From Brachionus manjavacas (taxonomy: Eukaryota > Rotifera > Eurotatoria > Ploima > Brachionidae), in the NCBI GenBank assembly GCA_019054805.1, contig JAHQIY010000009.1:2170001-2234000 (forward strand): 64,000 nt of DNA. Direction: 5' to 3'. Numbering within the stretch: position 1 is the first letter of the stretch; each line of letters starts with the position of its first letter. The notes beneath the pieces were generated by a model, which worked only from the letters and a program-made list of their open reading frames with translations, was not told the DNA's origin and searched no databases. This document shows, piece by piece, positions 1-64,000 of the stretch. The position numbers were made by a program, and so were the translations under genes.

Positions 1-1390
1 TTTTTTTGAACCATAATTCTTTTTTACTAATTAATTTAAAAAAATTCTAAATAATTAATTTTTAGAGATAATAATGACAAAGTTGGTTTTTTTTAAAGTT
101 AGATAAAAATTTTAAAAGTCTTGACGGACGACCATTGCTATAATCAACCAGACCGAATTTTTGAAATTTTTTAAATAAATATTGATCTAAAAAACAGGAA
201 TTTCATGTTAAAACTTAAAAGTTCCTTTGCAGGCAATCATTTAAGGTGGAGCAAAATTGCAACAGAATGCAGCAATTTATAGGATCGATTAATCATTTTT
301 CTTAAAAAAATTTATTAAAGTTTTATCTAATTGAAATTAGCGAAATTAAATGAATTTAATTTAGCAAGATTTAGGATAATTGGAAATTAGAAATAGTAAT
401 TTTATTTTCGTTTCTCTAATTTAGTTTGATTTTTGGTTTTTCCTGTCTAATTTTTTCCTGCTCATTAGACGCTTTTTTTAAATTATTGATAAAATTTTCT
501 CAATCAACTTGTTTTTAACTTTTCAGTTTTGTTCTATTTTTCTATTGAAAACAATGAATCAGCACTTACATTTTTGGGGTAGAGATTCAAAATAGCAGCC
601 ATCAAAATCAAAAATATCTATAATCTATAATCAGAAATAACCATTTAAAAAAAATGTTGCAGTAAATTTTTTTGTGAAAGTGTAATTTGGCTTTAATTAA
701 TATTTATTAAATTTGATATTTTTCATTTAAAAATTTAATCAAATAGTTAAATTTAATTATTGCTATTCTTTTTGCTAAAATGATCTCGCTATTTTAATTT
801 TCAAGAAAACTTAAAAGTATTATCAAACTTATTAAAATATTAAATATTAAATTAATTATTAATTTTTTTTATATATTCATTCTTATTTTCTATTGTAAAT
901 ATTTTTAATCTTAGTTTTTTTTTACATTTAATGCCTATGATGCGCTCTTTTGAATAAATCAATTAATTTTAAGTGTGCTGATATAATTTTGCTAATTTGA
1001 ACTTGCTATTTTATTGTCTGTGATTTTAATACAGAGCCCATTTTTGGAACATTTTCTTAAATCAATTTTTTATTTTTGATTTAAATATAAAGGGAAGAAG
1101 ATCTCAAACCCAGTTTAACATTATTTAAATTTTTTTAATTCGTATTTTTTAAGCATAGAAAAATACTTAAATAGTGAAAATCAAAAAAATTCCTTTCTTT
1201 AAGCATTTTAATGTCAAGTTTATGAAATAAATAATGATGCGATTTATTGCTCTTTCTTTTAAAAAAATTTTGAATTTACTTTTATATTTTTAATAAAGAG
1301 CTTATTACTAATATAATAATTTACATAATCAAAATCATATTATCTAAATGATGTATCTAAAAGAAACTTCTGAATAAAGGTGGTGAATTT
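1..1390. other. AT-rich stretch without a recognisable gene
   Basis: Long A and T runs with frequent stops in all frames. I see no coding exon, RNA gene or clear repeat here. Confidence 0.5.
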
Positions 1391-1399
1391 GACAAAGAT

Positions 1400-2125
1400 T
1401 TCAAAAAATTAGGATAACAGTAGTAATAGTAGTAGTAGTTCTTGCCGCGACACCTAACATTTAGAGGCTTTGAGTCCATCACCGCCTTTTGGCCATGTGG
1501 AGCTGTTTTAGCCGATTGCATTGAACTTATCAAAAGCCATTTTCAAACCAGCATTTTTTGGCTACTTGTTCCAATGCGGAACTATCCTGTTTGAGAAAAA
1601 AGCATGCCTGGTAGCTGCAAAATCGTTTCTAATTTGAAAAAGGAAACTTTCTCTCTGCACTCTGATGCAATTCCCTCTTGACGTCGCAACAGGGCCTTTG
1701 TTTTCTGATCTATTCACCAGATCTCTGACCAGATCCATCTATTCTAATCCATTCACTTATTTGTTCATTTCAATCAAGTCCTCACTCACTCTTCTTTCAT
1801 TCAGCCTCGTTAGTCCCAATTTTGGCAACATCATTTCATTCGACATCTTTCTTAGAGACAAGTATTTTTTTTGCTCTCTCTGCGCTTTCTCTAACGCATT
1901 CACGTCCCTTTCATTTTTAGATTCGAAATCTGCACTGCGTTTAAGTGGAGTCTCACGCTGGATGTTTACACTTTTCACTACCAGCATACAGTTCCATTCA
2001 CCACACATCTATCCAATGATACAAAGAATCAAGATGTTTCTGTAACATCGCTCTTTCATAAACTTTATTTTCTATCTAGAGTATTTTTGAGTCATCTGAA
2101 TACAATTCAGGATCAATTTGAAATG
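1400..2125 (-). mobile_element. LINE (non-LTR retrotransposon) 3' fragment, decayed
   Basis: Read on the minus strand this begins near an RT active-site remnant (YSDDSKIL, about 2,075-2,105), continues through a segment like LYHWIDVW and then the RT thumb region (DVNALEKAQ, LGLTRLNERR, 1,757-2,008). It ends in a 3' tail containing a CGGTGATG element, GCAAGAA and an (ACT)n run (1,415-1,440). The same 3' end and related protein blocks occur in the LINE inside each 16.4-kb repeat unit, so these are one family. The reading frame is broken several times. It is a 5'-truncated dead copy; CR1/L2-like is my guess for the clade. Confidence 0.75.
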
Positions 2126-2129
2126 CAGG

Positions 2130-5100
2130 ATCAAACGACCATCCAGATACAATACCAATTGATAACTGTAGGAACTGGCTTAAAGGTAACATATGCGAAA
2201 TGTTTATTGATCCTTAATAACTCTATTAGTAGCTTCTAATGCGTTATTTGTACTTGGAACAATAAATCCGAATCTTCAAACTATTTTGAATGCGAATTAA
2301 TCCATTCTTTAAAAAAATAATCGAAAAATTATTGATTGATGAATTAGTCTCAATGGTTTTTTTGTAATTGAACTCTAACATTTGACGAGTTGATGAAAAC
2401 GAGTTTTTTTTGAGCCCATTTAAATACAAGCTCAAATACTTTAAGCAAAATTTTCTATAAATTCACTTATTGTTTGAAATCAAATTTAGAATTTAAACTT
2501 TATTAGAAAAAAATTCAGAAAAATTCAAAGACTCAATTGAGTTGAAAGTATAATTTATTAAAATTGACTTTTAAAAAAATAAATTAAAAAGCATTTATTT
2601 TTTTTAGTTAATCAACATAAAATATTGTTGAAAAATTTATGATTTTTTAGCACATCTTAAATCTACTCTTCAAATCTACCTCAAATCTATAAGATAAAAC
2701 TAATCATGTAATGAAAAATTTTATAAATTTTTTTTATATAGTTTCCTATTTGATTTATAGTAGAAATAATTATACCAAATTATTATTTAGCTCAAAAGCC
2801 TAAAGCTTTTTAATTATTGAGTGCGACTATTTTGTATCCATTAGTCTCGTGGAAATTTATTGAATTATCATTAAATATTTCATTAATAATTTGACAGAAG
2901 CTTCCATTTTGTTTTTGTACAGAAGAGATCACTGACTCGGGTTTAAAATGAGACTTTTCCGAATTTTTAATCATTTTTTTTCCTATTTACTAAATTAACA
3001 ATTACGGAAGAAGCCTTAATTTCCTAAAATTAGATTTCATTCATAGCTCATCCTTTTTTTTTAAGTTTGTTTGATCAATAGTCAAGCAGCATTGGTATTT
3101 ACTCAATATCTGATCCAAATAGATAAAATTTCTAAATAATTTAACAATTGAGTTAATGTTGCATGTAATTTTTAAATTTGTTCTTTTTATTTTTAGCAAA
3201 AATTAAAAACCATTTTGAACAATCCAGGGGTGATGTTTAAGTTAAAACAAAGTCTAATTTATTTTAAAAGATTGGATTAATGTTTATTAGTTTTAATTTA
3301 CTAAGCTTTGGCTCTAATCGGTCTGAGTTTTAAAATTAAATTTTTGAACAACTGGTTAATTAATTTGACAGAACCAATTTTTTATCATTTCCTGGAAAAT
3401 TATCAAAATTTTGCCTCATTAAATATTTTCTCTTGCGATTTTAGTATAATTTTTAAAACTTTAATTTACTGTTCCTTGGGAGAAAATACGGAAATAGAGA
3501 TTTTTCATAATTAAGTTTTCAAGTTTTTTTGAATATTCAATTGAGAATTGTAAAAGAAGGAAATAGATTGAATAGTTTTAATTTTTTACTTAATTTTCTG
3601 ACGAATAAAGCATTAATTATTTGTAAATTTAATAAGATGTTTGTTTATTTTATTAAATTAAAGCTCAGAAGATAATGTTTAGGTTAAAAAACTTGAAAAT
3701 TTTGGCTGAATTTTTTTTTAAATTTAAAAGCTTCGATTTTCATTTATCCCTAATTTTTCTTCATCAATAATAAGTAAATAATTTTTTTGAAATAAATATA
3801 TTTCTCAAATATAAAAAAAATGATGTTAAATAATTTTTCACCAAGCAAGAATTTGCCTTCTTCTCTTCTTTCCAATTTAATAGATTCAAAGCAATTATTA
3901 GTACTTGGAATACTCAAAGCAAACCTTCATGTCTTCATTTATTCTTCATATTTAATCTCTGATTCACTCCGGACTCAAAAAATTGTTCCATCAAAAATCA
4001 TTTTCTAAAAAGTATAGGATATTTTTTAATTAAGAAAAATATTTTCATACTCAAGAAAGTAACATTAGAATGTAAATCTTTGAGATCTATTTAGTATTAG
4101 AGTCTTAAGTTATCATAGCTTTGAATTTGACTGTATTTAAGATGTGAATGATTTTGATGAAAAAAAGCTTTGTTAAATATTTATAATTATTTCTTAAGAC
4201 ATGCCAAATGTACTATATCCCTGTTTTAAATCTAAAATTAGTTCTATACGTGTCAGCTTAGTGAAAAACAATTCTAATTGGATCCAAGGTGTTTAAATAT
4301 CTATTGATTTAAACTAGAATTATTTTAATTAAATAATTTTTATTTAATTAAAAAATCTAGATTTGATTTTAATTAAAATATATTGAAAATTTTTAGATTT
4401 AGGTAGAAATTAATTAGCAATTATTTAAAACTTTGATAAAAAAACATCTATTAAATCAAAGTTTTACAAATTTATATTTAGTTAGTAACAAAAAGATAAG
4501 TCAAGATTAAAAATACTTGCTACGGATGAATTTCCAAATGATAGTTTTTTTAATTACCAATTTTATTAATGATCTTAAGTGTGATTAATAATTATTGACA
4601 AAAAGGATTTTTATTCTGTTGATTAAAAGAGAATTTTCGATATTTTTAAGATTGTCAAGGAGACTTCATATCCTTTAATAAATAATAGTTATAATAAACA
4701 AGCATGTTATCCAGCATGTCAATTCTTGTTTTGTTTTGTCGAAGCTAAAATAAAATTTTAAAATTTAAGGACCTAAATTTAATGAGATGGTCTGTTCGTT
4801 TCAATCGAATTTACCATTCTAGTACATAAATGAAGCAAAGCGAGTATACAAATTTTGAAATTTATTGTTTTTTTATTTTTTTTTCATTATTTTTAAGTCA
4901 AATTTTTATATTTCACTTTCTCAAAAGTTAAATTTTCAGATAAAATAATTTACATTACTAAAATTATTAAATAATTATCATTTAATAATTCCCTGATTAT
5001 TTTTGGCTAGCTTTAATAATATTTAATTGAATTATTTTTAATTAATCGAGCAGGTTAAATTTTATTTTTATCAATCCAAAATAAGAAAATCAAAAGAATG

Positions 5101-5980
5101 AAAGAGAAAACACAAACAAATTTATTAATAAAAAAAAGATAAACCATCATGTTAAAAGGTCTTTAACCAGCTATCAGTGAGGAATTCGATTCCTTTTCTG
5201 GTGCTATATGAGGTCATTCATTGTCTTGGAGCTTTCGGGTGGTGAAGCATTCATTCATTCAAATTTTTCATAATATAGATCTGTATTTATACACAACTAT
5301 TTGTAAAAAGCTTTAATTGAATAATTTCTTGAAAATTCGTTGAGACACATAGCAATACTTTTTTTATCAAGGCATCTTTTTCAACGATCTTTATTACTGA
5401 CTGAGATGGATACAATCATTTATTTTGTTATTTTAATTTCAAAAATAGATTTTTGTTATTAATTCGATGTTAATTAAAAAACTAAAGCGCCTTTTTTTAT
5501 AAAAAGACGATTAAAACTTCATTAATTCAAAACTAAGATAATAAATTGTAATGACCTCGACAACTAAATTTATTGAACTAATTTTTTACCCTTCTAACTA
5601 TTTCAGAGATTGCTGGTAGCTATTTTTCTTATAATGGGATGCCAGCACCAGAATTTAATAAAATTGAGAAAAAATAGAAATATTTTATAAATTTAAAGCT
5701 CTTTATCCAAGTCAAATTTCTTTTTTGTTTATTCAATTGTGAATTTAGCGCTAAAATTTCAAATATCTTATCAAAAATAGCATAGTTCGGAAAATTAAAA
5801 TATTTCTATTTAATCCCAAAAAAATAAGGATCAAGACAATTCAGTTTTATTTAAATTGTTAATTTAATGTGAATTTAAAGATGAAAAGAAGCATTTTAAA
5901 TTCCATAAATTATAGCTTGATTTTTGAAGCGCGTCCCTGTAGTCTTTCAACTGGATTCACATCCATACTTTTGCTTGGAC
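2130..5980. other. AT-rich stretch without a recognisable gene
   Basis: Only short chance reading frames occur. A tRNA-B-box-like segment near 5,190 (GAATTCGATTCC) has no matching A box or cloverleaf that I can find. Nothing else is supported. Confidence 0.45.
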
Positions 5981-6017
5981 TCCAGACCTTTACATACTTT
6001 GTTAAATCTAGAGGTTA

Positions 6018-6133
6018 ACTCTGCACAAGTCTGCAAAAAATAACTCAGTTAAAATAGTATCATTTGGATGGTGTGCACTCTGCAATTTTCTTTTCGATAT
6101 TGCAGAGTTACCTTTAAATATACCTCTGCAATT
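6018..6133. repeat. Small interspersed repeat (MITE-like), related to copies in the 16.4-kb units
   Basis: It shares ordered blocks with 25,828-25,976: AACTCTGCA, a segment like AACTC.AGTTAAA..TGTATCATTT.GATGGTGT, and a TACAGAG/TGCAGAG motif. This copy ends in ATACCTCTGCAAT, the reverse complement of the start of the 25.8-kb copy (TTGCAGAGGTAT), which suggests a terminal inverted repeat in the full element. Confidence 0.5.
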
Positions 6134-6539
6134 ATTATTTTAAATAATAACAATTTATTTAATAATTAAAGCTTTGTTTGATCATTTTGAGAATCAAAAA
6201 TTGATCATAAACTTTTGCATGATTAATCATACATGTTTTTTTAAGTCACAAGTCTTAGGTCAAGTCAAGTCAATTACTTAAATTTTTTTTTGTTTTCTGA
6301 ATTTATTCATTAGGTTCAGCCTACAGATAAAAAATATATTTCGTTGAATAACGCACATTTATAAAAAGGTGATACATTTCTTAAAGAAAAAGAATTTAAT
6401 TTTTTAACATTTTATGATTTTTGTGATTGTTAATTATAAAAAAAAATTTAGTTCAAGTTCAAGTCATAAGTTTGACTTGAATTTTTATGACTTAGACTTA
6501 AAACTGTGACTTATAAACAAGTCTGTGATTAATTCATGT

Positions 6540-6872
6540 TAAAATGTTGCATATACCAATGCCTTTGTGAGAAATGCTCCTCAGATACCGGCTGAGCCTC
6601 CATCGTTCTGTAACCTTGGTATACAGAACTTCGGATAAAACTTTTCATTTTTAAACCTTTTAAATATTACTCTTGACTTCAAATTGGACTCGTCACTGAA
6701 AATAACTCTGAAATTATCATTAATTGTCCAAATAAGCCTCTGTTTACACCACTTATATCTTTTAAGTTTAGAAGGGGTTTTCTGAACCCTGAATGAAACT
6801 CTTAACCTTTTTTTCCTGGAGAAATTTCATTACAGTATACTTACTTACCCTAACCCCTTGAGCATCATATTT
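6540..6872 (-). mobile_element. Tc1/mariner-like transposase relic
   Basis: The minus-strand conceptual translation, across frame breaks, shows Tc1-family blocks in order: KLKRYKWCKQRLIW, INDNFRVIFSDESN (the second catalytic Asp region), FKNEKFYPKFCIPRLQN and GGSAGI. In Tc1 transposases the FSDES and GG.AGIWG blocks lie in the DDE catalytic domain. Stops interrupt it and there is no complete ORF. No terminal inverted repeats were found around it. It abuts a LINE fragment at 6,877. Confidence 0.7.
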
Positions 6873-6874
6873 TG

Positions 6875-7205
6875 ACTTAAGGATAGATCTGACTGCTGTG
6901 TTCTGAATCAAAAATGAATGAAGGAAAAGAATAGTCTAAAATTGATCCGACTAAAGATTTATATAAATTTCTTAGTGTATTTTGATTAAGACCCCATTTT
7001 TTGTTTGACAATATCTTAATAATATTTAGCCTTTTATTGCAGCGTTCTTTAATTTCGTCCACTAGTATATTAAAATTTAACTTAGAATTAAATTTAATAG
7101 CAAGAAACTTGACTTCTTTTTGGCTTACTATTCAGTTTTCATAAATTTTTAAGCTAAGGTTTTTACTATATTTTTTGTACTTAGAAAAGACTATTCAACA
7201 ATATA
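6875..7205 (-). mobile_element. LINE reverse-transcriptase C-terminal fragment
   Basis: The minus-strand reading gives a block like VKFLAIKFNSKLNF followed by IKERCNKRLNIIKIL and a LYKSLVGSILDYS segment. This is the usual order downstream of the RT catalytic site in Jockey/I-like LINEs. It is probably the 3' continuation of the RT fragment at 7,690-8,140, separated by about 0.5 kb of other material. Confidence 0.7.
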
Positions 7206-7244
7206 GTAATTTGATGAACTTAACTTAACTTTTTCTTTTTTCTT

Positions 7245-7490
7245 TTTTTTTATTTATTTTGCCTATGAGGCTTAAATAAATAAATAATAATAATAATAGT
7301 AATAATCTGAAAAAAATGAAATAAAGCGTAAATATTGATAAAAAGTTTATTGGAGCAAATTGTATTTGATCCATGACATCTGGAATTACACAAGAGGTTC
7401 GATTTTCTACAACCGCATCTATCTGTAATACACTGAGATGTACAATTGCATCTTACCATTCCTTGACTACCACCAATTGACATTTCATTG
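7245..7490 (-). mobile_element. Cysteine-rich (CXC-like) transposon-type protein fragment
   Basis: A 77-codon frame on the minus strand (7,250-7,483) contains a compact Cys/His array of the form C-N-C-x3-C-x4-C-x-C-R-K-x5-C-x3-C-H-x6-C. Such arrays sit at the C-terminus of many integrase-type transposon proteins. There is no other domain and no termini. It sits between two pieces of what looks like one LINE and so may mark an insertion. An (AATA/AAT)n microsatellite adjoins at 7,270-7,305. The family cannot be fixed from this fragment. Confidence 0.45.
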
Positions 7491-7689
7491 AATTATTTTG
7501 TCTAATTTTTTTTGCATAATTTTTATTTAGAAAAACTGAGAAGTTAATTTATTTTTTAAATATACCAATGTTTTTTTTATATTTACGGCTGCAACAGTAA
7601 ATATCAAAACTTCCTTAGTAAAATTTGATAATAAGAAAAAATTTACATTTTTTTTAAGATTTACTAATAGATCAGTTTATTTTGATGTT

Positions 7690-8140
7690 TAGGTTTTATC
7701 AAAATTTACTATTATATAAATACTAAATAAAAGAGGACTATTTACTGAGCTTTGAGGGACACCTGCGGTTCTTTGGTATTCTTCGCTCAGATGGCCATTC
7801 GCATTTACCTTAAATTTCCTAAAGTCTAGAAAGGATCTAATTCAGTTAGTCAAGTAATTAGGTGGATTCATTTTAATCAATTAAAAATAAACCTTCCTGC
7901 CAAACCATATCAAAGGCCTTGTAAATATCAAAAAACAGGCAACAAACTCTTTTTTTTTATTAAATGGCTCCACAATTTTTTGAATTAAAAAGAAAAGATT
8001 ATCTGATGTTCGCCAGTGTTTCCTAAATTCAGATTGCTCTTGAAAAAGAAGTGAATTTTTTTTCAAAAAGTTGTATTGTCTTGAATAAACGTTCCAGTAA
8101 CTTTCCTAAACAACTCGTTATACTAATTGGTCTATAAATA
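7690..8140 (-). mobile_element. LINE reverse-transcriptase core fragment
   Basis: The minus-strand reading shows LFQEQSEFRKHWRTSDNL (the Q.GFR block of LINE RTs), then a region corresponding to the first catalytic block, FVACFLIFTRPLIWFGRKVY, then RSFLDFRKFKVNANG and GVPQSSVNSPLLFSIYI (the GVPQGSVLGPLLF block). Stops and a missing catalytic Asp in the first block show it is dead. Confidence 0.75.
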
Positions 8141-8149
8141 AAGGATCTT

Positions 8150-9795
8150 GGGAAGTGAGTTGAGAGGCAAGAGGAGTTGGACAATATTTAAATTAAGCAT
8201 TTTAAGAGCACAATCTACTCAAAATTAGAAGAAATATATAAATTAATCATAAATGTGTGAAAATTCAAAACCTTTATTTATAAGTTTTTTAAAATTAGGC
8301 TTTGAACCGATCGAATCGGTTTGAAAATCAACCACCCCTAGTTTTGATATTTGCATCTGTTAGAGCTGACATTCCCTCAGCAATCTCAGCTTTTTTTAGC
8401 TGATTATTAATCTTGCTGAATTTATTTTGAAGATTTAAATTTAATCCGTATGTTTCCACATTATGGCATCAAATAAATTATATTTCTAAATTTTGAGCAA
8501 TTTCTATTTCATTTTGTTTTCAAAAATTTCTAGTTATTGGTTTTGTGGAATTCAGGAAAAAGGACAGCATAAAATGATAAAAAATTGACTAACTTTTTTT
8601 CAATAAGTCTGCCAATGATGTGCAAAATCTCTGCAAATTGTACTGGAATAAAACTTAATTTCTGCTAAATTTGCAGATTTTCCCAAATATTGGCAAATGA
8701 TGCAACTATGATTGTTGCATCATGTTGCATTAGAAAAACAGTTATTAGATTTTTATCAATTTTTTTTGTTCTTTTGTCATGCATTTTCATTCTTCATAAG
8801 GAGAGATTTTTTATCTAAAAGAAATGAAATCAATCATTCATTTTTAAAATAAAAATGTATGTTTTAATTGTTTTTTTTTTCAATTTCATTTGAAGCCAAA
8901 TAAAATTAAGCACATATTGTAAAAAAAAATAATGCTTGGTTAATTACATTTGAGTGCTAGAACAATTTTTTATATTAAAGTTTTGGTAAAAATTAAATTT
9001 TGAGTGAATTGAGTAAAAAACAAATCGTTACCTAATACTGAAGCGATTTTTTAAATTTTGACAAGACTCAAAATTAGAAAAATTAATGAAAATATCAAGC
9101 AAATTTCAAGTGGTAACAAAACATGCTTCAGTATCGCAAAATTTTTGACAAAAAGTGACATATTGCCTATAAAAACTTGTTCCCACTTTTTTTAATTTGA
9201 AACGATAAACCTTCTTTTTTTTAATTTTGATAGAAGAATTTTATGCGGATTTGAGAGTTGAAGCCCGCATTTTTTAATTTAGGAAATGCATCAAAAGTTG
9301 ATTATTGTGTTTCCATTTTTTTGATTCAAGTATCATTAGTTCGCTTGTGAGGAACAAGATTAAATTTGTTCTTTAGATATGATATTTAAGTCAAGAAGAT
9401 GATTTATTATTTAATTAAAAATGGCACATATTATAATTTCCGACATCTAGACAGAAAAGGCTTCAATAAATATAGCTAAAACTGTAGCTATTCCTCCAGT
9501 CAGGCCACTGATACTACATCTTTATTGCAGAATAGCGTCATTTTTATGCTGCTCTAAGTCTTCAAATTTCATTTCATGGCTCAAGTTTCTGAAAATTTTC
9601 TTTAACTTATTAAATCATGTTTTCTAATCTTGGGTTTCATGACAAAGAAATCTTTTTTTTTCTATCATAAATGACAAGATTTGAATTTCGATAATATTAA
9701 AGATAAAACTTGTGAATGAGCTGAATTTTTCATATAGCTGTGCATTGATAGAGTGAAAGACATTTTTAATAAATGCTCCTGATCATAGTTATCTA
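8150..9795. other. AT-rich stretch without a recognisable gene
   Basis: I see no supported exon. The part just before 9.8 kb would hold the PDE1 promoter if transcription starts near the first PDE1 exon, but I see no convincing TATA element. Confidence 0.4.
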
Positions 9796-9801
9796 AATAA
9801 A

Positions 9802-9930
9802 ATGGCTATTAGATACTATAGGTCAAAGACAGGCCGCATGCTGGCCTCATTGCCAAACGGAGAAATGATTGACGGTGATCTGCCCTCGAACGCAATCCAT
9901 TATCTCTTCTTATTTAATCTATTTTATTAA
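9802..9930 (+). CDS. Possible alternative or extra 5' exon of the PDE1 gene
   Basis: A short, noticeably GC-richer frame starts at ATG 9,802 (MAIRYYRSKTGRMLASLPNG...) and runs 42 codons to TAA. Its composition is unlike the surrounding AT-rich DNA, which suggests a real exon. A weak donor (GACG|GTGATC, exon end 9,874) would splice in phase to the acceptor TTTTAG at 9,936. That would extend the PDE1 N-terminus by about 32 residues (24 codons here, then 8 from the start of the next exon). Alternatively this is an upstream ORF or the exon of another isoform. Transcript data are not available to me. Confidence 0.35.
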   Translation: MAIRYYRSKTGRMLASLPNGEMIDGDLPSNAIHYLFLFNLFY

Positions 9931-9956
9931 TTTTAGTGTCCAACAACAAATGCAAA

Positions 9957-12900
9957 ATGGTCACTGATGATTCAACTTCGTCATTCTCCTCTCTGAACCA
10001 ATATGGTGGAATTTCAAGTAAGTTATTGCTTTGATTTTCTTAAATTGACTCCAAATAAGAATATCATCTTGGTGGTATCGATTGCTATTTCATTTGTAAA
10101 AATTAAATTAAGTCAAAGATTTTATTAAAAGATAAATTCAATGAGAATAATCACAATGTACAATCGAAAAATGTAGCTAGCTTTAATCATGCAAAAATTT
10201 ATTTTGGATTTTAGGATAAATCTTTTTCACAAAATCATGATTTTAAATTTTTTGTGATCGTTAATTACTCATTTTTTATTAAAGATTTTCATGATTCAAG
10301 GTTAACCAACAGGCTAGTGTTCATGTCCCAAAAGACTAATTATAACTTCATTTATTAAATTCATTTTAAAAATAGATAATATTTTAAAAGTCAAAATATG
10401 GAAAATAAATAAAAAAGGAATGTGATCGATTTATTTAAATTGAGTAGTTATTTAAAAAAATTAACAGGTTATTCAAATTTAGTCACAAAGTCTATAAAAT
10501 CGGTTCGATTAAGCTTTTGGTGTTCATTAAATTATAATTTCAAATTTCTTTATTCATTTTTCTTTAGTTTTTCTTTTAAATTTGAGGGTGAGTTATTAAA
10601 ATAAAATATTCAAGAGAAAAAGTAATCATTCTTTCAAACATTCGATGCTGGAACGAATAAAGACCATATTTTTCTAAAAAATTGTCTATTTCATTAAAGC
10701 TATTTGATTCAAATTTTATATTTAAGAGTTTTTTGATTAATGAGTAATAAATCTTGGTCAATTTTAAAAATGCTTTCTTTGAAAAATAACATAACTTTTA
10801 CTGAAGTTGCAAGATAAAAAACCCTTTTGATAGAATATATTTTTTTGTTAACTTTGATCGATAAAAGATCATGCACAAAGTCATAGACCTATTTTATTTA
10901 TTTTATTAAGATTTAAATTTTTATTTAAATTTTCAATGTAAAATTTAAATTTATCAAAGCTCCTTCGAGATCTTTATCACATGCACTTAATTTTGTATCA
11001 TCTAAAAAAATATTGGTATTTAAATTTTTAAATATGAATGGTAAATCACTCACAAATTTGAGAAGAATAAGAGGACCCAAAGCAGATCCCTGGGGTACCC
11101 CTAATTTTTATTTTGTAGGCTTGGAAATTTCATTTCCTGTTCTCACTACCTGAGGTCTATTTTCAAAATAGTTTGAAAGAAGTCAAAGAGAACAATTATC
11201 AAAACCATTGTGAAAAATTTTTAAAATAATAAATTTTTGTATTAAACGAACCAGACTAGCTTGTATATTAAATTAAAACATTTTTTTTTGGTCGTGAGTG
11301 TCGACTTCACTCAAAAATAATTATTTACTGCTATAGCTTGTAAAAGCTTAACCCTTTTTGGGTCGCGGTATTTTTTTACCACTACTACTACTAATTTGAA
11401 ACTATAATATCAAAAGCTTTCTAAAACAAAGCCAATAAACAAAGAAGCATGTGTCAGTTTTTTTAATTCACTTATATACTCATGGATGGGCAAATTGAAG
11501 TTTCAAATCAAATTTTAAGATCAAAACGATTATTTGAAATTTTATAACCAAATTATTTTATTTATTTATTTAAAATATAGTTTGGGATGGAATCCCAGGT
11601 TGTTTGGAATGGAACTTAGTCCTCCCTTCCAACCACTTGCTTGAAATTACATCTTAAAAAAAAAAAAAATTCGTTATAGAAAAAAGAATATTTGATAAAT
11701 TTAGTTTTTTAAAAAAGCCAAAATTGCTATCATGTACTCGAATTTATAACTAAATTAATCTAGTGATTTTGCTAATTTTTAAGAAATAGATACTAAACAT
11801 TACTTGATATGTTATGTCTAATAATGATTCATTATCAAATTAACATCAAAATAAATGATCTCTAATTTATTTATCAAAAAAAGTCTACAATTTAAATAAT
11901 TCAGGTTAAGTTAATTCAAAAATTCAAATTTATAACTTTTATATCCACTCATTCAAACTTAAATTAATTATATTTTTAAAACAGCAAATTTTTTTTCTTT
12001 AAAAGTAAGTTTTCATAAAAAACAAATAAAATATTCAAACTTATTAAAGTGCGATCCAAAGGGACATTTTAAAATTTTAAAAATAAAAATAAACTTGACA
12101 TGACATGTCAAGTAATTGCTTTGGAAAAAATTTATTTCTTTTCTATTAAAAAAAATAATGCAATTTATATTTTGATCTTTTGATCTTGATCTCAAACTTC
12201 AATTTGGCTATGGATAACAGTTATACAAGAATGTTCTGATCTAAAACCATGTTGTTCTTTTAAGTAAATCTTTTTCGATTCTAAATAAGAACCTATCTGT
12301 TTGGACCCACATTAGTTGCTTATTTCTGATCTATCATCTTTAGATATAAAGAATTAACAGTAGTACTCAAATTTAACTTATTTTTACATAAATCTACATA
12401 ATTTTAAATTTATCATAGCAGGTAGAAATTAATTTACCTAAATTTTGTAAATTTAAATGAACATGCCAAAACATTCAATCAAATCAAAAAATAAATATCA
12501 TCTGTATTTCCAGAACTTTTAAAACATCATATTCTTTTATTTATTTATTAGGTGTCGATTTTTGGTATAAATTAAAAATTCAAAAAAATGTCTAATTTTG
12601 GACCCTAGCTAATATCCTTAATGTCTTTCTAGGTTTTGATGCGAGAAAAATTACAAAAAATTTAATAGGAAAAATTGAGTTTCATGATATTTCATATTAT
12701 TTACAGGAAATTTGAAATCAAAAATTTAAGTTTAAGATTCTAAAAAACGATTATTTTTATCAATTTTTAAAAATAAATAACTAAACTTTATTGAGCCTAA
12801 TCTTTTTTAACTTTTATTAGGAACGATATAAATTTTTTTCTGAATTAAACATTAATTACTATTCAATATTTTGAAAGTTTGCAATACGACTAAATTGAGA

Positions 12901-15900
12901 TAAATCAACTTTTAATGTTTTATTTAACAACAAAAAATTAAAAAGTTTATCTTATCATTTCTATTAAGATTTAAAAAAATGAATTTAGTGTTCAATTAAT
13001 AAAATATAAAGATTGTTTTTTTGAATTAACTAAAATTTTTGAAAAATTGTTGGTTCTGTGACATTTACAAAACTAAGAATTATTTTTAAAACAACAAAAT
13101 TTCATTTATAAAAATAAAATTTCTTTTAAAAAAACAACATTTGTAATATTGATTTGACACGATAATGGAAGGTAATTTTACGCAAAATTTCGTCAAATTA
13201 CGAAAGTATACTTATCTTTCGTATATTTCAAAGGGTCAAAAAATTGTTACTCTCTAGCTTTCTTTTGAATTTTGTAGAACTTGTAATTTCTTAAGCTTTT
13301 TTCTATCAAAATATTGCGTAAATTTAGTTATTTTAGCTTTTTCTGAAAAAATGTGAAAATTGAAAAAATTTAATGTAATTTATTAACAGAAAAAAGCTTC
13401 AAAAATAACAATATCTACAAAATTCAAATAAATGCGCTAAAAAAAGAAACTATTATTTTTCCCTTGTACAATTTACAAAAAAATAGTAATTTTAAGTAAA
13501 ATTACCTTCGACCATCAGCTTAATTTCAATACTGTATTTCTAAAACCTTAATTTCGTCGAAAAAATTTTTTACAAGGAATTGCAGCCAACAACATAATCC
13601 TTTAATTTTATTCCTAAAGCTATTGAAAAATGCATACTAGAAAATTCTTTCGAGTAAGAGAAAAAAGGTTCGATTTTCTTGCTTTGACTTTACGTTTCTT
13701 ACTTGAAGTTAAACCAAACCTTCCAAATTTTCACTCATATTTATTTTTTAATAATGTTTTTTGTTCAAACCTGCGGGATTTTAGTTATTTTTAAGAATTT
13801 TGGTAAAAGATCAACAGACTTAAAAAAAAATTAAAAATCTTAATAATTTTTTTCCTAAAATCTAAAATTGTTTTTGAAAAAATTCAATAAAAAAATAAAG
13901 AAAATTTTATTGCAAATGCTGGATTAGAAAAAATCTTTTTTTTTGAAGCTAATATCTTGGAATTCAAAATATTCTTTTTTAAATCTTATTTTCAAAACTT
14001 TTTTAATTCTTGTACTTTATCGATCATCGCTTATTATTACATTTTCATTCTTATATTTCATAACATTTTTAATTTATTTGAAAAATTCTGAATTATTTAT
14101 ACCCTTTATTAAAAGGGATTAGTTAAATGATCAGTATTTTGATTGAATGATCCGGTTTTTTATTTTTATTAAATTGATTTGTACAAAAATATAAAAATGA
14201 TCAGTAAGTAAATATGAATACCAGCAAAAAAAATAAAAAAATAAAAATTAAAATTTTTGTTTAAATAGTTTCGTTTAAAACGTGATAATGTCATTCTTTC
14301 TTTAAAAGTGTCTTCTTTAATTATACGATTCTAGTTGATTGTTTTTTGATGGTGTATCACTAGCAGCTCCTTCATACTTCATTACAAATTAATGCAAATT
14401 CTTGACCACCTTGAGACGCATATTAGCCCATCACATAATTAGAAGAAAATTTTCATCAAACCGGTTGTACCATTTATTAAGACTCACATACCCTCCCAAA
14501 TTAACTTGTATGTGGCATCAGCTTGAATTTTATTTGACTTGTTAGCAATTTTTAAAGTCTTTTTGTTGTAAATAAAACACAAAACTTTTTGTCATTTTTG
14601 TCTAAATCAAATTCTTCATCTTATTCACCATAATTTAAATAAAAAGCTGCTACAAAACCTTTATCGTGATTATCAAGCATTGTAATTTTTGTAAATCTAT
14701 TTGTAATTGTTTCAGTTGACAAATATAATTTGAATTTTTTAAATCTATGTTCTCAATATTTACGCCTTTTTCTCTAAGCGTTTCCAAAATTGCTTTTGGT
14801 TTTATGTTAAGAGCAAAAAGTTGTATAATCTCTACTTTCACTTCCTCGGCTAATCTTTTATTTGGTTGTAAATTTTCATGTTTGTGGTCATCTTCGGTTC
14901 TGATAATCCGACTGGACATTGTTCTGTTCAAAGTTTAGCTTTGTTGCATTTAAAGTAAACTTTAAAATGGAAGGTCCATGTATTCATTCTCCATCCCAAT
15001 ATCATCTTCTGAATCCGAGACTTAATCGAATAATTTGAAGTCAGAGCCATTTTTTTAATTTTAATATTTTTTAATTTTTAATTTTTTATAATGCTTATTG
15101 CTAAAATCTTGATGTATTTGTTTTTTTTTTTTTTTTTTTTTCAAGCGAGGGGGGTTTAGACGGACTGCTTGGAAGCTCATTTCTTCCTTTCAGCCCCCGT
15201 TCGTGCTTGATCTTTTATTTAAAAAAAAATAATACAAGAAGAATAATTTTTTTAAATGTTGATTATGTTTTGAATGAATTTGAAAAAAAGAAGAACTGTA
15301 AGCTTTTTTTTTAAATTAATTTTGTAATGATGTATTTGTATTAATTACTTTTGATATTAAAAATTGGTCAATTCAACTGATTACACTAAAAAACTGATCA
15401 ATTAAATAAAAAATACTAATCATTTAAATAGCACTCTTTTTAAAATTAGATTTCAATAAATTTTCAACTTATATATAATCATAAATAAAGAAAATTTTTT
15501 CCTTAAAAATTTATACTTTCGACTTTTGATTTTTCTCATTCTTTATTTTAATGCATTAAAAAACAATTTTTTTTCAAATATTACATTCTTCTAGTTTAAT
15601 AGATACCTGAAGTTATTGAAATAATTTATTTCAAAAAACTGGAAAATGCTTGGTAAGCAATTTAGATGTTTTAAAACATATTTATGTTTTAAGTTAATGC
15701 CTTATAGTGTCATTCCGCGAGAAACCAAAAATTTAATCATTTATTTTATTTAAAGTTATTGTCTGTAAAAAAAATTTTTCGTAAAAAAAATTAAGAATTT
15801 TAAATAATGTCCTTATTTTTTAAAAACTGGTATTTAAAAATTTTTATTTCAAAATCAGCATTTAAAAAGGTGCTTTTAATAAGGTTAATTTTATAATTTT

Positions 15901-18900
15901 GGGCCTGCATCGATGAGAAAATCAGAGGACTTACTTTAAAATAACAATTTATTCAGGCAATTGGTATTCAGTGGTTGGATCGATTCAGGGACAAGTCAAT
16001 ATAATCAAATATCACATAAAGCTAATTGTTTTGTCTCAGATTTGTACTCACTAAAATTCAAGTATTTGTTTTCAAATTGTAGAAAAGTCGCGCCGTTTAT
16101 TTTAAATTAAATAATTAATTCATCATCGAGACACTCGAGTGCTTCAAGTCTTGAATGATTGTTTAATGTTTATGTAATTTTGGTCACAAAAGCATACATT
16201 TTTGGTTACCAAGCATTCATTCTACGTTTTAGCTTTATACACTAACAAAATATACATTTATAGGTTCTGCTCGATTTTATAAACATACTAATAGCAACAT
16301 GAAGTGAGAAAAAAATCTGACTTTTTTAAAAATTTTAATTTCGTTGATTTTTCCGAATGAAATAAGTTCTCTGTTGTTAATTTAGCTTTTGTTTTTTAAT
16401 TCTAAAGAAAATAAAAGAGTTCATTTTTTAGACCAAGTCTCAAAGCTTTTTAATTATAAGTTTGAATTACAGATCTTTTCTTATTTGTATTGTTTATTTG
16501 TTATGATAGTTTGAGTCAATAATCACATTTTAAATGATAAATGTTAAAAAAATCAGGATTCAATTCATAGGTAAAAATTTTGTACCTTAAGAAAATTTTT
16601 TTTCAAAATTTCCAACTTTTGTCCAGTCATTGCCAATTTTTCCAATTTAAGGCTCACCTAGAGACAAAGAGAAGCTCAATGATAACAACCAGCTAAGCTC
16701 GCACAACTACTCGGACTTATCTAATTTTGAGACCCTTCCGCTAGTCGACCACATTGACTCGATCAAATGTAGCATAACAAGGTTTAAAAATTATTATTAA
16801 TTATTTTTATTTTTTTATTTTTTAAAATTAAATTTTAGATTAGCTAAGATAAAAGACGCTCTTGGTGAGTCCGGCCAGGACTTTTTTTCGCTGGTCAGCA
16901 AAAAAGACTTGAAGAAAAATGTCGAATATTTTCTTCAAGTTTTGGAAAATGTTCTTCTTGATGAGAGAAAGCAAGTTTCATTGTATATTTTAATTTGTTA
17001 TAGGAAAATAAAAAAAAACTATTTGCCTAATTGCCTATGTAAAATTTAAGCTTTGATTTTTTTATTTATTTTTGAGGATTTGTTGCTTAAAGCTAAACAT
17101 TTAGTTTATTTTTGCTAAATTAAAATTAAAAGGCGTTTGATGAGCGAGGACGACGTGCTGTCCGAAGTGGAACCCGATGCGGTCCCGAACGAGGTGAGAA
17201 ATTGGCTCTCGATGACATTCACTCGCTCTGTGTCCAACATGAAAAAAAAAGCCGAAGACAAGCCTAAATTCAAGAGTGTTGCTCAAGCTATCCGTGCTGG
17301 CATAATGGTAGACAGGTAACTATCTTTACAAAAAAATATATAAAAGAATACTTTGAAACAAACAACTTTATTTGGGCAAAAACATTTTTAGATTTTGTAA
17401 ACGCTGGAATCTAGACACCAAAATAAAGGTTATAACCGTAGATACTTAAGCATGTGGTGTATCCAAACTATCAGGCTTGCTATGATCGCATGAAAATCTC
17501 TTTGACTTGTAAAAAAAGCAAATTAGCAAAAATCATTCTTTAATTTTCATCTTTTATTTATTGATTTTAAAAATTCATTTATTAGTATTCTCTGTTGATT
17601 GATTAATAATGGAAAAATAGTTCTTAGATAATTTGAAAAAAATAAAGCGAAATAATTAACTTTAAATGAGAATTTAGTCTATACTTGAGGGAATTATAAA
17701 AAAATCAAAACCTATTGAATTGTATTAGAAAAGATAATTTGACATAAAAAAAAGTTTTGGTTTTTTGATTAATTTAGCTTTAAGTCTTTCACTAGACAAG
17801 TACCAAAGACATGGATTAATTTAAGAGTGTTCTTTAAAAATAAAATACTCGATTATAAAATTTGTTTTTCATCTAAAAATGAATACTTTGAATCTTCTAT
17901 TTTTACAATAGATAATTTGATGTACTAATCAATCCTTAAAGCTAAATTAATCTAATAAATTTGGGAACAATTTATTTTAAAGAATCTAAAATTAATTATC
18001 TTAAAAAATATTGGAAGAGATTAAGCATAAGGTAATTATTTTTTTCGAATAAATTTTTTAAAATTTGAAAAACTAGAAAATTTTTAAAATTTTATTTTTT
18101 GAATTTGAAAAAAAAACATGAAAATTTTGAAGAACCGAAGAGCTTTTTTTACAAGTCGTTGTCGGAAGTTTGATTGAGTCGTAAGTGCAGCGTTTCAAAA
18201 TTTAAGCATGTTCTCTCTGGTTGTATTGCCTTTCAAAAATATCTAAAAAAGCCTGTAAATATTGAATATTAACTATTTGTACAGAATGTTAAGAAGAATG
18301 TCAAGTTCTTTAGAATCAAACGTTCCTGCACAAGTTTCTAAAGTTTTGAAGGTAATTTTGTTTTCAGCTAATGTTTAAATACGCTTTAATTTTGAATGTC
18401 TAATATTAACAAAAATTTAACTTCTAAACGAAATTTTTCTAGACTCTAAATGACTGGAACTTTGAAGTATTTGCCATGAATGAATGTTCAGATGGACAGG
18501 CCTTGAGATATCTTGGCTTTGAGCTGATGCAAAAATTCAACATTTTGTCAAAATTTAAAATTCAAAATTTGGTAATGCAAAATTTTCTGGAAGCCGTCGA
18601 AGCTGGATACTCAAAATACAATAACCCTTATCATAACTTAGTACATGCCACTGATGTTTTGCAAACAACTTACCATATCCTAAACAACGCTGGTCTTATG
18701 GTTTAAAAATCAATGATTTTAATAAAATTTCATTTTTTTTTCCTTTTTTTTAAAGAGCTGGTTGTCGAGTATAGAAATTTTTGCCACATTCGTGTCGGCA
18801 ATAATCCACGACTACGAACATACAGGTACTACTAACAATTTTCATATGCAAACAAGATCTGAGATAGCTTTGGTGTACAATGACCGAGCTATATTGGAAA

Positions 18901-19758
18901 ATTACCATATTAGCGCCACATTTCGTCTTATGCTCAATGATTCTTACAATATTATCCAGGAACTCACCAGAGAAGAATTCAAGTAGTTTTTTTAGAGATT
19001 TTTTTTAGCAAAATTTGCAAATGTTTTAATTCAGAGAATTCCGGCATTTGGTTATCGAAATGGTTCTAGCCACCGACATGTCTTTTCATTTTACCCAGTT
19101 GAAAACTGTAAAAAATATGATCAGCTTAAATGAGACTATAGATAAGCCTAAAGCACTATCATTAGTGCTCCACTGTGCTGATATAAGTCATCCAAGCAAG
19201 CATTGGCCTTTGCATGAAAAATGGACTAACCTTTTGGTCGAGGAATTTTTCTCTCAGGGCGATAAAGAAAAAGAGCTTGGCTTGCCTTTCTCGCCTTTAT
19301 GCGACAGAAATAATACACCTATTGCACAATCACAAATTGGTTTTATCAATTTTATAGTCGAACCATCACTAAATGTAATGGGTGACATGATTGATAAGAT
19401 ATTTGAACAAATTTTGTCCGAAGAACAATCAAGAACATCTAGATCGGATATAAACGATTCGAGTTCAACATCCGAGTCGATGTAAATAAATTTTAGTTAA
19501 CAAAAAATTTATCTCAAAATTTTATTAAAATTTTTTTAAGAAAAAAGAAGCCGATTGAAAGACCGTGGGCTCAGCATTTGACAGAAAATAAGGCAAAGTG
19601 GCAAATTTTATCCGGTAAATTTGAAAAAAGTAAATTAATTTGTTATTTTTGTTAATACTTTTTTTCAAGAAGAAGAAAAAAAAAAGAAAGAACAAGAAAA
19701 TAGTGAGCAAAAAAGTGAAAGTACTAATGAAGATAAAAAGGACGGTGATAAAACATAG
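9957..19758 (+). CDS. Pde1: Calcium/calmodulin-dependent 3',5'-cyclic nucleotide phosphodiesterase (PDE1)
   Basis: Hydrolyses cAMP/cGMP; vertebrate PDE1 is activated by Ca2+/calmodulin and is cytosolic. Ten exons join in phase: 9957-10017, 16652-16781, 16839-16970, 17133-17315, 18285-18351, 18443-18700, 18756-18982, 19035-19481, 19541-19614, 19670-19758, giving 555 residues, close to mammalian PDE1A. The N-terminal region matches PDE1 without gaps (DLKKNVEYF, VPNEVRNWLSMTFTR, EDKPKFKSV). The catalytic domain has YHNLVH (proton-donor His about 255), the PDE signature HDYEHTGTTNNF (about 295-306), HCADISHP (metal Asp about 402), GLPFSPLCDR and SQIGFINFIVEP with the substrate Gln. The tail keeps HLTENKAKWQIL, then a Lys/Glu-rich end. 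Intron 3 (16,971-17,132) has a GC donor. Intron 1 is 6.6 kb. The ATG at 9,957 is the first in-frame Met of its exon, but the frame is open upstream, so the start is uncertain. Confidence 0.93.
10945..11240 (-). mobile_element. LINE reverse-transcriptase fragment in PDE1 intron 1
   Basis: The minus-strand reading gives SNYFENRPQVVRTGNEIS, then GVPQGSALGPLLFLLKFVSD and a LDDTKL segment (the YADD site replaced by LDDT). This is the classic order of the LINE RT palm. Only this part is left and it carries stops. Confidence 0.8.
11290..11395 (+). mobile_element. LINE 3' tail with (ACT)n end
   Basis: An AGCTT..AAAAGCTTAACCC segment, then GGGTCGCGGTA, ending in CCACTACTACTACTA. It resembles the 3' end of the LINEs at 1,400 (minus) and 25,780 (plus), which finish in GCAAGAA plus (ACT)n. 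It is probably a heavily truncated insertion of the same or a sister family. Confidence 0.5.
11574..11650. repeat. Short GC-richer imperfect hairpin repeat
   Basis: The segment around GGGATGGAATCCCAGG...CCTCCCTTCCAACC is self-complementary and much richer in G+C than its surroundings. It ends in ACTTGCTTGA, and a similarly built segment lies at 15,142-15,215. It could be the end of a small non-autonomous element. Confidence 0.35.
12195..12310 (-). mobile_element. LINE reverse-transcriptase fragment (QHGFR block)
   Basis: The minus-strand reading gives ..DLLKEQHGFRSEHSCITVIHS.., matching the Q.GFR..HS block near the start of LINE RT domains. It is a short isolated remnant in PDE1 intron 1. 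Confidence 0.6.
13160..13518. mobile_element. Palindromic MITE/foldback element
   Basis: The two ends are inverted copies (AATGGAAGGTAATTTTACG... against the complement TGATGGTCGAAGGTAATTTTAC...). The similarity continues inward for about 150 bp per arm, including AATTTTGTAGA and AAGCTTTTTTCT in both arms. That leaves almost no unique centre and no coding capacity. No clear target duplication was found. Confidence 0.65.
14370..14960 (-). mobile_element. MULE (Mutator-like) transposase relic
   Basis: On the minus strand a 93-codon frame (14,650-14,931) resembles the region before the catalytic core of animal MULE transposases (KRLAEEVKVEIIQLFALNIKP, ILETLREKGV). Downstream the reading KIQADATYKLIWEGM..LINGTT matches the DATYKL.W.G.PV...GT.D block containing the first catalytic Asp. 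The frame is interrupted between and after these pieces. No terminal repeats were recognised. It lies inside PDE1 intron 1 in antisense orientation. Confidence 0.65.
15119..15215. repeat. Poly(T) run followed by a short GC-rich hairpin
   Basis: A run of more than 20 T is followed by CAAGCGAGGGGGGTTTAGACGG...TCAGCCCCCGTTCGTGCTTG. The outer parts CAAGC/GCTTG and GGGGG/CCCCC pair, so this folds as a hairpin in otherwise AT-rich DNA. It is similar in design to 11,574-11,650. It may be the poly(A) end of a minus-strand retroposed sequence. Confidence 0.4.
16971..17132 (+). other. GC-AG intron in PDE1
   Basis: The exon before ends GAGAGAAA and the intron begins GCAAGTTT, a strong donor except for C at the second base. 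It ends TTAAAAG. Splicing here gives DERK-RLMSEDD, which aligns with vertebrate PDE1 without a gap. The nearest GT (GTTTCA, three bases later) would shift the frame. Confidence 0.75.
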
Positions 19759-19813
19759 AAAATGAGATTGAATTTTTTTATTTGCTTGTGATTAATCCCA
19801 AGCTTTTTATTAA

Positions 19814-19819
19814 AATAAA
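19814..19819 (+). terminator. Polyadenylation signal AATAAA for PDE1
   Basis: A canonical AATAAA lies 56 bases after the PDE1 stop codon and is the first such signal downstream. Confidence 0.55.
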
Positions 19820-19956
19820 TTTCCCAGTTTTTTTATTTTTAAAAAAGTGATTTTAACTTATTTTTAGAGTGTTTTGTGTTAAGTTAAAATAAAAATTATT
19901 TCAGGTTTCTATTAAAAGTAGAAAGAAAAATTTAAAATTATTAAGAAATAAATTAG

Positions 19957-19962
19957 TTTATT
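19957..19962 (-). terminator. Polyadenylation signal for the copy 1 WSC receptor gene
   Basis: AATAAA on the minus strand, 56 bases past the stop at 20,018. With the PDE1 signal at 19,814 the two convergent transcripts end within about 150 bp of each other. Confidence 0.5.
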
Positions 19963-20017
19963 ATTTTAAAAAAATATTTGTTTGATTTTGATTTTTATGC
20001 AAAGAAATATTTCGAAC

Positions 20018-23000
20018 TTATGATTTCTTTTTCATTAAAAAACTTACAATATCTATAGATAAAATGCTTAAAAAGCTGAGAATGATCACAACCACTGCAA
20101 TTATCATGCTTGTTCGAATAACAGTCTTTATTGTTTGCAATACAGGCTCAGTTTCTTCACAGTGATCTCCTTTGTAATACTTGAAACATTTGCACTTGGG
20201 CTCTTTGTTTTTGTCTTCTTGACAGAATCCATTGCCAGAACAAGTGACATTCTGACACAGATCTATTGCATTTTCACAATGAGATCCATAATAATAGGTA
20301 CTGCACTCACATCTGAATCCTAATTTGTCATTTTTGATAAAAACACAAGTTCCATTATTAAGGCATTGAATTTTTTGATCACATGGATTTATCGTTTTTT
20401 CACATGATGAACCATAGTATTGATCTTTACAAATACATTTGTATTTATTGCCTGTAAAGGAACAAAAGCCTTTATTACTACAGTTGACCAAGCAGCCAGA
20501 TATATCATAGTTAGCTGTATTCAATATTTCAGCTAAAAATATAGGATCGCTATCATAAAAGGCATTTTTGACTTGTTCAATGGTGGAATTTTCAGTTGTA
20601 TTAATTATTGATGAATCAAAACCCAAAACTGAATAGTTTGTTGTTTTAGAAATGCTGTTAAATGATTCAGAAACCGTGGGGCTATAATTTGAAGTTGAAC
20701 TAGAAAAGGTAGACTGAAGAGTGCTAGTTGAGACAAATTCTGATGTCTCAAAAGTTGAAAATTCACTGCTTTCATCTAAAAAAATTAAAAAATTAAAAAA
20801 ATTATATTCAAATTTATTATTAGTGATCTTAATAAATCTTTACAAGTAAAAATATAGATAAATGTTTCTACATTTGTTACCGAAAAATCAATCCAACTCC
20901 CACAGTAACAAATACGCTTTCTTTTAAACAAATGAAAAATAATTTTTTCATATTTAAGAATTTTAATCAAGTTTTTGTAATTACTGTTGATCAAAAGCAA
21001 AATATTTGTATTTTTTGAATAGGCAAAAGTTGAAGCAAGTTGCATTTGCTTCAAATGCTTCCGTGATCACTCTATGAAAATTTGACGATCTAAATGAAAT
21101 TTCTGAATACTTTCCATTTTGATTAGGAACACCAGTCTTGTTAAATCCTTTATTTAGAAGAAAATCAAATTTTGAATTTTAAATTTTTTTTTCAAATTAG
21201 TTTTTGAATTTAATAATTACCGATAATTTTATAAACACCATAAAAAGTGTTCTGTCCTGAATAATGTCTATCAAATACTTTGTAGTTAGAACAGTTGTTC
21301 TCACCAACTCTCAGAGTCATGTTGATACTTTGGAGACAGAAACAATACTTTCCAGATGCTACCATTGTTAAATTTAAATACGAACAGTATTTAAAACAAG
21401 TGGTGATTGTGGTATTTTCCAGTATTAAATAGTCATCGGGTGTATTCAATGTGAAGCATCCAAGAAATTCAAAATAAAAATCTCCCGTTATTTCAGGACT
21501 TTTAACTTTTAAATTTAAGAGATAAAATCAAAGAATTTTATTTTTTGTTTTTAAATTTTACTATTAAAATTTGATACACTTCTCAAATAATATGGGGAAC
21601 CTCCACACTCAAAATGCTCATCAAAAAGACATGTTCTATCACAAAGTGCTCGGCTATAGTCCAGACCACGCACGCTGTAATTTTTTTCAGAGCAAAAATA
21701 CTCACTTAAAAAATATTTCCAATTTTTTTAATTAAATATTTTTATTTACAAATACTTGTTTTGTATAATCGTAATTGGCTTTTCTTGACTTACACAATGT
21801 TCTATTGGATTTGAGTAATTAGAATTTTTAAATGTATATTTGATTAAATCTGCAACTTCTATTGTGGTACACTCAATTTTTGTTTTGAAACCCACTGAAT
21901 CTTTTCAAAAATAGATTTGGTGATAAAATTATTCATAAAATTGAAACCACTAAAACTCATTATTCTTAATCTTCAATTTTTAAGTATATTAAAATTCAAT
22001 ATTTAAAAACTAATGATCAGACTTGCGCAAAAGTCAGAAAAAAATTAATTTAAAGTCTTTTCAGAATCAAGTCACTGACTTTTTAAAAAGCTTTTAAAAA
22101 AAAAAAAATTTCAAGTCGTCTTTTGGCTATATGACTTTTAAAAATCTTTGCTAATGATTAATCTTTTCTGATTTCATTATCACCTCATTTATTTGGTAAT
22201 GATACTTAAATGTTTAAACAGATATTCTGAAAAGTATCTTTTTAGAGCATTGCTTAAGCGCTTGCTCTAGTCTGCTTTAATTTCTCGAGACAAAATACTG
22301 AACAACACACTCTAGGTGTGTATTCAGGGAATAAAGTTCATTCCAGTTTTGGGTCTAGTCCATTAGGTGAACAAGTGTTCACGAAATAGGTGAATAATTC
22401 ATGTTCACGGTATAAGTGAACCAGAGTTGGTCAAAAGTCAAACTTTAAAGTCAGAATCGTTAAAAGTCAAAGTCAAAGTCTGACTTTGACTTGAATCTAA
22501 AATAATTTTATTAACAATAAAATTCAAGATTAACACCAAATAACTTGGAAAAATTAACAATGATAAAATATAATTTGAAAACATTAAAATTCGAGTACTA
22601 AACTTTATTTAAAATAAACATTTTTAAATGTAAATTTTAATTTTAACTTGATTTGAAAAAAATAAAATTTAAAGTCAAAGTCCAGACTTGACTTCAAAAA
22701 ATTAAAATTTAAAGTCAAAGTCCAGACTTGACTTCAAAAAATTAAAATTTAAAGTCAAAGTCCAGACTTGACTTTGACTTCATGACTTTGACTTTTGACC
22801 AACTCTGAAGTGAACAGATTTTTCACCTAATTATTTTTACCCTGATAGGTGAACATAAAAATTCTAAAAATTTTAATTAAAAAATTTAGGTGAACATTTG
22901 AAAAAAAGTATAATTTTTCTGATCACTTATTAAATTAACTGGTCACATATTTTGTTACTTTTTCAATATTTTTCCTTGGTCAATTATTATAGTTGTCTAA

Positions 23001-26000
23001 TGTTACTTTTTGATTTTAGCTGTTAACATTAATAACTTTAATATCCTAGAAATTAAATTTCCCAAAACACGGATCTTTGGACTCAAAGTGATCTCGTCTT
23101 GCCATCAGAAAATCTTAAGTTTATTTTTTTCTCTGAATGAGATTTTGATCTTTAGAGATAATTTACGAAAAAAAGTAAATTCCGATGATCAAATCATCAC
23201 TGTTAAACATTTTAAAAAATTATCTAAAAAATTGAGGATAATTGATCTTGAGGTTTATCTAATCAAAATAATTTACTAGGATCACTATCATAGACTGTAA
23301 AAGGCCTTAATTCTCCACCCCCACACGGTGATTGCCGATCTCCTAAACAATTAAAATTGCATTTTTCATCAGGTGCTTGATTGTACGTTCCATAAATTGT
23401 TGAACACGGACACGCATACCTAAAATTAGCGAAAAAAAATTATTTTATTTTTTATTTTTATTTTTTACTCATAAGTAGTGCCAGAATACGTATATCCAAA
23501 AAGTTTACAAATTTTGTTACATTCTTTATTAGTCATATTTTTGTAATTACGGTAAATTACTTGACCAAACTCAAATGGCTCTCGGTCGAAATAACAACCA
23601 AACACTTCATCTAAGAAAAATTTAAATTTTTTTTCTTTTGATTTTAGCATCTTACTTAATTTTTTATAAATATATATAGGATGCACTTAAAATATATTTT
23701 TTTTAAATTAATCAGATTAAAAAAGATTATAAACCTTCTATTGTTGTTTGAACAGTCATTTGTATAATAGCCAAATAAGCAATTACATTAAAATTTCCAT
23801 TCCTCAAATATTGTTTTTCTACCTCCAAATATGTTGTCTGATTTAAGCTATAAGTTTGAATTGTTTGGTCCCCAAAATTTATGTTTAAATCAATATTTTC
23901 AGTTATTGGAGGCCTAGCCAAAACACTTATTCCACAAGTTACAGATTCATATTGATTGACAGAGCTTGGACAATCAATTGTCATATTGAGCACTTAAAAA
24001 TTTTAAATAAAAAATAACTTTTTTAAATGAAAAAATACTTAATATTCTGTAAACTGATTTTGCAATCAATCCACCGCAATTTTTCGAATTATCACCACTG
24101 CACTTTTCTGAACAAAGGCTTTCATCGTGTTGATTATTAGCCACTACATCATTTGAACAATGACACTCGGATCTAGAATAGGTTTTTTTTTAAACTATAA
24201 AAGTAAAGGAACATACTTGTTAAAAGTAGAGGCAAATTCAAATTGCTTTAGATGACAGTATTTTATACAAAGATGGTTAGTCATAGAATTTAAGACCAAA
24301 GATTGGTCATCATTTTTTGTCACATTCGGTAAACATCCCACATAAGGTACGTAAAGAAATTCGGAGAAATTTTTTGACCTAATGAATTTAATCTTTTATT
24401 TAAATTTAATAATGCTTTAATTTAATGTTAACCTTCGTAGATTTGAAAGTAGTTAGCACATGCACAAAATTGATTAGGTGAGTTCTGGCATGAACACAGA
24501 CAATTATATTTGGTTTCATTTAATTTGATTCCAGTGAAATTGTTAAAGCATTTACAATCACTTAATTTATTTTTTTATTTTTTAAAAAATTTATAGAATT
24601 GATATTTACTCATATCCTGCTGAAGAGTATTTATAATTTCTTTTCGAACAAAATGAATTACACAATTGTTTTTCAATTTGTGAAGATTGATAAACGATTT
24701 GAGCAAAACCAAAGCATCCAACGTATTTTGTATTTTCTTTAAAAATATGATTAATATTCTAAATATAAGATTTTAAATTGAGAAGAACAACTGATTAATT
24801 CGATTTTTAAAAATTTACAGTAATATTAAAAATAAATCAATTGCAAAAGAGATTTTTTAATTTTTTCTTTAATTAAAGAATAAAATGGCATTATGAAGTT
24901 AATGATGCTCTGTGTGAATGGATTGATGTATGGAGAATGGGTCTCTGTGCTCAAAAATGTAAGATTATGCATTTTGGAAGGCTAATGCTAGATTTTCGTA
25001 TGAAACATCGGGAAAAGAGGGATTGGATAAAAATCAACTGTGTACCATTGAGTGTGAAAAGGATCTAGGCGTTATGGTGTCTTCAGACCTTAAATGGACA
25101 TGTCAAGTAAAGAACGCGTGCGCGAAAGCAAATAAAGCACTCGGAATTCTTAAAAGAAAATTTTTAAGTAGAGAAGAAACTCTTTGGTTGAAACTTTATA
25201 TGTCTTTGGTTAGACCTCACCTCGACTATGCAGTTCAAGTTTTGAATCCGAGCAAAAAAGGTGACGTAAAAGCATTAGAAAAAGTACAAGAGCGTGCAAC
25301 GAAAATTACTTGGTCACTAAGAGAAATTTCATACGAGGAAAGGCTTGCCAGATTGGGTTTAACAAAACTTAGTGAGAGAAGGGTGAGAGGTGATTTGATT
25401 GAGGTTTTTAAAGTGATTAACGGTCATGAAAAAGTGTCGTTTACCAGAGAACTTCTGGATCCTGTTGGTAGGAATGGATCGACACCGAGGTTAAGAGGAA
25501 ACAGCGCAAAAGTTCAAAGAGATAGTTTTCCGGCACAAAAAAGAAATGATTTTTCTGCCGCAGTGAGTGCTAGGCACGTTTTTCTCAAACAGAGAAGCTC
25601 CGCACTGGAATAGACTTCCTGAGGAGGTGGTTAAAGCTAAGACAGTTAATGGCTTCAAAGTAGCATTAGATAGGTTTAACAGAATTGGCTGCTAAAGCTT
25701 CTTACGCCTTTAAGCGGTGATGAGCTCAGATTTCCTACTTGTTAGGATTTCGCAGCAAGAACTACTACTACTACTACTAATGATCAATTCTAAATTGTAA
25801 GATAACTTATTAAAATTAAAAATAATAGTTGCAGAGGTATATTTTTGGATTCAACATACTTGTCAAATTTAAAAATAAACTCTGCAAAAGTTTGCAAAAT
25901 ATAACTCATTATAACTCACCAGTTAAAGCTGTATCATTTAGATGGTGTACACTCTACAATATTACAGAGCCTACCTTTTTATTTAAATCATATTATGTTA

Positions 26001-29000
26001 TCTAAATCATAGTATGTTATATCTAAAAATGTATCTCTCCATTAATTCTATTTAGAAATAAAATTTTATTTTATAATTAAAACTTGATTTGATCATTTAG
26101 AGCACTAAAAATAGATTTTAAACTTCAAAATGGCAAATAAAGCAACATTTCAAGTAATTGTTAATTTGCAAATACAAAAAAAAATTTTTTTAAAAAAGAA
26201 TTTTTTGAGCTTAAAATTTAAACCAAAGATAATGAGCAAATATCAAATAAGAACAAACTGAGAAAAATAAAACCCTTTTCAAAAATTGTCACCCGGTTTT
26301 CACATGGGAAAGTAAAAATAATATTTTATTCAGTAAAAATGATTATCCCCTAAGTAAATTTTATTCAGAAAATTACTTTCAGCAGAATTATTTTTTCATC
26401 AGCAAAAATGTATATTCGTCAGCAAAATTATTCTTTCAGCATATTAATTAATAAAATTGGTTAAAATAAAACAGTGAAATAATTGAAACCTATTCGTAAA
26501 TTAATAATTAAACCGAGATAAAATCCGATTCCGCTAAGTTACAGTTTTCGGCGAACGAGAAAATCTTCATCAATGGGCATCAGCTCTTCAGTGCTAAGTG
26601 GAAAGCAAAGAAATGTGCCGCTATCAAACATTAATTTTACTGTCAGTTAACTCAAATTCAATAAATTTACTGAAAAAATAAATATTTTTGCTATTTCTTT
26701 TTAATTAATTTATTGAAATGGATCTATTGATTTAACAAGACTATATTGACTGAACATTTGTGTATTTTTTTGAAACTATTATTTATAATTATTATTTTTT
26801 ATTATTTTTTATTATTTTACTAAATAAATTTTACTGAAGATTAAAATACTTTTGCTTAGAAAATTCAATAAATTTACCGAATTAATAAATATTTTTGCTA
26901 TTTTTTTAAATTAATTTACTGAAGTATATTTACTGATTAAATCTTACTATTTAAAATCCAAATGTGTGAAAAAAGTAAAATGTTCATACATATACTTACG
27001 ATAACTAACTTTGAAAAAAAGTAAAATGTTCATACATATACTTACGATAACTAACTTTGAAAAAAAGTAAAATGTTCATACATATACTTACGATAACTAA
27101 CTTTGAAAAAAGTAAAATGTTCATACATTTACTTACGATAACTAACTTTAATATTTAATTATATACTGCTTTAAAAATTGTCTTATCCAAGATTTACTTT
27201 AACATAATTATATGCTGCTTTAAAAATTGTCTTATTCTGGATTATCTTTAACATAATCTTAATATTTAAAACCTAAATGTCTGAAAAAAAGTAAAATTTT
27301 CATGCATATACTTTCGATAACTAACTTTAATATTTGAATATAGTGCTTTTAAAATTGTCTTGATGGTATCCGTTCATTTCGACAAGAATATTTCGACAAA
27401 TTATATTTCGACAAATTATATTTCGACAATATAATATTTAGACAAATAATCTTGTTTTTCGACAAGTATTATTTCGACAAATAGTATTTTGACATAAGAA
27501 ATCTCACTTGAATTTTATTGTACTTTTTTTCAAACATGGATAATTTAATTAATCATTTCGCCTAGATTCAAAATAACTATGTTAAGTTGTCAACAGGCAT
27601 TATAGATAAACGTACACCAGTTTAGGTTCGTTTCGAAGAGCAATTAAGTCAGCTAGTCGATAGTTATAATCAAGAGAATTTAATTGATTATTTAAAAAGT
27701 ATATCTTTATTGATTGATTTTTAATTTAGTTTTTTTATTTATCGAAAATTTAGTCGAAACTTTTTTTTTTTGTGTCTAAATTTTTTTATGTCTAAATGCT
27801 AATTGTCTAAAATTTATTTGTCGAAATAAACTTTGTCTAAAAATTTATTGGTCTAATTGTACTTGTCGAAAATTACCTGTCGAAATATAATTAGTCGAAA
27901 TATTCTTGTCGAAATGATACATATTCTGTCTTGATCCATTTTTTAGATTACATAATATATATTAATTTTTTTGCAATCTAAAATTAGATTTTAACTAAAA
28001 AATTAAGAAAAGAAAAAAACATTCAAATTCATTGAAATTCATTCAAGTTTATCTTACAAGAAATGTTGTTTGTACAGTATGCCACAAAAAGTTAGAATCA
28101 AGTTGAAAAAAATAAAAATATTGTTTTTTTTCAATTAAAATAATAGTTAACTATGAATTTTTTTCAAATAATAGTTTTTTTAAAGTAAGACTACCTAAAA
28201 ATCTAACAAAATAGAGAAAAAATGGGTAATAATAAAATAACTGATCAACAGAGATGGCAAATTGCATTTTTTTGATAAATCAGACAAAGACTGAAAGAGA
28301 AATAGCCGAGTTAATGAAATAATGAACAAAAAAATAATCAGAATAAAAAAAGTTTGACTCTAACTTTTTACGACATACTGTACAGAAATATTCATTTATT
28401 CATTTAATCAACACTTATGAAAAAAATTTTTAGAATCAATTTTTAATAAGAATTTTTGAATATGATAAATAAAATAAATCAATCAATTAAATAATCAATA
28501 CTAATTTATTTTTCATTTAATTTAATTATTCTGGCAGCGGAGCAAAAGGTAAAACCTTGTATACATTTTTTTACTGACCATATAATATTTTGTCTTTCAC
28601 ATTAAATAACTGCTCCATTTACAATATACTTTTTTGCTATTTACCAATTTTTAATTAAATAAGTCGATTTCGTTATAAAACGATAAAAAATTTACGAACC
28701 TATTAATTCACTGTAATCTTCTTGAATTTCCGTGATTTTATTGACAGCTTAAAAAAAAATATTTTTTTCTTTTCAGAAATAGCAAAACGCTACCGTTTAT
28801 TTCTCCATATAGAAAGAAAATGCCATTTGATTCTTGTATTTTAATTTTGTATAATCTTGGCTCCGCATAAATCTTATCATATATTTCATTTTCATTCACA
28901 AGTGTTAGATTCCTTCGATCATTATCATCAAAATCAATTACCAAATTGAATGTCATATTTGATGGTTTATTAAATGAAAATTGGAAAATTTCATTAGTTT

Positions 29001-32000
29001 CCACTTGAGTTGGAAAATAGGCATAAATGCTTTTAGCTACAAAAGAAATAAAATTTTAATTATCAATAATTAAATAATAAATAAAAAAAAATACTTGTGA
29101 TATTGTAGACTCTAGCAGCCATGAAGCTTCCGCAAATTTGGCTCGAATTTCCTGGACACTTAACATTACACATACTTTCATCTGTCCTTTGCAAATTGTG
29201 AATTGAATCAAGACAAGCACAAAAATCTCTTCAATAAATAAATAATTTAATTTGAAATTAATACATTTTTTTATTTTTCAAAAAAAATTTAATTTTTTAA
29301 ATTCAATTATTTATTCACCTATTATATGTAGCGAAAAATTGCCAGTATCTACAATTTTTAAAGCACATTCCATTCGTATTAAATGTTATTGGAAAGCCAT
29401 GGCTAATCTCACCGACATAACATCCCATATAGTTTCCAACACTAAAATAGTCGTTCATTTTACCTAATTTTTCAATTTTTTAGAGCTTTTTATTTACAAA
29501 ATCTGAACTACTTTTTAAATGGTAAGCGTTGTAAGAATTTTGACAGCCGCAAAATTCTTCGGTTGTTCCTTTGCATATACAATCACAGTTTGATGGATTC
29601 ATAGTTTCATTCACTCCGATATTGCTCGAACAGTAGCAATTCGAGCTTTATTAAAAATAAATTATTTTATATATTAAATGAATAAAATATTAAGATAACT
29701 TTTTCAAAATTGCATAACTAAAGCCTTTGTGGATGCATTGATCAAAACATAAATTAGGAGTCATTTGATTAGATTGATAGAATTCAATTTCAGGATTTTG
29801 ATTTTCAAAATAAAAACCATCATAAAAACAACCTAAATATAGACCTTTATCGCTCAATATCAATTGTTCTTTTAATAAATAATGATTTTTTTAATAACTA
29901 AAAATCAAAACTACCTGACTCAATTGGAACAGTGGATGAAGTGTTTTGATAAGCTAAGAAAAACTCAAAAAAAGTTCAATTAAATTTGAAAATTTTACCA
30001 TAAATTATAGTTTGGACATTCATCTGGTTATTAATTACATGAACTTTTAGAATATACTTTCCAGCACTAGTATAATTAAATGAAACGTTATAAAAATTTT
30101 GAACGTTATCAAAATATAAATAATTTCCATTTCCAAAATCAATTTCAAAATCCAATGATTCACTTATAAAGATTGAACAATAATACTGTTTATTGATAAA
30201 AACTGCTCTAGGACATGTGATTCCAATTTCATAGTCTTTTTTTGAAGAAAAAATTAAAAAGAAAATCAAATTTTCTCCAGTACTTTTTAATTCAAAAAAA
30301 TAATATTCGCAAAATTGTGAATTATATGAGGGCCAAGTGTCCCAGCAACTACATCTATGTCTTTAAAAAAAAATGGTTATTAAGTTTTATTTTTTATTCA
30401 TAAATTACTGCATATCAAGTGCTGAATACATCTTATTAAAATTCTTATGACACTCTCTAATACACGATATTTCTGTTTGATTTTCAATTGAAGAAAAATT
30501 TTCTTGGAATGAAAAACAGCCAATTTGGACTCCAACATTCTCAATGCAGCGAACACGCTCTAAATAATTAATTTTAATTTTTACCCATAATTAAAAATTT
30601 GACACTACTAAATTTAATAAACTTGTTGATTAAGAAAATAAAATATACAAAAAGCATTTTTTGTTTCTACCAAAGCAGGTCAAAAATCTAACAGGAATTT
30701 CATTTCAATTTTTTTGCAGAGATTTAACATATGATTATCAGACTTTAGCTAATTGTACTGTGTTTTACAACTAATTTTTGAAATCTTGATAAAAAGAGTT
30801 ATTTTATTTTTTCGGCGTTTTATGTTTTCAGAATTGTTTAATTTTATTAGCAGTAGAATTTTTCGATTTATTTATTTTTTATACAGAGTTGGTTAAAAGT
30901 CGGTGTCAAGTATAAATTTTAACTTTAAATTTTAATTTAGTTTTTCGGTGATTAAAATTAAAATAAATTTTTTTTTCAAATTGAAAATCTGACTTTAATC
31001 TCGATCTTGAGTCATTGTATTTCTTAGCCACGTTTTGAATCCTTTTAAAAAAGAAAAGCTTAAAAATATTAGGAAACAAGTTTTTTAAGCTATTAGCTTT
31101 GATCAGTTCTCTGGGTTTAAAAATAAAACTGTTGTCTTTAATAATATTTAACTCTAGAGTTTTTAATTACTTTGCCAAAATTGGAATTTCTTAATTAAAT
31201 TTACAAAATATTAAGATTATAAATTAAGATTATTAAGATTATTATAAATATTTAGATTTGTTTTAAAATTTAAAAATTTTAAATTTTGTTATTTTTAAGG
31301 GCAACAAAGATAACTCGATTTCAAAATGTGTATTGTTTTTGACTTAAATTTTAAAAGATTAAATATTTTTTGACTAGATGATCTTGAAGTTTGATAGTTA
31401 TTGAAAGCAGTGGTAGGTAGCACTTTTTTAACATTTGTGTTGAACTATTCTTCATAAATTTTCATATCTGTAATTACTCTTGAAGAGGAAAGGATTCTGT
31501 AAATAATGACCTATTATGAATGATTCAAAGATAAATTTAGCTTTATTTCTGTCCAAATTTTTTTATTCATATTTTAATTTGGCTAAGTTTTTCGTTAGGA
31601 AAAAAATATTTTTTTTAGTGCATAATTTTATTAAAAGGAGATAAAAAAATAAGTAGATAAATTATTTTTGTAGGAGATAAATGTCAACTAAAATTGATAA
31701 TTATTTTCAGAGGTAGATAATTAATTTGTGAAGTATATATTTATCATTTAAGGTTACTATTGGATCAAATTTAGAAAGCGAATAGTCAAGTATTCGCACG
31801 AAGATACACAGTTCTACATGTGTACAATTTCCCAATCAACGTTCGATATTACGAAAGCTCAGTGCAAAGAGTTTTGGACAAAATAAGACGGTTGGCAAGA
31901 TTTTACGAGTTGGTGGAATGGAGAAGTAAATTCATTGCAGTTAAAATAGATTCTGAAAATCGGGAATCTAGCGCTTGTTCATGTCATTATTGGCAAAAAA

Positions 32001-34648
32001 ATTTCAAATGTCGGAATTTCGCACTTTTTAAACCTGAACAAATTACCGGGTTTAGACTTAGCAATCGAATGTAATGCAAAACGAGGTCGAAACAAAAAGG
32101 CAAGATCAGCATTGGAAAGAAATTCAATTGTTCCGATTAACAGGCAGATAGACAATCTAAATCAACACGAAGTTCTACAAGAGGTTGCAAGTACGATTCA
32201 AATTGTAAATTATTCAATCGTTAATGTTTTCAATTAAAATCAACTTGTTTTGTCTTCAAGTACAGTAGCAGTTCAAGATCAAGTCGAAAATAATATTTAA
32301 GTTTCTGAAAAACGTAAACGCATTTCTATTCCTTTCCTTGTTTAAATGTATATATCGAAAGTAATTTAAAGAAACTCCAAGTTATCCAAAACTCTGCATC
32401 ACGTAGTATCCTTAAACTTAAATATGACACCCCCCCCGAAAGGTTATTCAACTGTACCCTTAAAGATTTGAAGTTGCACAGGGTCGATAACCGTCTGTTT
32501 GATTTAGGCGAGAATTATATTAGAAGAAGTCTGCAGAAGCAAGTTCCCCTAACCTGTCGACTTGTGAACGAGTTTAAACTCAACATTGAGTCTAGAGATA
32601 TAACATATCCTACTCCATTGTGCGGCTATTATCTTATAATTGATCAACTATATCCACTTATTCAAACTCCTGTTTTATCTAACTTTTGAACTTATTTTAA
32701 ATTTTCAACGATACTATCTTATTCTTAAACATTTTTTTTTCTTTTTTTTTTAATATTTTGTAATATAATTTAAAACTTTTTAACTTTGCTGAAGGAGCTT
32801 TGGCTCGACCAGCTTCACAATAAAAAATAAACGCGGGAGACCAAAAAAATCAAGCAATGAAAACGATCAATTATCAAAAAGAGTAAGAAAATAACTGTTA
32901 ATTAATTTGTTAGTAATTTTTTTTGCTTATTGTCTCTAATAAAAAAATTAATACATTCTGCAAAAAATGTTTACAGACTATTATTTATTTTTTATCTACT
33001 TTATATGAATTAAATTATACACTAAAAAATATTTATCTCCTAAAAAAAATACATCCTTGTAATTTTGGGTAAATTTATTTTCCCACAATATTGTTAGCGG
33101 CTGGCGCTTTTAATTGTTGATAAAAATTATAAAAATCCTAGAAAAGCTTAGAACTTAAGTTGCCAGTCTAATTTATGATATAAAACTGATTCTATGGTTA
33201 GATCCTTTAAGTCATAGAAAATGGCTCCAAATTTGTTATGTTATTTTCTTTTTAAATATATTTGATTTTAATGTTAGTTTGCTGAGCTTGTTTTTCTTTG
33301 TGAATTAACGAATAAAATATTTATAAGAATTTAAAATAGTCTTTAAATCATGACACCTGGAAAACAAAAACAGTTTAGTGACAGACCTCGAACAAGCCGC
33401 CATCAATATGTTGTTTAATATCTTATTTTTTCGCACACAATTTACCTGAAAATAAACGATTTTTTTCCATACCTATACAAAAAAATTATCTAGTCATAAT
33501 TTATTTTTATTTGTATCATCTCTACCGAGCTGAATCTCCATCAGAAAAAAAAACTAAGAACAAATAAAATAATTGGAATTATTATTTGAGATATTTATTT
33601 TTAATATTGAAATCTATCAAAAAAGCTTTTGATTGAATAATCTTGCAAGATGAAGGCAGCTATTTTAGAAAATCTTTCTGTATGATATTTTCCAATAAAT
33701 AAAAAATTAAATCTCAAGGTCTGATTTAATTAAGTGTTATTAAATAAAATGTTTACCTTAAAGATTCGATGGAAAATAACTTTAGTGAAAGTTATTAGTA
33801 ACAAAAATCTAAATAAAAATTTTTTAATTTTAAATTCATAAGTTGTTTCATTTAAAATAAAAATTTCTTTTAGAATAAAAATCGATAAACTTGTTTTAAA
33901 TTTTTATCTTAAGAAATTATTTTGTTTAATATTTTTTACTTGAAATGCTCTGAAAAAATACTCAAACAAATGGAAAATAAAACCCTTAAAGATATTTTGG
34001 AAATCGATCAGTCAAAAGCAAGTTAATGTCAATTAAAATTTTTTTTAAAGCTAAAAAAAATTTCTGGAATTCAAAACAATACAAATAAAAAATCAACTTG
34101 ACTTCTAGATGATTTTAATTAAGCAGACCATTTAGATATGTCTTACCTCTTACAGCTACAACTCTGATGTTATTATAACAGCCACAATCACTTGTACCAC
34201 ATCTACAAGAACAATTCAAGCTTTCAGTCATTAGTTCCGCACTCACTGTCCCATAGCGATTTCCACAATAGCATGCATAGTGTGTGTCATTTCTATAAAT
34301 AAAATAAATAAATAGTTTAATTCAATGTTTTAATTAATTAAAAATACAAGTATTTAATTGCTGCATAATAAAATTCGCTTCGATCACAATATTCAAAGCA
34401 CAAGTTGACATGCTGATCCTGTGAAAAAGTTCCATTTAAACCATTCAAGTCATTTGAATAAGGATCATTAAAACAACCCAGGTCCATGCCATTTTCATGA
34501 TCTCGATATATGATGTTCTCTTTAAAAAACAAGAAATTCATTCTTACCAAGACAAAAAAAATTAAGAGTTACCGCCAGTTGAGACAACACATAAGATGGA
34601 ATTAATGCTGACAAGTAGAATTAAGCTTATTATTGTTTTCTTTTTCAT
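20018..34648 (-). CDS. Multi-WSC, PKD and EGF domain type I membrane protein, copy 1
   Basis: Not a gene I recognise; probably a cell-surface glycan-binding or adhesion receptor. Exons from the 5' end: 34573-34648, 34348-34519, 34147-34292, 30409-30559, 30284-30360, 29999-30235, 29915-29953, 29700-29868, 29512-29645, 29319-29463, 29095-29228, 28794-29036, 28700-28747, 24610-24736, 24433-24560, 24217-24378, 24039-24172, 23735-23992, 23469-23610, 23277-23419, 21756-21900, 21562-21704, 21221-21505, 20985-21147, 20844-20920, 20018-20775. About 1,478 residues: signal peptide 1-25; WSC 26-131 and 132-207; PKD-like 208-287; WSC 300-400 and 401-493; PKD-like 494-574; WSC 591-675 and 676-774; PKD-like 775-860; four WSC 861-1226; Ser/Thr stalk; three EGF from about 1,320; a membrane helix (MIIAVVVIILSFLSIL); short basic tail. 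All phases match except one A run in exon 16 (24,370-24,375), one base short against copy 3. Confidence 0.85.
22422..22807. mobile_element. hAT-type MITE in intron 20, unit 1
   Basis: Terminal inverted repeats CAGAGTTGGTCAAAAGTCAAA at both ends, flanked by an exact 8-bp duplication AAGTGAAC (22,414-22,421 and 22,808-22,815). The 8-bp target duplication and CAGAG start are typical of hAT. Inside are three direct repeats of about 40 bp built on AAAGTCAAAGTCCAGACTTG. It has no coding capacity, so it is non-autonomous. Confidence 0.88.
24879..25780 (+). mobile_element. 5'-truncated LINE in intron 13, unit 1
   Basis: Antisense to the host gene. It starts with a decayed RT segment (ALCEWIDVWRMGL, KCKIMHFG), then an open stretch at 25,023-25,613 with KDLGVMVSSDLKWTCQVK, LYMSLVRPHLDYA, LEKVQERATKI and LGLTKLSERRVRGDLIEVFK, the usual C-terminal RT blocks of CR1/L2/Rex-like LINEs. 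A short frame shift precedes the final NRLPEEVV-type block. It ends GCAAGAA plus (ACT)6. The endonuclease and RT catalytic core are absent, so it is a dead 3' fragment. Confidence 0.88.
25828..25976. repeat. Small interspersed repeat next to the LINE tail, unit 1
   Basis: Starts TTGCAGAGGTATATTTTTGG and shares ordered blocks with 6,018-6,133 (AACTCTGCA, GTTAAA, TGTATCATTTAGATGGTGT). Probably a degenerate MITE. Confidence 0.5.
26968..27149. repeat. 46-bp minisatellite, about 4 units, unit 1
   Basis: Four near-identical units: a short A run, GTAAAATGTTCATACATA, then TACTTACGATAACTAACTTT. A diverged fifth unit lies at about 27,283-27,330. It lies in intron 13 of the receptor gene. Confidence 0.95.
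27375..27916. mobile_element. Foldback-type element with TTTCGACAA sub-repeats, unit 1
   Basis: The left end reads CATTTCGACAAGAATATTTC and the right end is its exact inverted copy. Both arms are built from repeated TTTCGACAA / TTTAGACAA motifs at 12-20 bp spacing, about six to eight per arm. The 250-bp centre carries a decayed plus-strand frame starting MDNLINHFA (27,536-27,723, two stops) that may be a leftover of the parent element's protein. Superfamily not determined. Confidence 0.75.
28073..28382. mobile_element. Tc1/mariner-type MITE, unit 1
   Basis: Terminal inverted repeats CAGTATGCCACAAAAAGTTAGA (left) and CAGTATGTCGTAAAAAGTTAGA (right complement), bounded by TA on both sides as expected of Tc1/mariner. 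The interior keeps a transposase N-terminal remnant on the plus strand (MGNNKITDQQRWQIAFF, about 28,224). The rest of the transposase is deleted. Confidence 0.82.
30885..30970. repeat. Solitary end related to the hAT MITE, unit 1
   Basis: ACAGAGTTGGTTAAAAGTCGG matches the hAT MITE terminus with one or two changes, but no second end or target duplication is visible within several hundred bases. The equivalent occurs at 47,293 and 63,703. Confidence 0.4.
31595..33043 (+). mobile_element. MULE (Mutator-like) relic carrying a nested LINE, unit 1
   Basis: Ends match as inverted repeats of about 35 bp (TTAGGAAAAAAATATTTTTT... and TTAGGAGATAAATATTTTTT..., then TTTAGTG(C/T)ATAATTT). The plus-strand frame from 31,820 gives WRSKFIAVKIDSENRESSAC, then a SWIM-type zinc finger CSCHYWQKNFKCRNF (last His replaced by Asn) and a basic tail (KRGRNKKARSALERN, later KRGRPKKSS), typical of the C-terminal end of animal MULE transposases. 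The catalytic core is missing. A 9-bp target duplication was not found. Confidence 0.72.
32322..32827 (+). mobile_element. Truncated LINE inserted into the MULE, unit 1
   Basis: Flanked by an exact 7-bp duplication TAAACGC (32,315-32,321 and 32,828-32,834). Its frame reads KKLQVIQNSASRSILKLKYD, then LKDLKLHRVDNRLFDLGENY, the C-terminal RT blocks of Jockey/I-like LINEs, stopping at 32,686. The 3' UTR ends in an A-rich CAATAAAAAA. This is a different family from the (ACT)n LINE. Confidence 0.85.
33050..34140. other. Rest of intron 3, no feature seen
   Basis: AT-rich intron sequence between the MULE and exon 3. I see no exon, element end or RNA gene. Confidence 0.4.
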
Positions 34649-34684
34649 TTTAGAAAGTTTTTAAAATATTAGAATTATTTAGAC

Positions 34685-34693
34685 CTTTTTATA
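34685..34693 (-). promoter_or_regulatory. TATA box of the receptor gene, copy 1
   Basis: TATAAAAAG on the minus strand within CCTATAAAAAGG, 37-45 bases upstream of the ATG at 34,648. Initiation about 30 bases downstream would give a very short 5' UTR. The element is unchanged in copy 2. Confidence 0.6.
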
Positions 34694-35289
34694 GGTTGAT
34701 AATGAAACAAAGTGGCAAAAAACTGAAAGAGCTAGTAAAAAATAAACACATAGGAAGTCATATTTCCCAGAATGCTAAAAATTAAACTGTTTAAAAGCCT
34801 TTTATTTGATTTTAAAAAGGATATTAAAATGCGAGACAATTAATTTTTTCATATTATCCATTTCTTTTAAAACTTAATTTTTAGATCTTATTATGAAACG
34901 AAAAAAACATTTAGAAACAATTTTTGGTACCTTAGGATTTAACAACAAAAACATTTTTTATCTAATCTTTATTTGAAATTTGAGTAGCCATCTAGGGTTT
35001 TATTGATGACAATAAGTTTTTTTTATTGAGTTAAAATTTCAATTTCAATACGACGTTTTTTCATAAAAGTGAGTTAATAATGGTTAAATTTTGGTAAACT
35101 GAAAAAACTTTCTTAAATAAAAAAAGCATTAAATGGTTTATAAGAGTACTAGGAGTATTTAAATTAAAATTAAATTGTGCTGACAATTTATAATGTCAAT
35201 ATTTAATCCAAAACTCTTGTTATTTGAATAAAAGCATAAAATGTGGACGTCAATGTTTAATAGATGATTTTACACCGGAGCTCTGGAAC

Positions 35290-35760
35290 CCCAAGATTCA
35301 CCGGGATACTTCCATGTGGCGAGTCTGTTCTTGAACTGGTTTACAGCCGATTACTGTCTCAGGCAGGCTGTTAAACTCTCTGATGACACGATTCGTGAAA
35401 AAGTTTTCTCGCTTGGCGCAGTTGGTAGGTGCTTGGACGTCTTTTGGGCCCTCCAATACCCTGGGCTGATCCGAGTTGGGAAAGAGAGCTATAGTTTGGG
35501 GAGATCTGACCCAATCTATGCTATTTAGTCCGTTTCTGATCCTGATTATTTGGATCATTAATCTCCTTTGGTCCTGCGTTCGCTCAGAGTGTACAATCCC
35601 AAGATGTAGAGAGTATCGCTATAACTAAAGATTCTCGGAAAGAATTTGGTTGCTTAAGAATGTTGCTGTCCTTGGCATAGTAGAGGGACCAAAATACAGC
35701 TGCATACTTCAAGTGGGGTCTGGCATAAGTTTGGCCCAAAACGCTTACGGACAAAAAAAC
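35290..35760 (-). mobile_element. LINE reverse-transcriptase C-terminal relic between gene copies 1 and 2
   Basis: The minus-strand reading shows YARPHLKYAAVFWSLYYAKD (the RPHLEYA block), then ERTQDQRRLMIQIIRI and RENFFTNRVIREFNSLPETV (the FF..RVI..WN.LP end block). The frame changes between blocks. GC content is well above its surroundings. A dead fragment, different in sequence from the (ACT)n LINE. Confidence 0.8.
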
Positions 35761-36059
35761 TGAATTTTAGAGAAAAAAGTGAAAAATTAATAACAAATTT
35801 AATTTTATTAAACAATTTTTGAAAAAAAAACATTTTATTACTTTTTTTACATCATACAAACCCATATAATTCAATAAGATGGGTAAATAAAATATATAGT
35901 CAAAAAGGAAGTGTTGGTCAACAATTATAGTCATAAGTTCACTTGAACAAAATAAAATTTTGAAGCAAAAGTCATACTTAGACTCTGACTTTTATGAATG
36001 GAACTTACTTACGAATCTCATTCAATCTTTCAAATTTAATTGTCTTAAATTTTTAAAAA

Positions 36060-36310
36060 CATGAGCTCATACACCAAACCTCTATCAATTCACTAACGCC
36101 ATCAAAATCTTTCTGAAACTTCGTTCTTTCATAAACCTGATTAACAACGCCTGGAATTTTTGAGTCATCAGCATAAATTTTCATCTTAATCGAAAAAAAT
36201 ATGGAATATCATTTATTTACAGAATGAAAAGTATTGAATCAAGACTCTTATGGTACTACTTCGAGAACCTCTGACCACTCAGATAAAGTTTCATCAAGAA
36301 AAACAAGTAA
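36060..36310 (-). mobile_element. LINE reverse-transcriptase palm relic (YADD block)
   Basis: The minus-strand reading gives a decayed GVPQGS-like segment, then MKIYADDSKIPGVVNQVYER and KDFDGVSELIEVW, the RT catalytic YADD site and what follows. It lies just downstream of the copy 2 gene's 3' end. It may be the upstream half of an element whose other half is elsewhere; it reads in the same direction as the 35,290-35,760 relic. Confidence 0.7.
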
Positions 36311-36345
36311 ATAAAAGATGTTAAAAAATGAAAAATTTAGAGTAT

Positions 36346-36351
36346 TTTATT
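36346..36351 (-). terminator. Polyadenylation signal for the copy 2 receptor gene
   Basis: Minus-strand AATAAA about 65 bases beyond the stop at 36,416. This 3' flank is shared with copy 3 but not with copy 1. Confidence 0.4.
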
Positions 36352-36415
36352 AAAAAATTATTCTTAATTAATTAGAATTTATATAAAAGGAATAATTTTA
36401 TATTTTTTTGAATGG

Positions 36416-39400
36416 TTATTTTTTTTTAACATCATTCGAACTTTCGATTTTTTTCATAAAAATATTCAAAATATCAATGAATAAAATGCTTAAAAAGCTG
36501 AGAATGATCACAACCACTGCAATTATCATGCTTGTTCGAATAACAGTCTTGATGGTTTGCAATACAGGCTCAGTTTCTTCACAGTGATCTCCTTTGTAAT
36601 ACTTGAAACATTTGCACTTGGGCTCTTTGTTTTTGTCTTCTTGACAGAATCCATTGCCAGAACAAGTGACATTCTGACACAGATCTATTGCATTTTCACA
36701 ATGAGATCCATAATAATAGGTATTGCACTCACATCTGAATCCTAATTTGTCATTTTTGATAAAAACACAAGTTCCATTATTAAGGCATTGAATTTTTTGA
36801 TCACATGGATTTATCGTTTTTTCACATGATGAACCATAGTATTCATCTTTACAAATACATTTGTATTTATTGCCTGTAAAGGAACAAAAGCCTTTATTAC
36901 TACAGTTGACCAAGCAGCCAGATATATCATAGTTAGCTGTATTCAATATTTCAGCTAAAAATATAGGATCGCTATCATAAAAGGCATTTTTGACTTGTTC
37001 AATGGTGGAATTTTCAGTTGTATTAATTATTGTTGAATCAAAACCCAAAACTGAATAGTTTGTTGTTTTAGAAATGCTGTTAAATGATTCAGAAACCGTG
37101 GGGCTATAATTTGAAGTTGAACTAGAAAAGGTAGACTGAAGAGTGCTAGTTGAGACAAATTCTGATGTCTCAAAAGTTGAAAATTCACTGCTTTCATCTA
37201 AAAAATTAAAAAATTAAAAAAATTAAATTCAAATTTATTGTTAGTGATCTTAATAAATCTTTACAAGTAAAAATATAGATAAATGTTTCTACATTTGTTA
37301 CCGAAAAATCAATCCAACTCCCACAGTAACAAATACGCTTTCTTTTAAACAAATGAAAAATAATTTTTTCATATTTATAAATTTTAATCAAATTTTTGGA
37401 ATTACTGTTGATCAAAAGCAAAATATTTGTATTTTTCGAATAGGCAAAAGTTGAAGCAAGTTGCGTTTGCTTCAAATGCTTCCGTGATCACTCTATGAAA
37501 ATATGACGATCTAAATGAAATTTCTGAATACTTTCCATTTTGATTAGGAACACCAGTCTTGTTAAATCCTTTATTTAGAAGAAAATCAAATTTTGAATTT
37601 TAAATTTTTTTTTCAAATTAGTTTTTGAATTTAATAATTACCGATAATTTTATAAACACCATAAAAAGTGTTCTGTCCTGAATAATGTCTATCAAATACT
37701 TTGTAGTTAGAACAGTTGTTCTCACCAACTCTCAGAGTCATGTTGATACTTTGGAGACAGAAACAATACTTTCCAGATGCTACCATTGTTAAATTTAAAT
37801 ACGAACAGTATTTAAAACAAGTGGTGATTGTGGTATTTTCCAGTATTAAATAGTCATCGGGTGTATTCAATGTGAAGCATCCAAGAAATTCAAAATAAAA
37901 ATCTCCCGTTATTTCAGGACTTTTAACTTTTAAATTTAAGAGATAAAATCAAAGAATTTTATTTTTTGTTTTTAAATTTTACTATTAAAATTTGATACAC
38001 TTCTCAAATAATATGGGGAACCTCCACACTCAAAATGCTCATCAAAAAGACATGTTCTATCACAAAGTGCTCGGCTATAGTCCAGACCACGCACGCTGTA
38101 ATTTTTTCAGAGCAAAAATACTCACTTAAAAAATATTTCCAATTTTTTTAATTAAATATTTTTATTTACAAATACTTGTTTTGTATAATCGTAATTGGCT
38201 TTTCTTGACTTACACAATGTTCTATTGGATTTGAGTAATTAGAATTTTTAAATGTATATTTGATTAAATCTGCAACTTCTATTGTGGTACACTCAATTTT
38301 TGTTTTGAAACCCACTGAATCTTTTCAAAAATAGATTTGGTGATAAAATTATTCATAAAATTGAAACCACTAAAACTCATTATTCTTAATCTTCAATTTT
38401 TAAGTATATTAAAATTCAATATTTAAAAACTAATGATCAGACTTGCGCAAAAGTCAGAAAAAAATTAATTTAAAGTCTTTTCAGAATCAAGTCACTGACT
38501 TTTTAAAAAGCTTTTAAAAAAAAAATTTCAAGTCGTCTTTTGGCTATATGACTTTTAAAAATCTTTGCTAATGATTAATCTTTTCTGATTTCATTATCAC
38601 CTCATTTATTTGGTAATGATACTTAAATGTTTAAACAGATATTCTGAAAAGTATCTTTTTAGAGCATTGCTTAAGCGCTTGCTCTAGTCTGCTTTAATTT
38701 CTCGAGACAAAATACTGAACAACACACTCTAGGTGTGTATTCAGGGAATAAAGTTCATTCCAGTTTTGGGTCTAGTCCATTAGGTGAACAAGTGTTCACG
38801 AAATAGGTGAATAATTCATGTTCACGGTATAAGTGAACCAGAGTTGGTCAAAAGTCAAACTTTAAAGTCAGAATCGTTAAAAGTCAAAGTCAAAGTCTGA
38901 CTTTGACTTGAATCTAAAATAATTTTATTAACAATAAAATTCAAGATTAACACCAAATAACTTGGAAAAATTAACAATGATAAAATATAATTTGAAAACA
39001 TTAAAATTCGAGTACTAAACTTTATTTAAAATAAACATTTTTAAATGTAAATTTTAATTTTAACTTGATTTGAAAAAATAAAATTTAAAGTCAAAGTCCA
39101 GACTTGACTTCAAAAAATTAAAATTTAAAGTCAAAGTCCAGACTTGACTTCAAAAAATTAAAATTTAAAGTCAAAGTCCAGACTTGACTTTGACTTCATG
39201 ACTTTGACTTTTGACCAACTCTGAAGTGAACAGATTTTTCACCTAATTATTTTTACCCTGATAGGTGAACATAAAAATTCTAAAAATTTTAATTAAAAAA
39301 TTTAGGTGAACATTTGAAAAAAGTATAATTTTTCTGATCACTTATTAAATTAACTGGTCACATATTTTGTTACTTTTTCAATATTTTTCCTTGGTCAATT

Positions 39401-42400
39401 ATTATAGTTGTCTAATGTTACTTTTTGATTTTAGCTGTTAACATTAATAACTTTAATATCCTAGAAATTAAATTTCCCAAAACACGGATCTTTGGACTCA
39501 AAGTGATCTCGTCTTGCCATCAGAAAATCTTAAGTTTATTTTTTCTCTGAATGAGATTTTGATCTTTAGAGATAATTTACGAAAAAAAGTAAATTCCGAT
39601 GATCAAATCATCACTGTTAAACATTTTAAAAAATTATCTAAAAAATTGAGGATAATTGATCTTGAGGTTTATCTAATCAAAATAATTTACTAGGATCACT
39701 ATCATAGACTGTAAAAGGCCTTAATTCTCCACCCCCACACGGTGATTGCCGATCTCCTAAACAATTAAAATTGCATTTTTCATCAGGTGCTTGATTGTAC
39801 GTTCCATAAATTGTTGAACACGGACACGCATACCTAAAATTAGCGAAAAAAAATTATTTTATTTTTTATTTTTATTTTTTACTCATAAGTAGTGCCAGAA
39901 TACGTATATCCAAAAAGTTTACAAATTTTGTTACATTCTTTATTAGTCATATTTTTGTAATTACGGTAAATTACTTGACCAAACTCAAATGGCTCTCGGT
40001 CGAAATAACAACCAAACACTTCATCTAAGAAAAATTTAAATTTTTTTCTTTTGATTTTAGCATCTTACTTAATTTTTTATAAATATATATAGGATGCACT
40101 TAAAATATATTTTTTTAAATTAATCAGATTAAAAAAGATTATAAACCTTCTATTGTTGTTTGAACAGTCATTTGTATAATAGCCAAATAAGCAATTACAT
40201 TAAAATTTCCATTCCTCAAATATTGTTTTTCTACCTCCAAATATGTTGTCTGATTTAAGCTATAAGTTTGAATTGTTTGGTCCCCAAAATTTATGTTTAA
40301 ATCAATATTTTCAGTTATTGGAGGCCTAGCCAAAACACTTATTCCACAAGTTACAGATTCATATTGATTGACAGAGCTTGGACAATCAATTGTCATATTG
40401 AGCACTTAAAAATTTTAAATAAAAAATAACTTTTTTAAATGAAAAAATACTTAATATTCTGTAAACTGATTTTGCAATCAATCCACCGCAATTTTTCGAA
40501 TTATCACCACTGCACTTTTCTGAACAAAGGCTTTCATCGTGTTGATTATTAGCCACTACATCATTTGAACAATGACACTCGGATCTAGAATAGGTTTTTT
40601 TAAACTATAAAAGTAAAGGAACATACTTGTTAAAAGTAGAGGCAAATTCAAATTGCTTTAGATGACAGTATTTTATACAAAGATGGTTAGTCATAGAATT
40701 TAAGACCAAAGATTGGTCATCATTTTTTGTCACATTCGGTAAACATCCCACATAAGGTACGTAAAGAAATTCGGAGAAATTTTTTGACCTAATGAATTTA
40801 ATCTTTTATTTAAATTTAATAATGCTTTAATTTAATGTTAACCTTCGTAGATTTGAAAGTAGTTAGCACATGCACAAAATTGATTAGGTGAGTTCTGGCA
40901 TGAACACAGACAATTATATTTGGTTTCATTTAATTTGATTCCAGTGAAATTGTTAAAGCATTTACAATCACTTAATTTATTTTTTTATTTTTTAAAAAAT
41001 TTATAGAATTGATATTTACTCATATCCTGCTGAAGAGTATTTATAATTTCTTTTCGAACAAAATGAATTACACAATTGTTTTTCAATTTGTGAAGATTGA
41101 TAAACGATTTGAGCAAAACCAAAGCATCCAACGTATTTTGTATTTTCTTTAAAAATATGATTAATATTCTAAATATAAGATTTTAAATTGAGAAGAACAA
41201 CTGATTAATTCGATTTTTAAAAATTTACAGTAATATTAAAAATAAATCAATTGCAAAAGAGATTTTTTAATTTTTTTTCTTTAATTAAAGAATAAAATGG
41301 CATTATGAAGTTAATGATGCTCTGTGTGAATGGATTGATGTATGGAGAATGGGTCTCTGTGCTCAAAAATGTAAGATTATGCATTTTGGAAGGCTAATGC
41401 TAGATTTTCGTATGAAACATCGGGAAAAGAGGGATTGGATAAAAATCAACTGTGTACCATTGAGTGTGAAAAGGATCTAGGCGTTATGGTGTCTTCAGAC
41501 CTTAAATGGACATGTCAAGTAAAGAACGCGTGCGCGAAAGCAAATAAAGCACTCGGAATTCTTAAAAGAAAATTTTTAAGTAGAGAAGAAACTCTTTGGT
41601 TGAAACTTTATATGTCTTTGGTTAGACCTCACCTCGACTATGCAGTTCAAGTTTTGAATCCGAGCAAAAAAGGTGACGTAAAAGCATTAGAAAAAGTACA
41701 AGAGCGTGCAACGAAAATTACTTGGTCACTAAGAGAAATTTCATACGAGGAAAGGCTTGCCAGATTGGGTTTAACAAAACTTAGTGAGAGAAGGGTGAGA
41801 GGTGATTTGATTGAGGTTTTTAAAGTGATTAACGGTCATGAAAAAGTGTCGTTTACCAGAGAACTTCTGGATCCTGTTGGTAGGAATGGATCGACACCGA
41901 GGTTAAGAGGAAACAGCGCAAAAGTTCAAAGAGATAGTTTTCCGGCACAAAAAGAAATGATTTTTCTGCCGCAGTGAGTGCTAGGCACGTTTTTTTTCTC
42001 AAACAGAGAAGCTCCGCACTGGAATAGACTTCCTGAGGAGGTGGTTAAAGCTAAGACAGTTAATGGCTTCAAAGTAGCATTAGATAGGTTTAACAGAATT
42101 GGCTGCTAAAGCTTCTTACGCCTTTAAGCGGTGATGAGCTCAGATTTCCTACTTGTTAGGATTTCGCAGCAAGAACTACTACTACTACTACTAATGATCA
42201 ATTCTAAATTGTAAGATAACTTATTAAAATTAAAAATAATAGTTGCAGAGGTATATTTTTGGATTCAACATACTTGTCAAATTTAAAAATAAACTCTGCA
42301 AAAGTTTGCAAAATATAACTCATTATAACTCACCAGTTAAAGCTGTATCATTTAGATGGTGTACACTCTACAATATTACAGAGCCTACCTTTTTATTTAA

Positions 42401-45400
42401 ATCATATTATGTTATCTAAATCATAGTATGTTATATCTAAAAATGTATCTCTCCATTAATTCTATTTAGAAATAAAATTTTATTTTATAATTAAAACTTG
42501 ATTTGATCATTTAGAGCACTAAAAATAGATTTTAAACTTCAAAATGGCAAATAAAGCAACATTTCAAGTAATTGTTAATTTGCAAATACAAAAAAAAATT
42601 TTTTTAAAAAAGAATTTTTTGAGCTTAAAATTTAAACCAAAGATAATGAGCAAATATCAAATAAGAACAAACTGAGAAAAATAAAACCCTTTTCAAAAAT
42701 TGTCACCCGGTTTTCACATGGGAAAGTAAAAATAATATTTTATTCAGTAAAAATGATTATCCCCTAAGTAAATTTTATTCAGAAAATTACTTTCAGCAGA
42801 ATTATTTTTTCATCAGCAAAAATGTATATTCGTCAGCAAAATTATTCTTTCAGCATATTAATTAATAAAATTGGTTAAAATAAAACAGTGAAATAATTGA
42901 AACCTATTCGTAAATTAATAATTAAACCGAGATAAAATCCGATTCCGCTAAGTTACAGTTTTCGGCGAACGAGAAAATCTTCATCAATGGGCATCAGCTC
43001 TTCAGTGCTAAGTGGAAAGCAAAGAAATGTGCCGCTATCAAACATTAATTTTACTGTCAGTTAACTCAAATTCAATAAATTTACTGAAAAAATAAATATT
43101 TTTGCTATTTCTTTTTAATTAATTTATTGAAATGGATCTATTGATTTAACAAGACTATATTGACTGAACATTTGTGTATTTTTTTGAAACTATTATTTAT
43201 AATTATTATTTTTTATTATTTTTTATTATTTTACTAAATAAATTTTACTGAAGATTAAAATACTTTTGCTTAGAAAATTCAATAAATTTACCGAATTAAT
43301 AAATATTTTTGCTATTTTTTTAAATTAATTTACTGAAGTATATTTACTGATTAAATCTTACTATTTAAAATCCAAATGTGTGAAAAAAGTAAAATGTTCA
43401 TACATATACTTACGATAACTAACTTTGAAAAAAAGTAAAATGTTCATACATATACTTACGATAACTAACTTTGAAAAAAGTAAAATGTTCATACATATAC
43501 TTACGATAACTAACTTTGAAAAAAAGTAAAATGTTCATACATTTACTTACGATAACTAACTTTAATATTTAATTATATACTGCTTTAAAAATTGTCTTAT
43601 CCAAGATTTACTTTAACATAATTATATGCTGCTTTAAAAATTGTCTTATTCTGGATTATCTTTAACATAATCTTAATATTTAAAACCTAAATGTCTGAAA
43701 AAAGTAAAATTTTCATGCATATACTTTCGATAACTAACTTTAATATTTGAATATAGTGCTTTTAAAATTGTCTTGATGGTATCCGTTCATTTCGACAAGA
43801 ATATTTCGACAAATTATATTTCGACAAATTATATTTCGACAATATAATATTTAGACAAATAATCTTGTTTTTCGACAAGTATTATTTCGACAAATAGTAT
43901 TTTGACATAAGAAATCTCACTTGAATTTTATTGTACTTTTTTCAAACATGGATAATTTAATTAATCATTTCGCCTAGATTCAAAATAACTATGTTAAGTT
44001 GTCAACAGGCATTATAGATAAACGTACACCAGTTTAGGTTCGTTTCGAAGAGCAATTAAGTCAGCTAGTCGATAGTTATAATCAAGAGAATTTAATTGAT
44101 TATTTAAAAAGTATATCTTTATTGATTGATTTTTAATTTAGTTTTTTTATTTATCGAAAATTTAGTCGAAACTTTTTTTTTTTGTGTCTAAATTTTTTTA
44201 TGTCTAAATGCTAATTGTCTAAAATTTATTTGTCGAAATAAACTTTGTCTAAAAATTTATTGGTCTAATTGTACTTGTCGAAAATTACCTGTCGAAATAT
44301 AATTAGTCGAAATATTCTTGTCGAAATGATACATATTCTGTCTTGATCCATTTTTTAGATTACATAATATATATTAATTTTTTTGCAATCTAAAATTAGA
44401 TTTTAACTAAAAAATTAAGAAAAGAAAAAAACATTCAAATTCATTGAAATTCATTCAAGTTTATCTTACAAGAAATGTTGTTTGTACAGTATGCCACAAA
44501 AAGTTAGAATCAAGTTGAAAAAAATAAAAATATTGTTTTTTTTCAATTAAAATAATAGTTAACTATGAATTTTTTTCAAATAATAGTTTTTTTAAAGTAA
44601 GACTACCTAAAAATCTAACAAAATAGAGAAAAAATGGGTAATAATAAAATAACTGATCAACAGAGATGGCAAATTGCATTTTTTTGATAAATCAGACAAA
44701 GACTGAAAGAGAAATAGCCGAGTTAATGAAATAATGAACAAAAAAATAATCAGAATAAAAAAAAGTTTGACTCTAACTTTTTACGACATACTGTACAGAA
44801 ATATTCATTTATTCATTTAATCAACACTTATGAAAAAATTTTTAGAATCAATTTTTAATAAGAATTTTTGAATATGATAAATAAAATAAATCAATCAATT
44901 AAATAATCAATACTAATTTATTTTTCATTTAATTTAATTATTCTGGCAGCGGAGCAAAAGGTAAAACCTTGTATACATTTTTTTACTGACCATATAATAT
45001 TTTGTCTTTCACATTAAATAACTGCTCCATTTACAATATACTTTTTTTGCTATTTACCAATTTTTAATTAAATAAGTCGATTTCGTTATAAAACGATAAA
45101 AAATTTACGAACCTATTAATTCACTGTAATCTTCTTGAATTTCCGTGATTTTATTGACAGCTTAAAAAAAAATATTTTTTTCTTTTCAGAAATAGCAAAA
45201 CGCTACCGTTTATTTCTCCATATAGAAAGAAAATGCCATTTGATTCTTGTATTTTAATTTTGTATAATCTTGGCTCCGCATAAATCTTATCATATATTTC
45301 ATTTTCATTCACAAGTGTTAGATTCCTTCGATCATTATCATCAAAATCAATTACCAAATTGAATGTCATATTTGATGGTTTATTAAATGAAAATTGGAAA

Positions 45401-48400
45401 ATTTCATTAGTTTCCACTTGAGTTGGAAAATAGGCATAAATGCTTTTAGCTACAAAAGAAATAAAATTTTAATTATCAATAATTAAATAATAAATAAAAA
45501 AAAATACTTGTGATATTGTAGACTCTAGCAGCCATGAAGCTTCCGCAAATTTGGCTCGAATTTCCTGGACACTTAACATTACACATACTTTCATCTGTCC
45601 TTTGCAAATTGTGAATTGAATCAAGACAAGCACAAAAATCTCTTCAATAAATAAATAATTTAATTTGAAATTAATACATTTTTTTATTTTTCAAAAAAAA
45701 TTTAATTTTTTAAATTCAATTATTTATTCACCTATTATATGTAGCGAAAAATTGCCAGTATCTACAATTTTTAAAGCACATTCCATTCGTATTAAATGTT
45801 ATTGGAAAGCCATGGCTAATCTCACCGACATAACATCCCATATAGTTTCCAACACTAAAATAGTCGTTCATTTTACCTAATTTTTCAATTTTTTAGAGCT
45901 TTTTATTTACAAAATCTGAACTACTTTTTAAATGGTAAGCGTTGTAAGAATTTTGACAGCCGCAAAATTCTTCGGTTGTTCCTTTGCATATACAATCACA
46001 GTTTGATGGATTCATAGTTTCATTCACTCCGATATTGCTCGAACAGTAGCAATTCGAGCTTTATTAAAAATAAATTATTTTATATATTAAATGAATAAAA
46101 TATTAAGATAACTTTTTCAAAATTGCATAACTAAAGCCTTTGTGGATGCATTGATCAAAACATAAATTAGGAGTCATTTGATTAGATTGATAGAATTCAA
46201 TTTCAGGATTTTGATTTTCAAAATAAAAACCATCATAAAAACAACCTAAATATAGACCTTTATCGCTCAATATCAATTGTTCTTTTAATAAATAATGATT
46301 TTTTTAATAACTAAAAATCAAAACTACCTGACTCAATTGGAACAGTGGATGAAGTGTTTTGATAAGCTAAGAAAAACTCAAAAAAAGTTCAATTAAATTT
46401 GAAAATTTTACCATAAATTATAGTTTGGACATTCATCTGGTTATTAATTACATGAACTTTTAGAATATACTTTCCAGCACTAGTATAATTAAATGAAACG
46501 TTATAAAAATTTTGAACGTTATCAAAATATAAATAATTTCCATTTCCAAAATCAATTTCAAAATCCAATGATTCACTTATAAAGATTGAACAATAATACT
46601 GTTTATTGATAAAAACTGCTCTAGGACATGTGATTCCAATTTCATAGTCTTTTTTGAAGAAAAAATTAAAAAGAAAATCAAATTTTCTCCAGTACTTTTT
46701 AATTCAAAAAATAATATTCGCAAAATTGTGAATTATATGAGGGCCAAGTGTCCCAGCAACTACATCTATGTCTTTAAAAAAAAATGGTTATTAAGTTTTA
46801 TTTTTATTCATAAATTACTGCATATCAAGTGCTGAATACATCTTATTAAAATTCTTATGACACTCTCTAATACACGATATTTCTGTTTGATTTTCAATTG
46901 AAGAAAAATTTTCTTGGAATGAAAAACAGCCAATTTGGACTCCAACATTCTCAATGCAGCGAACACGCTCTAAATAATTAATTTTAATTTTTACCCATAA
47001 TTAAAAATTTGACACTACTAAATTTAATAAACTTGTTGATTAAGAAAATAAAATATACAAAAAGCATTTTTTGTTTCTACCAAAGCAGGTCAAAAATCTA
47101 ACAGGAATTTCATTTCAATTTTTTTGCAGAGATTTAACATATGATTATCAGACTTTAGCTAATTGTACTGTGTTTTACAACTAATTTTTGAAATCTTGAT
47201 AAAAAGAGTTATTTTATTTTTTCGGCGTTTTATGTTTTCAGAATTGTTTAATTTTATTAGCAGTAGAATTTTTCGATTTATTTATTTTTTATACAGAGTT
47301 GGTTAAAAGTCGGTGTCAAGTATAAATTTTAACTTTAAATTTTAATTTAGTTTTTCGGTGATTAAAATTAAAATAAATTTTTTTCAAATTGAAAATCTGA
47401 CTTTAATCTCGATCTTGAGTCATTGTATTTCTTAGCCACGTTTTGAATCCTTTTAAAAAAGAAAAGCTTAAAAATATTAGGAAACAAGTTTTTTAAGCTA
47501 TTAGCTTTGATCAGTTCTCTGGGTTTAAAAATAAAACTGTTGTCTTTAATAATATTTAACTCTAGAGTTTTTAATTACTTTGCCAAAATTGGAATTTCTT
47601 AATTAAATTTACAAAATATTAAGATTATAAATTAAGATTATTAAGATTATTATAAATATTTAGATTTGTTTTAAAATTTAAAAATTTTAAATTTTGTTAT
47701 TTTTAAGGGCAACAAAGATAACTCGATTTCAAAATGTGTATTGTTTTTGACTTAAATTTTAAAAGATTAAATATTTTTTGACTAGATGATCTTGAAGTTT
47801 GATAGTTATTGAAAGCAGTGGTAGGTAGCACTTTTTTAACATTTGTGTTGAACTATTCTTCATAAATTTTCATATCTGTAATTACTCTTGAAGAGGAAAG
47901 GATTCTGTAAATAATGACCTATTATGAATGATTCAAAGATAAATTTAGCTTTATTTCTGTCCAAATTTTTTTTTATTCATATTTTAATTTGGCTAAGTTT
48001 TTCGTTAGGAAAAAAATATTTTTTTTAGTGCATAATTTTATTAAAAGGAGATAAAAAAATAAGTAGATAAATTATTTTTGTAGGAGATAAATGTCAACTA
48101 AAATTGATAATTATTTTCAGAGGTAGATAATTAATTTGTGAAGTATATATTTATCATTTAAGGTTACTATTGGATCAAATTTAGAAAGCGAATAGTCAAG
48201 TATTCGCACGAAGATACACAGTTCTACATGTGTACAATTTCCCAATCAACGTTCGATATTACGAAAGCTCAGTGCAAAGAGTTTTGGACAAAATAAGACG
48301 GTTGGCAAGATTTTACGAGTTGGTGGAATGGAGAAGTAAATTCATTGCAGTTAAAATAGATTCTGAAAATCGGGAATCTAGCGCTTGTTCATGTCATTAT

Positions 48401-51049
48401 TGGCAAAAAATTTCAAATGTCGGAATTTCGCACTTTTTAAACCTGAACAAATTACCGGGTTTAGACTTAGCAATCGAATGTAATGCAAAACGAGGTCGAA
48501 ACAAAAAGGCAAGATCAGCATTGGAAAGAAATTCAATTGTTCCGATTAACAGGCAGATAGACAATCTAAATCAACACGAAGTTCTACAAGAGGTTGCAAG
48601 TACGATTCAAATTGTAAATTATTCAATCGTTAATGTTTTCAATTAAAATCAACTTGTTTTGTCTTCAAGTACAGTAGCAGTTCAAGATCAAGTCGAAAAT
48701 AATATTTAAGTTTCTGAAAAACGTAAACGCATTTCTATTCCTTTCCTTGTTTAAATGTATATATCGAAAGTAATTTAAAGAAACTCCAAGTTATCCAAAA
48801 CTCTGCATCACGTAGTATCCTTAAACTTAAATATGACACCCCCTCCGAAAGGTTATTCAACTGTACCCTTAAAGATTTGAAGTTGCACAGGGTCGATAAC
48901 CGTCTGTTTGATTTAGGCGAGAATTATATTAGAAGAAGTCTGCAGAAGCAAGTTCCCCTAACCTGTCGACTTGTGAACGAGTTTAAACTCAACATTGAGT
49001 CTAGAGATATAACATATCCTACTCCATTGTGCGGCTATTATCTTATAATTGATCAACTATATCCACTTATTCAAACTCCTGTTTTATCTAACTTTTGAAC
49101 TTATTTTAAATTTTCAACGATACTATCTTATTCTTAAACATTTTTTTTTTCTTTTTTTTAATATTTTGTAATATTATTTAAAACTTTTTAACTTTGCTGT
49201 AGGAGCTTTGGCTCGACCAGCTTCACAATAAAAAATAAACGCGGGAGACCAAAAAATCAAGCAATGAAAACGATCAATTATCAAAAAGAGTAAGAAAATA
49301 ACTGTTAATTAATTTGTTAGTAATTTTTTTGCTTATTGTCTCTAATAAAAAAATTAATACATTCTGCAAAAAATGTTTACAGACTATTATTTATTTTTTA
49401 TCTACTTTATATGAATTAAATTATACACTAAAAAATATTTATCTCCTAAAAAAATACATCCTTGTAATTTTGGGTAAATTTATTTTCCCACAATATTGTT
49501 AGCGGCTGGCGCTTTTAATTGTTGATAAAAATTATAAAAATCCTAGAAAAGCTTAGAACTTAAGTTGCCAGTCTAATTTATGATATAAAACTGATTCTAT
49601 GGTTAGATCCTTTAAGTCATAGAAAATGGCTCCAAATTTGTTATGTTATTTTCTTTTTAAATATATTTGATTTTAATGTTAGTTTGCTGAGCTTGTTTTT
49701 CTTTGTGAATTAACGAATAAAATATTTATAAGAATTTAAAATAGTCTTTAAATCATGACACCTGGAAAACAAAAACAGTTTAGTGACAGACCTCGAACAA
49801 GCCGCCATCAATATGTTGTTTAATATCTTATTTTTTCGCACACAATTTACCTGAAAATAAACGATTTTTTTTCCATACCTATACAAAAAAATTATCTAGT
49901 CATAATTTATTTTTATTTGTATCATCTCTACCGAGCTGAATCTCCATCAGAAAAAACTAAGAACAAATAAAATAATTGGAATTATTATTTGAGATATTTA
50001 TTTTTAATATTGAAATCTATCAAAAAGCTTTTGATTGAATAATCTTGCAAGATGAAGGCAGCTATTTTAGAAAATCTTTCTGTATGATATTTTCCAATAA
50101 ATAAAAAATTAAATCTCAAGGTCTGATTTAATTAAGTGTTATTAAATAAAATGTTTACCTTAAAGATTCGATGGAAAATAACTTTAGTGAAAGTTATTAG
50201 TAACAAAAATCTAAATAAAAATTTTTTAATTTTAAATTCATAAGTTGTTTCATTTAAAATAAAAATTTCTTTTAGAATAAAAATCGATAAACTTGTTTTA
50301 AATTTTTATCTTAAGAAATTATTTTGTTTAATATTTTTTACTTGAAATGCTCTGAAAAAATACTCAAACAAATGGAAAATAAAACCCTTAAAGATATTTT
50401 GGAAATCGATCAGTCAAAAGCAAGTTAATGTCAATTAAAATTTTTTTTAAAGCTAAAAAAATTTCTGGAATTCAAAACAATACAAATAAAAAATCAACTT
50501 GACTTCTAGATGATTTTAATTAAGCAGACCATTTAGATATGTCTTACCTCTTACAGCTACAACTCTGATGTTATTATAACAGCCACAATCACTTGTACCA
50601 CATCTACAAGAACAATTCAAGCTTTCAGTCATTAGTTCCGCACTCACTGTCCCATAGCGATTTCCACAATAGCATGCATAGTGTGTGTCATTTCTATAAA
50701 TAAAATAAATAAATAGTTTAATTCAATGTTTTAATTAATTAAAAATACAAGTATTTAATTGCTGCATAATAAAATTCGCTTCGATCACAATATTCAAAGC
50801 ACAAGTTGACATGCTGATCCTGTGAAAAAGTTCCATTTAAACCATTCAAGTCATTTGAATAAGGATCATTAAAACAACCCAGGTCCATGCCATTTTCATG
50901 ATCTCGATATATGATGTTCTCTTTAAAAAACAAGAAATTCATTCTTACCAAGACAAAAAAAATTAAGAGTTACCGCCAGTTGAGACAACACATAAGATGG
51001 AATTAATGCTGACAAGTAGAATTAAGCTTATTATTGTTTTCTTTTTCAT
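36416..51049 (-). CDS. Multi-WSC, PKD and EGF domain type I membrane protein, copy 2
   Basis: Same 26-exon layout as copy 1: first exon 50974-51049 (signal peptide MKKKTIISLILLVSINSILC), second exon right end 50,920, last exon 36416-37197. The last exon is longer than in copy 1 and ends FMKKIESSNDVKKK instead of FLMKKKS, lengthening the cytoplasmic tail by eight residues. The domain order and all splice sites I compared are kept. Three homopolymers in predicted exons are one base shorter than in another copy: exon 5 (46,706-46,711), exon 16 (40,780-40,785, shared with copy 1) and exon 22 (38,102-38,107). Taken literally these break the frame, so copy 2 is either a young pseudogene or affected by consensus errors in A/T runs. 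Everything else is open. Confidence 0.8.
38839..39223. mobile_element. hAT-type MITE, unit 2
   Basis: Same insertion as in unit 1, with the AAGTGAAC duplication at 38,831-38,838 and 39,224-39,231 and identical terminal repeats. Confidence 0.88.
41290..42193 (+). mobile_element. 5'-truncated LINE, unit 2
   Basis: Copy of the unit 1 insertion. The open part (41,435-41,977) is shorter here because an A run near 41,950 lacks one base and a T run near 41,990 is three longer than in unit 1. Confidence 0.88.
42242..42390. repeat. Small interspersed repeat, unit 2
   Basis: Equivalent of 25,828-25,976, same sequence. Confidence 0.5.
43382..43563. repeat. 46-bp minisatellite, unit 2
   Basis: Four units as in unit 1. 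The lengths of the A runs that separate units differ slightly, but the unit number is the same. Confidence 0.95.
43788..44328. mobile_element. Foldback-type element with TTTCGACAA sub-repeats, unit 2
   Basis: Same element and ends as at 27,375-27,916, one base shorter through an A/T run. Confidence 0.75.
44485..44795. mobile_element. Tc1/mariner-type MITE, unit 2
   Basis: Same insertion as at 28,073-28,382 with both TA borders. Confidence 0.82.
48005..49449 (+). mobile_element. MULE relic carrying a nested LINE, unit 2
   Basis: Same terminal repeats and nested structure as unit 1. An A run in the SWIM-finger region is one base shorter than in unit 1, so the open frame (48,230-48,646) runs on in another frame here. 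The unit 1 frame preserves the zinc-finger cysteines. Confidence 0.72.
48731..49235 (+). mobile_element. Truncated LINE inserted into the MULE, unit 2
   Basis: Same insertion with TAAACGC at 48,724-48,730 and 49,236-49,242. Three single-base differences from unit 1 are visible inside it. Confidence 0.85.
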
Positions 51050-51085
51050 TTTAGAAAGTTTTTAAAATATTAGAATTATTTAGAC

Positions 51086-51094
51086 CTTTTTATA
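51086..51094 (-). promoter_or_regulatory. TATA box of the receptor gene, copy 2
   Basis: TATAAAAAG on the minus strand, 37-45 bases upstream of the ATG at 51,049, identical to copy 1 with identical flanks. Confidence 0.6.
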
Positions 51095-51689
51095 GGTTGA
51101 TAATGAAACAAAGTGGCAAAAAACTGAAAGAGCTAGTAAAAAATAAACACATAGGAAGTCATATTTCCCAGAATGCTAAAAATTAAACTGTTTAAAAGCC
51201 TTTTATTTGATTTTAAAAAGGATATTAAAATGCGAGACAATTAATTTTTTCATATTATCCATTTCTTTTAAAACTTAATTTTTAGATCTTATTATGAAAC
51301 GAAAAAAACATTTAGAAACAATTTTTGGTACCTTAGGATTTAACAACAAAAACATTTTTTATCTAATCTTTATTTGAAATTTGAGTAGCCATCTAGGGTT
51401 TTATTGATGACAATAAGTTTTTTTTATTGAGTTAAAATTTCAATTTCAATACGACGTTTTTTCATAAAAGTGAGTTAATAATGGTTAAATTTTGGTAAAC
51501 TGAAAAAACTTTCTTAAATAAAAAAAGCATTAAATGGTTTATAAGAGTACTAGGAGTATTTAAATTAAAATTAAATTGTGCTGACAATTTATAATGTCAA
51601 TATTTAATCCAAAACTCTTGTTATTTGAATAAAAGCATAAAATGTGGACGTCAATGTTTAATAGATGATTTTACACCGGAGCTCTGGAA

Positions 51690-52150
51690 CCCCAAGATTC
51701 ACCGGGATACTTCCATGTGGCGAGTCTGTTCTTGAACTGGTTTACAGCCGATTACTGTCTCAGGCAGGCTGTTAAACTCTCTGATGACACGATTCGTGAA
51801 AAAGTTTTCTCGCTTGGCGCAGTTGGTAGGTGCTTGGACGTCTTTTGGGCCCTCCAATACCCTGGGCTGATCCGAGTTGGGAAAGAGAGCTATAGTTTGG
51901 GGGAGATCTGACCCAATCTATGCTATTTAGTCCGTTTCTGATCCTGATTATTTGGATCATTAATCTCCTTTGGTCCTGCGTTCGCTCAGAGTGTACAATC
52001 CCAAGATGTAGAGAGTATCGCTATAACTAAAGATTCTCGGAAAGAATTTGGTTGCTTAAGAATGTTGCTGTCCTTGGCATAGTAGAGGGACCAAAATACA
52101 GCTGCATACTTCAAGTGGGGTCTGGCATAAGTTTGGCCCAAAACGCTTAC
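51690..52150 (-). mobile_element. LINE C-terminal relic between gene copies 2 and 3
   Basis: Duplicate of 35,290-35,760 with an extra G near 51,900. Confidence 0.8.
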
Positions 52151-52459
52151 GGACAAAAAAACTGAATTTTAGAGAAAAAAGTGAAAAATTAATAACAAAT
52201 TTAATTTTATTAAACAATTTTTGAAAAAAACATTTTATTACTTTTTTTACATCATACAAACCCATATAATTCAATAAGATGGGTAAATAAAATATATAGT
52301 CAAAAAGGAAGTGTTGGTCAACAATTATAGTCATAAGTTCACTTGAACAAAATAAAATTTTGAAGCAAAAGTCATACTTAGACTCTGACTTTTATGAATG
52401 GAACTTACTTACGAATCTCATTCAATCTTTCAAATTTAATTGTCTTAAATTTTTAAAAA

Positions 52460-52710
52460 CATGAGCTCATACACCAAACCTCTATCAATTCACTAACGCC
52501 ATCAAAATCTTTCTGAAACTTCGTTCTTTCATAAACCTGATTAACAACGCCTGGAATTTTTGAGTCATCAGCATAAATTTTCATCTTAATCGAAAAAAAT
52601 ATGGAATATCATTTATTTACAGAATGAAAAGTATTGAATCAAGACTCTTATGGTACTACTTCGAGAACCTCTGACCACTCAGATAAAGTTTCATCAAGAA
52701 AAACAAGTAA
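52460..52710 (-). mobile_element. LINE palm relic (YADD block), second copy
   Basis: Duplicate of 36,060-36,310. Confidence 0.7.
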
Positions 52711-52815
52711 ATAAAAGATGTTAAAAAATGAAAAATTTAGAGTATTTTATTAAAAAATTATTCTTAATTAATTAGAATTTATATAAAAGGAATAATTTTA
52801 TATTTTTTTGAATGG

Positions 52816-55800
52816 TTATTTTTTTTTAACATCATTCGAACTTTCGATTTTTTTCATAAAAATATTCAAAATATCAATGAATAAAATGCTTAAAAAGCTG
52901 AGAATGATCACAACCACTGCAATTATCATGCTTGTTCGAATAACAGTCTTGATGGTTTGCAATACAGGCTCAGTTTCTTCACAGTGATCTCCTTTGTAAT
53001 ACTTGAAACATTTGCACTTGGGCTCTTTGTTTTTGTCTTCTTGACAGAATCCATTGCCAGAACAAGTGACATTCTGACACAGATCTATTGCATTTTCACA
53101 ATGAGATCCATAATAATAGGTATTGCACTCACATCTGAATCCTAATTTGTCATTTTTGATAAAAACACAAGTTCCATTATTAAGGCATTGAATTTTTTGA
53201 TCACATGGATTTATCGTTTTTTCACATGATGAACCATAGTATTCATCTTTACAAATACATTTGTATTTATTGCCTGTAAAGGAACAAAAGCCTTTATTAC
53301 TACAGTTGACCAAGCAGCCAGATATATCATAGTTAGCTGTATTCAATATTTCAGCTAAAAATATAGGATCGCTATCATAAAAGGCATTTTTGACTTGTTC
53401 AATGGTGGAATTTTCAGTTGTATTAATTATTGTTGAATCAAAACCCAAAACTGAATAGTTTGTTGTTTTAGAAATGCTGTTAAATGATTCAGAAACCGTG
53501 GGGCTATAATTTGAAGTTGAACTAGAAAAGGTAGACTGAAGAGTGCTAGTTGAGACAAATTCTGATGTCTCAAAAGTTGAAAATTCACTGCTTTCATCTA
53601 AAAAAATTAAAAAATTAAAAAAATTATATTCAAATTTATTATTAGTGATCTTAATAAATCTTTACAAGTAAAAATATAGATAAATGTTTCTACATTTGTT
53701 ACCGAAAAATCAATCCAACTCCCACAGTAACAAATACGCTTTCTTTTAAACAAATGAAAAATAATTTTTTCATATTTAAGAATTTTAATCAAGTTTTTGT
53801 AATTACTGTTGATCAAAAGCAAAATATTTGTATTTTTTGAATAGGCAAAAAGTTGAAGCAAGTTGCATTTGCTTCAAATGCTTCCGTGATCACTCTATGA
53901 AAATTTGACGATCTAAATGAAATTTCTGAATACTTTCCATTTTGATTAGGAACACCAGTCTTGTTAAATCCTTTATTTAGAAGAAAATCAAATTTTGAAT
54001 TTTAAATTTTTTTTTTCAAATTAGTTTTTGAATTTAATAATTACCGATAATTTTATAAACACCATAAAAAGTGTTCTGTCCTGAATAATGTCTATCAAAT
54101 ACTTTGTAGTTAGAACAGTTGTTCTCACCAACTCTCAGAGTCATGTTGATACTTTGGAGACAGAAACAATACTTTCCAGATGCTACCATTGTTAAATTTA
54201 AATACGAACAGTATTTAAAACAAGTGGTGATTGTGGTATTTTCCAGTATTAAATAGTCATCGGGTGTATTCAATGTGAAGCATCCAAGAAATTCAAAATA
54301 AAAATCTCCCGTTATTTCAGGACTTTTAACTTTTAAATTTAAGAGATAAAATCAAAGAATTTTATTTTTTGTTTTTAAATTTTACTATTAAAATTTGATA
54401 CACTTCTCAAATAATATGGGGAACCTCCACACTCAAAATGCTCATCAAAAAGACATGTTCTATCACAAAGTGCTCGGCTATAGTCCAGACCACGCACGCT
54501 GTAATTTTTTTCAGAGCAAAAATACTCACTTAAAAAATATTTCCAATTTTTTTAATTAAATATTTTTATTTACAAATACTTGTTTTGTATAATCGTAATT
54601 GGCTTTTCTTGACTTACACAATGTTCTATTGGATTTGAGTAATTAGAATTTTTAAATGTATATTTGATTAAATCTGCAACTTCTATTGTGGTACACTCAA
54701 TTTTTGTTTTGAAACCCACTGAATCTTTTCAAAAATAGATTTGGTGATAAAATTATTCATAAAATTGAAACCACTAAAACTCATTATTCTTAATCTTCAA
54801 TTTTTAAGTATATTAAAATTCAATATTTAAAAACTAATGATCAGACTTGCGCAAAAGTCAGAAAAAAATTAATTTAAAGTCTTTTCAGAATCAAGTCACT
54901 GACTTTTTAAAAAGCTTTTAAAAAAAAAAATTTCAAGTCGTCTTTTGGCTATATGACTTTTAAAAATCTTTGCTAATGATTAATCTTTTCTGATTTCATT
55001 ATCACCTCATTTATTTGGTAATGATACTTAAATGTTTAAACAGATATTCTGAAAAGTATCTTTTTAGAGCATTGCTTAAGCGCTTGCTCTAGTCTGCTTT
55101 AATTTCTCGAGACAAAATACTGAACAACACACTCTAGGTGTGTATTCAGGGAATAAAGTTCATTCCAGTTTTGGGTCTAGTCCATTAGGTGAACAAGTGT
55201 TCACGAAATAGGTGAATAATTCATGTTCACGGTATAAGTGAACCAGAGTTGGTCAAAAGTCAAACTTTAAAGTCAGAATCGTTAAAAGTCAAAGTCAAAG
55301 TCTGACTTTGACTTGAATCTAAAATAATTTTATTAACAATAAAATTCAAGATTAACACCAAATAACTTGGAAAAATTAACAATGATAAAATATAATTTGA
55401 AAACATTAAAATTCGAGTACTAAACTTTATTTAAAATAAACATTTTTAAATGTAAATTTTAATTTTAACTTGATTTGAAAAAAATAAAATTTAAAGTCAA
55501 AGTCCAGACTTGACTTCAAAAATTAAAATTTAAAGTCAAAGTCCAGACTTGACTTCAAAAAATTAAAATTTAAAGTCAAAGTCCAGACTTGACTTTGACT
55601 TCATGACTTTGACTTTTGACCAACTCTGAAGTGAACAGATTTTTCACCTAATTATTTTTACCCTGATAGGTGAACATAAAAATTCTAAAAATTTTAATTA
55701 AAAAATTTAGGTGAACATTTGAAAAAAAGTATAATTTTTCTGATCACTTATTAAATTAACTGGTCACATATTTTGTTACTTTTTCAATATTTTTCCTTGG

Positions 55801-58800
55801 TCAATTATTATAGTTGTCTAATGTTACTTTTTGATTTTAGCTGTTAACATTAATAACTTTAATATCCTAGAAATTAAATTTCCCAAAACACGGATCTTTG
55901 GACTCAAAGTGATCTCGTCTTGCCATCAGAAAATCTTAAGTTTATTTTTTTCTCTGAATGAGATTTTGATCTTTAGAGATAATTTACGAAAAAAAGTAAA
56001 TTCCGATGATCAAATCATCACTGTTAAACATTTTAAAAAATTATCTAAAAAATTGAGGATAATTGATCTTGAGGTTTATCTAATCAAAATAATTTACTAG
56101 GATCACTATCATAGACTGTAAAAGGCCTTAATTCTCCACCCCCACACGGTGATTGCCGATCTCCTAAACAATTAAAATTGCATTTTTCATCAGGTGCTTG
56201 ATTGTACGTTCCATAAATTGTTGAACACGGACACGCATACCTAAAATTAGCGAAAAAAAATTATTTTATTTTTTATTTTTATTTTTTACTCATAAGTAGT
56301 GCCAGAATACGTATATCCAAAAAGTTTACAAATTTTGTTACATTCTTTATTAGTCATATTTTTGTAATTACGGTAAATTACTTGACCAAACTCAAATGGC
56401 TCTCGGTCGAAATAACAACCAAACACTTCATCTAAGAAAAATTTAAATTTTTTTCTTTTGATTTTAGCATCTTACTTAATTTTTTATAAATATATATAGG
56501 ATGCACTTAAAATATATTTTTTTAAATTAATCAGATTAAAAAGATTATAAACCTTCTATTGTTGTTTGAACAGTCATTTGTATAATAGCCAAATAAGCAA
56601 TTACATTAAAATTTCCATTCCTCAAATATTGTTTTTCTACCTCCAAATATGTTGTCTGATTTAAGCTATAAGTTTGAATTGTTTGGTCCCCAAAATTTAT
56701 GTTTAAATCAATATTTTCAGTTATTGGAGGCCTAGCCAAAACACTTATTCCACAAGTTACAGATTCATATTGATTGACAGAGCTTGGACAATCAATTGTC
56801 ATATTGAGCACTTAAAAATTTTAAATAAAAAATAACTTTTTTAAATGAAAAAATACTTAATATTCTGTAAACTGATTTTGCAATCAATCCACCGCAATTT
56901 TTCGAATTATCACCACTGCACTTTTCTGAACAAAGGCTTTCATCGTGTTGATTATTAGCCACTACATCATTTGAACAATGACACTCGGATCTAGAATAGG
57001 TTTTTTTTTAAACTATAAAAGTAAAGGAACATACTTGTTAAAAGTAGAGGCAAATTCAAATTGCTTTAGATGACAGTATTTTATACAAAGATGGTTAGTC
57101 ATAGAATTTAAGACCAAAGATTGGTCATCATTTTTTGTCACATTCGGTAAACATCCCACATAAGGTACGTAAAGAAATTCGGAGAAATTTTTTTGACCTA
57201 ATGAATTTAATCTTTTATTTAAATTTAATAATGCTTTAATTTAATGTTAACCTTCGTAGATTTGAAAGTAGTTAGCACATGCACAAAATTGATTAGGTGA
57301 GTTCTGGCATGAACACAGACAATTATATTTGGTTTCATTTAATTTGATTCCAGTGAAATTGTTAAAGCATTTACAATCACTTAATTTATTTTTTTATTTT
57401 TTAAAAAATTTATAGAATTGATATTTACTCATATCCTGCTGAAGAGTATTTATAATTTCTTTTCGAACAAAATGAATTACACAATTGTTTTTCAATTTGT
57501 GAAGATTGATAAACGATTTGAGCAAAACCAAAGCATCCAACGTATTTTGTATTTTCTTTAAAAATATGATTAATATTCTAAATATAAGATTTTAAATTGA
57601 GAAGAACAACTGATTAATTCGATTTTTAAAAATTTACAGTAATATTAAAAATAAATCAATTGCAAAAGAGATTTTTTAATTTTTTTTCTTTAATTAAAGA
57701 ATAAAATGGCATTATGAAGTTAATGATGCTCTGTGTGAATGGATTGATGTATGGAGAATGGGTCTCTGTGCTCAAAAATGTAAGATTATGCATTTTGGAA
57801 GGCTAATGCTAGATTTTCGTATGAAACATCGGGAAAAGAGGGATTGGATAAAAATCAACTGTGTACCATTGAGTGTGAAAAGGATCTAGGCGTTATGGTG
57901 TCTTCAGACCTTAAATGGACATGTCAAGTAAAGAACGCGTGCGCGAAAGCAAATAAAGCACTCGGAATTCTTAAAAGAAAATTTTTAAGTAGAGAAGAAA
58001 CTCTTTGGTTGAAACTTTATATGTCTTTGGTTAGACCTCACCTCGACTATGCAGTTCAAGTTTTGAATCCGAGCAAAAAAGGTGACGTAAAAGCATTAGA
58101 AAAAGTACAAGAGCGTGCAACGAAAATTACTTGGTCACTAAGAGAAATTTCATACGAGGAAAGGCTTGCCAGATTGGGTTTAACAAAACTTAGTGAGAGA
58201 AGGGTGAGAGGTGATTTGATTGAGGTTTTTAAAGTGATTAACGGTCATGAAAAAGTGTCGTTTACCAGAGAACTTCTGGATCCTGTTGGTAGGAATGGAT
58301 CGACACCGAGGTTAAGAGGAAACAGCGCAAAAGTTCAAAGAGATAGTTTTCCGGCACAAAAAAGAAATGATTTTTCTGCCGCAGTGAGTGCTAGGCACGT
58401 TTTTTTTCTCAAACAGAGAAGCTCCGCACTGGAATAGACTTCCTGAGGAGGTGGTTAAAGCTAAGACAGTTAATGGCTTCAAAGTAGCATTAGATAGGTT
58501 TAACAGAATTGGCTGCTAAAGCTTCTTACGCCTTTAAGCGGTGATGAGCTCAGATTTCCTACTTGTTAGGATTTCGCAGCAAGAACTACTACTACTACTA
58601 CTAATGATCAATTCTAAATTGTAAGATAACTTATTAAAATTAAAAATAATAGTTGCAGAGGTATATTTTTGGATTCAACATACTTGTCAAATTTAAAAAT
58701 AAACTCTGCAAAAGTTTGCAAAATATAACTCATTATAACTCACCAGTTAAAGCTGTATCATTTAGATGGTGTACACTCTACAATATTACAGAGCCTACCT

Positions 58801-61800
58801 TTTTATTTAAATCATATTATGTTATCTAAATCATAGTATGTTATATCTAAAAATGTATCTCTCCATTAATTCTATTTAGAAATAAAATTTTATTTTATAA
58901 TTAAAACTTGATTTGATCATTTAGAGCACTAAAAATAGATTTTAAACTTCAAAATGGCAAATAAAGCAACATTTCAAGTAATTGTTAATTTGCAAATACA
59001 AAAAAAAATTTTTTTAAAAAAAGAATTTTTTGAGCTTAAAATTTAAACCAAAGATAATGAGCAAATATCAAATAAGAACAAACTGAGAAAAATAAAACCC
59101 TTTTCAAAAATTGTCACCCGGTTTTCACATGGGAAAGTAAAAATAATATTTTATTCAGTAAAAATGATTATCCCCTAAGTAAATTTTATTCAGAAAATTA
59201 CTTTCAGCAGAATTATTTTTTCATCAGCAAAAATGTATATTCGTCAGCAAAATTATTCTTTCAGCATATTAATTAATAAAATTGGTTAAAATAAAACAGT
59301 GAAATAATTGAAACCTATTCGTAAATTAATAATTAAACCGAGATAAAATCCGATTCCGCTAAGTTACAGTTTTCGGCGAACGAGAAAATCTTCATCAATG
59401 GGCATCAGCTCTTCAGTGCTAAGTGGAAAGCAAAGAAATGTGCCGCTATCAAACATTAATTTTACTGTCAGTTAACTCAAATTCAATAAATTTACTGAAA
59501 AAATAAATATTTTTGCTATTTCTTTTTAATTAATTTATTGAAATGGATCTATTGATTTAACAAGACTATATTGACTGAACATTTGTGTATTTTTTTGAAA
59601 CTATTATTTATAATTATTATTTTTTATTATTTTTTATTATTTTACTAAATAAATTTTACTGAAGATTAAAATACTTTTGCTTAGAAAATTCAATAAATTT
59701 ACCGAATTAATAAATATTTTTGCTATTTTTTTAAATTAATTTACTGAAGTATATTTACTGATTAAATCTTACTATTTAAAATCCAAATGTGTGAAAAAAG
59801 TAAAATGTTCATACATATACTTACGATAACTAACTTTGAAAAAAAGTAAAATGTTCATACATATACTTACGATAACTAACTTTGAAAAAAGTAAAATGTT
59901 CATACATATACTTACGATAACTAACTTTGAAAAAAGTAAAATGTTCATACATTTACTTACGATAACTAACTTTAATATTTAATTATATACTGCTTTAAAA
60001 ATTGTCTTATCCAAGATTTACTTTAACATAATTATATGCTGCTTTAAAAATTGTCTTATTCTGGATTATCTTTAACATAATCTTAATATTTAAAACCTAA
60101 ATGTCTGAAAAAAAGTAAAATTTTCATGCATATACTTTCGATAACTAACTTTAATATTTGAATATAGTGCTTTTAAAATTGTCTTGATGGTATCCGTTCA
60201 TTTCGACAAGAATATTTCGACAAATTATATTTCGACAAATTATATTTCGACAATATAATATTTAGACAAATAATCTTGTTTTTCGACAAGTATTATTTCG
60301 ACAAATAGTATTTTGACATAAGAAATCTCACTTGAATTTTATTGTACTTTTTTTCAAACATGGATAATTTAATTAATCATTTCGCCTAGATTCAAAATAA
60401 CTATGTTAAGTTGTCAACAGGCATTATAGATAAACGTACACCAGTTTAGGTTCGTTTCGAAGAGCAATTAAGTCAGCTAGTCGATAGTTATAATCAAGAG
60501 AATTTAATTGATTATTTAAAAAGTATATCTTTATTGATTGATTTTTAATTTAGTTTTTTTATTTATCGAAAATTTAGTCGAAACTTTTTTTTGTGTCTAA
60601 ATTTTTTTATGTCTAAATGCTAATTGTCTAAAATTTATTTGTCGAAATAAACTTTGTCTAAAAATTTATTGGTCTAATTGTACTTGTCGAAAATTACCTG
60701 TCGAAATATAATTAGTCGAAATATTCTTGTCGAAATGATACATATTCTGTCTTGATCCATTTTTTAGATTACATAATATATATTAATTTTTTTGCAATCT
60801 AAAATTAGATTTTAACTAAAAAATTAAGAAAAGAAAAAAACATTCAAATTCATTGAAATTCATTCAAGTTTATCTTACAAGAAATGTTGTTTGTACAGTA
60901 TGCCACAAAAAGTTAGAATCAAGTTGAAAAAAATAAAAATATTGTTTTTTTTCAATTAAAATAATAGTTAACTATGAATTTTTTTCAAATAATAGTTTTT
61001 TTAAAGTAAGACTACCTAAAAATCTAACAAAATAGAGAAAAAATGGGTAATAATAAAATAACTGATCAACAGAGATGGCAAATTGCATTTTTTTTTGATA
61101 AATCAGACAAAGACTGAAAGAGAAATAGCCGAGTTAATGAAATAATGAACAAAAAAATAATCAGAATAAAAAAAAAGTTTGACTCTAACTTTTTACGACA
61201 TACTGTACAGAAATATTCATTTATTCATTTAATCAACACTTATGAAAAAAAATTTTTAGAATCAATTTTTAATAAGAATTTTTGAATATGATAAATAAAA
61301 TAAATCAATCAATTAAATAATCAATACTAATTTATTTTTCATTTAATTTAATTATTCTGGCAGCGGAGCAAAAGGTAAAACCTTGTATACATTTTTTTAC
61401 TGACCATATAATATTTTGTCTTTCACATTAAATAACTGCTCCATTTACAATATACTTTTTTGCTATTTACCAATTTTTAATTAAATAAGTCGATTTCGTT
61501 ATAAAACGATAAAAAATTTACGAACCTATTAATTCACTGTAATCTTCTTGAATTTCCGTGATTTTATTGACAGCTTAAAAAAAATATTTTTTCTTTTCAG
61601 AAATAGCAAAACGCTACCGTTTATTTCTCCATATAGAAAGAAAATGCCATTTGATTCTTGTATTTTAATTTTGTATAATCTTGGCTCCGCATAAATCTTA
61701 TCATATATTTCATTTTCATTCACAAGTGTTAGATTCCTTCGATCATTATCATCAAAATCAATTACCAAATTGAATGTCATATTTGATGGTTTATTAAATG

Positions 61801-64000
61801 AAAATTGGAAAATTTCATTAGTTTCCACTTGAGTTGGAAAATAGGCATAAATGCTTTTAGCTACAAAAGAAATAAAATTTTAATTATCAATAATTAAATA
61901 ATAAATAAAAAAATACTTGTGATATTGTAGACTCTAGCAGCCATGAAGCTTCCGCAAATTTGGCTCGAATTTCCTGGACACTTAACATTACACATACTTT
62001 CATCTGTCCTTTGCAAATTGTGAATTGAATCAAGACAAGCACAAAAATCTCTTCAATAAATAAATAATTTAATTTGAAATTAATACATTTTTTTATTTTT
62101 CAAAAAAATTTAATTTTTAAATTCAATTATTTATTCACCTATTATATGTAGCGAAAAATTGCCAGTATCTACAATTTTTAAAGCACATTCCATTCGTATT
62201 AAATGTTATTGGAAAGCCATGGCTAATCTCACCGACATAACATCCCATATAGTTTCCAACACTAAAATAGTCGTTCATTTTACCTAATTTTTCAATTTTT
62301 TAGAGCTTTTTATTTACAAAATCTGAACTACTTTTTAAATGGTAAGCGTTGTAAGAATTTTGACAGCCGCAAAATTCTTCGGTTGTTCCTTTGCATATAC
62401 AATCACAGTTTGATGGATTCATAGTTTCATTCACTCCGATATTGCTCGAACAGTAGCAATTCGAGCTTTATTAAAAATAAATTATTTTATATATTAAATG
62501 AATAAAATATTAAGATAACTTTTTCAAAATTGCATAACTAAAGCCTTTGTGGATGCATTGATCAAAACATAAATTAGGAGTCATTTGATTAGATTGATAG
62601 AATTCAATTTCAGGATTTTGATTTTCAAAATAAAAACCATCATAAAAACAACCTAAATATAGACCTTTATCGCTCAATATCAATTGTTCTTTTAATAAAT
62701 AATGATTTTTTTTTAATAACTAAAAATCAAAACTACCTGACTCAATTGGAACAGTGGATGAAGTGTTTTGATAAGCTAAGAAAAACTCAAAAAAAGTTCA
62801 ATTAAATTTGAAAATTTTACCATAAATTATAGTTTGGACATTCATCTGGTTATTAATTACATGAACTTTTAGAATATACTTTCCAGCACTAGTATAATTA
62901 AATGAAACGTTATAAAAATTTTGAACGTTATCAAAATATAAATAATTTCCATTTCCAAAATCAATTTCAAAATCCAATGATTCACTTATAAAGATTGAAC
63001 AATAATACTGTTTATTGATAAAAACTGCTCTAGGACATGTGATTCCAATTTCATAGTCTTTTTTTGAAGAAAAATTAAAAAGAAAATCAAATTTTCTCCA
63101 GTACTTTTTAATTCAAAAAAATAATATTCGCAAAATTGTGAATTATATGAGGGCCAAGTGTCCCAGCAACTACATCTATGTCTTTAAAAAAAAATGGTTA
63201 TTAAGTTTTATTTTTTATTCATAAATTACTGCATATCAAGTGCTGAATACATCTTATTAAAATTCTTATGACACTCTCTAATACACGATATTTCTGTTTG
63301 ATTTTCAATTGAAGAAAAATTTTCTTGGAATGAAAAACAGCCAATTTGGACTCCAACATTCTCAATGCAGCGAACACGCTCTAAATAATTAATTTTAATT
63401 TTTACCCATAATTAAAAATTTGACACTACTAAATTTAATAAACTTGTTGATTAAGAAAATAAAATATACAAAAAGCATTTTTTGTTTCTACCAAAGCAGG
63501 TCAAAAATCTAACAGGAATTTCATTTCAATTTTTTTGCAGAGATTTAACATATGATTATCAGACTTTAGCTAATTGTACTGTGTTTTACAACTAATTTTT
63601 TGAAATCTTGATAAAAAGAGTTATTTTATTTTTTCGGCGTTTTATGTTTTCAGAATTGTTTAATTTTATTAGCAGTAGAATTTTTCGATTTATTTATTTT
63701 TTATACAGAGTTGGTTAAAAGTCGGTGTCAAGTATAAATTTTAACTTTAAATTTTAATTTAGTTTTTCGGTGATTAAAATTAAAATAAATTTTTTTTTCA
63801 AATTGAAAATCTGACTTTAATCTCGATCTTGAGTCATTGTATTTCTTAGCCACGTTTTGAATCCTTTTAAAAAAGAAAAGCTTAAAAATATTAGGAAACA
63901 AGTTTTTTAAGCTATTAGCTTTGATCAGTTCTCTGGGTTTAAAAATAAAACTGTTGTCTTTAATAATATTTAACTCTAGAGTTTTTAATTACTTTGCCAA
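52816..64000 (-). CDS. Multi-WSC, PKD and EGF domain type I membrane protein, copy 3 (5' part beyond window)
   Basis: Exons 4 to 26 are present; exon 4 ends at 63,380 on its 5' side, and the signal peptide and first WSC exons lie outside. The last exon is 52816-53597, with the same C-terminal tail as copy 2. In this copy the exon 16 A run has seven bases (57,188-57,194) and exons 5, 16 and 22 all join in frame, which supports the intended reading of those exons. One run in exon 24 (53,847-53,851) has five bases where the others have four, shifting the frame inside the tenth WSC domain. From about 53,600 rightwards the sequence agrees with copy 1 rather than copy 2. Regulation cannot be judged because the promoter is out of view. 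Confidence 0.8.
55244..55628. mobile_element. hAT-type MITE, unit 3
   Basis: Same insertion with the AAGTGAAC duplication (55,236-55,243 and 55,629-55,636). Confidence 0.88.
57700..58603 (+). mobile_element. 5'-truncated LINE, unit 3
   Basis: Copy of the unit 1 insertion. The open part is 57,844-58,437, with the same (ACT)n end. Confidence 0.88.
58652..58800. repeat. Small interspersed repeat, unit 3
   Basis: Equivalent of 25,828-25,976. Confidence 0.5.
59793..59973. repeat. 46-bp minisatellite, unit 3
   Basis: Four units, as in the other copies. Confidence 0.95.
60199..60737. mobile_element. Foldback-type element with TTTCGACAA sub-repeats, unit 3
   Basis: Same element and ends as in units 1 and 2. 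Confidence 0.75.
60894..61207. mobile_element. Tc1/mariner-type MITE, unit 3
   Basis: Same insertion as in units 1 and 2. Two internal homopolymers are longer. Confidence 0.82.

Follow-up and report, generated by a model that had tools for sequence, protein, structure and literature searches.

A tandem array of near-identical rotifer genes encoding a candidate multi-WSC membrane protein with PKD-like modules

WSC domains are able to bind protein rather than sugar, Kremen being an example. For a fungal lectin with three WSC repeats, the available text describes binding to linear beta-1,3-glucan and single modules that have no obvious pocket (PMC9024836, PMC9252488). The membrane helix and tail of Kremen are described as exchangeable for a GPI anchor, with Wnt antagonism kept (PMC5014086). 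In rotifers, a lectin survey was limited to secreted lectins without membrane helices, and WSC is unmentioned in its available text (PMC8878817); a membrane-anchored WSC protein would thus have been left out. Animal WSC proteins were few in the literature we searched, which contained no multi-WSC membrane proteins with PKD-like spacers.

We analysed a 64,000-nucleotide window of the Brachionus manjavacas genome (all positions below refer to this window) and found a tandem array of a 26-exon gene. Our preferred reading, held tentatively and with not quite even confidence, is that these near-identical genes encode a type I surface protein whose string of WSC modules with PKD-like spacers would serve multivalent capture without signalling of its own.

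Gene structure and module order

The features of the first gene copy, from the N-terminus to the C-terminus of the product, are as follows.

34573..34648, minus strand: exon 1, start codon and signal-peptide-like stretch (hydropathy)
34147..34519, minus strand: WSC1, exons 2-3 (Pfam, 29.7 bits, passes)
30279..30559, minus strand: WSC2, exon 4 plus the beginning of exon 5 (16.7 bits, under cut-off)
30000..30278, minus strand: PKD-like 1, remainder of exon 5 (14.8 bits, under cut-off; predicted beta-sandwich)
29512..29832, minus strand: WSC3, exons 7-8 (51.4 bits)
29095..29463, minus strand: WSC4, exons 9-10 (43.1 bits)
28794..29036, minus strand: PKD-like 2, exon 11 (no Pfam match)
24433..24736, minus strand: WSC5, exons 13-14 (23.0 bits, under cut-off)
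24039..24378, minus strand: WSC6, exons 15-16 (54.7 bits from in-frame copy 3; frame broken at this point in copies 1 and 2)
23735..23992, minus strand: PKD-like 3, exon 17 (no Pfam match)
23277..23610, minus strand: WSC7, exons 19-20 (52.9 bits; Kremen-1 WSC match, E 4.2e-4)
21562..21900, minus strand: WSC8-like, exons 21-22 (13.6 bits, control range; assigned from position and 1-2-1 intron phases)
21221..21505, minus strand: WSC9-like, single exon 23 (20.3 bits)
20844..21147, minus strand: WSC10-like, exons 24-25 (21.9 bits)
20018..20775, minus strand: exon 26, Ser/Thr-rich stretch, three EGF modules, membrane helix and short tail (Pfam, hydropathy)

All 25 introns of copy 1 are GT-AG, and its exons have a GC content of 31%, versus 13% in introns shorter than 100 bases. 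A TATAAA motif lies 45 bases 5' of the ATG in exon 1. With exon 15 excluded, the coding frame contains no stop in 1,414 codons, whereas the other two frames contain 86 in 1,429 and 180 in 1,422. The claim that 26 exons join in phase held for the exon number, on the minus strand, but not for exon 15, which in copy 1 is one base short. The joined frame has no in-frame stop and yields a product of 1,492 residues, a 375-residue piece of which matched no family in an NCBIfam scan. A division into two genes at intron 3 or intron 12, both long, is not favoured, as intron phases and module order run across both, and a hydropathy scan revealed no second signal peptide or helix.

The product has the order signal peptide, [WSC-WSC-PKD-like]x3, four WSC-type modules, Ser/Thr-rich stretch, three EGF modules, helix and very short tail. 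The original prediction of a WSC/PKD/EGF membrane receptor with a [WSC-WSC-PKD]x3 ectodomain is supported, as a type I membrane protein with PKD-like modules. No earlier description of this arrangement was found in the literature searched; the modules themselves are familiar.

Profile searches of the Cys-rich blocks, proposed at the outset as a check, scored them as WSC: the whole protein reaches 188.2 bits (E 2.7e-56) against the Pfam profile PF01822, for which the gathering score is 27.8 bits. Scanned singly, 5 of the 10 modules exceed this score and the remaining five lie between 13.6 and 23.0 bits, while one of ten shuffled control sequences scored as WSC, at 14.6 bits. The ten predicted WSC-like domains were accordingly recovered as ten WSC-type modules, with five of them under the cut-off and WSC8 (13.6 bits) no better than the shuffled control by profile alone. 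WSC9, folded in isolation, gave an uninformative model (pLDDT 45.6). Sequence matches in the PDB include the WSC-type chain 7pz2 (E 3.3e-5) and Kremen-1 5fww (E 4.2e-4).

Exon 26 accounts for the remainder of the ectodomain. Its Ser/Thr-rich stretch spans 64 residues (48% S+T), and PF00008, PF07974 and PF23106 (29.8, 36.2 and 37.8 bits) each score above their gathering scores on three stretches, confirming the three EGF domains that had been predicted. The hydropathy profile, with a hydrophobic start and one C-terminal membrane helix, likewise agrees with the predicted signal peptide and single helix. Beyond the helix lie about 6 residues in copy 1 and 17 in copies 2 and 3.

The PKD modules are less clear-cut. 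Against PF00801 (gathering score 23.5 bits) the whole protein reaches 15.8 bits, under the cut-off. A structural model of one module is all beta (pLDDT 80.8), and its top Foldseek match is the PKD/YVTN protein 1l0q (E 4e-3); the polycystin-1 PKD domain 1b4r ranks 23rd (E 0.15), with CD4 immunoglobulin domains between the two, and none of the 608 matches reaches an E of 0.001 or better. Used as a profile against the PDB, the alignment of the PKD-like modules returned no PKD domain, only one antibody chain (E 1.5). The motifs on which three PKD-like domains had been proposed (IDFGNG, IDFDDN and INFGDQ) are all present, but modules 2 and 3 have no profile match. The PKD assignment draws on a single match under the cut-off and on the beta-sandwich model.

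The 25 introns comprise 16 of phase 1, 9 of phase 2 and none of phase 0, and thus fit a modular protein. In nine of the ten WSC modules, a single intron of phase 2 lies inside the module and the borders are of phase 1. In a tree of the modules, WSC1, WSC3 and WSC5 cluster (support 0.835), as do WSC4 and WSC6 (0.887); WSC2 falls outside the latter pair, and the node joining both groups has a support of 0.106. Intron phases and module tree agree in supporting a build-up of the series by block duplication.

The same data bear on a rather unlikely alternative: that the protein is a Kremen-like co-receptor whose WSC modules bind a protein, either secreted or in the adjacent membrane, and thereby set its abundance or its choice of partner. 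Kremen-1 is among the PDB matches of WSC7, and Kremen is itself a type I membrane protein described as binding DKK1 through its Kringle and WSC domains (PMC5014086). However, no Kringle or CUB match was found in Pfam at E up to 1, the intron of the Xenopus Kremen WSC is given as phase 0 (PMC3927609) rather than phase 2 as here, and ten WSC copies suggest avidity toward a repetitive ligand.

The tandem array and its frameshifts

Self-BLAST and alignment showed that positions 20011-64000 consist of a 16.4-kb unit repeated head to tail about 2.7 times. In every unit the minus strand carries this 26-exon gene (20018-34648, 36416-51049, and 52816 to past the window end).

20011..36434, minus strand: repeat unit U1, 16,424 bp (self-BLAST, alignment; low-coordinate edge adjoins unique DNA)
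36435..52834, minus strand: repeat unit U2, 16,400 bp (self-BLAST, alignment)
52835..64000, minus strand: repeat unit U3, 11,166 bp, cut by the window end (self-BLAST, alignment)
20018..34648, minus strand: gene copy 1; 26 exons, with a single frameshift in the assembly (exon 15)
36416..51049, minus strand: gene copy 2; exon set as in copy 1, with four exonic frameshifts of one base in the assembly (one each in exons 22 and 15, two in exon 5); C-terminal tail differs
52816..63380, minus strand: gene copy 3; window covers exons 4-26, with exons 1-3 past its end; exonic frameshifts of one base in exons 24 and 5

The original prediction, which mentioned neither array nor frameshifts, had placed one gene over 20018-64000. 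This is wrong: a single gene spanning 20-64 kb is ruled out by tandem copies that each have their own start and stop. The three gene copies, the third truncated by the end of the window, are 99.54% identical, and none of 53 tblastn hits in the window represents a gene copy outside the array. Of 32 substitutions among copies, 24 fall within the unit's first 1.1 kb, and 15 of these are private to the edge copy (U1), next to unique DNA; copy 2 has 9 private substitutions within one 280-bp patch. The other ~15.3 kb of the unit contain eight substitutions, six of them beside long runs, and differ mostly in run length only. The unit is nearly uniform away from the edge bordering unique DNA, as in concerted evolution.

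Frameshifts in every assembled copy mean that all copies could be pseudogenes. The exon 15 run is A6, one base short, in copies 1 and 2, and the in-frame A7 occurs only in copy 3; three further one-base exonic indels affect copy 2 (one in exon 22, two in exon 5). Alternative splicing at exon 14/15 was set aside as a rescue for copy 1, because copy 3 differs by a single A in the run and inspection by eye identified no frame-restoring donor or acceptor. We consider it most likely that these frameshifts, which lie at homopolymers, are consensus errors. A decaying array that no longer encodes protein would account for at least one exonic frameshift in every copy, and also for the similar frequency of length variation at runs of at least 5 in exons (6/49) and elsewhere (42/262). 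Yet we regard this as unlikely: indels climb steeply with run length, as in long-read consensus errors, and are absent at length 4 (0/80 exonic, 0/264 other), beyond the first 1.1 kb they come with hardly any substitutions, and the joined frame is free of in-frame stops.

We similarly doubt that the array is an assembly artefact in which one locus or two haplotypes were written out repeatedly. The scarcity of substitutions over ~15.3 kb, with most of the unit varying only in run lengths, fits such an artefact, but the 15 private substitutions and distinct tail of the edge copy and the 9 private substitutions of copy 2 would not result from copying one locus. For a genuine array, unequal crossing-over or gene conversion could keep the copies uniform, and the array would raise dosage rather than diversity.

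Proposed function and relation to known systems

Under the preferred reading of multivalent capture, PKD-like beta-sandwiches would space the WSC string, and the Ser/Thr-rich stretch and three EGF modules would hold the ectodomain off the membrane. Many weak WSC sites could then jointly bind a repetitive extracellular ligand, either a polysaccharide (for example beta-1,3-glucan) or a glycoprotein. By analogy with fungal WSC proteins, glycan binding is a reasonable inference. With no more than about 6 to 17 residues beyond the helix, autonomous signalling is not expected, and the protein may capture, adhere or serve as a co-receptor. Viral and prokaryotic contigs (IMG/VR and GTDB), a weak test for such a protein, yielded no homologues; pattern matches there (2 and 3) were unrelated.

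A mechanosensor or cell-coat strut like yeast Wsc1, with modules anchored to an extracellular coat and pulling on the membrane, would share the fungal sensor layout of WSC, Ser/Thr-rich stretch and one helix as described in PMC9024836 and could use the long PKD-like spacers, but is very doubtful, given that EGF modules separate the Ser/Thr-rich stretch from the membrane and that the tail is very short, with no visible signalling region.

If expressed and glycan-binding, the protein would represent a new receptor type for a poorly studied animal group and an example of concerted evolution across a whole 26-exon receptor gene. A bolder proposal, which we think improbable, is an undescribed family of animal receptors: repetition of a shuffled WSC-WSC-PKD cassette would have given a multivalent glycan-recognition ectodomain, and amplification into a uniform array under concerted evolution would let the dose of one specificity be raised, or all copies be switched together to another. 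If true, recognition of, for example, food algae, fungal parasites or mates could be adjusted through one specificity.

Several described systems share parts of this arrangement. Fungal Wsc1-type sensors (PF01822 CRD) have the same WSC, Ser/Thr-rich stretch and single membrane helix, but one WSC rather than ten; PKD-like and EGF modules are added here, and the ~6-17 residues after the helix do not form a long cytoplasmic tail of the type that signals to the cell-wall integrity pathway. SiWsc3, a beta-1,3-glucan lectin of Serendipita indica, is similar in that tandem WSC modules are the likely binding unit, but is described as a secreted fungal protein with three WSC modules and without PKD, EGF or helix (PMC9024836, PMC9252488).

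Among animal proteins, Kremen-1/2 are type I membrane proteins with a WSC domain, and WSC7 matches Kremen-1; they differ in their Kringle-WSC-CUB order with one WSC and a tail of 60-75 residues, as described in PMC5014086, and in the phase-0 WSC intron reported in PMC3927609, compared with phase-2 WSC-internal introns here. The teneurin EGF region (PF25024, cut-off 65 bits) was missed, at 45.6 bits on exon 26 and 40.5 on the whole protein. Polycystin-1 likewise combines WSC and PKD modules in a single animal membrane protein, described as carrying one WSC, LRR, C-type lectin, many PKD, REJ, PLAT and a channel region (PMC5318412); the product has only one helix and no Pfam match at E up to 1 to the LRR, C-type lectin, REJ, PLAT or channel region. 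The rotifer mate-recognition genes mmr-b differ in that their repeats are mainly intragenic and WSC is unreported in the available text, but by description they resemble this array as surface protein genes that undergo concerted evolution and have diverged terminal repeats (PMC3495898).

An array of minus-strand gene copies

The original prediction placed a single receptor gene over 20018-64000. Self-comparison of the window (64,000 bases, GC 26%, zero N) instead revealed that 20011-47586 recurs at 36435-64000 with 99.54% identity, and the span proved to be a tandem array of repeat units (U1, U2 and U3; 16,424 bp, 16,400 bp and at least 11,166 bp, the third meeting the window end) that each carry the same minus-strand gene. 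The array continues past the window end, and the unit count is thus a lower bound.

20018-34648, minus strand: gene copy 1, 26 exons
36416-51049, minus strand: gene copy 2, same gene as copy 1
from 52816, minus strand: gene copy 3, exons 4-26 inside the window

The 26 exons were placed by reading the minus strand and joined by script. GT-AG borders are present in 25/25 introns (16 in phase 1, nine in phase 2, none in phase 0), and GC content is 31% in exons versus 13% in short introns. With exon 15 omitted, no stop interrupts the 1,414 codons of the coding frame, whereas the other two frames contain 86 and 180. The start codon is preceded by TATAAA, 45 bases upstream, and the stop codon is followed after about 55 bases by an AATAAA/ATTAAA-type signal.

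Intron 12 holds four 46-bp tandem repeat copies together with short repeats of TTTCGACAAATA-type units that face each other as a pair (26969-27149 and 27376-27920), both recurring in all three units; a 40-bp repeat (3.2 copies) in intron 20 (22646-22774) is likewise present in U2 and U3. Each unit has one ORF in intron 12 (24963-25613) and one in the intergenic spacer (35298-35618) that by eye resemble LINE reverse transcriptase tails; neither has a Pfam match. A PDE1-like cyclic nucleotide phosphodiesterase gene (16801-19485, plus strand) converges on the array. Its exon at 19033-19482 (plus strand) has PDE1B as closest PDB match (E 3.2e-52), pointing to an animal source, and matches Pfam PDEase_I (E 8.6e-42); its upstream exons were placed by reading the sequence. 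Further fragments in the left flank (7225-8105 and 10925-11107, minus strand) appear by eye to be retrotransposon and TRASH/CXC-like coding remnants.

Differences between units

The prediction that 26 exons join in phase held for the frame without exon 15, but the exon 15 A run, in frame only with seven bases, has six in copies 1 and 2 versus seven in copy 3, and additional one-base exonic indels break copy 2 (three) and copy 3 (two). Run-length variation across units rises with run length, both outside exons (varying runs: length 4, 0/264; 5, 1/121; 6, 6/62; 7, 12/44; 8, 10/17; at least 9, 13/18) and within them (length 4, 0/80; 5, 1/38; 6, 1/7; 7, 4/4). Among runs of at least five, 6/49 vary in exons versus 42/262 elsewhere. 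This pattern fits long-read consensus error, and loss of constraint would also fit as its source.

Substitutions between units number 32. Fifteen are private to U1, all at most 600 bp from where this unit borders unique DNA and densest at that border (12 in the first 200 bp); nine are private to U2 and confined to a 280-bp patch; the other eight are scattered across about 15.3 kb, six of them adjoining long runs. Amino-acid changes between copies fall in exon 26 (three, tail region excluded) and exon 24 (two). The C-terminal tail reads SIDIVSFLMKKKS in copy 1 versus FIDILNIFMKKIESSNDVKKK in copies 2 and 3. In the tail region (20018-20060 versus 36416-36480), the final residues are KKKS in the edge copy (copy 1) and VKKK in the inner copies, whose tail is longer. 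The KKKS end is similar to a di-lysine ER-retrieval signal and, given this tail, the edge copy protein might be retained differently from the inner copies.

The array's diverged edge and uniform interior match what concerted evolution predicts, a pattern of diverged terminal repeats stated for rotifer mmr-b genes (PMC3495898).

Modules of the joined protein

At 1,492 residues, with exon 15 taken from copy 3, the joined protein has an N-terminal hydrophobic stretch and a single helix at about residues 1455-1481, in line with the predicted signal peptide and membrane helix. It contains 100 cysteines, 36 N-glycosylation motifs and a 64-residue stretch with 48% Ser/Thr. All three predicted EGF modules pass the Pfam cut-off. 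A WSC profile search, named beforehand as a possible refutation, scored the cysteine-rich blocks as WSC (188.2 bits, E 2.7e-56 and nine stretches over the whole protein). Scanned singly, five of the ten predicted WSC modules (WSC1, 3, 4, 6 and 7; 29.7-54.7 bits) exceed the Pfam cut-off, and WSC2, 5, 8, 9 and 10 fall short (13.6-23.0 bits). Ten shuffles of these weak modules served as a control, with cysteines kept in place in half of them and free in the other half; one cysteine-fixed shuffle reached 14.6 bits as WSC and nine lacked a WSC match. Because of that shuffle, WSC8 is unsupported by score, and its assignment rests on place and intron phases. Phase-1 borders with a single internal phase-2 intron characterize 9/10 WSC-type modules; WSC9 is a single exon, and its fold prediction is uninformative (pLDDT 45.6).

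The three predicted PKD domains are here named PKD-like. Against a Pfam cut-off of 23.5 bits, module 1 scores 14.8, and the other two modules have no Pfam match. An AlphaFold model of module 1, with modules 2 and 3 supplied as alignment, is all beta (pLDDT 80.8). Foldseek ranks an archaeal protein with PKD domains first (E 4e-3), then CD4 immunoglobulin domains, while human polycystin-1 PKD comes 23rd (E 0.15). Not one of the 608 matches was as good as E 0.001.

A FastTree of the ten WSC-type modules clusters WSC1/3/5 (0.835) and WSC4/6 (0.887), first modules with first and second with second; WSC2 has no placement, and the node uniting the two groups is at 0.106. Together with the ten cysteines found in each of WSC1, WSC3 and WSC5, the tree moderately supports a putative duplication of the WSC-WSC-PKD block.

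Proposed working and known systems

The protein would be an extended multivalent surface molecule. We favour, by analogy, a working in which its WSC modules would bind a repetitive ligand cooperatively and any signalling would go via partner proteins, because of two precedents: a three-WSC fungal lectin that binds linear beta-1,3-glucan, its single modules described as lacking a pocket (PMC9024836, PMC9252488), and Kremen, a WSC receptor able to act without its own tail (PMC5014086). The main rival to cooperative binding of a repetitive ligand is protein binding by the WSC modules.

In the open-licence literature searched, WSC in Brachionus was not found, nor, among the matches listed for WSC with PKD, EGF, rotifer or spiralian groups, lectin or expansion, was the same layout. 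WSC is reported to join new partner domains in animals, such as trypsin in Nematostella (PMC6767649), and mussel gill transcripts include one listed as "WSC domain-containing protein 2" (PMC4581086). Within the find, the more unusual features are the array and the history of the cassette. By family tests, polycystin-1 (PMC5318412), Kremen and fungal Wsc sensors each have defining parts that the array protein lacks.
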